Assembly: GCF_003130705.1 (NCBI RefSeq)
Contig: NZ_CP021354.1
Span: 5,704,001 to 5,768,000, forward strand
Origin: Rhodococcus oxybenzonivorans
GTDB lineage: Bacteria; Actinomycetota; Actinomycetes; Mycobacteriales; Mycobacteriaceae
Reading direction: 5' to 3'
DNA length: 64,000 nt
The notes under the pieces are model-generated. The model was given only the letters and a program-made list of their open reading frames with translations. It was not told the DNA's origin and did not search any database. Below are positions 1 to 64,000 of this stretch, piece after piece. Every line of letters begins with the position of its first letter. The first letter of the stretch is position 1. Position numbers and translations under genes: made by a program.

Positions 1-431
1 CGATCGTCCTGATCGTGCAGGCGCTGCTCTTCGCGGACGGTGGGCTGACCGCTCTGGGAGCGAACATCACGAACATGGCGATCATCGGGGTGACGGTCGG
101 CTACGTCGTCGCGCTTGTTCTGCGCCGACTCGCGCGCCCCGAGGATCTTCGTCTCCGCGTGCTCGGCGCTCTCGCATTTACCGCTGCGCTGTGCGGAACC
201 GTCGCGGCGTCGATGGGCTTCGTCCTCGAGTACGCCATCGGCGGTCAGCCCGCTGCCGGCGGCGCCACTGCGCTCGGCTCGGTGGCGGCCTACGTTCTCG
301 GCGCCCACATCTTGATCGGAATCGGCGAAGGGATTATCACCGCCCTCACGGTCACGGCGGTGGCCAGGGCCCGACCCGACCTCGTGTATCTGCTCCGGAC
401 CGCGCCGCGCAACGTGGCGGTGGGCGCATGA
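1..431 (+). CDS. cbiM: Cobalt ECF transporter substrate-binding membrane protein CbiM (C-terminal part, cut by window edge)
   Basis: Integral membrane S-component of the energy-coupling-factor cobalt transporter, which supplies Co2+ for cobalamin synthesis. The frame is open from base 3, so the true start lies left of the window and only about the last 142 residues are present. The retained part has the CbiM-typical run QALLFADGGLTALGAN followed by hydrophobic helices and the HILIGIGEG segment near the end. The stop overlaps the next gene (ATGA at 428-431), and PDGLE/CbiN-like, CbiQ and CbiO genes follow in order, which confirms the assignment. Family and context are clear; the amino terminus and any upstream cobalamin riboswitch cannot be seen. 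Confidence 0.93.
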   Translation, partial: IVLIVQALLFADGGLTALGANITNMAIIGVTVGYVVALVLRRLARPEDLRLRVLGALAFTAALCGTVAASMGFVLEYAIGGQPAAGGATALGSVAAYVLGAHILIGIGEGIITALTVTAVARARPDLVYLLRTAPRNVAVGA

Positions 432-787
432 CCGCGTCGACGCGGTCGTCCCGCCGCTTCCTTCTCGGTTTCGCTCTCGCGGTACTGCTCATCGCCGGGG
501 TGGTGTCCTCTCTGGCGAGCTCGAGTCCGGACGGCCTCGACGCTGCCACGACGCGTGGCTGCGACACCGTCGAGACCGACACCGGCGCGTCACTGGTCGG
601 GGACTGCATTGCGAAGAACGCCGAGGACCACCACTTGTCGGCCTCCCCGCTCGCCGACTACACGGTAAGTGGACGATCGGGTCTCACCGGAGTGGCCGGA
701 ATCATCGGTGCGGCCGCGACCTTCGTCGTCGCGGCCGCCGCATTCCGGCTCCTCGCCCGCGGACGGCGTCACCGAGCCGGACCCTGA
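428..787 (+). CDS. CbiN-like PDGLE-domain subunit of the cobalt ECF transporter
   Basis: Small membrane subunit of 119 residues with two transmembrane helices (about residues 11-30 and 85-107) and an extracellular loop between them. The loop carries SSPDGLD, the PDGLE-domain signature found in CbiN-type subunits and in CbiM-CbiN fusions of cobalt and nickel importers. It begins inside the cbiM stop codon (ATGA), so the two are translationally coupled, and cbiQ starts two bases after its stop. Its likely role is to help CbiM take up the metal. The loop also has two cysteines (in RGCD and GDCI) that could pair. Confidence 0.85.
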   Translation: MTASTRSSRRFLLGFALAVLLIAGVVSSLASSSPDGLDAATTRGCDTVETDTGASLVGDCIAKNAEDHHLSASPLADYTVSGRSGLTGVAGIIGAAATFVVAAAAFRLLARGRRHRAGP

Positions 788-789
788 TC

Positions 790-1554
790 ATGAGTTCCGG
801 TCACGCGCAGCCGCTCTATCTCCACGGCACATCCCCAGTCCACCGACTCCCCGTCGAGGTGAAGATCGTGTGCGCGGTGGTGACGGTGTTCGCGGTGGTT
901 GCCACGCCCCGCGAGGCGTTCTGGGCCTTCGCCGTGTACCTCGCAGTCCTGGCGGTGGTGTGGCGACTTGCCGGCATTGCCCTGACTTGGCTCGCCCCGC
1001 GCATGCTGATCGAACTACCCTTCGTCACATTGGCCCTGTTGTTGCCCTTCGCGGAGGGTGGCGAGCAGACGACGGTCCTCGGATTGTCGCTCTCGGTGGC
1101 CGGACTGCACGCCGCGTGGGGAATCCTGGTGAAAGGCACTCTCGGCGTGCTGGTATCACTCACTCTCGCCGCCACCACCCCCGCCCGCGATCTGCCGGTG
1201 GGACTTGCCCATCTGCACGTGCCCGCCATGTTCACCACGATCGTGGTCCTCATGCTGCGGTACCTCGATCTACTCACCTCGGAGGTCGCCCGGATGCGCA
1301 CCGCACGCTTGTCCCGGGGTGACGATCCGCGGACACTGCGCCAGATCGGCGCCACCGCCCGGGGTGTGGGCGGATTGTTCGTGCGTTCCTACGAGCGCGG
1401 CGAGCGCGTACACCTGGCCATGTTGTCGCGCGGCTTCACGGGGGCGGTTCCCACAGTCGGTGCTCCCCCGGCGTCCGCCGCGGCGTGGTCGGCCGGGCTC
1501 GTTCCTGCCGTCTGCGCGGTGGGTATCTGCCTCGCGGCCTGGACCCTCCGATGA
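790..1554 (+). CDS. cbiQ: ECF transporter transmembrane coupling protein CbiQ
   Basis: 254-residue T-component that couples ATP hydrolysis by CbiO to cobalt import by CbiM. It has several hydrophobic helices, then a cytoplasmic domain in which the two short coupling motifs of ECF T-proteins are visible: ARLSRG around residue 177 and AMLSRGF around residue 215, both variants of the Ala-Arg-Gly coupling-helix signature. The start ATG lies two bases past the preceding stop and the stop overlaps the cbiO start (ATGA at 1551-1554), so this is a tight four-gene operon. Confidence 0.92.
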   Translation: MSSGHAQPLYLHGTSPVHRLPVEVKIVCAVVTVFAVVATPREAFWAFAVYLAVLAVVWRLAGIALTWLAPRMLIELPFVTLALLLPFAEGGEQTTVLGLSLSVAGLHAAWGILVKGTLGVLVSLTLAATTPARDLPVGLAHLHVPAMFTTIVVLMLRYLDLLTSEVARMRTARLSRGDDPRTLRQIGATARGVGGLFVRSYERGERVHLAMLSRGFTGAVPTVGAPPASAAAWSAGLVPAVCAVGICLAAWTLR

Positions 1555-2363
1555 CGGCCGCCGTGCACCTCGAGGGTGTGTCGTATTCGTACCCGGACGG
1601 CAGGAAGGCACTCGACAGAATCGACCTCGCCGTGAGCCCGGGCGAACGGGTAGCGGTTCTCGGCCCGAACGGTGCCGGCAAAACCACTCTGATGCTGCAC
1701 CTCAACGGAATTCTGACCGCCTCGGACGGTCGGGTCACCATCGGCGGTGTACCAGTGTCGCGCAACACCGACCGGAACACGCTGCGCGAGGTGCGGCGGC
1801 GGGTCGGCATCGTCTTCCAGGACCCGGACGATCAGCTCTTCATGCCCTCCGTCGCGCAGGACGTCGCCTTCGGCCCGGCAAATTTCGGTGTCACCGGTGC
1901 GGCACTCGACGACCGGGTGCGCACCGCGTTGGCCGCCGTCGACATGACGTCGCATGCCGATCGCAACCCCGTTCATCTGTCGGTGGGGCAACGGCGCCGG
2001 GTCGCCCTGGCCACCGTCCTCGCGTGTGCTCCGGACGTGCTGGTGCTGGACGAGCCGTCGAGCAACCTCGATCCGGTTGCCCGGCGTGAACTGGCCGAAG
2101 TCCTGCTCGCGGTGGACACCACCCAACTGCTGGTCACCCACGACCTTCCGTACGCTGCGCAGCTGTGCACCCGCGCGGTGATTCTCGACGAAGGCCAGGT
2201 GGTGGCGGACGGACCGATCCTCGACCTGCTCGCCAACACAAACCTGCTCGCCCGCCACCGCCTCGAGTTGCCGTGGGGTTTCCGGCTTCCCGGACGCTCG
2301 ACCGACTCCGGCGCGAATGTGCACTGGGAGCAACCGAAACGGGGACATCGGCTACCGCGGTAG
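1551..2363 (+). CDS. cbiO: Cobalt ECF transporter ATPase CbiO
   Basis: 270-residue cytoplasmic ABC ATPase that powers cobalt uptake with CbiMNQ. Walker A is GPNGAGKTT (about residue 37), the Q-loop region is VFQDPDDQLF, Walker B is VLVLDEP and the switch His is in LLVTHDL. The signature motif reads LSVGQRRR rather than LSGGQ; such deviations occur in CbiO-type ATPases, so the protein is probably active. The start at 1551 overlaps the cbiQ stop and is preferred over an in-frame start 66 bases earlier inside cbiQ. The last roughly 30 residues are polar and may be dispensable. Confidence 0.93.
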   Translation: MTAAVHLEGVSYSYPDGRKALDRIDLAVSPGERVAVLGPNGAGKTTLMLHLNGILTASDGRVTIGGVPVSRNTDRNTLREVRRRVGIVFQDPDDQLFMPSVAQDVAFGPANFGVTGAALDDRVRTALAAVDMTSHADRNPVHLSVGQRRRVALATVLACAPDVLVLDEPSSNLDPVARRELAEVLLAVDTTQLLVTHDLPYAAQLCTRAVILDEGQVVADGPILDLLANTNLLARHRLELPWGFRLPGRSTDSGANVHWEQPKRGHRLPR

Positions 2364-2400
2364 GTCACCATGAGGAGACCACCCACACCGGAGGTCAGCG

Positions 2401-3465
2401 ATGCCCACACCCGGAGCCGACGCAGTGGCGCAACGCGTCTTCGACGCCTCCCTCGGCGCAATCGACATTCTCTCCATCCATCTGGGAGATCGACTCGGCT
2501 GGTATCGAAGTCTCGCAGATCAGGGCCCCGCAACAGCGGACGAACTGGCCGAACGCACCTCGACCCATCCGCGGTACGCACAGGAGTGGCTCGAACAACA
2601 GGCGGTGACAGGGCTGCTCACCGCAGACGGCGGCAGCCCCCGGAAATTCACGTTGGAGCCCGGTGCGGCCGAAGTGTTCACCGATGAGAAAAGCCTGGCC
2701 TACCTGGCGCCGCTGGCCCGGATTTTCGTTGCCGCCACCACCCAGATGCCCGCGCTGATCGAGGCGTATCGCACGGGAGGCGGTGTGGGATGGGCACAGT
2801 ACGGTGTCGATGCGAGGGAATCGCAGGCGGATATGAATCGGCCGTGGTACGAGCAGGTTCTGCCGGGAGCGCTCGCGTCGGTACCCGAGGTCGACGCACT
2901 TCTGCGTACCCCCGGTGCCGCCATCGCCGATGTCGGATGTGGGGGCGCGTGGTCCACGATCGCCCTGGCGCGCGCCTATCCCGATGCCCGGCTGGATGGC
3001 TACGACATCGACGGCGCCACGGTCGAACTCGCGAAACACAACGTCCGCGATCAAGGGGATGTTGCCGACCGGATCACAATCACCGAGTCGGATGCAGCGG
3101 GCATTCCGGAGGGCGCCTATACCGCTGCATTCGCCTTCGAGTGCATTCACGACATGCCTGCACCTGTCGCCGTATTGACTGCGGTACGCAAGGCTCTGGC
3201 ACCCGGCGGGGTCATGATCGTCATGGACGAGGCGGTGGACGATGAGTTCTCGGCGCCGGGAAGCGACATCGAGCGGTTGATGTACGGATTCAGTCTGACC
3301 GTGTGCCTGCCGGACGGAATGAGTTCCAGTCCGAGTGCCGCCACCGGAACGGTCATGCGTCCGAGCACCTTGCGAAAGTACGCCGAGGCTGCCGGTTTCG
3401 GCTCGATGGACATCCTTCCCATCGAAGACTTCGGGTTCTGGCGTTTCTACCGGCTGACCGTGTGA
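2401..3465 (+). CDS. Class I SAM-dependent methyltransferase with N-terminal winged helix
   Basis: 354-residue soluble enzyme. The N-terminal third (residues 1-90) looks like the winged-helix dimerisation domain of O-methyltransferases: it contains TADELAERT and YAQEWLEQQAVTGLL. The Rossmann domain starts near residue 175 with ADVGCGGAWST as SAM motif I, and GYDID follows at the end of the second strand. It resembles the mycobacterial Rv2258c type, whose substrate is not settled. A strong ribosome site (GGAGG) sits 7 bases before the ATG. It lies 37 bases after cbiO and could be cotranscribed, but no corrin-specific feature is visible, so no link to cobalamin is claimed. Confidence 0.8.
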   Translation: MPTPGADAVAQRVFDASLGAIDILSIHLGDRLGWYRSLADQGPATADELAERTSTHPRYAQEWLEQQAVTGLLTADGGSPRKFTLEPGAAEVFTDEKSLAYLAPLARIFVAATTQMPALIEAYRTGGGVGWAQYGVDARESQADMNRPWYEQVLPGALASVPEVDALLRTPGAAIADVGCGGAWSTIALARAYPDARLDGYDIDGATVELAKHNVRDQGDVADRITITESDAAGIPEGAYTAAFAFECIHDMPAPVAVLTAVRKALAPGGVMIVMDEAVDDEFSAPGSDIERLMYGFSLTVCLPDGMSSSPSAATGTVMRPSTLRKYAEAAGFGSMDILPIEDFGFWRFYRLTV

Positions 3466-3730
3466 CACCTCGTGCCAGTGAGGCGTATGTAACGAATTTT
3501 GGGCAAACTCCGAAAAGTGGGATACCCGAAGGGGGAAGATGTTCAGCAAGCTACTAGGCATGGGAAGCACCATGACACTGCAGGATTGCACAGGGTTGGA
3601 CACGCTCCTCGTAGCCACTTCGCGCGCCCTGCCCCCTTCGCCTCCCCAGGCCGAGAGATGAATTCGGGAGGGCTATGGAGTAGGTGACTCACCGGGGAGC
3701 ATCACCGCGCACCCACATATGCATGTAGCC

Positions 3731-3779
3731 GTTCGGTACTTCCAGCGAATATGGTCCACTCACAACAATGTTCGGTACT
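3731..3779. repeat. Direct repeat GTTCGGTACT, two copies
   Basis: The 357-base gap between the methyltransferase and the secreted-protein gene has no convincing gene. It holds two exact copies of the 10-mer GTTCGGTACT at 3731-3740 and 3770-3779 (39-base period, close to four helical turns), 43 bases before the downstream start. The 11-bp palindrome GGTGACTCACC lies further up at 3683-3693. Position and spacing suit a transcription factor binding pair for the downstream gene, but no known family is recognised. Confidence 0.35.
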
Positions 3780-3822
3780 CAGGTGGAGTCCGTGTTCGAC
3801 CTACGACATGGTGGGAAATCTC

Positions 3823-4248
3823 ATGAAACTTCTCAGAACTCTGGCATTGTCCATTTTCGTCGTCGCCGCGATGGCAGTCGGCGCCGGCACGGCCTACGCC
3901 GATCCCGGCACGCAGGGAATCGACTGGAGCCAGCCCTTGATGACCCCGACCGCCGAAGGCAGTAGCCAGGTGGCTGAACAGTTCTTTCCGGAAAATGACG
4001 CCAAACAGGCCGCCTTCGACAACATGACCAGCGAGATCAACACCGGTTGGAACAATGCGGGCCTGCAGGGCATGGCCATCGGTTCCAATGTGGGCATGGC
4101 AATCGGGTGCGTCTCGATCTTCCCCAACTTCATCGCCGGATGCATCATCGGCGCCGTCGTCGGCACGATTGCAGGAGCCGTGATCGGTGTCGGTGTGGGA
4201 AATCCGAACGCGCAGCCCGCGGTGGAGCAGTTCTTCGCCACACCCTGA
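3823..4248 (+). CDS. Small secreted glycine-zipper protein of unknown function
   Basis: 141 residues. The ATG at 3823 is chosen because it opens a clean signal peptide: KLLR, a hydrophobic core to about residue 24, and an AYA-DP cleavage site near residue 27; an upstream in-frame start (3751) would spoil it. The mature protein begins with a polar stretch (GIDWSQPLMTP) and ends in a long Gly/Ala/Ile-rich segment (about residues 75-128) with repeated GxxxG spacing, such as IIGAVVGTIAGAVIG, typical of glycine-zipper membrane helices. Two cysteines flank its centre. It ends next to a strong terminator, so it is probably monocistronic. I do not recognise the family; an exported membrane-inserting or cell-envelope protein is the plain reading. 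Confidence 0.7.
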   Translation: MKLLRTLALSIFVVAAMAVGAGTAYADPGTQGIDWSQPLMTPTAEGSSQVAEQFFPENDAKQAAFDNMTSEINTGWNNAGLQGMAIGSNVGMAIGCVSIFPNFIAGCIIGAVVGTIAGAVIGVGVGNPNAQPAVEQFFATP

Positions 4249-4260
4249 GCGAAGAGCGAA

Positions 4261-4293
4261 CCGCAGCCCGGCCCTACACAGGCCGGGCTGCGG
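4261..4293 (+). terminator. Rho-independent-like terminator after the secreted protein gene
   Basis: Perfect 13-bp stem: CCGCAGCCCGGCC (4261-4273), loop CTACACA, GGCCGGGCTGCGG (4281-4293), followed by TGTTTCAT. It begins 12 bases past the stop codon. The T-run is short, as is usual in high-GC actinomycetes. Confidence 0.8.
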
Positions 4294-4312
4294 TGTTTCA
4301 TCTCACCTTTAG

Positions 4313-4338
4313 TTAGTGCACGATTGGTTAGTGCACGA
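4313..4338. promoter_or_regulatory. Probable MarR/OhrR operator: TTAGTGCACGA direct repeat
   Basis: TTAGTGCACGA occurs at 4313-4323 and again at 4328-4338, a 15-base offset. Each copy contains the palindrome GTGCAC, and the flanks (AGTTAGTGCAC) resemble the A/T-flanked symmetric boxes bound by MarR-family dimers. The repeats lie 22-47 bases before the chosen start of the OhrR-like gene, so autorepression is the natural inference. Confidence 0.6.
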
Positions 4339-4359
4339 ACTATCAGCTACGCTGAGTTG

Positions 4360-4830
4360 GTGACCACGAACGTTGCCGATGATCCCCTCGCACTCGACAG
4401 GCAGGTGTGCTTCGCGCTGGCGGTGGCCAATCGCGCAGTCCTGGGCGTCTATCGGCCGATCCTCGAACCGTTGGGACTCACGCATCCGCAGTACCTGGTG
4501 ATGCTGGCCCTGTGGGGTACCTCCCCCATGTCGGTCAAGGAGATCGGCAGCGCCCTGCAACTCGATTCCCCTACGCTGTCGCCGCTGCTCAAACGACTCG
4601 AATCGTCCGGGCTTCTCACCCGTACCCGCAGCGCGGATGACGAACGCCAGCTCGTCGTCGAGTTGACCGACGCGGGCAGGGCGTTGCGCGCACAGGCCGA
4701 AAAAGTGCCACCCGCCGTAGTCGAAGCACTCGGAGTGGAACTGTCCGAATTGATGGAATTGCACAGAGTGCTGACCCGCATCAACGCCGCGGCCGTCAAG
4801 GCAGGCGCGCTCGGAGGAGTGGACAAGTGA
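4360..4830 (+). CDS. MarR-family regulator, OhrR-like organic peroxide sensor
   Basis: 156-residue winged-helix repressor. The OhrR signature is visible: a reactive cysteine in RQVCFAL (Cys17 with this start), then LTHPQYLVMLALW, where OhrR proteins usually have LTYPQYLVMLVLW. One of the two tyrosines that normally hydrogen-bond the oxidised Cys is therefore His here. The wing and recognition helix follow (TLSPLLKRLESSGLL, RSADDERQ). The GTG at 4360 is chosen because earlier in-frame starts (TTG 4324) fall inside the repeated operator. No ohr peroxidase gene is adjacent. The stop overlaps the next gene (GTGA), so regulator and DUF5313 protein are coupled. Confidence 0.8.
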   Translation: MTTNVADDPLALDRQVCFALAVANRAVLGVYRPILEPLGLTHPQYLVMLALWGTSPMSVKEIGSALQLDSPTLSPLLKRLESSGLLTRTRSADDERQLVVELTDAGRALRAQAEKVPPAVVEALGVELSELMELHRVLTRINAAAVKAGALGGVDK

Positions 4831-5222
4831 CCAATCGAAGCCGCAGTGCCCGGAGCCGGCCGACGCCCTTTCAATGGCTCGGCTACGCGTTCGGACGCAG
4901 ATTGCCCGACTCCATGCAGGACTGGGTTCGGAACGATCTGATCGGTGACTGGGCGGTGCCGCGACACCTCGTCCGCAGCATGGTGCCGTTCATTCCGGTG
5001 TTCGCGGCCTTCTTCCTCTTCCCCGGGCCCGTGTGGTTACGCGGTTCCATGGTGCTGCTCGGGGTGTTTCTCGCCCTCTTCTACAGCGTCGCCTATATGG
5101 CGCAGAACCGATCACGCCGCCTCGAAAAGCACGGACTTCCGCCCGACTTGGAAAACCCGAAAGCCAGACGCCGACACGACGCCGAACGGGCCGCGTACTC
5201 CCGGGCGCATCCCCGTGCGTGA
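4827..5222 (+). CDS. DUF5313 family membrane protein
   Basis: 131 residues with a GTG start overlapping the MarR stop. The soluble N-terminal part carries the family pattern (PTPFQWLGYAFGRRLP, MQDWVRNDL, WAVPRHLVRS), then two adjacent transmembrane helices (about residues 53-93), then a charged tail (PPDLENPKARRRHDAERAAY). This layout is typical of DUF5313, a family found in Mycobacteriales; its function is unknown. Coupling to an OhrR-like regulator suggests a membrane role under oxidative stress, which is inference only. Confidence 0.8.
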   Translation: MTNRSRSARSRPTPFQWLGYAFGRRLPDSMQDWVRNDLIGDWAVPRHLVRSMVPFIPVFAAFFLFPGPVWLRGSMVLLGVFLALFYSVAYMAQNRSRRLEKHGLPPDLENPKARRRHDAERAAYSRAHPRA

Positions 5223-5490
5223 GAGCCAAGATCGTTCGGGTGCAATTGCGGTAGACCGCCGAGGGCCGAAATGGGTCGTCGGGACGTTGTGAACCGTCGA
5301 CGCCTCGCCGCGGTTCGGTCCGTTCGCTGTCACTTCTGCTGTGTGAGGCTAGTTCCGCGGAGCCGAAAGGGCGGCGGGGAAGTGTAACCTCATAGGTGTC
5401 GAGGGCCCATCGAATATGCGCGGTCAAGCCATGTCGTCCTCGGCGCCCAAACCGGCCCTGAGTCCAAGGGCCGAGAACTGGAGCGCCGCC
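5223..5490. other. Intergenic, no gene seen
   Basis: No frame with plausible coding character or start site is visible on either strand, and no clear hairpin terminator. It presumably holds the promoter of the small RGCVC-like gene downstream. Confidence 0.5.
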
Positions 5491-5709
5491 ATGGCGTCGA
5501 ACCCGATTGATGCTCTAGCAGTTTCCGAGTCACCGAGCCCCGCACGGGCACTGGAAACGACGCTGTCTTGCACGGCATGTCCACATAGCCCGGAATCGCA
5601 CGATGCGCTCGGTGTTCGGTTTTGCGCCGTGACCTCGGACCGAAACCTCGACCGAAAGTGCATCTGTGCTGGCGAACAGGCGAAAGGACAGCACTACTCC
5701 CGGTACTGA
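5491..5709 (+). CDS. RGCVC-family-like small cysteine protein (variant RKCIC)
   Basis: 72 residues from the ATG at 5491, chosen for the GGAG eight bases upstream; in-frame starts at 5434 and 5416 would add 19 or 25 residues. The core has the layout of RGCVC family proteins: a CxxCxHxxxxHDA motif (SCTACPHSPESHDA), then GVRFCAVT, and a final cysteine pair, here DRKCICAG in place of RGCVC. The Cys/His set looks like a zinc or Fe-S site. These short actinobacterial proteins have no established function. The neighbours give no clue. Confidence 0.6.
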   Translation: MASNPIDALAVSESPSPARALETTLSCTACPHSPESHDALGVRFCAVTSDRNLDRKCICAGEQAKGQHYSRY

Positions 5710-6138
5710 ACGAGAGGTTCACCCCACGGGCGCTTCGCTGGCTGTACCGGGCCGTGCGGGCAACCGGCCCTCTGTCAGAACAGGACAATGACGGCAATGA
5801 GAGCGAGCCGTGTCGCGATGTTGGCCGTGGGACTGTGCGACCGCCGCCACAGGAGGCAGGCCGAGCGCGTCGATCGCGATCCGGTTACGGTCTCCCCCGT
5901 TCACAGCTCAGTGTCTGGCACGAGTCACCGCGAAATGTCGGGCTCCGGAGCTAGTTCTCGGATGATCGCCTACCCGTGCACCCGCTGCTGCCGCGCCAGG
6001 GGCAACGTCCGGCTTGCGCAACCACTACGACGACACTCGCATCGTTTGCAGGTACCCGACCTCGACCTCACTCGCACGCATGGCTGATTGGAGATGCGGT
6101 TCCTGTGTCGACTGACACAGCCGCGAACGGATCCAACG
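5710..6138. other. Intergenic between convergent genes, no gene seen
   Basis: About 430 bases between the RGCVC-like gene and the end of the CoA transferase. Open frames here have frame-inappropriate composition and no start signals. No strong terminator hairpin was found, which is unusual for a convergent junction. Confidence 0.4.
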
Positions 6139-7335
6139 TCAGCCGACGACGCCGGCCTTCCGCATCGCTGCGATGTCCGCAGCCGAGCACCCCAGCTCGC
6201 CGAGGACCTGATCGGTGTGCTCGCCGAGAGCCGGAATGTCACCCATCCGCATCTCCACGTCGGCGAAAGTCATCGGTGGCAGCACTGCGCTGATCTGTCC
6301 CACCTCGCTGCCGACCTGACGCCAGCGGTCACGTTCCTTCAGCTGCGGATGGTCGATCAATCCGCCCATATCGTTCAGCTCCGCTGCCGGAATCCCGGCA
6401 TCCGCCAGTGCCTGATCGAGGGCCGCGCAGGTGAACTTCCTCGTCTCCTCGGCGACGAGGGCATCCACCTCTTCGCGATGCTGGACCCGCAGCATGTTCG
6501 TCGCATAGCGGGGATGGTCGGCGAGTTCGGGTCGCGCGAAGACCTCGGTGACCAACTGCCGCCACCCCCGATCGTTCTGGACCCCGATCAGAATGTTGCC
6601 GTCGAGGGTGGGGTACGCGTCGTACGGAACGATGGCGGCGTGCCCGAGGCCGACACGAGGGATCTGCCGGTCGGCGTACATCTTCATATACATCGGATGG
6701 CCCAGCCACTCCGCGGTCGCGTCGAACATCGACACGTCGATCTGCGCGCCCGCCCCCGTTCGTTCACGTCGGAACAGCGCACTCAGGATGGACGTCAGCG
6801 CATACATTCCCGCCGCGATATCGGACACGGGCACTCCGGTCTTGGTGGCCGTCTCGGGGGTTCCGGTCACGGAAATCATGCCGGTTTCGGCCTGCACCAG
6901 CATGTCGTACGCCTTGCGTTCACGCCTCGGTCCCGCTGTCCCGTAGCCCGACATGTTCGCCACGATCAGCGCGGTGTGTTCCGCGCGCAACGCCTCGGTC
7001 CCGAAACCGAGTCTGCTCGCCGCATCGGGCGCCAGGTTCTGCACGAACACGTCGGCACTCGCGATCAACCGCAGGACAGCATCCCGTCCCACCTCGGATT
7101 TGAGGTCGACACAGAACGATTCCTTCCCTCGGTTCAACCAGACGAAGTGTGAGGCCTCGCCGAAGACGGCGTCGTCGTAGTTGCGTGCGAAGTCGCCCTC
7201 CCCGACGCGCTCCACCTTGATCACCCGCGCGCCCATGTCCGCCAGATGACGGGTGGCGAGGGGGGCCGCCACAGCTTGCTCGAGAGCAACGACGGTGATT
7301 CCGTCGAGTGGAAGGGTTCCGGGGTCGTTCTCCAT
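6139..7335 (-). CDS. CaiB/BaiF family (class III) CoA transferase
   Basis: 398 residues, the usual length for a single-domain class III CoA transferase, which moves CoA between acids through an aspartyl intermediate. Visible family features are LPLDGITVVALEQAVAAPLATRHLADMGARVIKVE at the N terminus (given here in two overlapping parts: LPLDGITVVALEQAVA and HLADMGARVIKVE), the GKESFCVDLK segment, SGYGTAGP, and the catalytic Asp in PVSDIAAGMYAL near residue 195. It starts 8 bases after the ArsR gene, so the two form one unit. A CoA transferase under its own ArsR regulator suggests inducible activation of a carboxylic acid; the substrate is unknown. Confidence 0.88.
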   Translation of the reverse strand: MENDPGTLPLDGITVVALEQAVAAPLATRHLADMGARVIKVERVGEGDFARNYDDAVFGEASHFVWLNRGKESFCVDLKSEVGRDAVLRLIASADVFVQNLAPDAASRLGFGTEALRAEHTALIVANMSGYGTAGPRRERKAYDMLVQAETGMISVTGTPETATKTGVPVSDIAAGMYALTSILSALFRRERTGAGAQIDVSMFDATAEWLGHPMYMKMYADRQIPRVGLGHAAIVPYDAYPTLDGNILIGVQNDRGWRQLVTEVFARPELADHPRYATNMLRVQHREEVDALVAEETRKFTCAALDQALADAGIPAAELNDMGGLIDHPQLKERDRWRQVGSEVGQISAVLPPMTFADVEMRMGDIPALGEHTDQVLGELGCSAADIAAMRKAGVVG

Positions 7336-7343
7336 GTGGGACT

Positions 7344-7709
7344 TCACCGTTCCGATTTCGATTCCGGGTGGTCGTGATAGTGCGTGGCCCCGATCGCGTG
7401 CAGCAACTGGTGCACGGTGTCGTCCGAAAGCCGATAGCGCATCGAGCGGCCGTCGCGTGTGGCCGAGACCCAGCCCTGGTGGCGCAGCAGTCGCAGTGCG
7501 TGCGAGACGGCGGTACCGCTCATCTCGAGCGCTGCCGCGAGGTCGCCGACACAGATACCCGGCGCGTGGTGCAGGCACAGCAGCAACCGGAGGCGGTTGC
7601 CGTCCGACAACAATTCGAAGCGGTTGGCCCATCCCTCGATGTCGGGGCTGTGCAGCGCCGCCGCGGCGCGCTGAACGTCCTCGGGATTCAGCGCAGGAGT
7701 GGTAGCCAC
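7344..7709 (-). CDS. ArsR/SmtB-family winged-helix regulator
   Basis: 121-residue dimeric repressor with a GTG start. The winged helix runs from FELLSDGNRLRLLLCL through AGDLAAAL-like VGDLAAALEMSG (turn), TAVSHALRLLRHQGWV (recognition helix) and the wing TRDGRSMRYRLSD. Two cysteines (LLLCL and GICVG) sit near the DNA-binding helices and the tail is His-rich (THYHDHP), so a metal or thiol-sensing role is possible, but many ArsR proteins beside catabolic genes respond to ligands instead. It is cotranscribed with the CoA transferase, which it probably controls. Confidence 0.85.
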   Translation of the reverse strand: MATTPALNPEDVQRAAAALHSPDIEGWANRFELLSDGNRLRLLLCLHHAPGICVGDLAAALEMSGTAVSHALRLLRHQGWVSATRDGRSMRYRLSDDTVHQLLHAIGATHYHDHPESKSER

Positions 7710-7741
7710 TCGGCCAGTCTACAAACGGCCTGACCGCGCCC

Positions 7742-7755
7742 ATGTGCGCATACAT
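7742..7755. promoter_or_regulatory. Candidate ArsR operator (ATGTGCGCATACAT)
   Basis: Near-palindrome 33 bases before the ArsR start: outer arms ATGT and ACAT are exact inverted repeats. Its ATGTGCG core also appears in the 14-bp palindrome in front of the acyl-CoA ligase gene at 10302, which would let one ArsR protein control both units. Functional assignment is inference from position and symmetry. Confidence 0.35.
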
Positions 7756-7886
7756 AGGCGATCGTTAAGTGTCCGTGCGATGAGGTCCATGCCGCCGGCC
7801 GACCTGCTGCGCAGATCGAGCTCGTCGGCACCGTAGTCGCCCCACGAGTCCGTCAGGCCCTGGGCTGACCCTCGGCTGTCGACGCA

Positions 7887-8729
7887 CTATTCGAACAGGT
7901 CCGGCAACCCGTCCGTGATCCGGTTGGGGAACTTCGGCTCGCGCTTTTCGAGGAACGCGTCGACACCTTCACGCACGTCGTCCGAGGTGCCGCGGACGTA
8001 GATGCCGATCGATTCGGCCCGGTGCGCTACCTCAGGGTCGGACGCACCCAGCATCCTCCACATCAGCTGTCGAGTGAGAGCTACCGACACCGGTGAGGTG
8101 CCGGAGACGAATTCCCGCGCGATGTCGAGGGCCCGATCCAGCACCTGATCGGCGGGGACGAGTTCACGGACGAGTCCACGTTCGAGCGCTTCGACTGCCG
8201 AGACCATCTTGCCGCCCACCGCCCACTCGACGGCCGTCGAGATGCCGACGGCCCGCGGAAGGAACCAGGTCGAGCAGGCCTCGGGGACAAGTCCGCGACG
8301 GGTGAACACGAACCCGAACTTCGCGGTTTCCGAAGCGATGCGGATGTCGGCCGGCAGGGTCATGGTGACGCCGACACCCGCGGCCGGTCCGTTGATCGCG
8401 GCGATGACGGGCTTGAGGGAACGGTAAATTCTCAGCGAGACCTGCCCGCCCGTGTCGGCCGGTGCGCCTCCGGTCTCCGGGTCGTCACCGAGGACGAAGG
8501 TGTCGCCGCCGGCTGCGAGATCGGCACCCGCACAGAAGGCTCGTCCCGTTCCGGTGATCACCACCGCACGGATCTCGTCGTCTGCGTCGGTCTCGTCGAA
8601 GATGTCGATGAGGCGATAGCACATCGCGTTGGTGAACGCATTGAGCTGATCGGGACGGTTCAATCGCACAACCGCGATCTCCCCGTGCCGCTCGAGTATC
8701 ACTGCATCGTCGGTACCGGTCTCAGGCAC
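7887..8729 (-). CDS. Crotonase-family protein (enoyl-CoA hydratase/isomerase)
   Basis: 280 residues. The GTG at 8729 is chosen because AGGAAGGAG lies five bases upstream; a longer frame to 8837 would overlap the ligase gene. Crotonase features are VVRLNRPDQLNAF, the oxyanion-hole segment GTGRAFCAGADL, and AAINGPAAGVGVTMTLPADI. The two classical hydratase glutamates (E144 and E164 of rat enoyl-CoA hydratase) align by eye with Thr and Phe here, and the downstream motif is RRGLVPEACSTWFLP, as in many actinobacterial crotonases of unknown reaction. Hydratase activity should therefore not be assumed. It follows the ligase gene by 34 bases. Confidence 0.85.
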   Translation of the reverse strand: MPETGTDDAVILERHGEIAVVRLNRPDQLNAFTNAMCYRLIDIFDETDADDEIRAVVITGTGRAFCAGADLAAGGDTFVLGDDPETGGAPADTGGQVSLRIYRSLKPVIAAINGPAAGVGVTMTLPADIRIASETAKFGFVFTRRGLVPEACSTWFLPRAVGISTAVEWAVGGKMVSAVEALERGLVRELVPADQVLDRALDIAREFVSGTSPVSVALTRQLMWRMLGASDPEVAHRAESIGIYVRGTSDDVREGVDAFLEKREPKFPNRITDGLPDLFE

Positions 8730-8763
8730 GATGACTCCTTCCTTTGTTCCCCGCCGGTTCGGT

Positions 8764-10281
8764 TCAGCGGACCTTGTCGAATCGTTCAGCCACGTCCCGG
8801 TATTCGGACCGGATCGCCGTCTTCGAGAGCTTGCCACTGGGGAGCCGCGGCAGCGGCTCGTCCCGGATCACCACGTAGCGCGGAACCTTGTAGTCGGCCA
8901 CGAGCCGGTCGCAGTGTTCGATGATTGCCGCTGCATCGACGCCATCCTTCACCGTGACGATCGCCGCCGGGGTTTCGCCGAAGCGTTCGTCAGCGGCCGC
9001 GATGACAGCGACTTCCTCGACACCGGGAATCTCGGCGATGACCCGCTCGATCTCGACCGGCGAGATATTGATTCCGCCGGTGATGATGAGGTCTTTGAGC
9101 CGGTCGACGAACTTGACGCGTCCTTCGTCGTCGAGAGTGCCGAGGTCGCCGCTGTGCAGCCAGCTGTTCTGCAAGGCTGCCGCCGTCGACTCGGCGTCGT
9201 TCCAGTAGCCAGGGGTGACGCCCGGACCGCGCAGGAGTATCTCGCCCTCTTCACCGGGCGCGGCATCGGTGCCGTCCGGACGGACCACCTTCACTTCGGT
9301 GAAGATCGAGCCGGATCCACACGTGTCGGGGTGGTCGAAGGCTTCGGCGACGAGGGTGGCGGTGGCGACACCGCCGGCCTCGGTCATGCCATAGATCTGT
9401 CTCAGTGCGACGCCCTTGTCCGCCCAGCGCTGCAACAGTGCCGGAGCGACCGCGGCGCCGCCGACGATCGCGGTGCGCAGCGACGACAGGTCGGCGTCCG
9501 CGAACTCGGGTGAACGCGAGATCGCCTCGAAGATCAACGGCACACCGAAGATGGCCTGGACATCGTGTTCACCGAGAAGTTTGGCCGCGCGGCCCGGATC
9601 GAACTCCTTCTCGATGATCAGCTTTCCGCCGAGCACCGTTGTCATGACCAGCCCCCAGACCAGGCCGGGGGTGAACACCAAGGGCAACACGAGCAGCGAC
9701 GTGGACCCGGGCCGGAAGCCTTCTTCGGTGAGTGACGCCTCGAAGACGATATTGAGCAGCGTCCGGTTCGTGCAGATCACACCCTTGGACATCCCGGTGG
9801 AGCCACTCGTGAAGAGGAGGGCGGTCGGTTCGTCCGGTTCGAGATCGATGCGGAAGTCGTCCTGTCCTCCCGCGCGTAGCGGCGCGAGCTCGTCGAACGA
9901 GAGCGTGTCGAAGGCGGAACCCAATTCACGCGCCGCGTCGACCGTCGGCGCGAACTCGCTCGGCGTGACGACCAGGACGGCGCCGGCGTCGTCGACAACC
10001 TTGCGGAGCTCCGCCGGCTTGAACCGTGGGTTGAGCGGGATCAGTACACCGCCGGCCTTGAGGACGCCCAGTGCGATCACCGGCCATGTCAGCGAATTCG
10101 GGCCCAGCACGCCGACTCGTTGACCCGGCTGGATTTCGAGGTCCACGATCTTCCGGGCGATACGACTGGACCAGTCCTGCAGTTCGCGGTATGTGAGAGA
10201 TTCACCCGCCACGACGAGCGCGTCCTGCTCTCCCCTGGTCTTCGCCCACCAATGCAATGCCGAGCCGACGGTGGCAGCCAT
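8764..10281 (-). CDS. Acyl-CoA ligase (class I adenylate-forming enzyme)
   Basis: 505 residues. It activates a carboxylic acid with ATP and CoA. P-loop-like motif FTSGSTGMSKGV (about residue 158), YGMTEAGG (about 295), SGDLG and DRLKDLI at the hinge, and the C-terminal lysine in LPSGKLSKTAI are all present. It is closely related along its whole length to the ligase at 49174-50697 (shared ends FDKVR/YDKVR), so the two are paralogues. It heads a unit with the crotonase gene and has a 14-bp palindrome just upstream of its start. Confidence 0.92.
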   Translation of the reverse strand: MAATVGSALHWWAKTRGEQDALVVAGESLTYRELQDWSSRIARKIVDLEIQPGQRVGVLGPNSLTWPVIALGVLKAGGVLIPLNPRFKPAELRKVVDDAGAVLVVTPSEFAPTVDAARELGSAFDTLSFDELAPLRAGGQDDFRIDLEPDEPTALLFTSGSTGMSKGVICTNRTLLNIVFEASLTEEGFRPGSTSLLVLPLVFTPGLVWGLVMTTVLGGKLIIEKEFDPGRAAKLLGEHDVQAIFGVPLIFEAISRSPEFADADLSSLRTAIVGGAAVAPALLQRWADKGVALRQIYGMTEAGGVATATLVAEAFDHPDTCGSGSIFTEVKVVRPDGTDAAPGEEGEILLRGPGVTPGYWNDAESTAAALQNSWLHSGDLGTLDDEGRVKFVDRLKDLIITGGINISPVEIERVIAEIPGVEEVAVIAAADERFGETPAAIVTVKDGVDAAAIIEHCDRLVADYKVPRYVVIRDEPLPRLPSGKLSKTAIRSEYRDVAERFDKVR

Positions 10282-10301
10282 TCGTCCTTACCTTTCGTGA
10301 G

Positions 10302-10315
10302 TCGCACATGTGCGA
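10302..10315. promoter_or_regulatory. Perfect 14-bp palindrome before the acyl-CoA ligase gene
   Basis: TCGCACATGTGCGA, 20 bases before the ATG. Location between promoter and start suits an operator. It shares the ATGTGCG half with the candidate site in front of the ArsR gene at 7742. The rest of the 10316-10467 gap has no gene; its left part is AT-rich and probably holds the ligase promoter. Confidence 0.45.
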
Positions 10316-10467
10316 TGTCGTTCTAGCGGGGCCTACCGGGCACGGGGTGCCTGACACAGGGCGCGGTCCGAATCGCTCTTGCCGACAGATGTTTTCAGTG
10401 CGAATATGACCAGGAGAACCTGGCTCGTACGCCGTGCGACCCACGCTATATGGTCCAAATTGAGACG

Positions 10468-11907
10468 TCAATCAAGTCTTGTATTTTGCAAAACGGCGCG
10501 CGCTGTGACGGCAACGAAGCCCGCTGCGAACGCGGCCACTCCCCCGACCGCGAACACCACGACGTACGCCTGTTCTGTGGGCGTCGAGGTGCCCGGGATC
10601 GTGATCGTCGCGAGCAACACCGCAACCAAGGCACTGGCCAGTGAGCTGCCGAATGTCCGGGCGATCGCGTTGATCCCGTTCACCGCCCCCGTGTTTCCCG
10701 GAGGAACGCTGCCGATGAGCATCGACGGCAATGCACCGTAGGCGACTATGACAAAGACATTGATCACCGCAACCGCCGTGATCAATTGCCACGTGTAGTC
10801 ATGAGCAAGTATCAGCATCACGAATCCGCATACCCCGACGGCACATGCCGCGGTCAGCACCCGGTGGGCTGGGAACCGTCGGGTTACGAGCCCACTGACG
10901 GCCGCCGCAGCCGTACCGGCAATCTGTCCGGGTAGCAGGTACACCAGACTGGTCTCGAGCACCGACGCATCGAAGCCGTATCCCGCTTCTTCTCGGGAGA
11001 TCTGCACGAACGTCGCGATGGCCAGGAACTGCACGAACATCGCTACACCCACCAGGAAGGCGGCGATATGCGCCGGGGCCACCAACCGCGCCGTCAGAAG
11101 CGCAGGAGCAACCAGCGGTGCAGTAGTCCTCCGTTCGTGCCGGTACCAGGCGGCAAGCACGAGCGCGCCGGTGACGGCGCAACCGAGTGTCCACACCGAC
11201 AGCCATCCCCACGTCCCACCTTGCGCCAGCGCCAACAGCAGCCCCGGCAGGCCGATCGCGAGCCCGACCACACCCCAGAAGTCGAACCCGTCGCGCGCTC
11301 CCGACCCCGGGGTATGCGGAATAACGCACCACCCGACGACCATTGCTATCGCCGTAAGTATCAACAGCATCCAGAAGACACGTCGATAGTCGGACCCTTC
11401 GGTGTACAGCAATCCGGCCGCGATCATTCCCGCACCGCCGCCGACACTCAACGCCCCGGACATGACGCCGAGCGCCATCGGGACACGGCGCGGCCCCAGC
11501 GCGCCCCGCACTACCGCGACACCGACGGGGAACAACGCATACGACACGCCCTGCAGAATTCGACCGGCGACCAGTGCCGGCAAGCCCGTCCACGCGACAC
11601 ACAGCACCGAACCGATCAGTACCGTGCCCAGCACGGCGAGCATCACCTTCCGCGGACCATGTCGATCGGCGAGGTGACCCAACAGTGGTGTACATACCGC
11701 GGCCGCAAGGAGATTCGCTGTCACTGTCCAACCGACAGCGTCCGTGCCCATGTCGAGCTGCACCGCGATTGCCGGCAGGAGCGGTACCACGGCGGTCTGC
11801 ATCATCGACGTGATCATCACGACGAAGCAGAGCGCCGGAACCAGCACCGCCGATCGACCTGCCGTCTCGTGGGCGGCGCGATGGGCCGTATCGGGTGCCT
11901 GGGTCAC
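10468..11907 (-). CDS. MFS transporter, DHA2-like (14 predicted helices)
   Basis: 479-residue membrane protein. The N-terminal helix pair carries MQTAVVPLLPAIA, then the drug/H+ antiporter motif LLGHLADRHGPRKVM (motif A) and an R-ILQGVSYALFPVG helix 4-5 segment (motif C-like GALSVGGGAGM). The number and spacing of hydrophobic stretches suit the 14-helix DHA2 subfamily. It follows the ferredoxin reductase gene by 24 bases and so belongs to the operator-controlled unit that starts near 12.9 kb. Export of a toxic intermediate or substrate transport are both possible. Confidence 0.88.
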   Translation of the reverse strand: MTQAPDTAHRAAHETAGRSAVLVPALCFVVMITSMMQTAVVPLLPAIAVQLDMGTDAVGWTVTANLLAAAVCTPLLGHLADRHGPRKVMLAVLGTVLIGSVLCVAWTGLPALVAGRILQGVSYALFPVGVAVVRGALGPRRVPMALGVMSGALSVGGGAGMIAAGLLYTEGSDYRRVFWMLLILTAIAMVVGWCVIPHTPGSGARDGFDFWGVVGLAIGLPGLLLALAQGGTWGWLSVWTLGCAVTGALVLAAWYRHERRTTAPLVAPALLTARLVAPAHIAAFLVGVAMFVQFLAIATFVQISREEAGYGFDASVLETSLVYLLPGQIAGTAAAAVSGLVTRRFPAHRVLTAACAVGVCGFVMLILAHDYTWQLITAVAVINVFVIVAYGALPSMLIGSVPPGNTGAVNGINAIARTFGSSLASALVAVLLATITIPGTSTPTEQAYVVVFAVGGVAAFAAGFVAVTARAVLQNTRLD

Positions 11908-11931
11908 GGCAAATCCTCGCTGCGGTGCCGG

Positions 11932-12894
11932 TCAGAGATCGAGCACGAGTTTGGCTGTGCAGCTTCGTGATACACAGATCATCATGCAGTCGTTCTCGGC
12001 CTGTTCGTCTTCGGTGAGGATAGAGTCCCGGTGCTCGGGAACTCCTTCCAGGACGGGAGTTTCGCAAGTCCCGCACGTACCCTCGCGGCACGAGAAGGGG
12101 GCGTCGACACCGGACCGGAGTACGGCGTCGAGCACGCTTTCGTTCGCGTCGACCGTGATGGTGCTGCCCGCGCGCCGCAGTTCGACCTCGAACGATCCGT
12201 CGACCGCATCGGCCGGCCGCTCCTTGGCAGCGAACCGCTCGACGTACAGCCTCAGGTTGGGATGCGTGAGGAATTCGTTCTCGATCGCCTGCAAAAGCGG
12301 CTCCGGTCCGCAGCAGTACACCGCGGTACCGTCGGGTACGGCGTCGAGGGCAGCCGGAAGGTCGAGGAAACCGTACTCGTCCTGGGGTCGCAGCTCGATT
12401 CGCCCGGGGTACCGAGCGACCAGCCCGTCGGCAAAAGCCATGCTGGTGCGTGCTCGGCCGCCGTACAGCAGGCGCCAGTCGGCGCCGGCGGCTTCGGCCG
12501 AACGGAGCATCGGCAACAGGGGCGTAATGCCGATACCGCCGGCGACGAAGAGGTAGGACTGCGCGGGTTCGAGAGTGAAATTGTTGCGCGGGCCTGCGAT
12601 CGCGACCAAGTCTCCGACTTGCAGCGAGTCGTGCACCCAGCGCGACCCCCCTCGGCCGTCCCCTTCGCGGAGCACCGCGATCGCCAAGGAGGTGGTGTCC
12701 GATGCGTCGCCACACAGGGAATATTGCCGCACGGTCGACCTGTCGATGACGACGTCGATATGCGCTCCGGGCTCCCAGGTCGGGACAGCGCCGCCATCGG
12801 GATCCGCGAGCCGTACTGCCATGACACCGTGAGCAAGCACGTCTTTGCCGATCACTCGCATTTTGCGCTGTTCGGTGTTGGTGCTTCGGGTCAT
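11932..12894 (-). CDS. NAD-linked ferredoxin reductase with C-terminal [2Fe-2S] domain (PDR/VanB type)
   Basis: 320 residues from the ATG at 12894; another ATG at 12912 would add six residues but leaves almost no leader behind the operator. Flavin-binding motif RQYSLCGD near residue 63, NAD-binding region FVAGGIGITPLLPM and YCCGPEPLL, then a plant-type ferredoxin domain with CREGTCGTC and a fourth Cys about 29 residues later. Such one-piece reductases deliver electrons from NADH to Rieske oxygenases of the vanillate demethylase type. It is the best candidate donor for the three Rieske alpha subunits of this cluster. The divergent SDR unit shares the operator at 12929. Confidence 0.9.
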   Translation of the reverse strand: MTRSTNTEQRKMRVIGKDVLAHGVMAVRLADPDGGAVPTWEPGAHIDVVIDRSTVRQYSLCGDASDTTSLAIAVLREGDGRGGSRWVHDSLQVGDLVAIAGPRNNFTLEPAQSYLFVAGGIGITPLLPMLRSAEAAGADWRLLYGGRARTSMAFADGLVARYPGRIELRPQDEYGFLDLPAALDAVPDGTAVYCCGPEPLLQAIENEFLTHPNLRLYVERFAAKERPADAVDGSFEVELRRAGSTITVDANESVLDAVLRSGVDAPFSCREGTCGTCETPVLEGVPEHRDSILTEDEQAENDCMMICVSRSCTAKLVLDL

Positions 12895-12928
12895 CGGCGC
12901 TCTCGTTCCCATAGACTTCGCGTGCCCT

Positions 12929-12951
12929 ATAATCTTAAGCAGTTAGGTTTA
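12929..12951. promoter_or_regulatory. Regulon operator, site 1 (between reductase and SDR)
   Basis: ATAATCTT-N7-TAGGTTTA. It is one of 13 copies of the palindrome with consensus near TTAATCTA-N7-TAGATTAA, and lies in the divergent promoter region: 34 bases from the reductase start and 52 bases from the SDR start. Confidence 0.6.
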
Positions 12952-13003
12952 CGAGGCGCAAGCCCGGCCACACCGGCACCCACGACGCGCACAGGAGATC
13001 GCC

Positions 13004-13795
13004 ATGACCCCACACTCATCGACGGACCGGAGTGAGACGGTCCTCGACCTGTTCAGACTGGATGGATCCGTCGCTGTCGTCACCGGTGCCGGCAGTGGCT
13101 TGGGCGCCGGATTCGCCCGCGCTCTCGCCGAGGCCGGCGCCGACGTAGTGATAGCCGCACGCCGGCGCGAGAACCTCGACGCCGTCGCGGTGACAGTAGA
13201 GGCCATCGGTCGCCGCTGCCTGGTCGTCCCCACCGACGTCACCGACCCCGAGCAGTGCGACGCGCTCGCCCAGGCCGCTGTCGCCGAGTTCGGCCGCCTC
13301 GACATCCTGATCAACAACGCCGGGGTCACCAGCTCCGCGCCTGCGACACGCGAGCGCCCTGAGGACTTCCGCGCAGTCCTCGACGTGAACCTGATGGGCA
13401 GCTATTGGGTAGCGCAAGCGTGTGGACGCGTGATGGGCCCGGGCTCGGCCATCGTCAATGTCGCGAGCATGCTCGGCCTCATCAAATCGGCACTCCCGCA
13501 GGCTGCGTACGCGGCCAGTAAAGCGGGAATTATCGGCCTGACCCGCGACCTGTCGCATCAGTGGTCGAAGCGAAAGGGCATCCGCGTCAATGCGATCGCG
13601 CCGGGATTCGTGGAGACCGACCTGATTTCCGAAATGTCGTCGGATACGCTCGACGAGTTCCTGCGCGGCAGTTCGCTCGGCCGCACCGCGACGCAGCGCG
13701 AGATAGACGGAGCCGTGGTGTTCCTCGCCAGTCGCGCCTCCGGCTACATCACCGGCTCGACGCTCGCCGTCGACGGCGGCACCTCCGGACACTGA
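13004..13795 (+). CDS. Short-chain dehydrogenase/reductase
   Basis: 263-residue classical SDR. Cofactor motif TGAGSGLG (about residue 27), NNAG (about 103), catalytic Ser in NVASM, YAASK (about 168-172), and PGFVETD after the active site. Arg residues after the second strand (AARRREN) suggest NADP(H) preference. AGGAG precedes the ATG. It heads the rightward unit controlled by site 1, with a hydrolase gene 26 bases behind. It probably oxidises or reduces a hydroxyl group of the pathway substrate. Confidence 0.9.
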   Translation: MTPHSSTDRSETVLDLFRLDGSVAVVTGAGSGLGAGFARALAEAGADVVIAARRRENLDAVAVTVEAIGRRCLVVPTDVTDPEQCDALAQAAVAEFGRLDILINNAGVTSSAPATRERPEDFRAVLDVNLMGSYWVAQACGRVMGPGSAIVNVASMLGLIKSALPQAAYAASKAGIIGLTRDLSHQWSKRKGIRVNAIAPGFVETDLISEMSSDTLDEFLRGSSLGRTATQREIDGAVVFLASRASGYITGSTLAVDGGTSGH

Positions 13796-13821
13796 TTCCG
13801 ACGACGAAGGACCATGCAACC

Positions 13822-14685
13822 ATGACGTACTCCACCACGGTGACCACCCTCCGCGGCGACGGCGTTTCCCTGGTCGCCGACCTGTGGGAACCCCGGTCGG
13901 AACCGAAAGGCACCGTCCTGCTGCTCCATGGCGGCGGGCAGACCAGACACTCGTGGCAGCGCACCGGAATACGCCTGGCCCAGCAGAGATGGCGCGCGTA
14001 TTGCATCGACGCACGTGGCCACGGCGACAGCCAATGGTCGCCCGACGGCGACTACAGCCCCGACGCGCACGCCCGCGACATCCGCACAGTCGTCAGCGAC
14101 CTCGGTGAACCCCCGGTGCTCGTCGGTGCGTCCATGGGCGGCATGGCCTCACTCGTGGCATCGGGCGACGAACCAGGTCTTGCCCGGGCGCTGGTCCTGG
14201 TAGATATCACCCCGAAGGCCGAACCGGCGGGTCTCGCCAAGATCACCGACTTCATGCAAGCCGGGTTGTCCGGCTTCGACAGCCTCGACGACGCGCTGGG
14301 AGCAGTGATCGAATACAACCCGCACCGCACTCGCGCGCCGCGGGTGGAGGGTTTGCGCAAGAACCTGCGTGAACACGAGGGTCGTTGGTACTGGCATTGG
14401 GATCCGCGGATGCTGTCGGACAGGACGAATTCGGCGGCCGCGGCGGCCGAACGCGAAAGTCGTGCTCGCGCCGCAGCGCGGGCGATCAGGATTCCGACGT
14501 TGCTCATTCGTGGCGCACAGTCCGATGTGGTCAGTCCGGAAGGAGCGCGCGAACTGCTGGAGCTGATTCCCGGGTCCCGCTATATAGACGTGGGCGGCGC
14601 TGGGCACATGGTGGGCGGCGACGACAACGACGTCCTGAGTCGAGGCTTGGTGGAGTTCCTCGACGAGGCGGTTCTCACCGCATGA
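13822..14685 (+). CDS. Alpha/beta hydrolase
   Basis: 287 residues. LLLHGGGQTRHSW gives the oxyanion HG motif (residues about 33-45), GASMGGM the nucleophile elbow with catalytic Ser near residue 103, and GGAGHMVGG the catalytic His near the end; the acid is probably in IRGAQSDVV. No signal peptide, so it is cytoplasmic. The lid region is Ala/Arg rich. In a CoA-based pathway it may hydrolyse an ester, lactone or C-C bond, but the substrate is not predictable. It starts at the ATG at 13822, 26 bases after the SDR gene. Confidence 0.88.
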   Translation: MTYSTTVTTLRGDGVSLVADLWEPRSEPKGTVLLLHGGGQTRHSWQRTGIRLAQQRWRAYCIDARGHGDSQWSPDGDYSPDAHARDIRTVVSDLGEPPVLVGASMGGMASLVASGDEPGLARALVLVDITPKAEPAGLAKITDFMQAGLSGFDSLDDALGAVIEYNPHRTRAPRVEGLRKNLREHEGRWYWHWDPRMLSDRTNSAAAAAERESRARAAARAIRIPTLLIRGAQSDVVSPEGARELLELIPGSRYIDVGGAGHMVGGDDNDVLSRGLVEFLDEAVLTA

Positions 14686-14770
14686 CCACCTGAGCGACTG
14701 GAACATATACCATTCTGACCATCTGCCGCGCCGACCAGGCCCGGCGTACTGCTCGAACCGAAAGCGAGAC

Positions 14771-15442
14771 ATGGCCCGACCGTCGAAACCTCTGATCAGT
14801 CGCGCAGCCGCCGTGGCAGCGTCCATCGAGATCATCGACTCCGAGGGACTCGATGCGTTCAGCCTGCCACGCCTGGCGAAACACATCGGAGTGCGTGCTC
14901 CCTCGCTCTACCATCACTTCTCCGACAAGTCGGCGATCCTCGCCGCGGTCGCACGACAGATCGCCGGCGCCGGAAACCTACCGCGACGCAAGCCCGGCCC
15001 GGACTGGCCCGAATTCTTCGTGACGCTGAGCATGAACCTTCGCCGGTCGATCCTCAAACACCGCAACGCCGCGCCGATCCTGCTGCAATATCTGCCCCGT
15101 GACCTGCTGATCGGCACCTACGAGGACACCGCCCGGTTTCTCGAGGAGTCCGGAGTGCCCGCGCACCTGCACGTCCAGATTCTCGACGGCATGGAGCGCC
15201 TGACGCTCGGTGCGGTGCTTACCGAGGCGATGCGCAAACCGAGCACGAAGTCCACGATCTTCCCCAACGTCGACCCGGAGTCGCAGCCCCTGCTGTCCAA
15301 GGCTCTCGCCGCTAACGAGATGACCTCCCGGCAGTTGTTCGAGGAAATGATTCGCAGCTTCTTGCACGGCGTGGTGCGCAACGAGAACGTCGCGATCACG
15401 GACGCCGCGCCCTCCGACAACGTCAAGATTTCGGCCAACTGA
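14771..15442 (+). CDS. TetR-family regulator (paralogue of the one at 26393)
   Basis: 223 residues. The N-terminal helix-turn-helix domain holds PLISRAAAVAASIEIID, FSLPRLAKHIGV and SLYHHFSDK. The ligand-binding domain (from about residue 75) matches the second TetR of the window throughout, with shared segments such as YLPRDLL/FLPRDVL, ILDGMERL/ILDGLEKL and IFPNVD/VFPKVD; the pair are clear paralogues at roughly half identity by eye. It is the last gene of the SDR-hydrolase unit, separated by 85 bases without an operator copy of its own. It is a candidate repressor of the 13-site regulon. Confidence 0.9.
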   Translation: MARPSKPLISRAAAVAASIEIIDSEGLDAFSLPRLAKHIGVRAPSLYHHFSDKSAILAAVARQIAGAGNLPRRKPGPDWPEFFVTLSMNLRRSILKHRNAAPILLQYLPRDLLIGTYEDTARFLEESGVPAHLHVQILDGMERLTLGAVLTEAMRKPSTKSTIFPNVDPESQPLLSKALAANEMTSRQLFEEMIRSFLHGVVRNENVAITDAAPSDNVKISAN

Positions 15443-15480
15443 CCGAGTCCGCCCTTCCTCCGGAACGGCCCTCGGCGCAC

Positions 15481-15513
15481 CGGTGCCCCACGGATCGAAT
15501 CCGTGGGGCACCG
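15481..15513. terminator. Bidirectional terminator between TetR and aldehyde dehydrogenase
   Basis: Perfect 15-bp stem: CGGTGCCCCACGGAT (15481-15495), loop CGA, ATCCGTGGGGCACCG (15499-15513). It lies between convergent stops at 15442 and 15543 and would work in either direction. Confidence 0.75.
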
Positions 15514-15542
15514 CGTTTGCAGACCTACTCGGTCGTGCAGAC

Positions 15543-17042
15543 CTACTGGGTAGGAGCGGGCAGGTGGACGGTCTTGATCTCGAAGAACTCTTCGAGACCT
15601 TCGATGCCGCCCTCACGTCCGACGCCCGACTGCTTGTAACCACCGAATGGCAGGGTGAAGTCCATCGTCGCGGTATTGACGCTGATGGTGCCGGTACGGA
15701 TGCGCCGCGCGACCTCGAAACCGTGGTCGAGATCCTCGGTATAGACGGCGCCCGACAGGCCGTACACCGAGTTGTTGGCGATCGCGATTGCGTCTTCCTC
15801 GTCCTCGTAGGTGATCACCGAGATGACCGGACCGAAGACCTCTTCCTGCGCGATTCGTGAATCCGGCTGCACGTCGTCGATCAGGGTGGCTGCGACGAAG
15901 AAACCCGTATCGAGGCCTTCGGGGCGGCCACCACCGAGCACAACCTTCGCGCCGTCTTCCTTCGCGATGTCGATGTAGCCGAGCACGCGGTCCTGCTGAC
16001 GCTTGGAGGCGAGCGGGCCGAGGAAGTTTGTCGGCTCCCACGGGTTGCCCATCGGCAAAGATCCGTATGCGGCTTTCAGTGCCTCTACCACCTCGTCGTG
16101 ACGCTTGCGTGAGACGAGCACGCGGGTCAGCGCTATGCAGGCCTGACCGGATTGCATGCAGCCACCCATGGGCAGGGTCTGCAGCACGTGGTTGATGTCT
16201 GCGTCGTCGAGGATGATCGCCGCGGACTTGCCACCGAGTTCGAGCGACACGCGTGCGATGCGCTCGCCGGCAAGCGACATGATGCGCCGGCCCGCTGCGG
16301 TGCTGCCGGTGAACGTGACGTGGTCGACGTCCGGGTTGGTCACGAGCGACTCCGACACCTCGCGGTCGGCACACAGCACACTCACTACACCCTCGGGGAT
16401 GCGACCTTCCGCGACCAGCTCGGCAATGATGTCAGCGAAAATCGACGGCGAGATCGGCGCCTCGGGTGCGGTCTTGAGAACGACCGAGCAGCCCGCGGCG
16501 AGCGCCGGCGCGAGCTTGAACGCGATCGTGCCGATCGGCCCGTTCCAGGGGATGATCGCGGCGACCACGCCCGTCGGTTCCTTGACGATGCGTGAGATGC
16601 CGCCGTCGGCACGGCATCGCTCTTCGCTGACCTCGAACTCGCGGGCTACCGTGGCAACGGCCCGGAACAGGCCGCCGGTCATCTGCTGGGTCGGGCGGCT
16701 GACGCTGACCGGTACCCCGACCTCGATCACGCCGATCGGTGTCAGTTCGTCCACGCGCTGCTCGAGACGGTCCGCGATGGCATCGAGAACGTCGGCGCGC
16801 TCGGCCATGGTGCGCGACGCCCATTCACCCCTGTCGAACGACTCACGGGCAGCGGCAACCGCTTTGGTGACGTCTTCGACGGTGGCGGTGCGGACGCGTG
16901 CGACCTTCTCTTCGGTGAACGAGTCGACGACATCGACCCATTCGTCACCGGTCGAGTCGACCCAACGGCCGCCGATGAAAATTTGGTCGCGATCGGCGAT
17001 CGACGGGGTCGCCCTACCGGTTGCGGTTTCGGTGGTGGTCAT
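15543..17042 (-). CDS. NAD(P)-dependent aldehyde dehydrogenase (1 of 3)
   Basis: 499 residues. The ATG at 17042 has GAAGGAG eight bases upstream. PWNGP and the cofactor strand KTAPEAP mark the Rossmann domain, FTGSTAAGRRI the cofactor loop, SLELGGKSAAI carries the general base Glu and SGQACIALTR the catalytic Cys (about residue 304). EEVFGPVISV and PFGGYKQSGVGREGG complete the fold. Substrate class cannot be told, but its unit (SDR then this gene, 19 bases apart) makes sense as alcohol to aldehyde to acid. Site 2 at 18003 controls the unit. Confidence 0.92.
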   Translation of the reverse strand: MTTTETATGRATPSIADRDQIFIGGRWVDSTGDEWVDVVDSFTEEKVARVRTATVEDVTKAVAAARESFDRGEWASRTMAERADVLDAIADRLEQRVDELTPIGVIEVGVPVSVSRPTQQMTGGLFRAVATVAREFEVSEERCRADGGISRIVKEPTGVVAAIIPWNGPIGTIAFKLAPALAAGCSVVLKTAPEAPISPSIFADIIAELVAEGRIPEGVVSVLCADREVSESLVTNPDVDHVTFTGSTAAGRRIMSLAGERIARVSLELGGKSAAIILDDADINHVLQTLPMGGCMQSGQACIALTRVLVSRKRHDEVVEALKAAYGSLPMGNPWEPTNFLGPLASKRQQDRVLGYIDIAKEDGAKVVLGGGRPEGLDTGFFVAATLIDDVQPDSRIAQEEVFGPVISVITYEDEEDAIAIANNSVYGLSGAVYTEDLDHGFEVARRIRTGTISVNTATMDFTLPFGGYKQSGVGREGGIEGLEEFFEIKTVHLPAPTQ

Positions 17043-17061
17043 CAGTGAAGCTCCTTCGCTT

Positions 17062-17886
17062 TCAACGGATGTTGTAGCCGGCATCGACGGGGAATGTGAC
17101 ACCGGTGACGTAGCGGGCCTCGTCGGAAGCGAGGTACACGATCGCGTTGCTGATGTCGACGGCCTCGATCAGCTCGACGGGCATCGGGTTCTTGTACGAC
17201 TCGTCGGCGGCGACCTCTGGGTGGGAATTGACGAACTCCCCGTATTCGGCGTTCGCGACCATCGGAGTGTTCACACCTGTGGGATGCACGGTATTGACCC
17301 GAATGCTGTGGGGAGCGAGTTGTTTCGCATACAGCCGCATGAGGCCGACGACACCGTGCTTGGCCGCGCTGTACCCGGCTTGGCCCGGCAGGGTGTTGAG
17401 GCCGATGCTTGTCAGGCCGGCGGCCGAACTGGTGATGATGATCGAGCCACCCTCACCCCGCTCGACGAGATTCGGCACGGTCACGTCGAGCACGTGCCAC
17501 ACACCGGTGAGCATGGTGTCGATCGCGTCGTGCCACGCCTGCCGCTGCTCACCCGGTCCGATGACGGGCATGATGCCGGCGTTCGGCAGCACGATGTCGA
17601 CCTTGCCGAACTGTGCGATTCCCGCGTCGTACGCAGCTTGGACGTCTTCGAGGTTCCGGACGTCGCCAACGAACGCAACGATGGCGCCTCCGGCCTCCTT
17701 GACCAGGCGTTCGGTCTCTGCGAGATCGTCGGAGGTCGCCATCGGGTAGAACACGGTCGGAATCTGGTCGCAGATGTCCATCGCGATGATGGACGCACCT
17801 TCCTCGGCGAGCCGGACGGCATGCGACCTGCCCTGACCGCGCGCCGCGCCGGTGATGAATGCGACCTTGCCATCGAGCCGTCCCAT
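17062..17886 (-). CDS. SDR of the mycofactocin-coupled type (1 of 2)
   Basis: 274 residues from the ATG at 17886. TGAARGQGRSHAVRLAEEGA is the glycine-rich motif followed by the RSHA segment that marks the mycofactocin-coupled SDR family; DICDQIP follows the second strand, and the active site has TSSAAG and YSAAKHG. Inserts such as the one before RLYAKQLAP and TPMVANAEY also match that family. These enzymes keep NAD(H) bound and are thought to pass electrons to the peptide-derived cofactor mycofactocin. It probably oxidises a secondary alcohol. The paralogue at 30661 has the same signature. Confidence 0.82.
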   Translation of the reverse strand: MGRLDGKVAFITGAARGQGRSHAVRLAEEGASIIAMDICDQIPTVFYPMATSDDLAETERLVKEAGGAIVAFVGDVRNLEDVQAAYDAGIAQFGKVDIVLPNAGIMPVIGPGEQRQAWHDAIDTMLTGVWHVLDVTVPNLVERGEGGSIIITSSAAGLTSIGLNTLPGQAGYSAAKHGVVGLMRLYAKQLAPHSIRVNTVHPTGVNTPMVANAEYGEFVNSHPEVAADESYKNPMPVELIEAVDISNAIVYLASDEARYVTGVTFPVDAGYNIR

Positions 17887-18002
17887 GGATAGTCCTCTCC
17901 GAGTGTAGGTTCCGCCTGGTGGTGCACACAGGCAACGTGCGGGGTGATCGGATGATCGAAATGAAGTCGGCACACCATCTGTGAGCCACAACACAGACCG
18001 TA

Positions 18003-18025
18003 GTTGCCTACAACCATTAGGTCAA
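18003..18025. promoter_or_regulatory. Regulon operator, site 2 (before SDR-aldehyde dehydrogenase unit)
   Basis: GTTGCCTA-N7-TAGGTCAA, 116 bases before the SDR start on the minus strand. It is among the weaker copies: five of eight arm positions pair, but the CTA-N7-TAG core is exact. Confidence 0.5.
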
Positions 18026-18064
18026 CACCGAACAAGAATCGTTTTTCGTATCACCGACAACCAT

Positions 18065-19051
18065 TCAAAAGCTGGGCACGTCGGCCCACTCCCCGACCTG
18101 GTAACACGAGTGTTCTTCCTCCTGCTCGAACGACAACAGCCGGCACATACGCACCGCGCCTGCATCGTCCGGGTCGATACGAATCAGGGCGATCTGCGCT
18201 CCCGCGTCGCGCAGCGCCCCGAGCGCCACCACGAGCAGCGTGGTGCCCAGGCCTTCCCGCCTCGCGGCCTCGGTGAGCACGAGCGCCCGGACCGACGCGG
18301 CTTCCAGTTCGAGGTGCGTGGACACCGTCGAGTCGAGCCAGACGAATCCGAGAGGTGCGCCCGAAGAATCTGTTGCAATGACCACGCTGCCGGCCCCGAG
18401 ACGAATGTCGTCGGTGAGGCGTTCACGCTGCGCCGGCACCAGCGCGGCCGCATCCAACACTTCCTCGATCGACTTCGACGCCGTCGGATCTTCGAGTGGG
18501 CGAGCTTCGGCGAGCGTGATGCCGTCGGGCACCGAGACATCGTCGAGCGGGCTCGCGAACGGCCCCGACAGGTGACGGAACAGCGTCCACAACCTGCTGA
18601 CCGGTGCGACGCCGAACCGGCGCGTGAGACGCTCGGACGCGGGGTGAGTGCCGTACGCCCAGCAGCGCAGGGCCACAGCGCCAGTGCCTGCCCAACCACC
18701 GTCCACGGTCGTGTCCAGACCGACCTCCTCGACGAGCATCGTTGCGATACCTCGCGACCGATAGTCGGGGTGAACCACGAACTGCGCGGTACCCAGCCCC
18801 CCGTCGTCGACCTGCAGATGCAGGTACGCCACGACCACGAGCGGAGCATCGTCGCGGGCACTCAAATCTCTGCGCGCCGCGATCGGCAGGTGGTAGACCC
18901 GCACACCGTCACGGCTCGTCGAGGCCACATCGCCGGGATTGATCGAGGAGAAGCCCGCCTCGTCGTCGTATTCGGCGGCCGCCGCGACAAGTGCCAGCAC
19001 CTCGTCCCGATCGCCGGAATCCAGTTCCGAACACCACTGATACGAGATCAT
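18065..19051 (-). CDS. Tandem GNAT acetyltransferase (mycothiol synthase-like)
   Basis: 328 residues with two GNAT domains in a row, as in mycothiol synthase MshD. Domain 1 has the acetyl-CoA loop in HPDYRSRGIATMLVEEV (about residues 93-109), domain 2 in TEAARREGLGTTLLVVAL (about 265-282). The ATG at 19051 has AGGAG seven bases upstream; longer frames run through the operators. It probably is not the housekeeping MshD, since it sits 33 bases behind a regulon operator among catabolic genes. A role in acylating an amino- or thiol-bearing intermediate, or in detoxification, is possible. Confidence 0.75.
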   Translation of the reverse strand: MISYQWCSELDSGDRDEVLALVAAAAEYDDEAGFSSINPGDVASTSRDGVRVYHLPIAARRDLSARDDAPLVVVAYLHLQVDDGGLGTAQFVVHPDYRSRGIATMLVEEVGLDTTVDGGWAGTGAVALRCWAYGTHPASERLTRRFGVAPVSRLWTLFRHLSGPFASPLDDVSVPDGITLAEARPLEDPTASKSIEEVLDAAALVPAQRERLTDDIRLGAGSVVIATDSSGAPLGFVWLDSTVSTHLELEAASVRALVLTEAARREGLGTTLLVVALGALRDAGAQIALIRIDPDDAGAVRMCRLLSFEQEEEHSCYQVGEWADVPSF

Positions 19052-19083
19052 TCGTTCGCTCCTCATCTGCCGGTTCGTCCCCA

Positions 19084-19106
19084 TAAATCTAATGCCAATC
19101 GGTATT
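19084..19106. promoter_or_regulatory. Regulon operator, site 3 (before GNAT gene)
   Basis: TAAATCTA-N7-TCGGTATT. The left arm is perfect; the right arm is of the TCGGT variant shared with sites 6 and 7. It overlaps a second small inverted repeat, CCAAT-N4-ATTGG (19095-19108). Confidence 0.6.
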
Positions 19107-19148
19107 GGATCGCAATGGTCGAAACCTACCCGGGGACGCAGCCCGGGG

Positions 19149-19177
19149 TTTACAGCTAAATCTACATAAGTTAGATT
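19149..19177 (+). promoter_or_regulatory. Predicted promoter of Rieske oxygenase gene 1
   Basis: TTTACA (19149-19154), 17-base spacer, TAGATT (19172-19177), close to the sigma-70-type -35 and -10 layout. The -10 box is the right arm of the operator. The same arrangement with the same spacing occurs before the paralogous Rieske gene at 53901. Confidence 0.55.
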
Positions 19178-19180
19178 TAG
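19156..19180. promoter_or_regulatory. Regulon operator, site 4 (best copy, perfect 9-bp arms)
   Basis: CTAAATCTA (19156-19164), N7 CATAAGT, TAGATTTAG (19172-19180). The arms are exact inverted repeats, which makes this the best evidence that the repeated element is a dimer-binding site. It covers the spacer and -10 box of the predicted promoter. Confidence 0.75.
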
Positions 19181-19221
19181 GATCATCGATTCGCCATCGC
19201 ACCACAGCCTGGAGGGCAGCC

Positions 19222-20391
19222 ATGACAGAGGTCGGAATCCCCCGCGAGGAACGCATCCGTCGCGCGCTCGACCATCTGCGCAACGACACCACCGACGAGT
19301 TCGAGCACGTCACGTGGTTCGAACCCGTCGAGTTCACCGATCCGGACATCGCCAAGATCGAACGTGAGCGTGTATTCGGCCGGGTTCCGTCGATCATCAT
19401 CCACGGCTCCGAGATCCCCCGCGCAGGGGATTTCGTCACCCTGCAGTTACCGCGAAACAACGTCATCATCGTCCGCCAGCGCGATGGCAGCGTCAAAACC
19501 CTCGTGAACCAGTGCCGTCATCGCGGGGCCATGGTCGAGAAGGAGGAGAAAGGCCGCTGCCGCCTGTTCTCCTGCCCGTACCACCGCTGGTCCTACGATA
19601 CCGACGGCAGCCTGCGCACCATCACCCGCGACAACACGTTCGGTGATGCCGACCGCTCCGAACGCAACCTCGTCCAACTACCCACCGAAGAGCGGCACGG
19701 CTTCGTCTGGGTGGTCGACGACGCCGACGCAACCATCGATGTCGCCGACTGGCTCGGGCCCGAGATGGACTCGATCATGGGGTCCTACGGCATGGACAAG
19801 ATGGTGACCACTCGGGTTCAACGCTTCGACGAGCCCATCAACTGGAAGTTGATGCAGGACGCGTTCCTCGACGGGTACCACATTCAGTACGCGCACCCCA
19901 ACACCGCCGCGAAGCACATCCACACGAATGTCATGGCCTTCGAGGATTTCGGAAACCATTGCCGGTTCCTCAATCTCCGCAAGACCATCGACCGATGGAT
20001 CGAGGAGGACCCCGGCGATCGCAGTCTCGCCGAGCACATCACGGAAAGCCACCTGGTGGGGCCCAACAGTACGTTGCTCAAACAGCCCGACCATTTCCAG
20101 CTGCTCACCTTCCGCCCTCACCGCAGTGATCCGCAGCGCTGCCACATGGAGATTCGTCTGGTCGCGCCTACGCTCGAAGAGAGCGGCTTGACGGAAGAAC
20201 GCTGGAACCGGATCTGGGACAAGAACGTCGAGATCCTGGTAGCAGTGCTCCACAACGAGGACTTCCCGATCTTGCGAGATTCACAGGTTGCCATGGACAG
20301 CGCAAACGCCGGCAACATGCTCCTCGGCCGGAACGAAGTCGCCAACCAGGTCTTCCGCCGCGCAATCCAGAAACTCGTCAACGAGAGCTGA
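19222..20391 (+). CDS. Rieske non-haem iron oxygenase, alpha subunit (1 of 3)
   Basis: 389 residues from the ATG at 19222 (GGAGG upstream); longer frames would run through the promoter. The Rieske [2Fe-2S] ligands are in CRHRG and CPYHRW (about residues 98-121). The catalytic iron site has DGYHIQYAHPNTAAKH, with the two His ligands. It is a full-length, single-gene alpha-type oxygenase with no beta subunit nearby. The paralogue at 54013 has the same length, matching residues along the chain, and the same promoter layout. The donor is probably the reductase at 11932 or a ferredoxin. Substrate: probably a ring-containing acid, unproven. Confidence 0.9.
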   Translation: MTEVGIPREERIRRALDHLRNDTTDEFEHVTWFEPVEFTDPDIAKIERERVFGRVPSIIIHGSEIPRAGDFVTLQLPRNNVIIVRQRDGSVKTLVNQCRHRGAMVEKEEKGRCRLFSCPYHRWSYDTDGSLRTITRDNTFGDADRSERNLVQLPTEERHGFVWVVDDADATIDVADWLGPEMDSIMGSYGMDKMVTTRVQRFDEPINWKLMQDAFLDGYHIQYAHPNTAAKHIHTNVMAFEDFGNHCRFLNLRKTIDRWIEEDPGDRSLAEHITESHLVGPNSTLLKQPDHFQLLTFRPHRSDPQRCHMEIRLVAPTLEESGLTEERWNRIWDKNVEILVAVLHNEDFPILRDSQVAMDSANAGNMLLGRNEVANQVFRRAIQKLVNES

Positions 20392-20445
20392 TACCTGGGC
20401 TTCACAGTCGCGGAACTACGGACGCTGGCTTCCGCTCACTTCACG

Positions 20446-20475
20446 AAGGGGACCCGATCACAATCGGGTCCCCTT
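20446..20475 (+). terminator. Terminator after Rieske gene 1
   Basis: 13-bp perfect stem AAGGGGACCCGAT (20446-20458), loop CACA, ATCGGGTCCCCTT (20463-20475), followed by TCTCATCTC. It lies 55 bases past the stop. Confidence 0.8.
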
Positions 20476-20548
20476 TCTCATCTCGACTCAGAGTTCCGGA
20501 GTGAACGGGAGCGGCAGAAGCACACTGCCACGCACCGATTCTGAAAGA

Positions 20549-20601
20549 CGAACGGCGCGTCGCGCGTCCACGTGGTTCGTGAGCGATCGACGCGCCGTTC
20601 G
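20549..20601. repeat. 14-bp inverted repeat with 25-base loop
   Basis: CGAACGGCGCGTCG (20549-20562) and CGACGCGCCGTTCG (20588-20601) are exact inverted repeats. The loop is long for a plain terminator. It lies 72 bases past the end of the ferredoxin gene on the minus strand and may end that transcript. The surrounding 20476-20672 gap has no gene. Confidence 0.5.
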
Positions 20602-20672
20602 GATGGCACGGAAGATAGCGAGGACCTGTCGGACATGCCGTCCGCCTTCGTAGCAGATACGTTCCGACAGGA

Positions 20673-20900
20673 CTATTCGAGAGTCAATGCTCGTTCGGGG
20701 CACACCGCGACGGCCTCCTCGGCCGCTGCGATGTGCTCGTCGAGCACGAGTGCGTCCTGAAGGATCACCGGATACCCGGAATCGTCACAGTCGACGACCT
20801 CGGGGGAACGGCTGTAACACAAACCGTGTCCCGCGCACACCGACCGATCCACGACGAGGCGGCGCGTACCGTATTCCGTTTTCGTGTCGTGGGCAGTCAT
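20673..20900 (-). CDS. P450-type ferredoxin (CxxHxxC class)
   Basis: 75-residue electron carrier. Cluster ligands: CAGHGLC, where the second usual Cys is His (CxxHxxC), and CP in AVCPERAL near the end, the pattern of 3Fe-4S or special 4Fe-4S ferredoxins that serve actinobacterial P450s. The ATG at 20900 lies 5 bases after the SDR stop, so they are one unit. The likely partner is the P450 at 35191, which has no ferredoxin beside it. Confidence 0.85.
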   Translation of the reverse strand: MTAHDTKTEYGTRRLVVDRSVCAGHGLCYSRSPEVVDCDDSGYPVILQDALVLDEHIAAAEEAVAVCPERALTLE

Positions 20901-20905
20901 GATCG

Positions 20906-21787
20906 TTACTCTTCGCCGGTGACCATCGGCGCAGGGTTGTTCCCGTCTTCGGGGAACATCATGGCCACGCGAGACAACGTGCCGCCATCGGTCGTCGGCA
21001 GTGTGACACCCGAGATGTACGCGGACTCGTCCGAGACCAGGAAAAGTGCTGCTCGAGCATTGTCCTTCAGTGACGGCGGACGATTGAGTTTGAGGGGAAT
21101 CGGCGACACGCTCGGCTCCCACGGACCTGCCACTTCCTCATAGGACTGACCGACGACGGGCGTACCGGCCGGGGCGAGGAAGTTCGGCGACATTCCGTGT
21201 GTCGGCGCGATCGCGTTGACGCGGATTCCATATTTGCCGAGATCCAGACTCAGGGCCCGAACCATACCGTTCACACCGGCTTTCGTCGCGGAGTACGCCG
21301 CGATGCTGTGATACGCCACGAACGACGCCGCCGACGACGTCGCAAGGATGACACCACCACCGTTGGCCCGCAGCGCCGGCACCGCAGCCTTCGCGGTGTA
21401 GAACACGCCAGAGAGGTTGACCCCGATGACGTCCTGCCAATCCGCGTCCGTCAGATCCTGGAACTCGACCTGCTCGCCACCGGCGACGGACGGCACACCA
21501 CCACGCGAGATGACGCCTGCGTTGGCCCATGCAATGTCGAGCTTGCCGAACGCGGCCACGGTGGCCGCCACGGCCTCGATCACCTGCTGCTCGACTCGCA
21601 CATCCGCGGTGACCGCGATCGCCGAACCACCCTGCTTTTCGACCAGCTCGACCGTGCCCTTGGCGCGCTCCGGATCGATATCGACCACGGCGACCTTCGC
21701 GCCCTCCGCGGCGAACAACTGCGACGCCTCGCGTCCCAGCCCGGAACCGGCACCGGTGATCAGCGCGACCTTACCTTCGAGTTTCAT
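20906..21787 (-). CDS. Short-chain dehydrogenase/reductase (long form, 293 aa)
   Basis: Classical SDR with TGAGSGLGRE (about residue 12), VVDID at the end of strand 2 (NAD preference), WANAG where NNAG is usual, TSSAAS with the catalytic Ser, and YSATK. It is longer than usual: an insert in the substrate loop (residues about 199-232, with PAGTPVVGQSYEEVAGPWEP) and a C-terminal tail (MFPEDGNNPAPMV), features seen in SDRs acting on bulky polycyclic substrates. It sits between the DUF1059 gene and the ferredoxin gene in the unit controlled by site 5. Confidence 0.88.
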   Translation of the reverse strand: MKLEGKVALITGAGSGLGREASQLFAAEGAKVAVVDIDPERAKGTVELVEKQGGSAIAVTADVRVEQQVIEAVAATVAAFGKLDIAWANAGVISRGGVPSVAGGEQVEFQDLTDADWQDVIGVNLSGVFYTAKAAVPALRANGGGVILATSSAASFVAYHSIAAYSATKAGVNGMVRALSLDLGKYGIRVNAIAPTHGMSPNFLAPAGTPVVGQSYEEVAGPWEPSVSPIPLKLNRPPSLKDNARAALFLVSDESAYISGVTLPTTDGGTLSRVAMMFPEDGNNPAPMVTGEE

Positions 21788-21891
21788 GAAGTCTCCTGCG
21801 TTCGGAATGTGTCGGATGAATGGAAGCTGTCATAGGACAGCGGGACAACAGAGATGGGACCGGATAGCCGTGTGTCGCAGATACAGCGGTG

Positions 21892-22044
21892 CTAGTACGC
21901 GATAAACAGAATTTCGTCGCGTGAGTACTCCATGCCCGGATGCGACTCGCTCAAATGCTCCTGGGTTTTCATCACCAGGTCGTCTTCGTCGCTGCCGGTG
22001 ATCGCGGCGCCACACGGACAGCTCAGTCTTGTCTTCATTCTCAT
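21892..22044 (-). CDS. DUF1059 small protein
   Basis: 50 residues. The N terminus has SCPCGAAITG, a Cys pair in the position seen in DUF1059 proteins, then VMKTQEHLSESHPG with two His residues and a final acidic-aromatic tail. The CxC plus HxxxxxHP set looks like a small metal site. AAAGG lies nine bases before the ATG; an in-frame ATG two codons later is also possible. It is the first gene of the unit behind site 5, ahead of the SDR and ferredoxin. Function is unknown; a role in metal or iron-sulfur supply is speculation. Confidence 0.75.
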   Translation of the reverse strand: MRMKTRLSCPCGAAITGSDEDDLVMKTQEHLSESHPGMEYSRDEILFIAY

Positions 22045-22145
22045 CTCGGTGAACCTTTCTGTGCCTCTCGTGCGGTCGGACGCTCACAGCACGTCGGCGA
22101 CCGGGAAGTTCGACAGTCCCCCGAACATGTTCGACGTCACACAAG

Positions 22146-22168
22146 GTTATCTAATGCACGTAGGTTGT
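22146..22168. promoter_or_regulatory. Regulon operator, site 5 (before DUF1059-SDR-ferredoxin unit)
   Basis: GTTATCTA-N7-TAGGTTGT, 101 bases before the DUF1059 start. CTA-N7-TAG core exact. Confidence 0.55.
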
Positions 22169-22211
22169 ACAAGCCCCCGCGCCGGCTCGATCGCATCGGG
22201 AACAGTCGTGA

Positions 22212-23561
22212 TCAGGCGGGCTCCGTGGTCTTCTCTACAGACACGTCCGACTCGGACGCGGCCATGTTCTTCCGCGGAACCAACGACACCAGCACGGCGG
22301 CAGCCACTCCGGCGAACGCAAAGGCATAGAAGGCCCAGTCGGCTCCGAGTGCAGAGCTCATGATCATTCCGGTGAGTATGGGACCGCAGACACCGCCGAG
22401 CCGGCCGAGACCCACTGCCAGCCCGAGTGCCGTGCCACGCGCGGCCGCCGGGTAGAAGACTCCGACGAATCCATAGACGCCCGTCGTCGAAGAGGCACAG
22501 AAGCCGATCACGAGAACGAGTCCGAACACGAGTGCCTGTGCCGGTTGCAGAGTCAGGGCGGACACTGCGAGTGCCCCGAAGACGAAGCTCACGGAAATGA
22601 CGGGACGCGATCCCAGCCGATCCGCAAGACCGGTGATGACCACCATGCCGAACCCGCTGCCGATGTTGAAGGCCAGCAGGAATGTCAATGCAGACCCGAG
22701 GTCATAGCCGGAGGACCTCAGCATCTGAGGGATCCAGGTGTTCATGCCGTATGAGACGAGAAGGCCGAAGAAAGTGATGAGCGGGAACATGATCGTCGCG
22801 ATCCTGTAGCCGGGGGCGAACAGGAGCCGAAAGCCCGACGGGGAGCCGGTACTTTCACTCTTCGATTTCTCGAGTGCCATGCCGGATTCGGCGCCGGCAT
22901 CGATGGAATAGCGCTGTGCCAGTTCTCGGGCCTCGTCGTGCCGCCCCTTGCTTGCGAGGAAGGCAATCGATTCGGGCAGGTTTCGGTACGCGATGACAAA
23001 CAACACGACACCGAGAAGGCCGCCCACTGCGAACATCGATTCCCAGCCGAAGGCAGGGATCATGAAGATGGCGGCAATCGCGACGACGCACCCGCCGATG
23101 GGAAAACCCGTTTGAATCACACCGTTGTAGAACTGTCGTCGGTCGACCTTGACGTATTCCTGGGTGAGCGCGATCAAGGTGGGGAGTGCTCCGCCGAAGC
23201 CGAGGCCGGCCAGCAGTCTGAACAGGCCGAATGATTCCAGGTTCGGCGCAATGGCGCACAACCCGGTGAACAGGCTGAAGCTCACGATGCATGCGAGTAC
23301 CACGGGTCGTCGCCCGATGCGATCTGTGATGTAGCCGGCCAGCATCGCCCCGGCCATCATTCCGAACAGGGAGAGGCTGCCGATCAACCCCGCCGATGCA
23401 GTGGTGATCCCCCACTGTTCTACTTCGAGCAACGTCGGCAGGACCGCGCCGAACATGATGAGGTCGACACCATCGAGAATGGTGATAGCCAAGCAGGTGA
23501 GGACCACGGATCGGGCCCCCGAGACGGCCCTTTCCTTCCCCGGGACAGGAATCTGCGACAT
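22212..23561 (-). CDS. MFS transporter, aromatic acid/H+ symporter (AAHS) type (1 of 2)
   Basis: 449 residues, 12 predicted helices. The first helix has ILDGVDLIMFGAVLPTLL, the DGxD signature of AAHS carriers, followed by motif A GYITDRIGRRPV and, in the second half, GLADRLGSRPV. The ATG at 23561 has GAAGGA upstream. It ends the long leftward gene series that starts at the cupin gene, 85 bases after the Rieske gene. Likely role: proton-coupled uptake of an aromatic or cyclic carboxylate. Confidence 0.9.
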   Translation of the reverse strand: MSQIPVPGKERAVSGARSVVLTCLAITILDGVDLIMFGAVLPTLLEVEQWGITTASAGLIGSLSLFGMMAGAMLAGYITDRIGRRPVVLACIVSFSLFTGLCAIAPNLESFGLFRLLAGLGFGGALPTLIALTQEYVKVDRRQFYNGVIQTGFPIGGCVVAIAAIFMIPAFGWESMFAVGGLLGVVLFVIAYRNLPESIAFLASKGRHDEARELAQRYSIDAGAESGMALEKSKSESTGSPSGFRLLFAPGYRIATIMFPLITFFGLLVSYGMNTWIPQMLRSSGYDLGSALTFLLAFNIGSGFGMVVITGLADRLGSRPVISVSFVFGALAVSALTLQPAQALVFGLVLVIGFCASSTTGVYGFVGVFYPAAARGTALGLAVGLGRLGGVCGPILTGMIMSSALGADWAFYAFAFAGVAAAVLVSLVPRKNMAASESDVSVEKTTEPA

Positions 23562-23646
23562 GTTGGGTTCCTTCGGGTCGTGTGTATCGGGGTTCGGTTT
23601 CGGTGATTGCGCGAGTGGCGCGCGTTCACCATGGGTGCGAAGGAGC

Positions 23647-24837
23647 TCAGCCCCACTTGCGCGGATCTGCGAACGCGCGCCCCATCCATTGGTGGAAGTG
23701 CTGGTTGGCAATCTCGTTGCGCCCGAAATAAAGGGGTCCGACATCTGTATTCGCGACAGACTTCTGCAGGCCCACGTTGACCACGAGGTCCTCGTCGCGT
23801 AGCACGGCCATCAGAATCTTCCAGTTCTTGTCCCACCGCGCCTTCTGCTCGTCCGTCACCACCGGCTCCCGAGTGAGCAAACGCATCTGCATCCGAGTCC
23901 CGACGGCTGTGCCCGGGGCGGGGACGAAGTTGAGCACCTCCAAGTGATCCGGTTGACGGAGCACCGACATATTGGGCATCAGAAAGTGCGCCACGGTGAT
24001 ATGCCGATCGATGGGGGCATCCTCGGGTTTTACGTCGCGGACCGAGTCGATGCTCTTGCGAGCGGTGACCATTCGTCCGTGCCTGCCCATCGGCTCCCAT
24101 GCCTGCGCGTTGTTGTAGAAGTACGGGGCAACGGTTCCGGCATGCGTCGAGGTGATGTGGTAGCCATCGAGGAAGGCGTCCATCAACACCTTCCAGTTGA
24201 TGTCCACGTCGAAGTTCTGGGCGATATGGCAGTGGTACTTGTCCATCTCCATGGCGGCGAGGGACTCGTCGAACTCTCGGCCGAGCCACTCCGCGATGTC
24301 GATCTCGCGATCACCCGCGGCGGAGTCGATGACCCAGACGAAGCCGTGCCGTTCCTCGACCGGAACCTCCAGCAGGCTCATGCAACTACGATCAACCGTC
24401 CCGAACGTATGCTCGTCCGCGATCGACCGCAGCCTGCCATCGCTGCCGTACGCCCACCCGTGGTAGCGGCACGAAAAGATGCGCTTCGAACCCTTCTCCT
24501 CGGGAACGAGTTGCGCTCCTCGATGCCGGCAGGTGTTCACGAAGCCACGCACTCTCCCGTCTGCCTGCCGAACGAGAACAACTTCGTTGTTCGGCAGCTG
24601 GACGGTCGCAAAGTCGTTGTTTCCGGGCAGTTCGGTGCTGTGTGCCGCGATGATCGGCACATACCCGAACAGTTCTCTGCGCTCCCGCGCCGCCAGTTCC
24701 GGATCGGTGTAGACGCGGGGATCTACCTCGAGGATTTCTGGTGCCATATCGGTGGTGCCGTTGTCGAGGTGATCGAACATCGCCCGGGCAAAACCCGCTT
24801 TCGTCTCCTCGTCGTACGGCAGATCGGTGTAGACCAT
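23647..24837 (-). CDS. Rieske non-haem iron oxygenase, alpha subunit (2 of 3, divergent)
   Basis: 396 residues from the ATG at 24837 (GAAGGAG seven bases upstream). Rieske ligands in CRHRG and CRYHGW, iron site in DGYHITSTHAGTVAPYF. It shares a family with the oxygenases at 19222 and 54013 (N-terminal HLDNGTTDMAPEI parallels HLRNDTTDEFEH) but is far more divergent than those two are from each other, so it probably takes a different intermediate. It lies 46 bases after an aldehyde dehydrogenase gene. Confidence 0.9.
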   Translation of the reverse strand: MVYTDLPYDEETKAGFARAMFDHLDNGTTDMAPEILEVDPRVYTDPELAARERRELFGYVPIIAAHSTELPGNNDFATVQLPNNEVVLVRQADGRVRGFVNTCRHRGAQLVPEEKGSKRIFSCRYHGWAYGSDGRLRSIADEHTFGTVDRSCMSLLEVPVEERHGFVWVIDSAAGDREIDIAEWLGREFDESLAAMEMDKYHCHIAQNFDVDINWKVLMDAFLDGYHITSTHAGTVAPYFYNNAQAWEPMGRHGRMVTARKSIDSVRDVKPEDAPIDRHITVAHFLMPNMSVLRQPDHLEVLNFVPAPGTAVGTRMQMRLLTREPVVTDEQKARWDKNWKILMAVLRDEDLVVNVGLQKSVANTDVGPLYFGRNEIANQHFHQWMGRAFADPRKWG

Positions 24838-24883
24838 GGTGCTCACTCCTTCGGGGACCGCTGCGGGGCCCACAAGAACGTCG

Positions 24884-26299
24884 CTAAAGCTGCAGACTCT
24901 TGATTTCGACAAACTCTTCGAGGCCGAATGCCCCGCCCTCACGCCCGTGGCCGGATTGCTTGAATCCGCCGAACGGTGCTGCGCCATTGAACTTTCCACC
25001 GTTGACCTCGATCTGCGTTGCACGCAGTCTGCGCGCCACCGACTTCGCGCGCTCGGGGTCGGCGGACCACACAGCGCCGGCAATACCGAAAATCGTTCCG
25101 TTCGCGATTTCGATCGCGTCCTCGGTCGTGTCGTACGCAATGATCGACAGCACCGGACCGAATATTTCCTCCTGGGCGATCGTGCTGTCCGGGTCCACCT
25201 CGGAGAACACTGTGGGTTCGACGAAGAATCCGGTACGGGCAGGTGCGTCGACCGAGCCGGCGACCAGCTTCGCGCCCTCCTTGACGCCGGCACGAATGTA
25301 GCCGAGCACCCGCTCGCGCTGAGCTGCGGTCACCATGGGTCCAAGCTTCGTGTCGCCGCTCGTGGGATCGCCCGGGGCATATGCCGCCACCGCCTTTGCG
25401 GCGAGCTTCTCTGCCTCGGACAGGCGCGAGCGCGGTACGAGCAGGCGAGTCTGCGCGTTGCAGGACTGCCCGCCGTTCATGTAGCAGGCACGCACGGTGT
25501 GCGGCACGGCCTTCGCGAACTCCTCGACATCGAGGTCATCGAGCAGCACCGCGGCGCTCTTGCCGCCCAGCTCGACCGACACCCGCTTCACGGTCCCGGC
25601 GGCCAGTTCCAGCACTCGCTTACCAACCGAGTTCGATCCGGTGAAGCTGACCATGTCGATGTCCGGGTGAACGGCGATGGCCTCACCCACAATCGGACCA
25701 TACCCGTGCACCATATTGAAAACTCCGGCCGGGATCCCGACCGCTTCGACCGCCTCTGCCAGAGCGTGGGCGGTGAACGGAGCAACCTCGCTGGCCTTGA
25801 CGACCACCGTGCACCCGGCCACGAGCGCGGCGCCGATCTTGGCGGTGATCTGGTGCAGTGGGTAGTTCCAGGGCGTGATACATCCGATCACGCCGACCGG
25901 CTCACGCACGATAAGGGAGTTGCGGAGCGGTTCTTCCCACGGGAAGTGCTTCGCCGCGGTCACTGCCTCCCGCAGGTCGACGATGCCCAGTCCGACCTGG
26001 GCCCACCGAGCGACCCTGCGTGGGGTGCCGACCTCGGAGACGACGATGTCGGTGATGTCGTCCTGTCGCCGCTCCAGTTCGTCGGCCAGACGCGACACGA
26101 ACTCGGCCCGCGTGTGCGGGGCGGTCTGCGACCACTTGCCTAAGGCCCGTCGTGCGGCAGCGACCGCCATATCGACATCCTCGGCAGCTCCGGCGGGGAC
26201 GCTCCCGATGCGCTCTTCGGTTGTCGGGTTGACGACGTCGATTCGCTCCGTGCTCGTGGACGCGATCCACGTGCCATCCACATATAGTTCCAAACTCAC
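24884..26299 (-). CDS. NAD(P)-dependent aldehyde dehydrogenase (2 of 3)
   Basis: 471 residues from the GTG at 26299, chosen for GGGGAG seven bases upstream. PWNYP, KASEVAPFT, FTGSNSVGKRV, VELGGKSA with the base Glu and NGGQSCNAQTR with the catalytic Cys are all present. Two differences from the other copies are NGGQSCN at the nucleophile and a C-terminal FNGAAPFGGFKQSGHGREGG. It sits 93 bases after the TetR gene; that gap has no operator copy, so it may be read through or have its own promoter. It probably oxidises the aldehyde released by the aldolase at 28932. Confidence 0.92.
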   Translation of the reverse strand: MSLELYVDGTWIASTSTERIDVVNPTTEERIGSVPAGAAEDVDMAVAAARRALGKWSQTAPHTRAEFVSRLADELERRQDDITDIVVSEVGTPRRVARWAQVGLGIVDLREAVTAAKHFPWEEPLRNSLIVREPVGVIGCITPWNYPLHQITAKIGAALVAGCTVVVKASEVAPFTAHALAEAVEAVGIPAGVFNMVHGYGPIVGEAIAVHPDIDMVSFTGSNSVGKRVLELAAGTVKRVSVELGGKSAAVLLDDLDVEEFAKAVPHTVRACYMNGGQSCNAQTRLLVPRSRLSEAEKLAAKAVAAYAPGDPTSGDTKLGPMVTAAQRERVLGYIRAGVKEGAKLVAGSVDAPARTGFFVEPTVFSEVDPDSTIAQEEIFGPVLSIIAYDTTEDAIEIANGTIFGIAGAVWSADPERAKSVARRLRATQIEVNGGKFNGAAPFGGFKQSGHGREGGAFGLEEFVEIKSLQL

Positions 26300-26392
26300 G
26301 ATGGTTCTCCCCGTAGAATTGAGTTGATGAAAATTGCCGATGCCTCGAATCGCTCGATTACCGAAAAGCACCACGGTGCAGCGACTCCACAG

Positions 26393-27058
26393 TCATGATC
26401 CGAGCAGATCTCGCAGGCTTTCGTCGCTTACCGGCGTGGTCGCTAGACCCAGCACCCCGGCAAGGAATCCGCGGATGGTGACCACGAAAAGCTCGCGCGA
26501 CGACCACTGGTTGGCCTCGAGCGCGCGGGCGAGGGTCGGGTGTCTACGCTCGTCGACCTTAGGGAAGACCTCTGTGCTGCCGACCGGATCGCGCATGAGA
26601 TCGCTCAGAGTGGTTGCGAGAGCGAGTTTCTCCAGACCGTCCAGTATCACCACCTGGAGTTGCGCCGGAACGCCCCCGTCCTCGAGGATTCGCGCACACC
26701 GTTCATACGTCCGGGTCAGGACATCACGGGGAAGAAATTGCACCAACACGAGGGCGGCATTGGGATGACGAAGGATTGCGTCGCGGTAATTGAGGCTGAG
26801 TTCGACGAACCACTCCACCCAGTCCGTACCGGACGAATACTCGGGCACCGTCGCCCCGGTCATCAGCTCCTTCGCCACCTCGGTCATGAGCTCACGACGA
26901 TCAGCGAAGTGGTGGTACAACGAGGAGGTACTTACGTTCAGCTGTTTGGCCACGCGCGGCAGACTGAACGCATCCATGCCCTCGGTGTCGATGATCTCGA
27001 TGCTTGCCGCGACGGTCGCACTCCGGCTGATCAGAGGCTTTGCCGGTCTCCCCATCAT
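26393..27058 (-). CDS. TetR-family regulator (paralogue of the one at 14771)
   Basis: 221 residues. Its ATG overlaps the flavin reductase stop (ATGA), so it is coupled to the catabolic genes. HTH region PLISRSATVAASIEIID, FSLPRVAKQLNV, SLYHHFADR. The first helices are nearly identical to the other TetR, while the recognition helix differs at two or three positions (STS for RAP before SLYHH). It is a candidate repressor of the regulon and would be autoregulated through site 6. Confidence 0.9.
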   Translation of the reverse strand: MMGRPAKPLISRSATVAASIEIIDTEGMDAFSLPRVAKQLNVSTSSLYHHFADRRELMTEVAKELMTGATVPEYSSGTDWVEWFVELSLNYRDAILRHPNAALVLVQFLPRDVLTRTYERCARILEDGGVPAQLQVVILDGLEKLALATTLSDLMRDPVGSTEVFPKVDERRHPTLARALEANQWSSRELFVVTIRGFLAGVLGLATTPVSDESLRDLLGS

Positions 27059-27606
27059 GTCCCACTTTCGATCGATCCGAGATTCAGCTCCACGACCCCG
27101 CCGTATCGGCTCCGATGGAAGACCAGTGGCTCCGTCACTGGATCGGACCCGAAATCGAGCATGCCGGCAACTGCGATGAGGTGATCTCCACCGTCGTGCT
27201 CCGCAGTGAGCGCCACCTCGAACCATGCTGCCACCCCCTCGAGAATCGGCGCGCCGCGCTCGGCCGGTCGCCACTGCACTCCGGCGAATTTGGGTCCGCC
27301 CGATTTCGCGAAGCGGTCGCTGAGGTCGCGTTGACCCGAGGAAAGTACGTTGATACAGAATGTCTCGGCGGTACGGATCGCCGGCCAGCTCGTCGAACGC
27401 CGATTCGGGCACAGTAAGACCTGGGGCGGATCCAGCGACAATGCCGAAAACGACTGGCAGGTGAACCCGGCCGGTTCGTCGCCCACCATCGCCGTCACCA
27501 CCGTCACGCCGGAACAGAAGTGTCCCAGAACGTCGCGAAGCGCCCGCGGGTTCACAACCGATTGTGTGCTGCTGTCCGATCGTGTCGACACGTATGGTCC
27601 TCTCAT
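27055..27606 (-). CDS. Flavin reductase (HsaB/DIM6 family)
   Basis: 183 residues. ALRDVLGHFCSGVTVVTA at the N terminus, GFTCQSFSALSLDPPQVLLCP for flavin binding and FCINVLSSGQ are typical of the short flavin reductases that feed FMNH2 or FADH2 to two-component monooxygenases, such as HsaB in steroid degradation. Its natural partner here would be the luciferase-like enzyme at 31533 in the same unit. Both ends overlap neighbouring genes by four bases. Confidence 0.9.
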   Translation of the reverse strand: MRGPYVSTRSDSSTQSVVNPRALRDVLGHFCSGVTVVTAMVGDEPAGFTCQSFSALSLDPPQVLLCPNRRSTSWPAIRTAETFCINVLSSGQRDLSDRFAKSGGPKFAGVQWRPAERGAPILEGVAAWFEVALTAEHDGGDHLIAVAGMLDFGSDPVTEPLVFHRSRYGGVVELNLGSIESGT

Positions 27607-27917
27607 ACTCTCAGTGCGATGTGCACCCTGATTTCACCTGCGGGACTGAGCCATCCGCGGTGATCAGCGAACTCGATCATTGCTTCGAATCGTTTCGACC
27701 ACGACGGGTCCAATGCCTGCTCCCCCGCAAGGGCGCGGATCGTGTCCGGTTTGACAAAGACCTGCTGGGCGCCGGACGGTCGGCCGAGGGCCGAGAGTCG
27801 GTCTGCCCAGATTCTGCACTTCGGGTCGGCCGATTCGATATGGAGGGAGCCGAACTCGTCGGCGTCTTCGAGCCGGAACTGTGACTTGCCGGAAATCTCG
27901 TCAACCACGATTCGCAT
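27603..27917 (-). CDS. Protein of unknown function in the catabolic operon
   Basis: 104 residues, acidic to neutral, no signal or membrane segment. Start ATG with GGAGG five bases upstream; it overlaps the gene before it by 17 bases and the flavin reductase by four, so it is surely translated as part of the operon. Visible segments are FRLEDADEFGSLHIES and VFVKPDTIRALAGEQ. I recognise no family. Placement between a luciferase-like fragment and a flavin reductase suggests an accessory role in a monooxygenase step, unproven. Confidence 0.7.
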   Translation of the reverse strand: MRIVVDEISGKSQFRLEDADEFGSLHIESADPKCRIWADRLSALGRPSGAQQVFVKPDTIRALAGEQALDPSWSKRFEAMIEFADHRGWLSPAGEIRVHIALRV

Positions 27918-28428
27918 GGGTTCCTCCCCTGTTCATGGTGGTGTGGTGGAAGCTAGGGCTGCGGGCATCGAGGATGGGCAGCACTTCATCCAGCAGTAAT
28001 TGCACACATGCATCGCGTGTGTTCCTCTCCGTGACAGCAGGAACGACAGTGACGCCGTCGGCAATGTCGGCCGCGCGGATGTCGAGGATCAGACTTGCCA
28101 GGCCGCTCGGCGTTCCGACGTAGACGACGGTGTCGCCTTCCGTCATGCCAGTTGCCGACGGGCGCCTCTGTCCTGCGCCGGCTTCGAAGCGCGCGGTGCG
28201 AGCGTCCGGCGCGATATGGACGACGACGTCGAGCAGTACGTCGACCCGGCCGCCGGATGTGTCGCCCGCGGCCCGAATGTGGGCACGCTTCTTCTGCGCC
28301 TCTCGAAGGTTCGGGGCTGTAATTCGCACTGTGCGGGCGTCATCCTGGCGCCGCACCACGATGGTGCTGTCGACCGGCGCGTCTGGCGTCGACAGGTCCA
28401 CGGCCACGGTGAGCTGTACCCCGTTCAC
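27901..28428 (-). CDS. Short luciferase-like protein (C-terminal half only)
   Basis: 175 residues from the GTG at 28428, which overlaps the preceding stop (GTGA). The C-terminal part has the closing pattern of FMN/F420 luciferase-like monooxygenases: VYVGTPSGLASLILD, then DGVTVVPAV and LLLDEVLPIL, as in VGTPEQIAD...DGFxLxPP...VVPxL of the NtaA/DszA group. The N-terminal catalytic half of the barrel is missing. Reading frame and overlaps are intact, so it is probably made; whether it is a decayed enzyme or a subunit is open. Confidence 0.65.
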   Translation of the reverse strand: MNGVQLTVAVDLSTPDAPVDSTIVVRRQDDARTVRITAPNLREAQKKRAHIRAAGDTSGGRVDVLLDVVVHIAPDARTARFEAGAGQRRPSATGMTEGDTVVYVGTPSGLASLILDIRAADIADGVTVVPAVTERNTRDACVQLLLDEVLPILDARSPSFHHTTMNRGGTHANRG

Positions 28429-28913
28429 GACGTGGTCCGTCCCGTATGGGGTGCGGTTCGTCGCCACACCAGTGCCGGTGACAGGGTCGTGGTGCGGAAC
28501 ACCAATGGATCCGAGGACAGGGTCATCCGGTCACCGTCGAAGCGCACATGCCGCTTCTGGTTCTCACCGAGCCAGTTCGGGTACAGCGATACCGCCATCT
28601 CGTGCCATACGGCGGAGTCATCCTCGTCGACGTGGTAGGGCCCCGAATACGCAAGGTAACCCCCGGCGGCCTCGCTTCGTTCGCTGATCTCGCCACTGTG
28701 GACGTTTCGCGAGCGGTACGGTGTTCGGCCAGGGCGCATGATCTGTGCCGACATGAACCCGTCCGCCGAGTAGATGATCAATCCGCGGGCCTCGGGACCA
28801 AGGGGGTAGTCGACTTTCCCACTGTTCGAGGTCGTCGAGTACTCGACCAGTTCCCAGGCCCCGACGATTCGTTCGGCGATCGAGACGCCTTCGGTGTCGG
28901 TGTCAGTGCTCAT
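28425..28913 (-). CDS. Lipocalin-like domain protein
   Basis: 162 residues. Starts with the family's IVGAWELVEYS, then RGLIIYSADGFMSAQIM, GGYLAYSGPYHVDE, and a beta-rich end with ENQKRHVRFDGDRMTL. This small beta-barrel family is common next to catabolic genes; proposed roles are ligand binding or isomerisation. It is 18 bases after the thiolase-like gene, in the same unit. Confidence 0.8.
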   Translation of the reverse strand: MSTDTDTEGVSIAERIVGAWELVEYSTTSNSGKVDYPLGPEARGLIIYSADGFMSAQIMRPGRTPYRSRNVHSGEISERSEAAGGYLAYSGPYHVDEDDSAVWHEMAVSLYPNWLGENQKRHVRFDGDRMTLSSDPLVFRTTTLSPALVWRRTAPHTGRTTS

Positions 28914-28931
28914 GTCATGCTTCCTTTCAGC

Positions 28932-30107
28932 TCACAGCACGTCGCGCGTGCAGAGAAGGACCGAGCTCGACAATGCGGCCATGGGCCCGCCGATGAAGAG
29001 CGAGACCTGCGCATCGGGAACCTGGTTGGTGGAGGTTCCACGCACCTGGCGCACGGCCTCGACTGCCAGACCCATTCCGTTGACGAACGAATCCGCGAGG
29101 TTTCCACCACTGGTATTCACCGGGAGCAGCCCGTGCGGGGCGGTCAGATTCTCGAGTGTCATGACCTTGCCGGCCTCGGCACCGGGTGGGCACAGACCGT
29201 GATCGATCAGTGCAGCCACACCCGAGCCACTGAAGTTCTCGTATACCTGGACGACGTCGACCTGGTCCGGACGGAGGTCGGCATCCGCCCACAAGGTTTC
29301 GGCAACTCCGGCGGCTCCGGAGAATCCGGCCGAGGTGTAGTCGAGATCGTTCTCGCTGTCGACGGCGTATCCGCCGACCGCACCCTGACTGCCGGCCAGC
29401 ACGTAGGCCGGACTGGGTGAAAGTTCCTCGGCGCGGTCGGCGGCGACCAGGATGAGCGCCACAGCCCCGTCGTTCTCCCGTGAGCAGTCGTACAGCCGGT
29501 AGGGCTCGACGATCATCCGGGATGCTTCGTATTCGGCTTCGTCGAGCGGACGGCCGTACGCGGCGGCGTACGGGTTGCGCTGCGCGTGGAAGTAGTCGGC
29601 GAGAACCAGGGATCTCATCGCGGATTCCGGAACACCGTCGTGTTCGAGCATCCGTCGGGTGCGCAGCGCGCAGGCTTGCGCCGGCGATCCAACCCCATGC
29701 GGGAGCATATGGCCGTCGAAGTGATGCTTGGCGTATCCGAGTCGGCCGGAATCCTGCTGTGCCATGGCACGATACACGACCACGCACCGCGCTTGCCCTG
29801 CAGCGATAGTGACCGCAGCGTTGGTGATCGCCGCGGCAGCACCACCTCCGCCACCACCCCAGATCATGGTGGACCATCGGATCCGGGGCGACATGAGCGA
29901 CGCACCCACGACAGTCCCGTCGTTGTCGCCGCCCCCGTACGAGACGAATCCGTCGATTTCGCGTGGTGACACACCGGCGTCAGCAGCAGCCTCGACGATG
30001 GCTCGCAAAGTCATCCGGAGCTCACTGTCCGGCGATTCTCCTCGCTTGTAATGGAATTCACTGGCACCCACGACGGCTGCAGCACCACGGAGGAAGGTAT
30101 CGGTCAT
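28932..30107 (-). CDS. Thiolase-like lipid-transfer protein, probable retro-aldolase (Ltp2-like, 1 of 2)
   Basis: 391 residues of the SCP-x/Ltp thiolase fold. The nucleophilic Cys of true thiolases is absent: the segment that should carry it reads WGGGGGGAAAAITNA. Retained features are YDCSRENDGAVALIL, VYENFSG and NTSGGNLADS. The same pattern is found in Ltp2, which with a DUF35 protein cleaves beta-hydroxyacyl-CoA by retro-aldol reaction in sterol side-chain breakdown. The DUF35 gene lies directly upstream with an ATGA overlap, as in that system. A near copy is at 40469. Confidence 0.85.
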   Translation of the reverse strand: MTDTFLRGAAAVVGASEFHYKRGESPDSELRMTLRAIVEAAADAGVSPREIDGFVSYGGGDNDGTVVGASLMSPRIRWSTMIWGGGGGGAAAAITNAAVTIAAGQARCVVVYRAMAQQDSGRLGYAKHHFDGHMLPHGVGSPAQACALRTRRMLEHDGVPESAMRSLVLADYFHAQRNPYAAAYGRPLDEAEYEASRMIVEPYRLYDCSRENDGAVALILVAADRAEELSPSPAYVLAGSQGAVGGYAVDSENDLDYTSAGFSGAAGVAETLWADADLRPDQVDVVQVYENFSGSGVAALIDHGLCPPGAEAGKVMTLENLTAPHGLLPVNTSGGNLADSFVNGMGLAVEAVRQVRGTSTNQVPDAQVSLFIGGPMAALSSSVLLCTRDVL

Positions 30108-30586
30108 TGTCCGGTTCTCCGTTCGGTCTCGGTGGTAGTGCTCGCCATGCGCCAGCGCAGCACCGGCCAGGGTGCATCGGCGGGCTGCTGGATGATCCCC
30201 GCAACCGCATCACCGATGGCAATGTCACCGGCACCATTCTCGGCGAGCAGACCGAGTACTCGTCGTCCGCCGGCTTCCGGAAGTTCGACGAGAACTGTGA
30301 CGAACGGCAATTCGCCGGCAAGCTCCGGGATGAAGGGGTGCCAGGTCCGCGACCACGAGAAGATTCGTCCGACCGGTTCCACTGCAGTCCATTTCGGGTC
30401 GAACGTCTGACACCGTCCGCACATCCACCGCGGTCCCCAGATCCACAGGTCACACTCTCCGCACCTTTGCAGCCTCAGCTCACCCGCCTGCAGACCCTCC
30501 CAGTACGGCAGGTCGAGGCCGTCTGCGTACGGGCCGGCCAAGGCCGTGGCCGGAAACTCGCGGGCTGTTCCGGCACCCGGTGTCAT
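30104..30586 (-). CDS. DUF35 Zn-ribbon/OB-fold protein, aldolase partner (1 of 2)
   Basis: 160 residues. After a linker (YWEGLQAGELRLQRC) comes the rubredoxin-like zinc ribbon CGEC...MCGRC (about residues 42-58), then an OB fold with VEPVGRIFSWSRTWHPF and FVTVLVELPEAGGRRVLG. Such proteins form complexes with thiolase-like partners and are needed for their acyl-CoA chemistry. Start ATG at 30586 has GGAG upstream. Its stop overlaps the start of the thiolase-like gene, which fixes the partner. Confidence 0.88.
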   Translation of the reverse strand: MTPGAGTAREFPATALAGPYADGLDLPYWEGLQAGELRLQRCGECDLWIWGPRWMCGRCQTFDPKWTAVEPVGRIFSWSRTWHPFIPELAGELPFVTVLVELPEAGGRRVLGLLAENGAGDIAIGDAVAGIIQQPADAPWPVLRWRMASTTTETERRTGQ

Positions 30587-30660
30587 CGGATCGCTCCACT
30601 CTCGTGAATTGGCATATCGCTTCCTTCTGCTGCAGGCGGGCGCCGTGGGGAACCCGACGA

Positions 30661-31482
30661 TCAGTGCTTGGTCAGGTAACCCGCATCGATCGGCAGGTCG
30701 ATTCCGGTCACGTACTTGGCGGCGTCGGAAACAAGCCACAACACGGCGTCGGAGATGTCCTGCGGTTCGAGCATCATCACGTCCAGCAGATTCGTGCGGT
30801 CGTTGTGCTTCCACTTCCGCACCACGTGCGGCAGCACTTTCGACAGGCCGGCCGCCATCGGGGAATTGACCCCTGTCGGGTTCACCGTGTTGACACGGAT
30901 GTTGTAGTCGGCGAGCTCGAATGCGAGGGTGTCCTTCAGCCCCTGCAGGCCATGCTTCGCGGCGCCGTAGTGCCCCCACGACGGGGAAACACCCAGCCCG
31001 TCGACCGACGAGGTGATCACGATCGATCCGCCGCGGCCACCCTCGATCATCGCGGGGACGACAGCTTTGCAGGCCTTCCACGCGCCGGTGAGGTTGACGT
31101 CGAGCATCGTCTGCCACGCGTCGTCTTCGATCTCGATCGTCGACTCGGCGTGATCATGGATGCCGGCGTTCGCCAGCAGGATGTCGATACGTCCGAACTG
31201 AGAGACGGCCAAATCCGCGACAGCCCTCATGTCTGCACTGCTCCGGACATCCGCTTGCATGCCGGCGATTTCGCCACCGGCTTCCTTGACGAGCTGGATC
31301 GTCTCCTCGAGATCATCCGATGTCGCGAGTGCATACTGAACCTCGTCGATCGGTGCCGCGATGTCGCAGACCACGATCTTGGCCCCCGCACCGGCAAGTG
31401 TGAGCGCATGTGAGCGGCCCTGTCCTCGTGCACCGCCGGTGATGACTGCAACTTTTCCGTCGAGTCCGTCGAGAGAGGTCAT
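30661..31482 (-). CDS. SDR of the mycofactocin-coupled type (2 of 2)
   Basis: 273 residues. TGGARGQGRSHALTLAGAGA has the GQGRSHA signature of mycofactocin-coupled SDRs, with CDIAAPID after strand 2, LANAG, TSSVDG and YGAAKHG at the active site and an insert near KWKHNDRTNLLDVMML. Lies between the luciferase-like gene (50 bases) and the DUF35 gene (74 bases). Probably oxidises a pathway alcohol before aldol cleavage or during ring processing. Confidence 0.82.
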   Translation of the reverse strand: MTSLDGLDGKVAVITGGARGQGRSHALTLAGAGAKIVVCDIAAPIDEVQYALATSDDLEETIQLVKEAGGEIAGMQADVRSSADMRAVADLAVSQFGRIDILLANAGIHDHAESTIEIEDDAWQTMLDVNLTGAWKACKAVVPAMIEGGRGGSIVITSSVDGLGVSPSWGHYGAAKHGLQGLKDTLAFELADYNIRVNTVNPTGVNSPMAAGLSKVLPHVVRKWKHNDRTNLLDVMMLEPQDISDAVLWLVSDAAKYVTGIDLPIDAGYLTKH

Positions 31483-31532
31483 CGATTCTCCTGATGTGAA
31501 GTGGGTAGTGATGTAGGAATTGCCCGGACGTA

Positions 31533-32756
31533 CTAGCCTGCGCTCTTCGCGCGTTCGTAGTCTTGTGTCGCCTGGCTGATGCCGGTCGCGAAGCGCTCGC
31601 TGAAGCCTTCCTTGCGTGCCTGTGTCCAGTGGTAGGAGTTCAGCAGTGGTTCGCAGGTGCCTGTAAATCGGGGCATGACGTCGCGCATGAGGATGCGGTA
31701 CATGCGCGAGGTTGCCTCGATGTCTGCCCAGTCGTGTGCTGTCGCGAGGAAGGTGCCGAATCCACCAGTGCGGTCGATGATCTTCTGGATGTAGTCGATG
31801 GCATCGTTCGCATCGCCGATGCAGCCGTATCCGGACTCGTTGACACGCCGGACCAGTTCCTCGTGCGCGACTTCTTCACCCGGTTCGATCATTTTCATCG
31901 GGGTGACGACGTGGCGGTAGTCCATGAAGTCGCGCAGCCCGTACCGGGTGTCTTCGACGGCTTGCTCGAAGGTGTCGGCGATATGGATGTTGCCGACGAT
32001 CGCCCAATCGTTCCGATCGACGCTCTGCCCGTACACATTCGCCTCGTGGGTGGTGATATCCCAGGTCTGGGAGAGCAACTCGACCGACTTGGCGCTCGTC
32101 CCCCCGATAGACAGCAGGCCGAGCCCGTACTTGCCGGCCAGCTTCGGGCCCGACGGCGACATCGCGGCCGCCACAGTAATCGGTACCCCCGGGTACGAGT
32201 AGGGGCCGAGTTGGACTCGCGCGTCCTCGAGAGAGAACCATTCAGTCTTCCGGTCGACGGGTCCCGGTGTGTTGAGCAATTCCAGGATGGCGTCGAGGGA
32301 TTCTTCCATCCGCGGCCGCAACACGTTGTAGTCCATGCCCATCATCTGCGAATCGGCCACGAGCGCACCCGGCCCGACTCCGATACGTATGCGGCCACGG
32401 GTCATGTGGTCCAGGAAGGTGATGCGATCGGCCACCATCAAGGGATGGTGGTAGGGAAGGGATATGACGCCACTGCACAGCTCGATACGCGACGTGCGCT
32501 GCGCGGCTGCGGCAATCATCAACTCGGGCGAGGGCCCGACCTCGTACCCACCACTGTGATGCTCCCCGAACCACACCTGATGGAATCCGAGCCGATCGAG
32601 GTCCTCGACATGGCGGAGGTCCTGTTCGATCGCCATCGTGGGGTTACGCCGAGGGTTGTGGTACGGCGGAAGGAACACTCCACACCGCAGGGGTGCCTTC
32701 CTCGAGGCCGTTGCATTCTTCACGGCCGACCCGTTATTGCCAGCTTTCGGCTCCAT
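31533..32756 (-). CDS. Luciferase-like (LLM) flavin-dependent monooxygenase
   Basis: 407 residues from the ATG at 32756 (AGGAG upstream), directly after the cupin stop. LLM barrel features: LRCGVFLPPYHNPRRNP, VWFGEHHSGGYEVGPSPELMIAAAAQRT, HHPLMVADRITFLDHMTRGR and GIGVGPG-like RIGVGPGALVAD. The HH and NP motifs resemble FMN-type alkanal monooxygenases rather than F420 enzymes. A flavin reductase in the same unit (27055) supports the FMNH2 reading. It may perform Baeyer-Villiger or hydroxylation chemistry. Confidence 0.85.
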   Translation of the reverse strand: MEPKAGNNGSAVKNATASRKAPLRCGVFLPPYHNPRRNPTMAIEQDLRHVEDLDRLGFHQVWFGEHHSGGYEVGPSPELMIAAAAQRTSRIELCSGVISLPYHHPLMVADRITFLDHMTRGRIRIGVGPGALVADSQMMGMDYNVLRPRMEESLDAILELLNTPGPVDRKTEWFSLEDARVQLGPYSYPGVPITVAAAMSPSGPKLAGKYGLGLLSIGGTSAKSVELLSQTWDITTHEANVYGQSVDRNDWAIVGNIHIADTFEQAVEDTRYGLRDFMDYRHVVTPMKMIEPGEEVAHEELVRRVNESGYGCIGDANDAIDYIQKIIDRTGGFGTFLATAHDWADIEATSRMYRILMRDVMPRFTGTCEPLLNSYHWTQARKEGFSERFATGISQATQDYERAKSAG

Positions 32757-32757
32757 T

Positions 32758-33234
32758 TCATATCTCCTGTCGGTCGTTGCGTGCGGCGCCGCAGATGGTG
32801 ACGATGGCGCGTGCCGTCTCGTCTCCACGGTTGTGCCACCGATGCTTGTTGCCGTTGACGACCACCGTGTCGCCGGCGTTCAGTTCGATTTCCGCTCCGC
32901 TGTCGAGTTCGAGGACGAGCGAGCCCTCGAGAAGCACGTGCACGTCCACGGAATCCGTGCGGTGGAATCCGGGCGCATCGTCGTCCATTTCGACGATTCC
33001 GTTGTCACTGTCGCCGACCCGTCCGGGCTCGAGCACCCAGCCGATCACCCAGACGCCACCGGGAGCGGGAAATCCGACCGTTTCGGGCACGTGGCCCGCG
33101 TTGGGTACCTCTGGAATGGCATCGGAACGCCAGATCGGGTCGAGGCCTGCGGCGTCGATTCTCTCGATCGTCTCGTCGGCGACCAGCACGGCTGTACCGT
33201 TCTGTTCTGCAGCGATAACGCGGCGAAAGCTCAT
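32758..33234 (-). CDS. Cupin-domain protein
   Basis: 158 residues, one cupin barrel. Motif 1 is around FHRTDSVDVHVLLEGSLVLELD (HxxxxxDxHVxxxG), motif 2 around LNAGDTVVVNGNKHRWHN. His residues in both motifs suit metal binding, though ligand-sensing cupins look the same. It is the first gene of the longest unit in the window, 118 bases behind site 6. Confidence 0.85.
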   Translation of the reverse strand: MSFRRVIAAEQNGTAVLVADETIERIDAAGLDPIWRSDAIPEVPNAGHVPETVGFPAPGGVWVIGWVLEPGRVGDSDNGIVEMDDDAPGFHRTDSVDVHVLLEGSLVLELDSGAEIELNAGDTVVVNGNKHRWHNRGDETARAIVTICGAARNDRQEI

Positions 33235-33352
33235 GTAATGCCCTTCGGAATGATACCGAGACCGGTCAACTTTCGACCTTCCCGCCCGGCAAAGACTTCA
33301 CATCGTTCAAGTCCACGGAAGTTGAATCGCCCGTGCCGTGGATCACATCCTT

Positions 33353-33375
33353 TTAATCTAATGCCTTTCGGTTGG
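33353..33375. promoter_or_regulatory. Regulon operator, site 6 (before the cupin-led operon)
   Basis: TTAATCTA-N7-TCGGTTGG. Perfect left arm, TCGG-type right arm. The flanking sequence (GGATCACAT before the left arm) matches that of site 7, so these two promoters are copies of each other. Confidence 0.65.
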
Positions 33376-33406
33376 ATCGACAAGCCCGGACAGGCCTTCG
33401 TTGCAG

Positions 33407-34789
33407 TCAGCCCGATACCAGGACGCTCGCGGAGGAGGATTCGGCATCAACCGGTCCCCCAGACCCCTTCCTGCGACGCAGAGTGACCGCGAAGCACACC
33501 ACCAGCAGCCCTGCAATGGCCGCTGGGATCGCAGACAACAGGAGAACTGTCGCGCTCGCCATACTCGTGGCGAGCAAAGCCCCACCCAGCGCCGGCGCGA
33601 ACAGGCCACCCATCCGGCTGACTCCGAAGGCCCAGCCGATCCCCGTCGCACGTACCGCTGTGGGATATGCCTGCGCTGCGACCGACGTCAGAGCCGCCGC
33701 CAGCCCGATCGCGCCGAAGCCGAGGGTGAAGCACAGGGCGCCCACAGCGGCGGTCGACCCACCACCCGTCAAGATCCATGCCAGCAGCGACACCGACGCT
33801 ATGGTGGCGAGGGGACCGAGAACTGCAGCGGCGACTCCGATCCGGGTTCTGTCCATGGCAACGCCCAACACCAGTGCGCCGACGATGCCACCCAGGGTCG
33901 CCAACGATGTCGCGAGTAGTGCAGCACTATCCTGCACCCCGTTGTCGGTGAGAATCGTGGCCAGCCAGCTGAGGACGAAATAGCTACCGAAGAGCGCAAA
34001 GAACATCATCGACCAGATGAGGACGGTGAGGGTCGCCCTGCCCTTCACAAAGAGCGCGGCAACACGCGCGCCGACCGGCTGAGGGGGCAGGAGATACTCG
34101 GTGTAGGCACTGTGCGGCGTGCGGGTGTCGATCTTGTCCAGAATGGTCGCAACCTTCGTGGTGCGGCCCAGCTTGGCCAGGAATTCGACGGACTCGGGCA
34201 GCCAACGCCATGTGCCGACAAGAATGATGAGAGGAACGATTCCCGCGACCAGGAGGAGCGCCTCCCCGCCGTGCACGGGCACGATCCGTGAAGCGATCAC
34301 TCCGACGACGAGCCCGCCGACCGCCGTGCCGGAACTCAGCACGGTGACAGTAGTCGCCTTCAATCGGGACGGCGAGTATTCGTTACCCAACGCGAACCCG
34401 TTCGGCACGGCAGCACCGATCCCGAGCCCTGCAACGAAACGACACACTGCGAGCGCCAGGACCGATGTAGCGAAGAACGAGGGAATGGCAGCGAGGCCGA
34501 AGACGAGGATCCCGAGGCCCATGATCCGCTTGCGCCCGTATCGATCCGCCAGTGGAGCGATCAGAAAGTTCGAGAGAATCTCGCCGACCAGTGCAGCCAT
34601 CACCACAATCGAGAAATCGGCCGGCGACACACCGTATGAATCCGCAAGGCTCGGAATGGCATAGCCGATCGACAGCACGTTGAAACCGTCAGCGAATGCC
34701 AGTGCCAAGCAGATGACTATCGCCCGCCACTGGAATCGAGACACGGGAGCACGGTCGATTATCTCCGTGATCCTGACAGATGAAGTCAA
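33407..34789 (-). CDS. MFS transporter, aromatic acid/H+ symporter (AAHS) type (2 of 2)
   Basis: 460 residues from the TTG at 34789, preferred for AAGGA eight bases upstream and for giving the usual 20-residue lead before helix 1; ATG 34882 and GTG 34915 are alternatives that lie closer to the operator. Helix 1 has FADGFNVLSIGYAIPSLA, and motif A reads APLADRYGRKRIMG. 12 helices expected. Only weakly similar to the AAHS carrier at 22212. Probably imports a cyclic acid. It shares site 7 with the divergent P450 gene. Confidence 0.88.
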   Translation of the reverse strand: MTSSVRITEIIDRAPVSRFQWRAIVICLALAFADGFNVLSIGYAIPSLADSYGVSPADFSIVVMAALVGEILSNFLIAPLADRYGRKRIMGLGILVFGLAAIPSFFATSVLALAVCRFVAGLGIGAAVPNGFALGNEYSPSRLKATTVTVLSSGTAVGGLVVGVIASRIVPVHGGEALLLVAGIVPLIILVGTWRWLPESVEFLAKLGRTTKVATILDKIDTRTPHSAYTEYLLPPQPVGARVAALFVKGRATLTVLIWSMMFFALFGSYFVLSWLATILTDNGVQDSAALLATSLATLGGIVGALVLGVAMDRTRIGVAAAVLGPLATIASVSLLAWILTGGGSTAAVGALCFTLGFGAIGLAAALTSVAAQAYPTAVRATGIGWAFGVSRMGGLFAPALGGALLATSMASATVLLLSAIPAAIAGLLVVCFAVTLRRRKGSGGPVDAESSSASVLVSG

Positions 34790-34953
34790 TTCAGTGATCC
34801 TTCTGTGAGATGGGGTCGATCGACCCGTTCCGGATCTTCGACATGAAAGTTTTCCCACAATGCTTTCGGCCCATCGAGACATGATCAGGCCGACGGATAC
34901 CGAGCCGTGATACACGACTACCCATGGATCGCAGTGCTGCGGATCACATGCGC

Positions 34954-34976
34954 TTAATCTAAATGCTATCGGTTAA
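34954..34976. promoter_or_regulatory. Regulon operator, site 7 (between MFS and P450)
   Basis: TTAATCTA-N7-TCGGTTAA. The region 34790-35190 otherwise holds no gene. The P450 start is 214 bases to the right, a long leader for a bacterial gene, so the site may mainly serve the MFS gene or the P450 leader may have its own signal. Confidence 0.65.
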
Positions 34977-35190
34977 CTCGTCAAGCAACGCGCACTTTTC
35001 CGGAATTGCGGATCGGGCTTTTCAGGAACTCACGGTTGACCGCGGGTAATCGCTGATCTACCTTCATCGCAAGGCGATTCGCCTACTCACCCCAGCCCTC
35101 ACCCCGCGGCGACAGCACTCGTCCCGGCCTTTCCGGGCAATGGCCATCCGCGGGCGCTTTTCGGGCCGCTCCCCTACGCGAAGGATCCCG

Positions 35191-36429
35191 ATGACCTCGA
35201 CACAGCTCGATCTTCCCGAACATCTGATCACCGACTTCGATGTGTACGACCCGTCCCTGGCCGTGCCCTCCGACGTGTTCCAGGAGCGCGTGGCCGCGCT
35301 GCGCAAGCAAGGGCCGGTCCTCTACTCCCCGCATCACGGGGGCCATTGGGTGGTCACGCGGTACAAAGAAGCGCTTCAGGTACTCCAGGATCCGGAGACG
35401 TTCTCGAGCTTTCCGAACAATCTGCTCAATGCCGCGCAGGGCAAGTTCCTTCCGCTCGAACTCGATCCGCCGGAACACAGCTACTACCGGCAGGCACTGC
35501 AGCCGCTGTTCAGCCCCAAGCAGATGAAGGCGCTCGAGCCCGAGATCCGGAAAATAATCACCGAGTTGATCGACCAATTCGCCCACAAAGGCGAATGCGA
35601 GTTCATCTCGGAGTTCGCACACGAGCTGCCGACTCGAATCTTCCTTGCGCTCATGGGATGGCCGCTGAGCGACGCGCCACAGTTCACGGAGTGGACCGAC
35701 ATCACCCTGCAGGGCATCCCCGGGGCGAGCGAGGTGGAATCGGCCGAGGCGCGCGCGAAGGCGGCCGGAGAGATTTACGAGTACTTCGGGAAGGTCGTCG
35801 CGCGAGTTCGATCCGGTGAAGACAGTTCCGAGAGCCTCACCGCGCAGATCATCAACACCCCGCTCGACGTCGACGGAACGCCTCGGCCACTCACCGACGA
35901 GGAACTGAGCCGGATGTTCTTCCTGCTGCTCGTCGCGGGACTGCACACCGTCCAGGGTGCTCTCGCCTGGGGGCTGATTCACCTGTCGCACAATCCCGAG
36001 CAGCGCGAGGCGATCATCGACGACCCGACGCTGATTCCGTCGGCAGTGGAGGAGATCCTGCGGATCGAAACTGCCACGAGCAGCGGGCGTCGCGCGACCC
36101 GGGATGCCGAGATCGGTGGTGTCTCCATCAAGGCCGGCGATCAACTGTTGGTCGTCATGACGTCCGCCAACCGCGACGACGACGAGTTCGACAGCCCTGA
36201 AGAGCTACAGATTGAACGGCACCCCAACCGACACATCGGGTTCGGCGCCGGGCCGCACCGCTGCCTCGGCTCCCATCTCGCGCGGCTCGAGCTGCGACTC
36301 GCGATGGAGGAGATCCACAGGAGGATTCCCGACTACGCGCTGGTTCCGGACAACCCCGCGGTCTTCCATTCGTCCCAGGTTCGCGGATGCGAGAAGCTAC
36401 CGATCACGTTCACGCCGTCGCCGCACTGA
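35191..36429 (+). CDS. Cytochrome P450
   Basis: 412 residues, soluble bacterial class I P450. Start ATG at 35191 with GAAGGA upstream. ExxR in EEILR, haem loop FGAGPHRCLGSHLAR with ligand Cys358. The I-helix reads VAGLHTVQG: Thr253 is present but the acidic residue before it, usually Asp or Glu (Asp251-Thr252 in P450cam), is His252 (codon CAC). This acid normally helps deliver protons to the bound oxygen, so activity or coupling may be unusual. The ferredoxin at 20673 and an FprB-like reductase are plausible partners. A terminator follows. Confidence 0.92.
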   Translation: MTSTQLDLPEHLITDFDVYDPSLAVPSDVFQERVAALRKQGPVLYSPHHGGHWVVTRYKEALQVLQDPETFSSFPNNLLNAAQGKFLPLELDPPEHSYYRQALQPLFSPKQMKALEPEIRKIITELIDQFAHKGECEFISEFAHELPTRIFLALMGWPLSDAPQFTEWTDITLQGIPGASEVESAEARAKAAGEIYEYFGKVVARVRSGEDSSESLTAQIINTPLDVDGTPRPLTDEELSRMFFLLLVAGLHTVQGALAWGLIHLSHNPEQREAIIDDPTLIPSAVEEILRIETATSSGRRATRDAEIGGVSIKAGDQLLVVMTSANRDDDEFDSPEELQIERHPNRHIGFGAGPHRCLGSHLARLELRLAMEEIHRRIPDYALVPDNPAVFHSSQVRGCEKLPITFTPSPH

Positions 36430-36470
36430 TCTCCGGCGACCCGGTCGCGGGAACGCAGTCCGAACGGTAG

Positions 36471-36498
36471 AAGGTCCCCGGAGAAATCCGGGGACCTT
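36471..36498. terminator. Terminator between P450 and fused CoA transferase
   Basis: 12-bp perfect stem AAGGTCCCCGGA (36471-36482), loop GAAA, TCCGGGGACCTT (36487-36498) followed by TT. It separates convergent genes; with A residues on the other flank it may work both ways. Confidence 0.8.
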
Positions 36499-36508
36499 TT
36501 CTGCTGTG

Positions 36509-38935
36509 TCACACCGTGGAGGAGACCGGTGACAGCGCTGGATCGTCCGCGGGCGGTTGCAGCACACCGTCGTGCACGAGCGAATCGATCTCGACTGTGC
36601 TCAGTCCGAGCACTTCCTCGCAGATTGCCCGTGTCTGCGCACCTGCCAGGGGTGCTTGCCGCAGCGGCCAGTCCGGCAAGGCCGCGAAGTGCGCCACCTG
36701 CTTCGCCGTCGGAAGCGGCGCCGGAAGCAGCTCGTGTTCGAGCTCGGTGTAGGCACCCCGCGCGGTCAGGTGCGGATCGGTCAACAGGTCCGGCAGCCGG
36801 ATCATCGCGCCGGTCGGTATCCCGACGGCCTGCAACGTCTCCATCGCTTCGGTCGGCGTGTGCAGCAGCAGCCACTGCGCCAGCACCTCGTCGGCCTCGG
36901 CCCGGTGCGCAATTCTGAACTCGGGGGTGGCGAACCGCGGATCGTCGACGAGGTCGGGGCGTCGGAGCACGCCGCACAGTGCGACCCAGTCGGCGTCGTC
37001 GCGGACGGTGACGACACACCACTCGTCGTCACCCGCACACGGGTACACCCCGGAGGGCGCCGAGTATGGATCGGAATTGCCAGGTGCGTTGATCGAGCCC
37101 GGCGCGAGGTGTTCGGCGACGAGCTGGTTCCCGAGTTGGACGATCGCGGTGTCGGCCTGGGCGACTTCGATGGCGGCACCGCGTCCAGTCTGCAGCCGGT
37201 GGATCAACGTGGCGAGAATGGTGGTTGCGGTGACCTGTCCGGCGATGTGGTCGGGGTAGACGGTCGAGCCGTCACACAGTCCGTCGGAAGCATCGGAGTA
37301 TCGCCAGAGCGCCGAGACGCCGCAGGCTGCCCGAACCAACGGCCCGTAGCCCAGTCGCTTGTTCCACGGGCCGACACTGCCGAAGGCGCTGCTCTCCGAC
37401 ACGATGATGCGCGGATTGATCGCGGCGAGCTCGTCATATGACAGACCCATCGAAGCAAGGGTGCCGGGCTTGAAATTGGCGAGCACGATGTCCGCTTCCT
37501 CGGCCAGTCGCTTGAAGATGCGGATACCTTCGGGGCTGCGCAGGTTGATCCCGAGGCTGCGACGATTGCGATGGCCCCAGGCGACGGATGCCGCGAGCGC
37601 AGCGCCGCGCTTGGATTGGCGCAGCCCGTCGGGGAACTGAGAGTTCTCGATCTTGATGACATCGGCACCGTTGTCCGCGAACTGGCGCCCGAGCTCGGCG
37701 CCGAACACCACGACACCCATATCGAGGACCCGAAGCCCCTCGAACGGACGTGCACCCGGCTCGCGCTGCGGTGCGGGTATAGAAACGCAGGCGTCGACCC
37801 CGGCGGACCGGAGAACCAGATCGTTGTGCTCCCCGAGCTGCGGTGCACGGAAGCGCAATCCGGCGCGTTCGCCGTTGATCTTCGCGTAACCGGACGGGAC
37901 CCGAGCGGTGAGACCGAAAGCGATTTCGGCGTCGACGAACGTACCGGACGCAGCGAAGTGCTCGGTGGTCAATACCTCGGCCACCGTGTTGAGGCCGCCG
38001 ATCGGAATTCCGCGGGCAGCACCTTCCGCGACGAGGTCGTCACGGGTGTACGTGCTGAACAGCTGCTCGATGAGCGGATTGAGCCGCTCGGATGCGGCGA
38101 ATCGGGCGGGAATGGTGTCGTACTTCGGATCCGCGAATTCTTCCGGCCGACCCAACCATTCGTACATCGCTTGCCACTGACGCTTCGCGAGCAGGCAGAT
38201 TCGCACCTGCCCGTCGCCGCACCGATACACCGGGTAGAAGTTGGCCGCATCAGGCCGGCCCCGGGGGAAGTCCTCGGATCGACCCGCGGCAGCGGAGCCC
38301 TGCACACCGAATCCGGGGTCGAAACCGTGCGCGATGACCTCGAACGCGGAGATATCGACGAACTGCCCGTGGCCGGTATGCAAGCGGTCGTAGTAGGCGA
38401 GCAGCGCGGACCATGCCGTATGAACACCCACCGATTCGTCGATCAGCCCGTTCGGCGGCAGCAGCGGGGCCTCTCCCGGCTCACCGGAGCGCGAGAGCAC
38501 ACCGCTCAGCGCGTAGAGGACCTGCTCGGTCGCCGCCCAGTCGCGATACGGACCGCTCTGACCGAAACCGCTGATCGACACGGCCACGAGCGCGGGATTG
38601 ACGCGGCACAGGTCTGCGGCGCCCACCCCACGGGTGGCCAGAAAGCCCGGCGGGAACGACTCGAGGAGAATGTCCGAGCGCTGTGCCAGCAAGCGCAGCC
38701 GTTCCCGGTCGTCGTCCGTGTCGAGGTCGAGCACGATGCCGCGCTTGTTGGAGTTGCGCAGCGCGAACGGGATGCTCACACCGTCCCGTATCGGCTGGGC
38801 CGTGCGCGAGGCCGATCCTCCCGGAAGTTCGACGCGGACGACCTCGGCGCCGAGGTCGGCGAGAAACCGCCCCGCCGTGTCCCCGAATCCGTCCGTCAGC
38901 TCCAATACCCGGACACCCTGCAGAGGTAGTGCCAT
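36509..38935 (-). CDS. Fused double CaiB/BaiF-family CoA transferase
   Basis: 808 residues, twice the usual length. Both halves are complete class III CoA transferase domains: half 1 (residues about 1-400) has VRVLELTDGFGDTAGRFLAD, ISGFGQSGP and catalytic Asp in GLIDESVGVH; half 2 (about 410-790) has LRVLDMGVVVFGAELGRQF, SSAFGSVGP and catalytic Asp in YPDHIAGQV. Class III enzymes are interlocked dimers, so the fusion is probably a built-in heterodimer with two active sites. The start at 38935 fits the GGAG six bases upstream better than the ATG just before. It ends the unit controlled by site 8. Confidence 0.9.
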   Translation of the reverse strand: MALPLQGVRVLELTDGFGDTAGRFLADLGAEVVRVELPGGSASRTAQPIRDGVSIPFALRNSNKRGIVLDLDTDDDRERLRLLAQRSDILLESFPPGFLATRGVGAADLCRVNPALVAVSISGFGQSGPYRDWAATEQVLYALSGVLSRSGEPGEAPLLPPNGLIDESVGVHTAWSALLAYYDRLHTGHGQFVDISAFEVIAHGFDPGFGVQGSAAAGRSEDFPRGRPDAANFYPVYRCGDGQVRICLLAKRQWQAMYEWLGRPEEFADPKYDTIPARFAASERLNPLIEQLFSTYTRDDLVAEGAARGIPIGGLNTVAEVLTTEHFAASGTFVDAEIAFGLTARVPSGYAKINGERAGLRFRAPQLGEHNDLVLRSAGVDACVSIPAPQREPGARPFEGLRVLDMGVVVFGAELGRQFADNGADVIKIENSQFPDGLRQSKRGAALAASVAWGHRNRRSLGINLRSPEGIRIFKRLAEEADIVLANFKPGTLASMGLSYDELAAINPRIIVSESSAFGSVGPWNKRLGYGPLVRAACGVSALWRYSDASDGLCDGSTVYPDHIAGQVTATTILATLIHRLQTGRGAAIEVAQADTAIVQLGNQLVAEHLAPGSINAPGNSDPYSAPSGVYPCAGDDEWCVVTVRDDADWVALCGVLRRPDLVDDPRFATPEFRIAHRAEADEVLAQWLLLHTPTEAMETLQAVGIPTGAMIRLPDLLTDPHLTARGAYTELEHELLPAPLPTAKQVAHFAALPDWPLRQAPLAGAQTRAICEEVLGLSTVEIDSLVHDGVLQPPADDPALSPVSSTV

Positions 38936-38972
38936 CATGCGCTCCAAAGTGTGTGCTCGTCGCGGACTATGG

Positions 38973-40445
38973 TCAGCGAGTTCCGAAGTACACCGACTTC
39001 GAGGTGAAGTACGGTGCCAGTCCCTCCGGGCCGAGCTCGCGGCCCAGCCCCGACGACTTGACGCCACCGAACGGCGCGTCGAGGTCGAGGGCGTAGTAGT
39101 TCACTCCCACAGTGCCGCTGTGAATTCGAGCCGCCAGATCCAGACCGTGCTGTTCGTCCGTGGTCCAGACCGTGCCACCGAGGCCGTATTCGGAGTCGTT
39201 GGCGATGGCGACGGCCTCATCTTCACCGTCGTACGCGGTGATGGTCAGCACCGGGCCAAAGATCTCTTCCTGCGCGATGCGCGCGGAGTTGTCGACGCCG
39301 GCAAACACGGTCGGCTCGACGAACCACCCCTGCGGCTGCGCGGCGGGTGTGCCGCCGCCCGTGCTGATGCGATAGCCCTCGGCACGGCCTGCCTCGATGT
39401 AGCCGAGGACGCGGTCACGCTGCGCGGCCGAGACGAGCGGGCCGATCTCGGTGGCCTTGTCGAGCGGATCGCCGACGGTCAGTGCCCGCACGGTCTCGGT
39501 GACGGCGTCGACGACCTCGCCATACCGGGAGCGGGAGGCGAGGATCCGGGTGCTCGCGTGGCAGGTCTGACCGTTGTTCACCAGCGACACTTCGAGCAAA
39601 TTCTCAACGAACACGTCGAGATCGGCGCGCTCGGTGACGATCGCCGCGGACTTGCCGCCGAGTTCGAGAGTGACCGGACGCAGCAACCGGCCACACACTT
39701 CACCGATGGCGCGACCGGCCGCGGTGGATCCGGTGAACGCCACCTTGTCGACTCCCGGATGGGAAACCAGATAGGCGCCGGCGTCCCGGCCGGCCGGCAC
39801 AACGTTGACCACGCCGTCGGGGAGACCGGCCTCGACCGCAGCCTCGGCGAACACGAACGCGTCGAGCGCCGTCTCGGGGGCGGGCTTGAGCACCACCGTG
39901 CATCCCGCCGCCAGGGCAGGAGCGAGTTTCATCGCGGCAAGCGGTTGCGGGTAGTTCCACGGCGTGATGGCCGCGACCACACCCACCGGCTCGCGACGCA
40001 CGACGGTGCGGCCACCGAAGGCGCTCGGCCGCACATCCTCGTTGGGCGCATCGCGAATCAGGGCTGCGTAGTACGAAATCATGGCTGCGGGGCCGAAACC
40101 GTTGACAGCGCCCGAAAGGGCGATCGGCATACCGTTCTCCCGGCTCACCAGGCGGGACGTGTCCCGACCACGTGACTTGAGGGCGGCAGCTAACTTGTCG
40201 AGCAGATCGGCCCGCTCGACGTTGGTCAGCGCGCTCCACTGACCACTCAGTGCGGTGCGTGCGGCCGCGACGGCCGCATCGATGTCGGCTTCGGACGCCA
40301 TCGCGGAGGTGCCCAGTACCTTCTCGGTGGCTGCCTCGATGACATCGACGGTGCCTCCAGACTTCGGTGCCACCCAACGGCCACCGATGAACAGCTCATT
40401 CCTGTCCGTGGCGTTGTCACCGCGTGTCGTGTCACGGTCGTTCAT
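38973..40445 (-). CDS. NAD(P)-dependent aldehyde dehydrogenase (3 of 3)
   Basis: 490 residues from the ATG at 40445. PWNYP, KPAPETALDAFV, FTGSTAAGRAI, LELGGKSAAI (base Glu), NNGQTCHASTR (catalytic Cys) and PFGGVKSSGLGRELG are all there. It lies 23 bases after the second Ltp2-like gene, so it most likely oxidises the aldehyde made by that aldolase. Confidence 0.93.
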   Translation of the reverse strand: MNDRDTTRGDNATDRNELFIGGRWVAPKSGGTVDVIEAATEKVLGTSAMASEADIDAAVAAARTALSGQWSALTNVERADLLDKLAAALKSRGRDTSRLVSRENGMPIALSGAVNGFGPAAMISYYAALIRDAPNEDVRPSAFGGRTVVRREPVGVVAAITPWNYPQPLAAMKLAPALAAGCTVVLKPAPETALDAFVFAEAAVEAGLPDGVVNVVPAGRDAGAYLVSHPGVDKVAFTGSTAAGRAIGEVCGRLLRPVTLELGGKSAAIVTERADLDVFVENLLEVSLVNNGQTCHASTRILASRSRYGEVVDAVTETVRALTVGDPLDKATEIGPLVSAAQRDRVLGYIEAGRAEGYRISTGGGTPAAQPQGWFVEPTVFAGVDNSARIAQEEIFGPVLTITAYDGEDEAVAIANDSEYGLGGTVWTTDEQHGLDLAARIHSGTVGVNYYALDLDAPFGGVKSSGLGRELGPEGLAPYFTSKSVYFGTR

Positions 40446-40468
40446 GTCATGCCTTTCGGAAAGGGCGG

Positions 40469-41662
40469 TCACAGGGTCTCTTCGTGGCCGAACAGCACCG
40501 AACTCACCAGCGGTGCCATCGGGCCGCCGATGAACAGCGACGTCTTCGCGCCGTCCACCGGGTTGGTCGAGGTGCCGCGGATCTGCCTGACCGCCTCGAC
40601 CGCCAGGTTCAGGCCGTTGATGAACGAATCGGCGAGGTTGCCACCGCTGGTGTTGAGGGGAAGCTTGCCGTTCGGCGCGGTGAGGTTCTCGACGGTCATG
40701 AATGTGCCGGCAGCCTCGCCCGGCGGGCACAAACCGTGATCGATCAGCGCCGCCACGGCAGGGCCACTGAAGTTTTCGTACACCTGAACCACGTCCACGT
40801 CGTCCGGACCGAGACCCGCTGCCGACCAGAGCCTTTCGGCGACACCGGGCTTGCCGTTGTTGGCCGGGCCGAATCCCGCGCTCATGTACTGCTCGCCGAG
40901 ATCGTTGTCGATCAGTTCCGAGTATCCGCCCGGTGCACCTTGCGCGCCCGCGAGGAGATACGCCGGGTCGGAACGCAGGGTCTTGGCTCGCTCGGCCGAG
41001 ACGAGTACCAGCGCGACCGCGCCATCGCTTTCCCTGGAGCAGTCGAACAGGTGGAACGGCTCGGCGATCAACCGTGAGTTCTCGTAGGCCTCCTCGTCGA
41101 GGGGCCGTCCGTAGCCCTGAGCGGTGGGGTTGCTCTGCGCGTGCTGATACGACGCGAGGACGAGAGAACGCATGGCCGTGCGCGGCACTCCGCCGTGCTC
41201 GAGCATCCGTTGAGTGCGCATCGCGCAGATCTGTGCGGGCGAGCCGATGCCGTGGGCGAGAAAGTGACTGCCGTAGTGGTACTTCGCGTATCCGAGCCGG
41301 CCTGTATCGGCCTGCGACATCGCGCGATACACCACGACGCAGTCTGCCTGGCCGGTGGCGATCGCAGTGGCCGCATTCGTGATGGCGGCTGCGACGCTGC
41401 CGCCGCCACCGCCCCACATCATGTTCGACCAACGGAGTTCGTCGATCAGCAATGCGCCGCCGACGATGGCACCGTCGTTGGCGCCACCCGCGTAGGAGAC
41501 GAAGCCGTCGATCTCGCGGGGGCTGATACCCGCGTCGGCACACGCTTGGAGGATGACTTCGAGAGTCATGCGCTTCTCGCTGTGCGGGGCTTCACCGCGC
41601 TTGTAATGCTGTTCGGCGACGCCGACGACTGCCGCCGCGCCGCGCATGATGTTGGCGCTCAT
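40469..41662 (-). CDS. Thiolase-like lipid-transfer protein, probable retro-aldolase (Ltp2-like, 2 of 2)
   Basis: 397 residues, clear paralogue of the protein at 28932 along the whole chain. The nucleophile region again lacks Cys (WGGGGGSVAAAITNA), with FDCSRESDGAVALVL, VYENFSG and NTSGGNLADS retained. Start ATG at 41662 (GGAG upstream) overlaps the DUF35 stop. DUF35 before and aldehyde dehydrogenase after give the order expected for retro-aldol cleavage followed by aldehyde oxidation. Confidence 0.86.
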   Translation of the reverse strand: MSANIMRGAAAVVGVAEQHYKRGEAPHSEKRMTLEVILQACADAGISPREIDGFVSYAGGANDGAIVGGALLIDELRWSNMMWGGGGGSVAAAITNAATAIATGQADCVVVYRAMSQADTGRLGYAKYHYGSHFLAHGIGSPAQICAMRTQRMLEHGGVPRTAMRSLVLASYQHAQSNPTAQGYGRPLDEEAYENSRLIAEPFHLFDCSRESDGAVALVLVSAERAKTLRSDPAYLLAGAQGAPGGYSELIDNDLGEQYMSAGFGPANNGKPGVAERLWSAAGLGPDDVDVVQVYENFSGPAVAALIDHGLCPPGEAAGTFMTVENLTAPNGKLPLNTSGGNLADSFINGLNLAVEAVRQIRGTSTNPVDGAKTSLFIGGPMAPLVSSVLFGHEETL

Positions 41663-42111
41663 CCCTTTTCTCCTTCTGCGGTCGCGGCGCGACGCCAGCG
41701 CAGCAACGGCCAGGGGGCGCCCTCGGAGTGTTCGAAGACTCCGACGACCCGGTCGCCGATCTCGGGGTTCGTTTCGACGTCGTCGGCGAGTATGCCCAGC
41801 ACCCGCCGGCCGTCGGCCTGCGGCAGTTCCACCAACACCGTCACGTACGGCAGCCGGTCGGCGTATTCGTCCATGTAGGGGTACCAGCTGCGGTTCCAGC
41901 TGTAGACGGTGCCGGACGGTTCGACGGTTTCCCATCCGAGGTCGAAGCTGTGGCAATGACCGCAGATGGCCTGCGGGCCCCAGATCCAGGTGCTGCATTC
42001 GTTGCAGCGCTGAAGGCGCAGCTCATCGACGCGCAGCCCGTCCCAGTACGGTCCATCGAGTCCGTCGGGTGTGGGGCCCCACGGTTCCACGACGGGCTCT
42101 GTTGCTGTCAT
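41659..42111 (-). CDS. DUF35 Zn-ribbon/OB-fold protein, aldolase partner (2 of 2)
   Basis: 150 residues from the ATG at 42111, which overlaps the preceding stop (ATGA). Layout as in the 30104 paralogue: YWDGLRVDELRLQRC linker, zinc ribbon CNEC...CGHC, OB fold with VEPSGTVYSWNRSWYPY and YVTVLVELPQADGRRVLG. Expected to form a complex with the Ltp2-like protein encoded next. Confidence 0.88.
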   Translation of the reverse strand: MTATEPVVEPWGPTPDGLDGPYWDGLRVDELRLQRCNECSTWIWGPQAICGHCHSFDLGWETVEPSGTVYSWNRSWYPYMDEYADRLPYVTVLVELPQADGRRVLGILADDVETNPEIGDRVVGVFEHSEGAPWPLLRWRRAATAEGEKG

Positions 42112-42425
42112 GCGTGTGCCTCCGAGCCGGTAGGGAAGTTCTCGAGCGCCGCCGCGAGCCAGCGTCCGTCGTGCCATTCCCAGATCGAGCGCAGCCCGAT
42201 CGACCGGTCACCCATGTCATAGACGGTTTCGCCGACCATTCGGTTGCCCTCGGCGCGCACATCCTTGATCTCGAAGCCTTGCGCGGCCTCGCGGGGGGTG
42301 TCGACTCCGTCGAAAACCTGCGGAATGTTCTCTTTCACCATGTCGGCGAGAGCGCCCTTCATGTTTCCGGCCACAACGCGGCCGACATGCTGTTCGTACA
42401 GTGCGCGAAAGTCTTCGACAGACAT
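42108..42425 (-). CDS. SnoaL/NTF2-like small protein
   Basis: 105 residues, alpha-beta cone fold suggested by MSVEDFRALYEQHVGRVVAG at the start, KENIPQVF in the middle and the strand-rich end VGETVYDMGDRSIGLRSIWEWHDGRW (quoted in two parts: VGETVYDMGDRSIG and LRSIWEWHDGRW). Members act as isomerases, dehydratases or binding proteins. First gene of the unit behind site 8. The fold assignment is by eye and the role is unknown. Confidence 0.65.
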   Translation of the reverse strand: MSVEDFRALYEQHVGRVVAGNMKGALADMVKENIPQVFDGVDTPREAAQGFEIKDVRAEGNRMVGETVYDMGDRSIGLRSIWEWHDGRWLAAALENFPTGSEAHA

Positions 42426-42475
42426 CTGGAAACTCCTCGATTTCGTGACACGAGCATGCCGTGTCCGTCAATGCA

Positions 42476-42498
42476 TTAACCTTATGACATTAGTTAAA
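42476..42498. promoter_or_regulatory. Regulon operator, site 8 (before SnoaL-DUF35-aldolase-ALDH-CoA transferase unit)
   Basis: TTAACCTT-N7-TAGTTAAA, 51 bases before the SnoaL-like start. Confidence 0.55.
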
Positions 42499-42510
42499 AG
42501 GGCGTCAAGA

Positions 42511-44010
42511 TCACGCGAAGCGGAAGTGCCCCTCTTCCGAGACCGAGACGTGCTGACCGGCAATATCGACCTCGGTGAGGGTGACGAGATCCTCGGCGTC
42601 CGTGGTGACCGCGAGGGTCCGCTCCCCCGTCGCGGTGCGGGCCGCGAGGAAACCGCGCTCCGGGGAGCCGTCGCGGCCGTACACCACAGTCCACGATTCC
42701 GCCGACGCCCTGCCCGCGTAGGACAACAGCGCTCTCGTCGTGCGCTGCGCATCGACCTCGGCCTGCACGTCCAGACGCTTGAACCCGCCGACGGGAGGTT
42801 CGGTCCGGTACACGCCCATGGCGTGCTTGGTGAGGTAACCACTGTTGGCGGTCACCAAACCGTACGATCCCGGAGATTCGCGCAACCGCGTCGCCATCGT
42901 CGCAATCGAGTGGCTGACATAGTTGTTCCACGGCCCACCGCCGAACGTCAACCCACCGGTCACCGTCAGCGGCCGGCCGGGATCATCGAGCGCGAGCCCC
43001 AACTCCTTCGCCGCGACCTGCACCGCCGAGGGGAAGCACGAGTACACGTCGACGTACGCAACCTCGTCCAGTCCGATACCGGCGAGATCGAGGGCCCTCG
43101 CCCCCGCGATGCGTATTGCCGGGGAGCCGTCGAGTGCCTCACGTTCGGCGATCGCGTACGTATCGTGCGACTCGGTGCCGGACTGCGGAAACACCCAATT
43201 CTCCTGCGGGATACCAAGTCGTGTCGCGGTCTCGACCGAGCACATCAGCAGCACCGCGCTCTGATCGACCATGTTGTTCGAATTGAGCAGCTTGGTATAG
43301 GGCGTGGAGATCATCCGGTTGTCGGGCGACGGCGTCGAGATCTCCGCAGCGGTGTATTCGCGCTGCACCCACGCGTTCGGATTCGTCGCCGCGATCTTGC
43401 TGAACCGCGACCACAACCCACCGACGACCTCCCGATGCTCCTCGAGTGAACGTCCCGCCGATACTCGCAGCGCCTGCTCGAACAGCGGATAGACATACGA
43501 GGGCCGATCCAGACCGATGCGGCGTTCACTCTCTGCCGCCATCGGCACGTCGGTGACCAGGATGTCAGCGGCGGGCACCGACTCGTCCTGCACCGTCCAG
43601 TCGGGGCGCAGCTTCTGTGCCCGCAACTTGGTGCGGGTCCGCCACGATTCGGCGCCGCCGATGAGCACGACATCGGCTCGCCCGGCGGCGATGTCCTCGG
43701 CAGCCCCGTTGACGAGCACCTGCGGCGTGCTTCCGCCGTTACCGGAGTAGCCGGTGTGTTGCACGGTCGCGCCGATCCGCGCACCCACGAGCGCGCCCGG
43801 ATCGCGGTAACGCCACGACAGCAGCCCGACCACCCGGACGGAATCGACGAGTTCGAGCAGGCGCGTCGATCCCGCGTCGGCAGCGGCTGCACGCGCCGCG
43901 CGCACCATCAGATCGACGGGCTCCACGCCGCCCTCGCGTTCGCTGGTCTGGCCGGTACCAACCAGGACCGGGGTTCTCGGGTCCAGACTTGTTTTCGACT
44001 GCAGGGTCAC
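42511..44010 (-). CDS. Thiolase-like protein with C-terminal extension (TLP1-like)
   Basis: 499 residues. A thiolase fold of about 390 residues (LVGTGQTSEREGGVEPVDLM, VVLIGGAESWRTRTK, YSCFPSAVQVAAKELGL, GGGPWNNY with a following His) is extended by a C-terminal domain of about 80 residues (AESWTVVYGRDGSPERGFLAART) found in thiolase-like protein type 1. The nucleophilic Cys is missing: the segment reads YSGNGGSTPQ. So this is a third Cys-less thiolase homologue in the cluster. Start overlaps the LLM stop (ATGA). Confidence 0.85.
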   Translation of the reverse strand: MTLQSKTSLDPRTPVLVGTGQTSEREGGVEPVDLMVRAARAAAADAGSTRLLELVDSVRVVGLLSWRYRDPGALVGARIGATVQHTGYSGNGGSTPQVLVNGAAEDIAAGRADVVLIGGAESWRTRTKLRAQKLRPDWTVQDESVPAADILVTDVPMAAESERRIGLDRPSYVYPLFEQALRVSAGRSLEEHREVVGGLWSRFSKIAATNPNAWVQREYTAAEISTPSPDNRMISTPYTKLLNSNNMVDQSAVLLMCSVETATRLGIPQENWVFPQSGTESHDTYAIAEREALDGSPAIRIAGARALDLAGIGLDEVAYVDVYSCFPSAVQVAAKELGLALDDPGRPLTVTGGLTFGGGPWNNYVSHSIATMATRLRESPGSYGLVTANSGYLTKHAMGVYRTEPPVGGFKRLDVQAEVDAQRTTRALLSYAGRASAESWTVVYGRDGSPERGFLAARTATGERTLAVTTDAEDLVTLTEVDIAGQHVSVSEEGHFRFA

Positions 44011-45044
44011 GACTGCACCGCCGCGAGGATGCGCTCACGGTTCTCCGGCTTGGGCCACCCACCGAGAATGAGAGTGGTCAGACACGTGTTCTTCCACTTG
44101 GTTTCGATCTCTTCGATGATCTTGTCCGCGGGACCGATCAGCGCAACATCCTCGACCATCGCGGTGGGGACGGCCTGGGCCGCAAGGTCGGGCCGACCGC
44201 TCAGGTACAGCTCCTGGATTTCGGCGCAGACCTCGCCCCAACCCATGCGCGCGAACACGTCGTTGTGGAAATTGGCGCCCTTGGCGCCCATGCCGCCGGC
44301 ATACAACGCGACCGTCGGCTTGAGCCGGGAGGCGGCTTTTTCCACGTCGTCGTTCTCGACGAGCCAGCACACGTTCGCGATCTCGAAGTCCTCGGCGGTG
44401 CGGCGAGCTCCATCCCGTGCGAAGCCTTCGGCCAGTGCCTTGCGGTAGAACTCGTCGCTCTTGGGCGAGAACCACAGCGGCGTCCAGCCATCGGCGATCT
44501 CGGCGGCCAACGCCACATTTTTCGGACCTTCGGCGCCCATGTAGACAGGGACATCTTCCCGCAGGGGATGGACGATCGACTTCAGTGGCTTGCCCAAGCC
44601 GGAACCGTCCTGGACGGGAAGCTGGTAGTGCCGCCCCGAGTAGGTCACCGGCTTCTCGCGCGCCCACACCTGCCGCATGATCTCGATGTACTCGCGGGTG
44701 CGTTCGAGAGGCCGCGGGTAGGGCTGCCCGTACCAGCCCTCGACGACCTGCGGTCCGGACGCACCGATGCCGATGATCACGCGACCACCGCTGAGATGAT
44801 CGAGAGTCAGCGCGGCCATTGCCAGCGCCGTCGGAGTGCGCGCCGACATCTGGCACACCGAAGTACCGAGCTTGATCGTCGAGGTCTGCGCTCCCCACCA
44901 CGCGAGCGGTGTCAGTGCGTCGGAGCCGTACGTCTCGGCGGTCCAGAAGCTGTCGACGCCGAGGGCCTCGGCCTCGGCGAGCATTCTTTCGACATTGCGC
45001 GGCGGGCCCGATCCCCAATACCCTGCGGCGATTCCCACTCTCAT
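44007..45044 (-). CDS. LLM class F420-dependent oxidoreductase
   Basis: 345 residues from the ATG at 45044; a GTG four codons earlier is possible. MRVGIAAGYWGSGPPRNVERM and DSFWTAETYGSDALTPLAWWGAQT are typical of the actinobacterial F420 luciferase-like family; GRVIIGIGASGPQVVEGWYG and YMGAEGPKNVALAAEIADGW complete the barrel. It should use F420 rather than FMN, in contrast to the enzyme at 31533. Middle gene of the crotonase-LLM-thiolase unit. Confidence 0.87.
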   Translation of the reverse strand: MRVGIAAGYWGSGPPRNVERMLAEAEALGVDSFWTAETYGSDALTPLAWWGAQTSTIKLGTSVCQMSARTPTALAMAALTLDHLSGGRVIIGIGASGPQVVEGWYGQPYPRPLERTREYIEIMRQVWAREKPVTYSGRHYQLPVQDGSGLGKPLKSIVHPLREDVPVYMGAEGPKNVALAAEIADGWTPLWFSPKSDEFYRKALAEGFARDGARRTAEDFEIANVCWLVENDDVEKAASRLKPTVALYAGGMGAKGANFHNDVFARMGWGEVCAEIQELYLSGRPDLAAQAVPTAMVEDVALIGPADKIIEEIETKWKNTCLTTLILGGWPKPENRERILAAVQS

Positions 45045-45093
45045 ACTTTTACTCACTGCTTCTCTGTGTGCCGTCGAATCGGTCGGAATGTGG

Positions 45094-45909
45094 TCAGTGG
45101 TTCTGGAACTCGGGCGCGCGCTTTTCGAGGAACGAAACGACGGCCTCCCTGTGATCGCGCGTCAACGAGCTGAGGATCTGGGTGCGGTTTTCGAGGTCGA
45201 TGGCGGCGCGCATGCTGGGAACCTCCAGGTTCGACCACATGACTTCCTTGGTCATCCAGACCCCGAACGGACTGTTCTGCGCGATGGCCTCGGCGGTGTC
45301 CAGTGCCACCTCGAGCACCGTGTCTGCGGGTTCGACGGACGAGGCGAGACCGATGCGTTCGGCCTCGGCGGCGTCGATGGACCGGCCGGTGAGCATGATC
45401 TGCGCCGCCCGGGAGAAGCCGATCATGCGGGGCAGGAGCCAGCTCATTCCGATGTCGCAGTTCGACAGGCCGCGGCGGATGAACGCGGCGTGCAGTACCG
45501 CCGACTCGGACATGATGCGAATGTCCGCCATGAGGGCCAGCGACATGCCGCCCCCGGCTGCCGCACCGTTGACGGCCGCGATGATCGGCGCGCGGGTGCT
45601 GCGGAATGCGTCGACGAGGCCGGCGATGTGCTTCTGCACCCGCAGTCCGAGTTGGGCCCGGCCCTCACCCTCGGTTGCGCCCGGCGGTGTGCCGTATCCG
45701 CGAAGATCGAGACCGGCACAGAAGGCACGGCCTTCACCGGTGAGCACGATCGCGCGGGTGAGCGAATCATCGCGCACCTGGGCGAGCACCTCGTGCAACT
45801 CCTCGATGAGGTCGACATTCATGGCATTGAGCTCGTCCGGGCGATTGAGCCGGATCAGCAGAATGCCCGGCCGCGGCCGCTCGATCAAGATCAGTTTCGC
45901 GTCGGACAT
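45094..45909 (-). CDS. Crotonase-family protein (enoyl-CoA hydratase/isomerase)
   Basis: 271 residues. LIRLNRPDELNAM, TGEGRAFCAGLDLRG (oxyanion hole), AAVNGAAAGGGMSLALMADI and RRGLSNCDIGMSWLLP. The classical hydratase glutamates are replaced by eye alignment (Ser and Phe), while Asp in NCDIG could serve as an acid or base. It may be an isomerase or another crotonase type rather than a hydratase. First gene of its unit, 34 bases behind site 9. Confidence 0.86.
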   Translation of the reverse strand: MSDAKLILIERPRPGILLIRLNRPDELNAMNVDLIEELHEVLAQVRDDSLTRAIVLTGEGRAFCAGLDLRGYGTPPGATEGEGRAQLGLRVQKHIAGLVDAFRSTRAPIIAAVNGAAAGGGMSLALMADIRIMSESAVLHAAFIRRGLSNCDIGMSWLLPRMIGFSRAAQIMLTGRSIDAAEAERIGLASSVEPADTVLEVALDTAEAIAQNSPFGVWMTKEVMWSNLEVPSMRAAIDLENRTQILSSLTRDHREAVVSFLEKRAPEFQNH

Positions 45910-45942
45910 AGTGCTCTCCCAGGGACGAGGTACTCGACAGAC

Positions 45943-45965
45943 GCAGACTAATGGTTTTAGATTAA
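45943..45965. promoter_or_regulatory. Regulon operator, site 9 (divergent crotonase / SDR)
   Basis: GCAGACTA-N7-TAGATTAA. The right arm is perfect and faces the SDR gene, whose start is 45 bases away; the crotonase start is 34 bases away on the other side. Confidence 0.6.
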
Positions 45966-46009
45966 AAGCTCAAGGAACCGAGCCCGGAACACAACCGAAG
46001 GAGTCCACG

Positions 46010-46840
46010 ATGACGAACCTCGACGGCAAGGTCGCCGTGGTGACAGGAGCCGCGAGCGGAATCGGCGCAGCCACGGCCCGCACGTTCGCCGAACGCGGAG
46101 CCCGCGTCGTCGTGGCCGACATCGACGACCCGCGGGGCCAGGCCGTCGCCGCCGGCCTCGGCGACCGTGGCGCCTACCTGCACACCGATGTACGCACCGA
46201 GGCCGACGTCGAGGCCGCGGTCGCACTGGCCGTCGATCGGTTCGGCCGGCTCGACTGCATGGTCAACAACGCCGGCCGGGTGGGCGCGTGGACCTTCCTC
46301 GAGGACACATCGCTCGACGAGTGGGAGAACGGGTTCGCGATGCTCGCTCGCAGTGCGTTCCTCGGGACCAAGCATGCCGCGCGCGTGATGCGCGATCAGG
46401 GGTCGGGCAGCATCATCAATGTGTCGAGCGTGGCAGGCGTCCGTACCGGATTCGGACCGCACCCGTACAGCGCCGCGAAAGCCGCAGTGCTGCAACTGAC
46501 CCGAACCGCCGCCGTGGAGCTGGCCGAATACCGGATCCGAGTCAACGCACTGATCCCCGGAGGTGTCGCCACCCGCATCGTCGGCCACGGCGCCGGCCTC
46601 GAGGACGACGCGCTCGACCGCAGCGTCGATGCCGTGCGGCGCAGCCTGACGAACTTCCAGCCCATTCCCCGCGCCGGTGAGCCGGAAGACCTCGCACAAG
46701 CCGCCGCCTACCTCGCCTCCGACGACTCCACGTTCGTCACCGGACAGTCCCTCGGGGTCGACGGTGGGTTGACACTGGGCAAGAAGTGGCCGTCCAACTA
46801 CCGGGAAGAGGCGAAGGCTGCGTCGACGTTGCTCCAATAG
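46010..46840 (+). CDS. Short-chain dehydrogenase/reductase
   Basis: 276-residue classical SDR from the ATG at 46010 (GAAGGAG six bases upstream). TGAASGIGAATA, VADID after strand 2 (NAD preference), NNAG, NVSSVAG, YSAAK and LIPGGVATRI. Resembles 2,5-dichloro-2,5-cyclohexadiene-diol or 3-alpha-hydroxysteroid type dehydrogenases in general pattern only. A dihydrodiol made by a Rieske dioxygenase would be a fitting substrate, but this is inference. Confidence 0.9.
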   Translation: MTNLDGKVAVVTGAASGIGAATARTFAERGARVVVADIDDPRGQAVAAGLGDRGAYLHTDVRTEADVEAAVALAVDRFGRLDCMVNNAGRVGAWTFLEDTSLDEWENGFAMLARSAFLGTKHAARVMRDQGSGSIINVSSVAGVRTGFGPHPYSAAKAAVLQLTRTAAVELAEYRIRVNALIPGGVATRIVGHGAGLEDDALDRSVDAVRRSLTNFQPIPRAGEPEDLAQAAAYLASDDSTFVTGQSLGVDGGLTLGKKWPSNYREEAKAASTLLQ

Positions 46841-46841
46841 A

Positions 46842-46864
46842 CAATTCTAAAGTTAATAGGTTAA
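46842..46864. promoter_or_regulatory. Regulon operator, site 10 (before MHS-type MFS gene)
   Basis: CAATTCTA-N7-TAGGTTAA, starting one base after the SDR stop and ending 61 bases before the transporter start. It shows that the transporter gene has its own promoter within the pair. Confidence 0.6.
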
Positions 46865-46925
46865 TGTGGCCTGCGTCACTCATGATTCGGGCACTTCGCC
46901 CAGCACTCACAACGCGAGGTTTCGC

Positions 46926-48287
46926 ATGACCGAACGTACGACCACAGCAGCGGAAATCTCCGTGGATGCAGACTCCGGACCCTCCCGCGCGGACTCACGA
47001 CGCGCAAGTCGCGCCGCCTTCGTCGGCACCCTGCTCGAATATTACGACTTCAGCCTCTACGCCTCGGCCGCGTCGGTGGTCTTCGCCTCCGTGTTCTTCA
47101 CCGGCTCGAGCCCCCTATTGGGGACGCTGCAGGCGGTCGGCACTTTCGCGGTCGGATTCTTGGTCCGTCCGGTGGGCGGGGTGATCCTCGGCAGCCTCGG
47201 CGACCGCATCGGCCGAAAACGAATTCTCGTCTTCACCCTCGTCCTGATGGGTGTCGCTACGCTGCTCGTCGGCCTGCTGCCGAGTTACGCCCAGATCGGC
47301 TGGCTCGCACCGGCTCTGTTGGTGTTCCTCCGAATCCTGCAGGGCATCGGCGCCAGCGGTGAGTACGGCGGCGCGGCTCTGGTCGCCGTCGAATTCTCGC
47401 CCGCGAAGAAGAAGGGATTGATGGGCTCCTTGCCCGGCATGGGTGCGGCGCTCGGCGGCGTGCTCGGCACGCTGTCTCTGCTGACGGTGTCATCCCTGAT
47501 GTCCCCGGAAAGTTTCCTCGCCTGGGGCTGGCGTATCCCGTTCCTGTGCAGCGTCGTCATCCTCGCCTACGGCCTGTGGTTACGCCGCAGCCTGCCCGAA
47601 ACACCCGCATTCCGGGCGATCGAGGAAAGCGACACGGTTTCGAAAACGCCGATCTTCGATGTGATCCGGCAGCAGCCGCGCGCACTTCTGACCGTGCTCG
47701 TGATGACCATCGGTCAGACCGGCATCGGCTACTTCTACATTGTGTTCATGGGCACCTTCGGCAAGAATCAGCTGGGCTTCGGCGGCACCGAGGTCCTGAT
47801 CGGCCTGATCGCCGCGCAGCTCGCGAATGCCATTCTGATCCCGATGTTCGGTTCCCTGTCGGACCGGGTCGGCCGAGCACCGGTGATCATGTTCGGATTC
47901 CTGTACAGCGCCGTGTTCGCTTGGGTCGGCATCTCGCTGTTGTCGGGCGTCGGAACACCCCCGCTGCTGTACTGGGTGGTCATGGCGGCAGGCAACGGCA
48001 TCGGAGTCGCCGCCATTTTCGGTCCGATGGGCGCCTACGTCATCGAGCTGTTCCACACGCAGCACGCCTACAGTGGCCTCGGTCTCGGCCGTGAGGCCGG
48101 CAACGCTCTCGGCGCGGCGTTCGTTCCGGTCATCGCGGTAGCCTTGGCATTCGACGACACCACGGTATGGCTAAGCCTCCTGATCTGTGTGGTTTCGCTG
48201 CTCGGATTCGGGGCAACCGTCCTGTCTCGTTCCCGCTCGTCGTCCGCGGTGAAGCGGGACGACGACAGAACGCCGGTCACTGCCTAG
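46926..48287 (+). CDS. MFS transporter, metabolite/H+ symporter (MHS) type
   Basis: 453 residues from the ATG at 46926 (GAGG upstream). FVGTLLEYYDFSLYASAASVV is the helix 1 signature of the MHS family (shikimate, alpha-ketoglutarate and ProP carriers), with GSLGDRIGRKRIL as motif A and RILQGIGASGEYGGA in helix 4. 12 helices. Likely takes up a carboxylate. Fourth transporter of the cluster and of a different family from the other three. Confidence 0.9.
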   Translation: MTERTTTAAEISVDADSGPSRADSRRASRAAFVGTLLEYYDFSLYASAASVVFASVFFTGSSPLLGTLQAVGTFAVGFLVRPVGGVILGSLGDRIGRKRILVFTLVLMGVATLLVGLLPSYAQIGWLAPALLVFLRILQGIGASGEYGGAALVAVEFSPAKKKGLMGSLPGMGAALGGVLGTLSLLTVSSLMSPESFLAWGWRIPFLCSVVILAYGLWLRRSLPETPAFRAIEESDTVSKTPIFDVIRQQPRALLTVLVMTIGQTGIGYFYIVFMGTFGKNQLGFGGTEVLIGLIAAQLANAILIPMFGSLSDRVGRAPVIMFGFLYSAVFAWVGISLLSGVGTPPLLYWVVMAAGNGIGVAAIFGPMGAYVIELFHTQHAYSGLGLGREAGNALGAAFVPVIAVALAFDDTTVWLSLLICVVSLLGFGATVLSRSRSSSAVKRDDDRTPVTA

Positions 48288-48307
48288 CGACAGCACCGCT
48301 CGAGGCA

Positions 48308-48336
48308 CGGGCTCCGATCCACCGGATCGGAGCCCG
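48308..48336 (+). terminator. Terminator after MHS transporter
   Basis: 13-bp perfect stem CGGGCTCCGATCC (48308-48320), loop ACC, GGATCGGAGCCCG (48324-48336), then TTTCG. Confidence 0.8.
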
Positions 48337-48373
48337 TTTCGCATTCCGGGAGCGAATGGCCAGACAGCAGGAA

Positions 48374-48407
48374 ACCGCCCACCGGACTGGCTCTGCCGGT
48401 GGGCGGT
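48374..48407 (-). terminator. Terminator for the leftward SDR gene
   Basis: 12-bp perfect stem ACCGCCCACCGG (48374-48385) and CCGGTGGGCGGT (48396-48407) with a 10-base loop. Read on the minus strand it is followed by TTTCCTG, and it lies 18 bases past the SDR stop. Confidence 0.75.
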
Positions 48408-48425
48408 CTCAGCTGTATTCGACGG

Positions 48426-49166
48426 TCACACCCCGACGGGGCCACCTCGCCACACACCGATCTCCTCGCCGGAGACGTCGGCGGCGTTGTCGCTCACCAG
48501 GAACGAGATGGTGGAGGCGATCGACTCGGGCGGAATGGAGGGCCAGTGCTTGGTCAGGGCTTCGACCCCCGCCTCGCCCCCCGACGCCACGATGTCGGTA
48601 GCGACGAAGCCCGGCATCACACAGTTGACCGTGATCCCGCGACGGGCAACCTCGAGTGCCATCGACTTGGCCATTCCCACCAGCCCGGCCTTGGCCGCGG
48701 AGTAGGCGCTCATCCCGGGGGACGGGCGCCGTCCGCCTGACGGGCTGTTGACGAAGATGACTCGGCCCCAACCGGATTCATACATCGCTGGTAACGCGAA
48801 GTGGGTGCAGTAGAACGCACCATTGAGGTTGACTGCGATCACTTCGTCGAAATCTTCCGGGCTCTGCTTCCGGGCCGCACCGGCCTTGTTCATGCCCGCG
48901 TTGTTGACCACCACGGTAGGGGCGCCCAATTGGACGGTGGTGTCGGCGATGAGCCGCTCGGCCTCGGCGGCCTGTGAAATGTCGGCTCGGATCGCCACAG
49001 CACGTCCACCGTCGGCGACTATCTTTGCGGCCACTTCCTCGGCATCGCGCGCACTCCGCGAGTAATTCACCGCAACAGCGAATCCGTCGGCGGCAAGTCG
49101 GCGCGAGATGGCCGCGCCGATTCCGCGGCCACCACCGGTGACCAGAGCGACCTTGGGTGAGTCCAC
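48426..49166 (-). CDS. Short-chain dehydrogenase/reductase (FabG/acetoacetyl-CoA reductase-like)
   Basis: 246 residues. TGGGRGIGAAIS, NYSRSARDAEE after strand 2 (NADP preference), NNAGMNKAG, NSPSGG at the catalytic Ser, YSAAKAGLVGM and PGFVATD. Close in pattern to 3-oxoacyl reductases. It begins 7 bases after the ligase stop and so is in the same unit; it probably acts on a CoA-thioester intermediate. Confidence 0.88.
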   Translation of the reverse strand: MDSPKVALVTGGGRGIGAAISRRLAADGFAVAVNYSRSARDAEEVAAKIVADGGRAVAIRADISQAAEAERLIADTTVQLGAPTVVVNNAGMNKAGAARKQSPEDFDEVIAVNLNGAFYCTHFALPAMYESGWGRVIFVNSPSGGRRPSPGMSAYSAAKAGLVGMAKSMALEVARRGITVNCVMPGFVATDIVASGGEAGVEALTKHWPSIPPESIASTISFLVSDNAADVSGEEIGVWRGGPVGV

Positions 49167-49173
49167 GGCTCGA

Positions 49174-50697
49174 TCACCGAACCTTGTCGTAGTTGTCGGG
49201 CACGTCCGCGAAGGCGTCGCGCAGCTGGCGCTTGGCGATCTTCCCGCTGGGCATCCGGGGCAGGGGTTCGTCCATGAAGACGATGTACCGCGGCACCTTG
49301 TAGTCGGCGAGACGCTCGTTGCAGAAACCGACCACTTCGGATTCCTTCATCTCGATGGTGGTCCGGACCAGCGCGGCCGGGGTCTCCCCGAACTTGGCGT
49401 CGGGAACGCTGATCACCGCGACCTCCTCGACCCCGGGAATCTGATTGATAACGGCCTCGATCTCGGCGGGTGAGATGTTCAGACCACCGGAGATGATCAT
49501 GTCCTTGAGGCGATCGACGAACGTGAGATAACCGTTCTCGTCGAGCTTGCCGAGGTCACCGGTTTGGAGCCAGCCATCGATCAGAGCCGACCGGGTCGCG
49601 TCCTCGTTGCGCCAGTATCCCGGCATCATGCCCGGGCCGCGCAACAGAATCTGCCCGGTTTCGTTGGGGGGAAGGTCATTACCCTCGGCATCGACAACGC
49701 GAATCTTGGTGAAGATGCCACCCCAGCCGCACTTGTCGGGATGCTCGGCTGCCTCCTCGCGCGGCATCGCGGTCGCGGATCCGCCGATCTCGGTCTGACC
49801 GTAGATCTGTCGCAGCGACACTCCCTGGGCTTGCCATTTGTGCAGCAGGTCGACGGGTACGCGTGCGCCACCGACGTGTGCGGTGACCATGTGGCTCAAG
49901 TCCGCGTCGGTGAACCCGGGCGCTTTCGCGATTTGCTCGAAAAGGATCGGCGGCCCCGTCAGGGTGTTGGCCTTGTCCTCGGCCAATATGCGCAGCGTTT
50001 TCGCCGGATCGAATCCCGGCTGCAGGAACAGGGTTCCGCCGTGAAGGACGACGCGCGAGATACCCCAGATGATGCCGGCAGCGGTGAACAGGGGCAGCAC
50101 CAGCACCGGGCGCAGGTTGTTCGGCTGAATCGGTTCCATCAAGTGCCATTCGTGCATTTCGCCGGCGACGGTGGCGTGGGTGAAAATGACGCCTTTCGGC
50201 TTGCCGGTGGTGCCGCTGGTGAACACGATGGCGGTGGGAGTGTCGAGGTCGACCACCGGAGTGCGGTATTTCGCATGATCGCTGCCCCGCAGCGGACGCA
50301 CATCCTTCTCGAACACTGCGATCGAAAAGGTGTTGCGTGCCTGCTGGACTTCTTCGAGGCGCGGCAGCAGCGCCTCCTCGCAGTAGACGACGGTGGGTTC
50401 ACAGTCCTCGACGAGGGTGATGAGCTCGCCGGCGAGCATGCGCTGGTTGAAACCGACCGCGATGGCACCGACCTTCATGGCAGCGAGCGAGGCCACCGCC
50501 CACTCGAGGCTGTTGGCACCGAGGAAGCTCACCCGATCACCGGGCACGACACCGCGCGATTCGAGGTCGTGGGCGACCCCGTCGGCCCATGCGGCCAGCT
50601 CTGCGTAGGTGACGGCGTCGCCGTCGAAGTCGATCGCGGTCAGATCCGGCTTCGACCGGGACCAGTAGGTCAAAGCGTCTACCACAGTGCCGCTCAT
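49174..50697 (-). CDS. Acyl-CoA ligase (class I adenylate-forming enzyme, paralogue of 8764-10281)
   Basis: 507 residues. Start ATG at 50697 with GGAGG five bases upstream. FTSGTTGKPKGV (about residue 160), YGQTEIGG, TGDLGKLDENGYL, DRLKDMI and the C-terminal LPRMPSGKIAKRQL with the catalytic Lys. It differs from the 8764 paralogue in the acyl pocket region. It lies in the regulon (site 11), so it is the likely activating enzyme for the pathway acid. Confidence 0.93.
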   Translation of the reverse strand: MSGTVVDALTYWSRSKPDLTAIDFDGDAVTYAELAAWADGVAHDLESRGVVPGDRVSFLGANSLEWAVASLAAMKVGAIAVGFNQRMLAGELITLVEDCEPTVVYCEEALLPRLEEVQQARNTFSIAVFEKDVRPLRGSDHAKYRTPVVDLDTPTAIVFTSGTTGKPKGVIFTHATVAGEMHEWHLMEPIQPNNLRPVLVLPLFTAAGIIWGISRVVLHGGTLFLQPGFDPAKTLRILAEDKANTLTGPPILFEQIAKAPGFTDADLSHMVTAHVGGARVPVDLLHKWQAQGVSLRQIYGQTEIGGSATAMPREEAAEHPDKCGWGGIFTKIRVVDAEGNDLPPNETGQILLRGPGMMPGYWRNEDATRSALIDGWLQTGDLGKLDENGYLTFVDRLKDMIISGGLNISPAEIEAVINQIPGVEEVAVISVPDAKFGETPAALVRTTIEMKESEVVGFCNERLADYKVPRYIVFMDEPLPRMPSGKIAKRQLRDAFADVPDNYDKVR

Positions 50698-50806
50698 GTA
50701 AGCCTCCAAGAGTTGTCATCGATCGCGGGGGTGCTCGGCGGCGAGCACGGCGCACCGTGCTGTGTCTTCGGCCTCCCGGAGAGAGCCGTACGTCACATCC
50801 GCCTGT

Positions 50807-50829
50807 TAAATCTAAAGGTCGTTGTTTAC
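50807..50829. promoter_or_regulatory. Regulon operator, site 11 (before ligase-SDR unit)
   Basis: TAAATCTA-N7-TTGTTTAC. Left arm perfect, right arm degenerate. 110 bases before the ligase start. Confidence 0.55.
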
Positions 50830-50840
50830 TGTGGCAAGTA

Positions 50841-52460
50841 CTAGCTGGTCTCTGCCCCACGGGCCACCGCGAGCATCGCACCGACCTCCACCAGCTTCTG
50901 CCGGGCCCGGCCCCGGCGTCGCCCTTCGACACGTTCGTACCGGTCGATCCGCTTCCAGCCGTCGAAACCGAACGACTCCGGACACCGGGAGTGCACGACC
51001 TCCGCCAACTCGTCACCTGGTCGGCTCGGCTGCGGAAGAAGCGCACGTTGATGGTCGGCTACGAGCGCGTCGACGGTCTCGGCGGCGCAGTATCGATTGG
51101 TGCCGATCACCCCGGTCGGACCCCGCTTGATCCACCCGGCGACATACACCCCCGGCACCGGACGCTCGTCCACCGGATCGACAACGCGGCCTGCAACGTT
51201 GGGGACCGTGCCGTGTTGGGAGTCGAACGGCAACCCCGGCACGGGAGCGCCGCGGTAGCCGACCGAACGCAGCACCAAAGTTGCCTCGAGATCCTCTTCG
51301 CTTCCGTCCATCCGGGTGGACGCGATCCGTAGACCTTCGACGTGACTGTCACCGAGAATCTCGACGGGCGTCCCGTGGAACCTCAGGGTGATCTTCCGCC
51401 GACCCGGTCGAGGGGAGCGGCGTGCGTAGTCGGCCAGCGTCCGCAACTTGATCGAGGCATCGTCGGAAGCGTCGAATCCGCCGTGAACGCTCACCTCGAC
51501 CTCGTGTAACGCTCCCAGCGCGATGAGCTCGGGTGTCGTGAACGCTGCGTGCTCCGGCCCTCGTCGTCCGAGAACCACGACTTCTTCGATGGTGCTGTGC
51601 CGAAGTGCGTCCAACGCATGTTCGGCGATATCACCCGGGACGAGCCGGTCGGGATCGCACGCCAGGATCCGTGCTACGTCCAGCGCCACATTGCCGTTGC
51701 CGATCACCACGGCACGACGCCCCGACAGATCGAAGGTGCGACCCGCGGAGTCCGGATGTCCGTTGTACCAGGCGACGAATTCGCGTGCAGCAAAACTCCC
51801 CGGCAGATCTTCGCCCGGGATGCCGAGCTTGCGGTCGTCGGACGCACCGCTCGCGTAGATCACCGCGTGGTGATGATCGAGCAGCTCGTCGACACTGATA
51901 TCCCGACCGATCTCCACGCCGAGGAAGGCGCGGAAACCGTTGCGGCCGGCAGTACGGGAAAAGACCCGCTCGACGGCCTTCGTGGTCTGGTGATCCGGAG
52001 CCACCCCGAACCGGACGAGCCCACCGGCCACCGGGAGCCGCTCGAACATGGAGACGTCGACGTCGACGTCTCGCCGAGTCAGCAACTCTTCGGCCGCATA
52101 GAAGGCGGAGGGACCGGACCCGACAATCGCCACCTTCAGCGGACCGGGCCGGGGCGCCGTGACGACAGGTTCGGCCGGCACTTCGCTCGGGCCGGACACG
52201 GTCGGGTTGCCCAGGAAGTACGCGGCATTGAGATCCTTGTAGATCTCGGCTTCCGGGGTGAGGTCGCTGTCGGGAACGATCGCGTCGACCGGACACACGT
52301 CGGCGCAGGCCCCGCAGTCGATGCAGGCGGCCGGATCGATGTAGAGCATCTCGGTGCGCTGGTACTGCGCTTCGTCGGGAGTCGGGTGAATGCAGTTCAC
52401 CGGACACACCGCGACACACGTCGCGTCGTTGCAGCAGGCTTGGGTAACTACGTAGGTCAT
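50841..52460 (-). CDS. FprB-like ferredoxin-NADP reductase with N-terminal 7Fe ferredoxin (1 of 2)
   Basis: 539 residues. N-terminal ferredoxin: CCNDATCVAVCPVNC and CIDCGACADVCP give the ligands for two clusters. Reductase part: FAD motif GSGPSAFYAAEELL near residue 115, APDHQTTKAV, NADPH motif GNGNVALDVARIL, and GYRG/GWIKRGPTGVIGTN at the end, as in adrenodoxin-reductase type FprA/FprB. It starts inside the dehydrogenase stop (ATGA). It can pass electrons from NADPH to a ferredoxin or directly to an oxygenase, so P450 and Rieske enzymes are candidate acceptors. A paralogue is at 59403. Confidence 0.92.
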   Translation of the reverse strand: MTYVVTQACCNDATCVAVCPVNCIHPTPDEAQYQRTEMLYIDPAACIDCGACADVCPVDAIVPDSDLTPEAEIYKDLNAAYFLGNPTVSGPSEVPAEPVVTAPRPGPLKVAIVGSGPSAFYAAEELLTRRDVDVDVSMFERLPVAGGLVRFGVAPDHQTTKAVERVFSRTAGRNGFRAFLGVEIGRDISVDELLDHHHAVIYASGASDDRKLGIPGEDLPGSFAAREFVAWYNGHPDSAGRTFDLSGRRAVVIGNGNVALDVARILACDPDRLVPGDIAEHALDALRHSTIEEVVVLGRRGPEHAAFTTPELIALGALHEVEVSVHGGFDASDDASIKLRTLADYARRSPRPGRRKITLRFHGTPVEILGDSHVEGLRIASTRMDGSEEDLEATLVLRSVGYRGAPVPGLPFDSQHGTVPNVAGRVVDPVDERPVPGVYVAGWIKRGPTGVIGTNRYCAAETVDALVADHQRALLPQPSRPGDELAEVVHSRCPESFGFDGWKRIDRYERVEGRRRGRARQKLVEVGAMLAVARGAETS

Positions 52461-53743
52461 GGGCACTCCGGTTGATCGTATGGTTCCGAACTTTGCTCCG
52501 GTGGGAGGAAGCGGTCGCCGTAACGGCCTGCAAGCTCGCGGGCACGAGCGGTGAACCCGTCCTCGCCACCCGGATAGGAACGCCGGAACGACAGAACCCC
52601 ACCCGTGTGCGCTGGGAACCCGATGCCGAGAACAGATCCCGTGTCGGCGTCGGACTCGGATCCCACGACACCTTCGCCGAGACAGCGCAGCGCCTCGAGA
52701 ACCTCGACGAACAACAACCGGTCGCGCATATCGTTCAGTGGAATATGCCGTGCGGGCCCGAACACCTCACGGAGGGCGGGCCACAATCTCGAGCGCTTGC
52801 CATCCGAGTCGTACTCGTAGAAACCCTGACCGTCCGACCTGCCCCCGCGACCGCATTGGTCGATCATCCGGTCGCGGACGCTGTCTGCTTCGCTCCCCCG
52901 CCACGTCCCGCCGTCCGCCTCGACAGCTAGACGGTTCTCGCACTGCACCGCGCGGTTGAGCGTCAAGGTGATCTCGTCGAGCAAGTGGAGCGGCGGCACC
53001 GGATATCCGGCGGCGGTCGCTGCGCGCTCGACAAGGCCCGGATCGATTCCCTCCCCGACCGCGACCAATGCCTCGTCGAGATAGCGCTCCATCACACGGC
53101 TGGTGAAGAATCCCCGACTATCGCCCACCACGATCGGTACCTTTCCGAGCATCCGCGCGTACGCCAGTGATGCCGCGACGGTGGCCTGCGAGGTACGTGA
53201 TCCGACGATCGTCTCCACCAACGACATCCGGTCGGCGGGCGAGAAGAAGTGCATCCCGAGGAAGCACTGCGGGCGTTGTAGCTTCGCGGAGAGAATGGCG
53301 ATCGGCAGGGTCGACGTCGTCGACGCAAGCACCGTAGGAGCCTCGGTGACTGCCTCGACCATCTGCAGCACCTGTTGTTTGACGGCGACGTTCTCTGCGA
53401 CGGCCTCGATTACCAGCGCGGACGCCGACAGATCTCTGGCGCACTCGGTGGGCGTGATGCGCGCGAGCAAGGACTGCGACGTCGACCTGTTCGAGGTCCC
53501 CGCTTTTCTCGCATGCGCTTCCCGCCGGTCGGCGTACGACTTGCCTCGGCGCGCATTCTCCAGCGTTCGCGCCCACAGTACGACGTCGGCTCCTGCCCGC
53601 GCGCAGGTGTAGGCGATGGCAGCGCCCATCATCCCGGCTCCGACGACGCCGATCGTGGTGCCCGCCAGGCTGTCGGACTTCTCACTCGACGGCGCACACT
53701 CGGTCCGTGCTCGTACGGTTCTGACCGACGTGTCAGGGTGCAT
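52457..53743 (-). CDS. 3-hydroxyacyl-CoA dehydrogenase (monofunctional)
   Basis: 428 residues from the ATG at 53743. NAD site GVVGAGMMGAAIAYTCARAG, then VIEAVAENVAVK, STTSTLPI and LGMHFFSPADRMSLVE with the catalytic His, then two C-terminal dimerisation repeats: DSRGFFTSRVMERYL and DMRDRLLFVEVLEALRCLGEG. It resembles the dehydrogenase half of FadB/FadJ without the hydratase half. An in-frame ATG at 53770 is less likely because no ribosome site precedes it. First gene of the unit behind site 12. Confidence 0.9.
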   Translation of the reverse strand: MHPDTSVRTVRARTECAPSSEKSDSLAGTTIGVVGAGMMGAAIAYTCARAGADVVLWARTLENARRGKSYADRREAHARKAGTSNRSTSQSLLARITPTECARDLSASALVIEAVAENVAVKQQVLQMVEAVTEAPTVLASTTSTLPIAILSAKLQRPQCFLGMHFFSPADRMSLVETIVGSRTSQATVAASLAYARMLGKVPIVVGDSRGFFTSRVMERYLDEALVAVGEGIDPGLVERAATAAGYPVPPLHLLDEITLTLNRAVQCENRLAVEADGGTWRGSEADSVRDRMIDQCGRGGRSDGQGFYEYDSDGKRSRLWPALREVFGPARHIPLNDMRDRLLFVEVLEALRCLGEGVVGSESDADTGSVLGIGFPAHTGGVLSFRRSYPGGEDGFTARARELAGRYGDRFLPPEQSSEPYDQPECP

Positions 53744-53836
53744 CGGCAGGTACCTCCCGTTCGATTGCATTCGGCTGCCCGGCCATCGTCGACATCCCGT
53801 CGCCAAGTGAATTCGATCACACCGACCGCAGTGGGG

Positions 53837-53859
53837 ATAATCTAATCTCAGTAGATTCC
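53837..53859. promoter_or_regulatory. Regulon operator, site 12 (before 3-hydroxyacyl-CoA dehydrogenase)
   Basis: ATAATCTA-N7-TAGATTCC, 94 bases before the dehydrogenase start. The AATCTA-N7-TAGATT core is a perfect inverted repeat. Confidence 0.65.
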
Positions 53860-53900
53860 CGGCGCAAGACCCGACTCCTGCCGCGACCACGGCGCCGGGG

Positions 53901-53929
53901 TTTACAGGTAAAACTACGTCAGTTAGATT
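53901..53929 (+). promoter_or_regulatory. Predicted promoter of Rieske oxygenase gene 3
   Basis: TTTACA (53901-53906), 17-base spacer, TAGATT (53924-53929). Same boxes, spacing and flanks (CGGGG before, GATTCGC after) as the promoter at 19149. Confidence 0.55.
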
Positions 53930-53931
53930 TA
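53909..53931. promoter_or_regulatory. Regulon operator, site 13 (before Rieske gene 3)
   Basis: TAAAACTA-N7-TAGATTTA. Right arm perfect. It covers the promoter spacer and -10 box exactly as site 4 does. Confidence 0.65.
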
Positions 53932-54012
53932 GAGGCGTTGATTCGCAGTACACAAGTTCGCAAGCCGGTGCCCACACGGTAGCCGGGCGCCCACGAGACT
54001 GGAGGAGATGCA

Positions 54013-55182
54013 ATGACCGAGGTCGGAGCACCCCGCGAGCAACGTATTCGCCGGGCCCTGGATCACCTGCGCAACGACACGACGGACGCGTTCGACCACA
54101 TCACCTGGTTTCAGCCGGAGGAATTCACCGATCCGGCCATAGCCAAGCGAGAGCGTGACCTCATCTTCGGGCGGGTTCCCTCGATCGTCGCGCATGGCTC
54201 CGAGATTCCTCGCTCCGGCGACTTCTTCACCCTGCAGATGCCGCGGAACAACATCATTGTCGTCCGCCAGCGCGACGGTGGCGTCAAGACGTTCGTCAAC
54301 CTGTGCCGGCACCGGGGCGCCCTCCTGGAGAAGGAGGAGAAGGGCCGCTGCCGGCTCTTCTCCTGTCCGTACCACCGGTGGTCGTACGACACGGACGGCA
54401 CCCTGCGGACGATCACCCGTGACAACACCTTCGGGGAGCCCGACACCTCGAGCATGGGCCTCGTCGAATTGCCGACCGAGGAGCGCCACGGCTTCATCTG
54501 GGTCGTCGACGAGGCGAACGCCGAGATCGACGTGGCCGGTTGGCTCGGGAAAGAGATGGATGCAATTCTGTCCGGATACGGCCTCGACTCCAAGATCGCC
54601 GTCCAGTCCGAGGGATTCGACGAGCCGGTCAACTGGAAGATCATGCAGGACGCTTTCCTCGACGGATACCACATCCAGTACGCCCACCCCAACACTGCAG
54701 CCAAGCACATCCACACCAACGTGATGGCGTTCGAGGACTTCGGCAGGCACTGCCGCTTCATCGCCCCGCGCAAGTCGATCGATCGGTGGATCGAGGAAGA
54801 CCCCGGCGACCGGAGCCTGGCCAAGGACATCACGGAAACCCATTTCCTGCTTCCCAACAGCACCCTGCTGCGGCAGCCGGATCACTTCCAGCTCCTCACC
54901 TTCCGGCCCCACCCCACCGATCCGCAGCGCTGCCGCATGGAGATGCGTCTGATCGTGCCACCAGTGGCGGACACCGAGATGACCGAGGAGAAGTGGACTC
55001 GCCTGTGGAACAAGAACTGGGAGATTCTGCTCGCAGTTCTTCACGCCGAAGACTTCCCACTCCTACGGGACTCCCAGCACGGCATGACGAGCGCCAACGC
55101 CGGACGGATGGTACTGGGCCAGAACGAGGTTGCCAACCAGGTGTTCCGGCGTGAGACCCAGAAACTGCTGGCAACGAACTGA
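54013..55182 (+). CDS. Rieske non-haem iron oxygenase, alpha subunit (3 of 3)
   Basis: 389 residues, same length as the enzyme at 19222 and similar throughout, from EVGAPREQRIRRALDHLRN at the start to the QVFRRETQKLLA end. Rieske ligands CRHRG and CPYHRW; iron site DGYHIQYAHPNTAAKH is identical in the two. Differences cluster in the middle (YGLDSKIAVQSEG against YGMDKMVTTRVQR) and may set substrate choice. GGAGGAG precedes the ATG. It is followed after 53 bases by an acyl-CoA dehydrogenase gene, which suggests a CoA-linked or acid substrate. Confidence 0.91.
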   Translation: MTEVGAPREQRIRRALDHLRNDTTDAFDHITWFQPEEFTDPAIAKRERDLIFGRVPSIVAHGSEIPRSGDFFTLQMPRNNIIVVRQRDGGVKTFVNLCRHRGALLEKEEKGRCRLFSCPYHRWSYDTDGTLRTITRDNTFGEPDTSSMGLVELPTEERHGFIWVVDEANAEIDVAGWLGKEMDAILSGYGLDSKIAVQSEGFDEPVNWKIMQDAFLDGYHIQYAHPNTAAKHIHTNVMAFEDFGRHCRFIAPRKSIDRWIEEDPGDRSLAKDITETHFLLPNSTLLRQPDHFQLLTFRPHPTDPQRCRMEMRLIVPPVADTEMTEEKWTRLWNKNWEILLAVLHAEDFPLLRDSQHGMTSANAGRMVLGQNEVANQVFRRETQKLLATN

Positions 55183-55235
55183 CAAACACACGATGTGCAG
55201 GTCGCCTGACGGGCGTCCCGCATCAGGAGGAAAAC

Positions 55236-56387
55236 ATGCAGAGCGATCTCTTCGACCGGGACCACGAGTTGTTCCGCGAATCCGTCCGTGGATTCGTCGA
55301 CAAGCACGTGGTCCCCCAACTCGAGAAATGGGATGCGGATCGCCTGATCGATCGTGAGACCTGGCTGGCAGCGGGTCGCCAGGGCCTGCTCGGGCTACCC
55401 GTCCCCGAGGCGTACGGCGGGCCCGGTGAACTCGACTACCGCTTCCGGTTCGTGATCCAGCAGGAGATCGCCCGCGTCGGCGCATCGGCCCTGCAGTCCG
55501 GGTTCTCCACGAACGACGACATCGTCCTGAACTACCTTCTCCGTCACGCCGACGAAGAACAGCGCCGACGGTGGTTGCCGGGATTCGTCACCGGTGAGAC
55601 CATCGGTGCGATCGCCATGAGTGAGCCTGCCGCCGGCAGCGACCTGCGCGCCATCCAGACCACCGCCGTCGCCGACGGCAACACCTGGGTGATCAACGGG
55701 TCCAAGACCTTCATCACCAGCGGCATCCTCGCCGACATCGTGATCGTCTTCGCGAAGACAGATCCCTCTGCCGGCTCCCGCGGCTTCAGCCTCTTCGTCG
55801 TCGAGGACGGAACGCCGGGATTCAGCCGAGGCCGCAAACTGGACAAGCTCGGCCTGCACGCGCAGGACACGGCCGAGTTGTTCTTCGAGGACGTACGTAT
55901 CCCGAAGGAGAATTTGCTCGGTGAGGTGGGCTCCGGCTTCGCGTATCTGATGCAGAGCCTTCCCCTCGAACGACTCGGCATCGGCATCGCCGCGCAGGTC
56001 TCGGCCGAGGCAGTTCTCGGCTGGACACTCGACTACGTCAAGGAACGCACCGCCTTCGGCAAGCGTATCGGCGATTTTCAGGGCATGGGTTTCACGCTCG
56101 CCGAACTTCAGACGGCCGTCGAGGTGTCGCGTGCGTATATCGACCGGTGCGTGCGTGAACACAACGCCGGCACCCTCACCGCCGTCGACGCAGCGAAGGC
56201 CAAGCTCTGGGCTACCGAACTGCAAGGCCGGGTGATCGATGCCGGTGTCCAATTCCACGGCGGCTACGGCTACATGATGGAGTACCCCGTCGCGAAGGCG
56301 TACATCGACGCCCGAATCCAACGGATCTACGGCGGTACCAACGAGATCATGAAGGAAATCATCCATCGCGATCTGATGAAGGCCTGA
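55236..56387 (+). CDS. Acyl-CoA dehydrogenase
   Basis: 383 residues, flavoprotein of normal length. AIAMSEPAAGSDLRAIQTTA is the FAD signature, INGSKTFITSG follows, ERTAFGKRIGDFQGM lies in the C-terminal helical domain, and the catalytic Glu is in YGGTNEIMKEI near residue 370. AGGAGG precedes the ATG. Electrons go to electron-transfer flavoprotein, encoded elsewhere. It opens a double bond next to the CoA carbonyl ahead of hydration and cleavage. Confidence 0.93.
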   Translation: MQSDLFDRDHELFRESVRGFVDKHVVPQLEKWDADRLIDRETWLAAGRQGLLGLPVPEAYGGPGELDYRFRFVIQQEIARVGASALQSGFSTNDDIVLNYLLRHADEEQRRRWLPGFVTGETIGAIAMSEPAAGSDLRAIQTTAVADGNTWVINGSKTFITSGILADIVIVFAKTDPSAGSRGFSLFVVEDGTPGFSRGRKLDKLGLHAQDTAELFFEDVRIPKENLLGEVGSGFAYLMQSLPLERLGIGIAAQVSAEAVLGWTLDYVKERTAFGKRIGDFQGMGFTLAELQTAVEVSRAYIDRCVREHNAGTLTAVDAAKAKLWATELQGRVIDAGVQFHGGYGYMMEYPVAKAYIDARIQRIYGGTNEIMKEIIHRDLMKA

Positions 56388-56405
56388 GCGAATAAAGGGC
56401 AGAAG

Positions 56406-56443
56406 AAAAGGGCGCGGCTGACGATTCTCGGCCGCGCCCTTTT
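56406..56443 (+). terminator. Terminator after acyl-CoA dehydrogenase
   Basis: 13-bp perfect stem AAAAGGGCGCGGC (56406-56418) and GCCGCGCCCTTTT (56431-56443) with a 12-base loop. It closes the catabolic cluster. Confidence 0.85.
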
Positions 56444-56529
56444 CGCCGTTCTCACCCTTGACGGCTGCCAAGAACCTAGACTCCATAGGTAAAAGCCAAT
56501 TGTCCGCAGTCGCGGAAGAGGAGTGCGAG

Positions 56530-57247
56530 ATGGGTGTAATCGCGCGCGGGGTGGCAGTGTGCAGCCTCCTGGCTGTACGCCAACTGGGCGATGCACTCTC
56601 CACAGCTGAAGGCGGACGGCTACTGCGTCTTCGGTCTGAACTACGGTGGCACGAACACCGGACCGTTCCATCAGATCGGGGACATGCGCGTGTCCGCGCA
56701 ACAGGTCGGTGACTACGTCGACGAAATTCTCGCTGCCACTGACGCGGACAGGGTCGACATCGTCGGGCACTCCCAGGGCGGGCTCGTACCGTTGTACTAC
56801 ATCAACCGGCTGGGTGGAGCGTCGAAGGTCGGCACGATGATCGGTGTCGCCGCCGCCACCAACGGCATCAGCGCGTACGGGATGCTCAATCTCCTCGCCG
56901 GACACCCTCAGGCCAAAGATCTCGTCGGTCGCGCAATTCCCGCGGTCGACGACGGCACCGCAGGTTCGGCGTTCGTCGCAGAAACCGGCGTCGACGGAAT
57001 GACCCGACCGGAGGTCGAATACGCCACTGTCAGTTCCCGGTCCGATCTTGTCGTGCAACTGAGCGAGTCTCAGCTACCACCCGGACCGAACGTCTCCAAC
57101 GTCGTGGTCCAAGATTTCTGCGCCGAGAATCTGACCAATCACGGGACCATGGTCTATGACGACACCACGCTGCGTATCGTCAGGAATCTGCTGGATCCGG
57201 CGACGGCCGTCACGCCCGGCTGTCATGCCGTTGCGCCACTGCCCTGA
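56530..57247 (+). pseudogene. Secreted lipase (lipase class 2/EstA-like), N-terminal deletion
   Basis: A start (ATG at 56530, GGAG upstream) opens a normal signal peptide, GVIARGVAVCSLLAV, but after about 15 codons the frame is lost. From 56576 another frame encodes YANWAMHSPQLKADGYCVF and the rest of an alpha/beta lipase: nucleophile GHSQGG, NHGTMVYDD with the catalytic His, and a Cys pair. The missing part should hold the mature N terminus and the oxyanion HG motif. The simplest reading is a deletion that also shifted the frame. An internal ATG at 56591 gives a 218-residue remnant without signal peptide, unlikely to be active. Confidence 0.75.
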
Positions 57248-59406
57248 ACGTCGGTCCTTCCCCGAGGGGGTCCCATGCTTCGGATCACCTCGACGTTGAT
57301 GCCGGTGAGCTGTGACTGGTTGCTGAGCGGGTCGTAACCGTCCGTGCCGGTGGGCGCGAGCCGGTTGACGTTCACACCGGGGTTGCGCCTCGCCACGCCC
57401 AGCCCTCGGGCCGTGCCCTGCCCCCAGCCGTGCGTCATCGCCACGACACCCGGCCGAAGGGTGTCGTCGCAGACCAGAACCGCCTCGACCTCGCCGTGGC
57501 GGTTGCGCACAGTGACGTCGTCGCCCTCTACGAGGCCGCGGCACCGCGTGTCGTCCGGGCTCATCCACAGCGGATTGCTCTGGTGGACACCCTGTTTGAA
57601 CACCGGGAGGTTGTGTAGCCAGCTGTTGACCATGTAGTGGGTGCGCCGGGTGATCAGCTTGAGCTGGTCGGCGGGTTCTGCGGCCAGCTCCGCGAGGATG
57701 CGTTCGGCGGTCTCGTACGAGCGCTGGAACAGTGCGGGGCAGCAGTCGATCAGTCCGTCGTCGTGCTGGACTGCGATGCTGAACACGTGCGCGGGATCGG
57801 CCTCCGGCAGCACCGCGGTCTGGCAGGGCATCGTCGCGAGAAGGTCGATACTCAGACCCGAGTCTCGCATCATCGCGTCGACCGCGGCGAACGGATTCGG
57901 GTCCGGGTCGTCCAGCAGGGTCGGGACGCCCATCTCCTGCTGGATGCGGGACAGAATCCACCAGTCGTCGCGACGCTCCCCCTTCGCCGGCACGACGGCA
58001 GGCGTGTACTGCACATAGGGCTCCATCGCGACGCCCATCGTGTTGAGGAAGTTGATGTCCTCCCGTTCCAGCCAGTCCGTCGCGGGCAGTACATAGTCCG
58101 CCATCTCGCCGGTAACCGTGCGATACAGATCGACGGTCACGATCAGGTCCAACTGCTCGAACGCACGGCGCAGGCGGCCGTCCCCGCCGACCGACAGCAG
58201 CGGGTTGCCCGACACTACGATCAGTGCGCGAATCGGGTCGTCGGGGTTCTCGATGAACTCCGGGAGGAGCGCGGCGGGCAGGTCGCCGCTGACCGTGCGC
58301 ATCTCACCGAAGGGACCGTCGTAGAAGGGATCCTCCCGCTTGCGCTTCGAGCCCTGCACGACATCGGCGACACCGCGGGAGTAGATGTTGCCGCCGCGTC
58401 TGCCGAGGTTGCCGGAGAACAGGCTCACCATGGTGAGCATCCAATAGGCCAGGGTGCCCTGCCGGCCCTGGTTCACGCCGGTCGCCATGTAGATGCTCGC
58501 GCTCGGCGCCGCGCAGAAGTCGGTGGCGACCTGCCGGATCGTGTCGGCGTCGATACCGGTGACCGCGGCGATCCGGTCGACGGGATACTGCCGGACGAAG
58601 TCGAGCAGTTCGTCGACGCGTCGCGCGTGACGTTCCACGACGTCCCGGTCGTACCCGATCCGGAACACGATCTCGTGCAGAACTCCGGCGAGGAAGTAGA
58701 AGTCGGTGTCCGGCTTGATCAGCAGCACCTCACCGGTCTCCGGTGACGACGACTCGATGCGGCGCGGATTGACGAACAGCACGGTTCCGCCGCGCTTGTT
58801 CACGGCGCGGATCTTGGCCATCGGATCCGAGATGTGGATCAGCGTCATGTGCGAAACCTGTGGGTTGCTGCCGAGACACAGGAAGTAGTCCGTGTGCAGC
58901 AGGTCGGGAATCGGATGCGCCATCGACGCGCCGTAGATCGCCTCGCTCGCCGCATATTTGGCCGACGTGTCCTGCGTTCCCGCACTGAAGCGCATCCGGG
59001 TGTCGAAGCCGCGGGCGAGCGTGGCGGCGTTCGCGTAATAGGCGCCGTTGAACGCCGACGGGTTGCCCTGATAGACGGCGAGGGCGTTGCGGCCGTACTT
59101 CTGCCGTATTTCCCGGAGCCTGCCGGCGATCTCGCGCGCCGCGACATCCCAGTCGACGGGTTCGAAGTCGCCGCGTTCTTCGCTCCGCGGATTGGTCCTC
59201 TTCAGCGGCCGGTCGAGCCGGTCCGGATCGGAGTGGACCTGCAGGTAGTGCACCCCCTTGTGGCAGGAGAACCCTTGGTGTACAGGATGATCCCGGTCCG
59301 GCTGCAACCGGACCACCTCGCCGTCCCGGACGTCGGCGAGCAGGCCGCATCCCGGCTCGCAGATGCGGCAGAACGTGTGCACCTGGGTCGTGTCCTTCGG
59401 GGTCAT
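57223..59406 (-). CDS. Molybdopterin oxidoreductase (DMSO reductase family, 1 of 3)
   Basis: 727 residues from the ATG at 59406, inside the FprB-like stop (ATGA). N-terminal [4Fe-4S] ligands Cys13, Cys16, Cys20 and Cys48 (CRICEPGC, SCHKG). Then LGSNPQVSHMTLIH, NPRRIESSSPETGEVLLIKPGT-like LLIKPDTDFYFLAG, GNLGRRGGNIYSRG and the C-terminal pterin-binding barrel (VEGDDVTVRNRHGEVEA, MTHGWGQGTARG). No Tat signal, so cytoplasmic. The 3-prime end overlaps the lipase remnant by 25 bases. Confidence 0.9.
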   Translation of the reverse strand: MTPKDTTQVHTFCRICEPGCGLLADVRDGEVVRLQPDRDHPVHQGFSCHKGVHYLQVHSDPDRLDRPLKRTNPRSEERGDFEPVDWDVAAREIAGRLREIRQKYGRNALAVYQGNPSAFNGAYYANAATLARGFDTRMRFSAGTQDTSAKYAASEAIYGASMAHPIPDLLHTDYFLCLGSNPQVSHMTLIHISDPMAKIRAVNKRGGTVLFVNPRRIESSSPETGEVLLIKPDTDFYFLAGVLHEIVFRIGYDRDVVERHARRVDELLDFVRQYPVDRIAAVTGIDADTIRQVATDFCAAPSASIYMATGVNQGRQGTLAYWMLTMVSLFSGNLGRRGGNIYSRGVADVVQGSKRKREDPFYDGPFGEMRTVSGDLPAALLPEFIENPDDPIRALIVVSGNPLLSVGGDGRLRRAFEQLDLIVTVDLYRTVTGEMADYVLPATDWLEREDINFLNTMGVAMEPYVQYTPAVVPAKGERRDDWWILSRIQQEMGVPTLLDDPDPNPFAAVDAMMRDSGLSIDLLATMPCQTAVLPEADPAHVFSIAVQHDDGLIDCCPALFQRSYETAERILAELAAEPADQLKLITRRTHYMVNSWLHNLPVFKQGVHQSNPLWMSPDDTRCRGLVEGDDVTVRNRHGEVEAVLVCDDTLRPGVVAMTHGWGQGTARGLGVARRNPGVNVNRLAPTGTDGYDPLSNQSQLTGINVEVIRSMGPPRGRTDVQGSGATA

Positions 59407-61031
59407 CGGACTGCCGCTCCCGCAACGACAGCCGCCTGCCCGGCGTCGACGATCTTGATGCGGGGCCGGCCTGCCTCGCGGCCGCGCTCGCGCTCGAAGC
59501 GGTCGATCGCGCTCCAGTCCGCACCGCCGAGCGCGTCGGGTCGGCGTTCGCGTACCAGCGCCGCCAGGTCCGCGGACGCCCCGGACGGTGCGGGAAGCAG
59601 TCCCGCACGGTGATCGGCGAGGAGGGCCTCGACGGTCTCCGCCGCGCAGTAGCGATTGGTGCCGATCACCCCGGTCGCGCCGCGCTTGATCCAGCCCGCC
59701 ACGTAGTGGCCGGCCACAGCCTTCCCCGTGTCGGGCAGTGTGACCCGGCCCGACACGTGGGCGACGGTTCCGGCGGCCTCGTCGAACGGGAGGCCGGCGA
59801 TGGGCAGTCCGCGGTACCCGACCGCCCGCAGGACCAGACCACACTCGATCCGGTCCTCGGTGCCCGCGTCGGTGCCGGTCACGATCAGTCCCGCGGTACG
59901 CCCGTCACCCGTCACCTCCTGCGGGGTGGTGCCGAAGCGGAGCACGATGCGCTTGTTCCCCGGAGTCGGCTCCCGCCGGGAGTAGTCGGCCAGGATCCGC
60001 AGCTTGGTCGGCGCATCCGGGCCTGCCGTGACCGGGCCGTCGACGAGGACGTCGATCCCCTGCAGAGAGCCGAGCGCGAGCAGTTCCGGAGTGGTGCAGG
60101 CCGCGTACTCGGGTCCCCGTCGGCCGAGCATCACCACCTCCTCGATCCGGCTGTCGGCCAGTGCGCTCAGGGCGTGATCGGCGATATCGGTGCGGCGCAG
60201 GGTCTCCACGTCGGAGACGAGGATGCGGGCGACGTCGAGTGCGACGTTGCCGTTGCCGACCACGACGGCGCGGGATGCGGTCAGGTCGAAAGCGCGGTCG
60301 GCGTGATCGGGATGGCCGTTGTACCAGGCGACGAACTCCCTGGCGGCATGGCTGCCCGGTAGGTCCTCGCCGGGGATGCCGAGGCGCCGGTCGCCCGCCG
60401 CGCCGGACGCGTGGATCACCGCGTGGTGATGGGCCAGCACCTCGTCGATCGTCACATCCTTCCCGACCTCGACGCCGAGATGGAACGTGAAGCCGTCACG
60501 ACGCGCGGTGCGGTCGAAGACCCGCTCCACCGTCTTCGTGTGCCAGTGGTCGGGCGCGACGCCGAACCGCACGAGTCCGCCGGCCACGGGCAGTCGTTCG
60601 AACATGGTGACCTCGGCGGCGATGTCGCGGCGGGCAAGCAGCTCCTCGGCGGCGTAGAACGCGGACGGTCCGGATCCGACGATCGCCACTCGCAGCGCCG
60701 GGGGGTCGGCGACGCCGGCGGTCGCGAGGGCGAGCGGAAGCGGCTGCACGTGCGCGCCCGGCCCAATGCTGCGTGGATTGCGCTGGAAGTACTCGGCATT
60801 GATTTCCCGGTACTGGTCGATGTCGGGGGCGGGTGCGTCGCCGGGGACGATCGCGTCCACGGGGCACACGTCGGAGCAGGCGCCGCAGTCGATGCAGGCG
60901 CCCGGGTCGATGTACAGCATCTCGGTGCGCTGGTAGTCCCGCTCCGCGGGAGTCGGGTGGATGCAGTCGACCGGGCAGACCGCGACACAGGTCGCGTCGT
61001 TGCAGCAGTTCTGGGTGACCACGTACGCCAT
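59403..61031 (-). CDS. FprB-like ferredoxin-NADP reductase with N-terminal 7Fe ferredoxin (2 of 2)
   Basis: 542 residues, paralogue of the protein at 50841 with matching motifs: CCNDATCVAVCPVDC, CIDCGACSDVCP, GSGPSAFYAAEELL, GNGNVALDVARIL, GWIKRGATGVIGTN. The ATG overlaps the preceding stop (TGATG) and the stop overlaps the next start, so it is an integral part of the molybdoenzyme operon. It probably shuttles electrons between NADP(H) and the molybdoenzymes. Confidence 0.92.
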   Translation of the reverse strand: MAYVVTQNCCNDATCVAVCPVDCIHPTPAERDYQRTEMLYIDPGACIDCGACSDVCPVDAIVPGDAPAPDIDQYREINAEYFQRNPRSIGPGAHVQPLPLALATAGVADPPALRVAIVGSGPSAFYAAEELLARRDIAAEVTMFERLPVAGGLVRFGVAPDHWHTKTVERVFDRTARRDGFTFHLGVEVGKDVTIDEVLAHHHAVIHASGAAGDRRLGIPGEDLPGSHAAREFVAWYNGHPDHADRAFDLTASRAVVVGNGNVALDVARILVSDVETLRRTDIADHALSALADSRIEEVVMLGRRGPEYAACTTPELLALGSLQGIDVLVDGPVTAGPDAPTKLRILADYSRREPTPGNKRIVLRFGTTPQEVTGDGRTAGLIVTGTDAGTEDRIECGLVLRAVGYRGLPIAGLPFDEAAGTVAHVSGRVTLPDTGKAVAGHYVAGWIKRGATGVIGTNRYCAAETVEALLADHRAGLLPAPSGASADLAALVRERRPDALGGADWSAIDRFERERGREAGRPRIKIVDAGQAAVVAGAAVR

Positions 61032-63268
61032 CAGGGATGCTCCTCGCTCGTGCGCGTCACCGTGACCGGGACGCCGTTGAAGATCGGGGACGCCGTGAGC
61101 GCCTCGAGGTCGGTGGTGTCGTCCACCAGGGCGTTGTAATTGCTGCCGGGCACCGAGGCCGACCGGGACGTCCGCAGGCCCGGTCCGTCGTGGCCCCACC
61201 CGTGCGGCATGCTCGCCACACCGGGACGCAGCGTGTCGTCGATCCGCAGTTCGGCCGTCACAGTGGTGACCTTGGACGTGACCGACACCCGGTCGCCGTT
61301 CACCAGACCCCGCTCGGCCGCGTCGGGTGGGCTGACCAGTAGGGCGCACTGGCCGGCGTCCGGCTGGGGCAACGCGTTGTGCAGCCATGAGTTCATGCCG
61401 CGACGCTGGCGCCGGTTGATCAGCAGCAGATCCGGGGCTGCCCTCGTGACGCTCGCTCGCAGCCGCGGCAGATCGGAGACGATGATGTCCGGCATCAGGT
61501 CGATCCGCCCGTCCGGTGTGCGCAGCACCTCCGGGACACGCGGCGCCAGCGGCCCGTAGTCGATGCCGTCCGGGTTGTCCTCCAGCAGTGTGAGAGTCAG
61601 CCCGTCCGGGTCGAGCCCGAACCGGTCACCGTAGGGTCCGCTGCGCAAACGCAAGTCCAGCAGTCGCTGCGGGCCGCGGCGGTCGGCCACGGCGTCCATC
61701 GCCCGTCTCGTTTCGCAGCCGACGAGTTTCGCGGCGCGCCGGGCCGCGACGGCTGCCACCTCGTCGTCGATCTCGCCGACCGGACGGTGCGGGGTTCCCT
61801 TGGCGATCGCTGCCAGCCGCAGCAGGATCTGCCACTCCGCCATCTCGCCGTCGGCGAGGTCGAGCAGGGGTGGGGTGTACCGCGCGACGTTCCGGATTTG
61901 GAAGTGCGCGAGCGTGACATCGTGGTGGCCCCGGGTCGTCACCGGTGGTGGAGGCAGGATCACGTCGGCGTGGCGGGTGGTCTCGTTGAGGTAGCAGTCC
62001 ACCGACACCATGAATTCGAGGGCACCGAGCGCCTCCTCGATCGCCCCGCTGTTGGGCAGGGAGCGGGCCGGGTTCCCCGCGAGGGTGATCAGCGCCCGGG
62101 TGCGGCCAGGCCCGGGAGTGAGGATCTCCTCCGCGAAACACACCGCGGGCAACTCCCCCATCGCCTCCGGCAGTCCCCGCACCCGCGAACGCCACCGGTC
62201 GAACATCAGCTTCGGCGGCCTGGTCACCGGCCAGGTGTTCTGTCCACCCGCGGGCGGCAAGGCGAACATCGCCCCTCCGGGCCGGTCCAGGTTGCCGGTG
62301 ACGATGGTGAGTACCTCGACGAGCCAGTTCGCGAGGGTGCCGAACTCCTGCATGCAGGTGCCGATCCGCGAATGTGCTACCGCCGCAGGAGCACCCGCGA
62401 ACCCACGAGCCACCGAGCGAATCACATCGGCGTCGATCCCGCACGCCGCGGCAACGGCATCGGGCTCGAATTCCGCCGCCATCGCGAAGGCGGCGTCGAG
62501 GCCGTCCACCACGTCCGGCACCCGCTCGGGTCTGGACAGTCCCTCGGACGCGATCACGGACAGCACCCCGAGCAAAAACAGGGCGTCGGTCCCGGGCCGG
62601 ATCGGCACGTGCAGATCCGCGACCTCGGCGGTGCGGGTCCGCACCGGGTCCACCACGACGAGGGTGCCGCCCCGCTCGCGCAGCGCCTGCAGGCGGTGGT
62701 GGATGCCGGGCGCGGTGACGGTACTGCCGTTGGACACCATCGGGTTCGAACCGAGGATCAGCAGGTAGTCGGTGCGGTCGAGGTCGGGCAGGCTCATGCC
62801 GAGGCCGGTACCGTACAGCAGCATGTGCGCGAGGTTCTTCGGCCAGGTGTCGACGCTCGCAGGCGAGTAGATGTTCCGGGTGCCGACCGCGCCGATCAAC
62901 TCACCGAGGTAGAACGTCGAATCCAGGTGGTGGGCAGCCGGATTACCGTGGTAGATCGCGCAGCTGCCCGGATCGCCGGTGACGAACTCCGGCAGTCGCC
63001 TCTCGATCTCACCGAACGCTTCGTCCCAGGTGGCCTCGCGGAATCCGCCGTCCGAGGTGCGCAACAGCGGTGTCCGGATCCGGTCGGGGTCGTTCTCGAT
63101 GCGGCCGAGGCCGAGGCCTTTCGCGCAGCTGTGCCCGCCGCTCAGTACGTCGTCGGGGTTCGGTGCGACCCGCACGATGGTGCGGCCGTCGAGCTCGACG
63201 AGTAGCCCGCAGGTCGACTCGCACAGTGGGCAGATTCGGTGCCCGACGATCGGTTCTGCGGTGCTCAT
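61031..63268 (-). CDS. Molybdopterin oxidoreductase (DMSO reductase family, 2 of 3)
   Basis: 745 residues. [4Fe-4S] ligands Cys13, Cys16, Cys20, Cys48 (CPLCESTC, SCAKG) have the same spacing as in the 57223 enzyme, but the rest is divergent. LGSNPMVSNGS, DPVRTRTAEVADLHVPIRPGTD, GNLDRPGGAMF and MPHGWGHDGPGL mark the fold. The ATG at 63268 overlaps the upstream stop (TGATG); a GTG one codon earlier is equally possible. Cytoplasmic. Confidence 0.9.
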   Translation of the reverse strand: MSTAEPIVGHRICPLCESTCGLLVELDGRTIVRVAPNPDDVLSGGHSCAKGLGLGRIENDPDRIRTPLLRTSDGGFREATWDEAFGEIERRLPEFVTGDPGSCAIYHGNPAAHHLDSTFYLGELIGAVGTRNIYSPASVDTWPKNLAHMLLYGTGLGMSLPDLDRTDYLLILGSNPMVSNGSTVTAPGIHHRLQALRERGGTLVVVDPVRTRTAEVADLHVPIRPGTDALFLLGVLSVIASEGLSRPERVPDVVDGLDAAFAMAAEFEPDAVAAACGIDADVIRSVARGFAGAPAAVAHSRIGTCMQEFGTLANWLVEVLTIVTGNLDRPGGAMFALPPAGGQNTWPVTRPPKLMFDRWRSRVRGLPEAMGELPAVCFAEEILTPGPGRTRALITLAGNPARSLPNSGAIEEALGALEFMVSVDCYLNETTRHADVILPPPPVTTRGHHDVTLAHFQIRNVARYTPPLLDLADGEMAEWQILLRLAAIAKGTPHRPVGEIDDEVAAVAARRAAKLVGCETRRAMDAVADRRGPQRLLDLRLRSGPYGDRFGLDPDGLTLTLLEDNPDGIDYGPLAPRVPEVLRTPDGRIDLMPDIIVSDLPRLRASVTRAAPDLLLINRRQRRGMNSWLHNALPQPDAGQCALLVSPPDAAERGLVNGDRVSVTSKVTTVTAELRIDDTLRPGVASMPHGWGHDGPGLRTSRSASVPGSNYNALVDDTTDLEALTASPIFNGVPVTVTRTSEEHP

Positions 63269-64000
63269 CACGCGTCCTGTTCGATTGCGGTGGGCTCGAC
63301 CGCGACGGGAACCGCGGTCATGGTGGGCATCGCGTTGATCGACTGGACACCCTCACCGGTTCCGGTCAGCGCGTTCACGTTCACTCCGACGTCCTCGCGC
63401 GGGTCGACGCTGCCGAAACAGTGCGTCATCGACACGCTGCCCCGGGCCAGGGTGACATCTGCCCGTGCGGTCGCCCGCAGGCGTCCGGACGCCGATCGCA
63501 CGGTCACCGCCTGCCCGTCGCCGATACCCAGGGCGGCGAGGTCGGCGGGGTGCAGGCTCGCGGGGTTGGCGCCGCCGGGAACGAGCCCCGGGACACGAGT
63601 GCCGGTGGAGTTGACGGCCTCGCGGATCCGTCGCACCGTCAGAAGAAACGGGAACTGCGTCGTGACGGCCTTGTCCATCAGCGCTGCGTGTAGTTCGTCG
63701 CGCACGTCCTCGGGCATCAGTGTCAGGCGGTGTCCGGCACCCTCCTCGGTGGCCCGACCGACGACGGCACCGCTGCGCCCGGCGAGATGTCCGTGCGGAG
63801 CGGCGACCAGGTTGGCGAACGGCACGCGTCCGCGCTCGGTCATCATCGCCAGCAACTGTTCGGAGGTCGGCGGCGCGGCGGGATCGAGGATGCGGCCGGC
63901 GAACTTGACCGGCTGCCCGGAGGCGGCGGCAAGGTCGAGGAAGAACCGCCAGTCGTCGACGACGCCGGGCGGCGCTGTCACAATCGCGGGAGTGTATTGC
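63268..64000 (-). CDS. Molybdopterin oxidoreductase (3 of 3), C-terminal part cut by window edge
   Basis: The frame is open through the right edge of the window (its last visible residues there are QYTPAIV, matching the QYTPAVV of the 57223 enzyme). The visible 243 residues include DDWRFFLDLA, RIREAVNSTG, HPADLAALGIGDGQ, VTVRSASGRLRAT, and MTHCFGSVDPREDVGVNVN of the pterin-binding C-terminal domain. The start and Fe-S region are outside. Stop overlaps the next start. Confidence 0.88.
   Translation of the reverse strand, partial: QYTPAIVTAPPGVVDDWRFFLDLAAASGQPVKFAGRILDPAAPPTSEQLLAMMTERGRVPFANLVAAPHGHLAGRSGAVVGRATEEGAGHRLTLMPEDVRDELHAALMDKAVTTQFPFLLTVRRIREAVNSTGTRVPGLVPGGANPASLHPADLAALGIGDGQAVTVRSASGRLRATARADVTLARGSVSMTHCFGSVDPREDVGVNVNALTGTGEGVQSINAMPTMTAVPVAVEPTAIEQDA

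What the first reader, a model, noticed from the sequence alone, without database searches (positions are those of the whole stretch)
12929..53931. A 13-copy palindromic operator defines one large catabolic regulon
Reading the intergenic regions shows the same 23-bp imperfect palindrome before nearly every transcription unit from 12.9 to 53.9 kb. Consensus is near TTAATCTA-N7-TAGATTAA, always with 7 bases between arms. Sites start at 12929, 18003, 19084, 19156, 22146, 33353, 34954, 42476, 45943, 46842, 50807, 53837 and 53909. The copy at 19156-19180 has perfect 9-bp arms (CTAAATCTA/TAGATTTAG). I saw none in the intergenic regions of 1-12.9 kb or 56.4-64 kb. This predicts co-regulation of about 40 genes by one dimeric repressor. 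I do not recognise it as a described motif.
Basis: partly seen in the sequence, partly recalled or inferred. Interest (0 to 1): 0.85.

Follow-up and report, generated by a model that had tools for sequence, protein, structure and literature searches.

The report
TetR operator regulon for catabolism
Thirteen copies of one DNA switch sequence, placed in the promoter regions of a Rhodococcus-type gene cluster for breaking down organic acids, very probably let one or two related TetR-type repressors switch the whole cluster, and the same switch sits beside the same kind of repressor in many other actinobacteria.

Summary
All 13 sites exist (19156 is in register at 19157) and form one 23-bp motif, near TWAAYCTAAnGnCnTTAGRTTWA. 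Left out one at a time, each ranks 3rd to 13th in the window. In 400 kb of other own-genome DNA scanned, only two positions reach 15 bits, both just past the window end. The window encodes two paralogous TetR proteins, each inside a predicted operon headed by a site. Loci fetched by the TetR alignment alone carry the motif in 74 of 80 cases, 268 sites against 5.2 expected, including 6 of 9 loci sharing no other window gene at 45% identity. 247 of 268 sites lie outside gene bodies. In 61 of 228 sites a -35-like hexamer stands at a fixed distance, so the right arm doubles as a -10 element. Best reading: TetR-type repressors cover these promoters until an acid or acyl-CoA inducer releases them. 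'One repressor' is too simple: two candidates share the motif. The regulon continues at least 4.5 kb, probably 22 kb, past the window. A new regulon of a known kind; binding, ligand and substrate are untested.

The parts
12929..12951 (.). operator; between reductase gene (-) and SDR-hydrolase-TetR1 operon (+)
   Evidence: 27.5 bits; counterpart in G018
18003..18025 (.). operator, weakest; before SDR-ALDH operon (-)
   Evidence: 18.1 bits; counterpart in G018
19084..19106 (.). operator; before GNAT-like gene (-), 73 bases from the next
   Evidence: 25.1 bits; counterpart in G018
19157..19179 (+). operator overlapping the predicted promoter of Rieske oxygenase A (finding gave 19156)
   Evidence: 30.9 bits; -35-like TTTACA at offset -8
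22146..22168 (.). operator; upstream of SDR 20906-21787 (-)
   Evidence: 22.0 bits
33353..33375 (.). operator heading the minus-strand operon cupin-LLM-SDR-DUF35-thiolase-...-flavin reductase-TetR2-ALDH
   Evidence: 26.1 bits; its 600-base surroundings have no match in the 120-kb G018 stretch
34954..34976 (-). operator; divergent MFS (-) / P450 (+), overlaps a minus-strand promoter-like match
   Evidence: 29.6 bits; TTGACG-17-TAGATT
42476..42498 (-). operator heading thiolase-ALDH-CaiB operon (-)
   Evidence: 28.6 bits; TTGACG at offset -10
45943..45965 (+). operator; divergent enoyl-CoA hydratase operon (-) / SDR (+)
   Evidence: 25.6 bits; TCGACA at offset -9
46842..46864 (.). operator before MFS transporter (+)
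   Evidence: 24.3 bits
50807..50829 (-). operator before CoA ligase-SDR operon (-)
   Evidence: 23.0 bits; TTGCCA at offset -8
53837..53859 (.). operator before 3-hydroxyacyl-CoA dehydrogenase / ferredoxin-reductase operon (-)
   Evidence: 23.7 bits; counterpart in G018
53909..53931 (+). operator overlapping the predicted promoter of Rieske oxygenase B - acyl-CoA dehydrogenase (+)
   Evidence: 27.3 bits; TTTACA at offset -8
14771..15442 (+). TetR1, candidate regulator, third gene behind site 12929
   Evidence: PF00440 and PF02909; TetR class D E 5.8e-19
26393..27058 (-). TetR2, paralogue (50% identical), in the operon headed by 33353
   Evidence: PF00440 in the longer ORF 26393-27412; alignment A2
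11932..12912 (-). Rieske-type oxygenase reductase, predicted target
   Evidence: homologues at 50% or more in 32 of 80 TetR loci
19222..20391 (+). Rieske oxygenase A, predicted target
28932..30107 (-). thiolase-like protein (with DUF35/ChsH2-like partner 30104-30607), predicted target
35140..36429 (+). cytochrome P450, predicted target
36509..39067 (-). double-length CaiB-type CoA-transferase, predicted target
46028..46840 (+). SDR, predicted target (start approximate)
49174..50697 (-). acyl-CoA ligase, predicted target
54013..56387 (+). Rieske oxygenase B (54013-55182) and acyl-CoA dehydrogenase (55236-56387), predicted targets

Best explanation
The 13 sites are operators for one subfamily of TetR-type repressors, represented here by the paralogues TetR1 (14771-15442) and TetR2 (26393-27058). 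A repressor dimer covers a 23-bp palindrome that, in many sites, fills the space between the -35 and -10 hexamers, its right arm (TAGRTT) serving as the -10 element, and so blocks RNA polymerase. An inducer, most likely a carboxylic acid substrate or its CoA thioester, binds the C-terminal domain, releases the dimer and opens up to 16 predicted transcription units. Both regulator genes lie in predicted operons that carry the operator and so should repress themselves. Shown by computation: the motif, its clustering, its promoter overlap, its linkage to this TetR subfamily. Inferred: binding, repression, inducer, and which paralogue acts at which site.
For: Sites real and clustered. Retrieval by the TetR alignment (best 80 of 161) recovers the motif in 74 of 80 loci, 268 sites versus 5.2 for 50 mirrored column-permuted matrices. 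6 of 9 loci with no other window gene at 45% identity over half its length also have it, 9 sites versus 0.28. 21 of 268 sites lie inside gene bodies, which cover 77% of that DNA. A -35-like hexamer at offset -10 to -7 in 61 of 228 unique sites of 18 bits or more; 17 control windows mean 6.3, maximum 14. TetR-linked regions of relatives carry 1 to 16 matches of 12 bits or more in each of 19 regions. Of 5 relatives only 28-42% identical (L055, L061-L064), 4 have a site within 1.2 kb. With at most 1 mismatch, 14 genomes with the TetR have 60 forward and 56 reverse matches, 47 without have 18 and 24; controls 2 and 4 versus 4 and 12. TetR1 aligns to TetR class D over residues 9-198: Pro39, Tyr42, His44 kept, and T+4, which Tyr42 touches in tetO, is 80% conserved; Arg28 and Gln38, which read G+2 and A+3 of tetO (PMC7102968, passages), are Pro and Ala, and +2 and +3 are not held as G and A.
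Against: No binding or expression data. 6 of 80 loci have no site of 15 bits (L143, L146, L171, L183, L191, L192; three of them hold under 12 kb). Part of the conservation of the TAGRTT arm may reflect -10 function, although the left arm mirrors it. About three quarters of sites (167 of 228) show no -35-like hexamer at the fixed offset. A sister motif TAATCGAA-N5-TTCGATTA inflates the counts in both groups, and genomes with the TetR are mostly large ones of the same genus. In TetR2 the Pro39 column is Ser.
Confidence: 0.85

Rival explanations
1. Two modules, two repressors (a variant of the best reading): TetR1 and TetR2 each own a subset of the sites and the shared motif only reflects paralogy; the cluster is two regulons side by side.
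For: TetR1-type and TetR2-type genes lie far apart or on separate contigs in G006, G019 and G023, and 11-12 kb apart in G000 and G018. Half-sites with C at +5 (TCGG) are 4 of 18 in TetR2 regions and 2 of 86 in TetR1 regions; in the window they are in 19084, 33353 and 34954, two of which stand at the head of the TetR2 operon.
Against: The TetR2 set is 9 sites, several of them counterparts of each other. R. erythropolis-type loci, with a TetR1-like recognition helix, also have C+5 (4 of 12 half-sites). The consensus motifs are otherwise alike.
Confidence: 0.4
2. The sites bind another regulator, and the TetR genes are only passengers of the cluster.
For: Linkage cannot prove binding; in 67 of 80 loci the TetR travels with three or more window genes.
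Against: 6 of 9 loci with no other shared window gene still have sites. 4 of 5 distant TetR relatives have a site within 1.2 kb. Position over the -10 element fits repression rather than activation (inference).
Confidence: 0.08
3. Much of the motif is simply a conserved promoter (-10 element) and not an operator.
For: TAGRTT stands at -10 spacing from a -35-like hexamer in 61 of 228 sites.
Against: The left arm mirrors the right arm; G at +6 has frequency 1.00 (rounded) in 428 half-sites, though the score threshold favours this. In ten other own-genome stretches (200 kb) nothing exceeds 12.9 bits, whereas promoters must be common there.
Confidence: 0.05

Closest known systems
TetR (class D/B) and the tet operator
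   Same: Near full-length sequence similarity (E 5.8e-19); palindrome with the TCTA-N7-TAGA spacing of tetO (tetO sequence recalled); Tyr42 and T+4 conserved; operators within promoters
   Different: Arg28 and Gln38 replaced, G+2/A+3 not conserved; conserved arms reach +/-11; 13 or more copies over catabolic genes, not an efflux gene
KstR / KstR2 sterol regulons of mycobacteria and rhodococci (PMC3068626, passages read)
   Same: TetR-type repressor with several operator copies over an actinobacterial catabolic cluster, autoregulated, conserved among actinomycetes
   Different: 14-bp palindromes (KstR2: AnCAAGnnCTTGnT), unlike this 23-bp motif
Mce3R of M. tuberculosis (PMC11667970, passages read)
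   Same: TetR-type, lipid-related regulon, about 25-bp sites
   Different: Double TetR chain and two asymmetric, non-palindromic sites separated by 53 bp; only an HTH-region match to TetR1 (E 1.4e-6)

Membership tests
TetR family transcriptional regulators | N-terminal TetR_N helix-turn-helix | tested here: met
   PF00440 above its cut-off in TetR1 and in the ORF containing TetR2
TetR family transcriptional regulators | C-terminal ligand and dimer domain | tested here: met
   PF02909 in TetR1, 30.7 bits, cut-off 21; for TetR2 only by alignment with TetR1
TetR family transcriptional regulators | binds a palindromic operator at its own operon as a dimer | tested here: inconclusive
   Palindromes head both predicted operons and 74 of 80 relatives have sites nearby; binding itself not testable
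TetR family transcriptional regulators | small-molecule release from DNA | not testable with these tools
   none
Tetracycline repressor (TetR of tet genes) | Arg28 and Gln38 that read G+2 and A+3 of tetO | tested here: not met
   Pro and Ala in TetR1; residue roles from PMC7102968 passages
Tetracycline repressor (TetR of tet genes) | reaches the curated score of the family model | tested here: not met
   NF010319: 85.8 bits, cut-off 265; neighbours are catabolic genes
KstR/KstR2 regulons | 14-bp KstR-type palindrome | tested here: not met
   consensus compared by eye with AnCAAGnnCTTGnT

The most novel reading that the evidence does not exclude
Two catabolic modules that are separate in other rhodococci, each with its own TetR paralogue, share one operator code and have been brought together here into a single super-regulon read by both repressors, so that full induction would need two inducers or involve mixed dimers.
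Probability: 0.3. Interest if true: 0.65.

Novelty: new member of a known kind. Interest (0 to 1): 0.5.

Why it matters
It gives a concrete regulator-operator pair for a large uncharacterised catabolic cluster and for related loci in Rhodococcus, Nocardia, Gordonia, Mycobacterium, Nocardioides and others. The operator can define the regulon in each genome and guide the search for the inducer and hence the substrate. It also offers a natural set of TetR relatives in which recognition residues and operator bases can be compared with the classical tet system.

Tried and rejected
A sequence-only covariance model of the sites (R1) was too weak for a whole genome: one place, two rows, best E 1.39; pattern and PWM scans replaced it. 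Plasmid searches gave nothing informative: 4 records with short pieces, 4 records at about 30% for TetR1, 9 at 28-33% for Rieske A. A named substrate was sought by NCBIfam, PDB and papers without success; the naphthenic-acid chcpca genes (PMC5906575, passages) and steroid clusters (listings) share enzyme types, no match was shown. Rejected or left doubtful: site 56471 (12.5 bits, not seen in G018); the mce operon as a sure target (site 83227 only 14.3 bits; an 8-kb mce query has no match in the 120-kb G018 stretch). The agreement of promoter direction with the downstream gene in all six window sites with a -35-like hexamer is weak support: four of the six lie in divergent regions where either direction meets a gene; only 42476 and 50807 are informative. 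Motif in print: the listings and passages of PMC3068626, PMC11667970 and PMC6262395 (QsdR) show no description of it; PMC3511530 was seen as abstract and outline only. No structure prediction or protein-database search was run.
Full report
OBSERVATION. The 13 sites were read from the window; 19156 is in register at 19157. A palindromic weight matrix from the 13, both strands, 21.7 bits of information, gives leave-one-out scores of 14.6 to 28.3, each left-out site ranking 3rd to 13th in the window; 40 first-order Markov sequences had a mean maximum of 10.8 and an overall maximum of 15.5. The next position in the window is 56471 at 12.5 bits. The symmetry is real but partial: 4 to 9 of 11 arm positions per site.

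GENOME CONTEXT. The window is C1:5704001-5768000 of an 8.01-Mb genome in 4 contigs. I scanned 200 kb of flanks and ten 20-kb stretches elsewhere. In the joined 264 kb, 15 positions reach 15 bits: the 13, plus 68490 (17.2) and 86635 (18.9) past the window end; none lies upstream of 12929. The highest score in the ten other stretches is 12.9. These ten are not a random sample: four contain places that matched the pattern. That pattern search (up to 2 mismatches) found 24 distinct places: 10 of the 13 sites, 68490, and 13 others; control 5 forward and 11 reverse against 18 and 18. Of the 13 others 12 were scored, 2.4 to 14.5 bits. G018, the closest relative fetched (TetR2 96% identical), has counterparts, assigned by me by order and sequence, of 12 of the 13 sites and of 68490 and 86635; 33353 is missing together with its surroundings.

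GENES. The sites precede genes for a Rieske reductase, SDRs, aldehyde dehydrogenases, two Rieske oxygenases, a P450, MFS transporters, thiolase-like proteins with a ChsH2/DUF35-type partner, a double CaiB CoA-transferase, LLM oxidoreductases, an acyl-CoA ligase, 3-hydroxyacyl-CoA and acyl-CoA dehydrogenases. Not every gene is covered: the MFS gene at 22212-23744 has no site of its own. This looks like catabolism of a cyclic or branched organic acid as CoA thioester (inference); the substrate is not identified. Past the window come a CoA ligase, a CaiB protein, a third Rieske oxygenase, an mce-type import operon and a second P450.

REGULATOR. Two TetR proteins, 50% identical, are encoded. TetR1 is third in SDR-hydrolase-TetR1 behind site 12929; TetR2 overlaps the end of the flavin reductase gene by 4 bases in the long operon behind 33353 (operons predicted from spacing). 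With the family alignment as query, 161 relatives were found and the best 80 kept. With the window matrix unchanged, 74 of 80 hold a site of 15 bits or more, 268 in all, while 50 mirrored column permutations average 5.2. To separate 'follows the TetR' from 'follows the gene cluster', loci were binned by the number of other window genes found at 45% identity over half their length: with none, 6 of 9 have sites (9 against 0.28 expected); with 1-2, 2 of 4; with 3-5, 10 of 10; with 6 or more, 56 of 57. In L149 (R. erythropolis), a locus of the first bin, the two sites lie between an MFS gene and an acyl-CoA ligase gene followed by a thiolase gene: other genes, same theme. In 61 genomes at one mismatch or less, the 14 with the TetR have 60 forward and 56 reverse matches, the 47 without have 18 and 24; reversed-pattern controls 2 and 4 versus 4 and 12. 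G038 has the TetR but no match at this stringency. Part of both counts is a sister motif.

MECHANISM. Of 268 sites 247 lie outside gene bodies (bodies cover 77%; simple gene caller, 5' ends shaved). Of 228 unique sites of 18 bits or more, 61 have a hexamer with 5 of 6 matches to TTGACA at offsets -10 to -7 in one orientation; 17 control windows average 6.3, maximum 14. At that distance TAGRTT of the right arm falls where a -10 hexamer should be (17-18 bases), so there the operator fills the spacer and the -10 box. The other 167 sites show no such hexamer; they may use weaker -35 elements or lie differently. In the window six sites have one at -10 to -8 (19157, 34954, 42476, 45943, 50807, 53909). 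All six point toward a gene, but four are in divergent regions, so only 42476 and 50807 test the direction. For 45943 the direction led to a plus-strand gene that my gene caller had missed; Pfam found an SDR there.

RECOGNITION. TetR1 aligns with TetR class D. PMC7102968 (passages) states that Arg28 and Gln38 bond to the bases at +2 and +3 (G, A) and that Tyr42 touches T+4. In TetR1 Arg28 and Gln38 are Pro and Ala, while Pro39, Tyr42 and His44 are kept; TetR2 has Thr and Ser at the Gln38 and Pro39 columns. The operators keep T+4 (80% of 428 half-sites); +2 is mixed (A .32, T .33, G .27) and +3 is mostly T (.67). That tetO reads TCTA-N7-TAGA, the same spacing as here, is from memory.

WHAT REMAINS OPEN. 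Binding, repression, inducer and substrate are untested. The division of labour between TetR1 and TetR2 is open: C at +5 is 4 of 18 half-sites in TetR2 regions and 2 of 86 in TetR1 regions, but the TetR2 set is small and R. erythropolis-type loci have it too. In G006 and G019 the two TetR types lie more than 1 Mb apart and in G023 on separate contigs; here and in G018 they are 11-12 kb apart. The cluster therefore looks assembled from two modules with a common operator code.

VERDICT. A real and strongly supported TetR-type regulon with a specific, widely conserved operator; a new member of a known kind.

Noticed in passing
G010 C2:34989-37373, G018 C1:4063467 and 4065827, G023 C48:44401 and 46760: A sister palindrome TAATCGAA-N5-TTCGATTA occurs in two or three copies within 2.4 kb in several genomes of the genus, apart from the present cluster; probably the operator of another regulator.
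   Followed up: no
window 57223-63271: Two molybdopterin oxidoreductase genes flank a ferredoxin/NAD-binding protein gene; no site of 15 bits nearby, so this stretch may not belong to the regulon.
   Followed up: partly
window-equivalent 73257-82994 (L027): An mce-type import operon stands between two regulon sites here; an 8-kb piece of it has no match in the 120-kb G018 stretch, and its own site (83227) is weak.
   Followed up: partly
window 45962-46837: The minus-strand ORF chosen by composition is very likely spurious; the plus strand encodes an SDR from about 46028.
   Followed up: yes
window 36509-39067: A CaiB-type CoA-transferase of double length (852 aa, two matched stretches).
   Followed up: no
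window 19084/19157 and 53837/53909: Two divergent regions before Rieske oxygenases both carry two operators 72-73 bases apart; a 73-base pair also occurs in G001 (R. koreensis contig, 21916/21989 of the joined stretch).
   Followed up: partly
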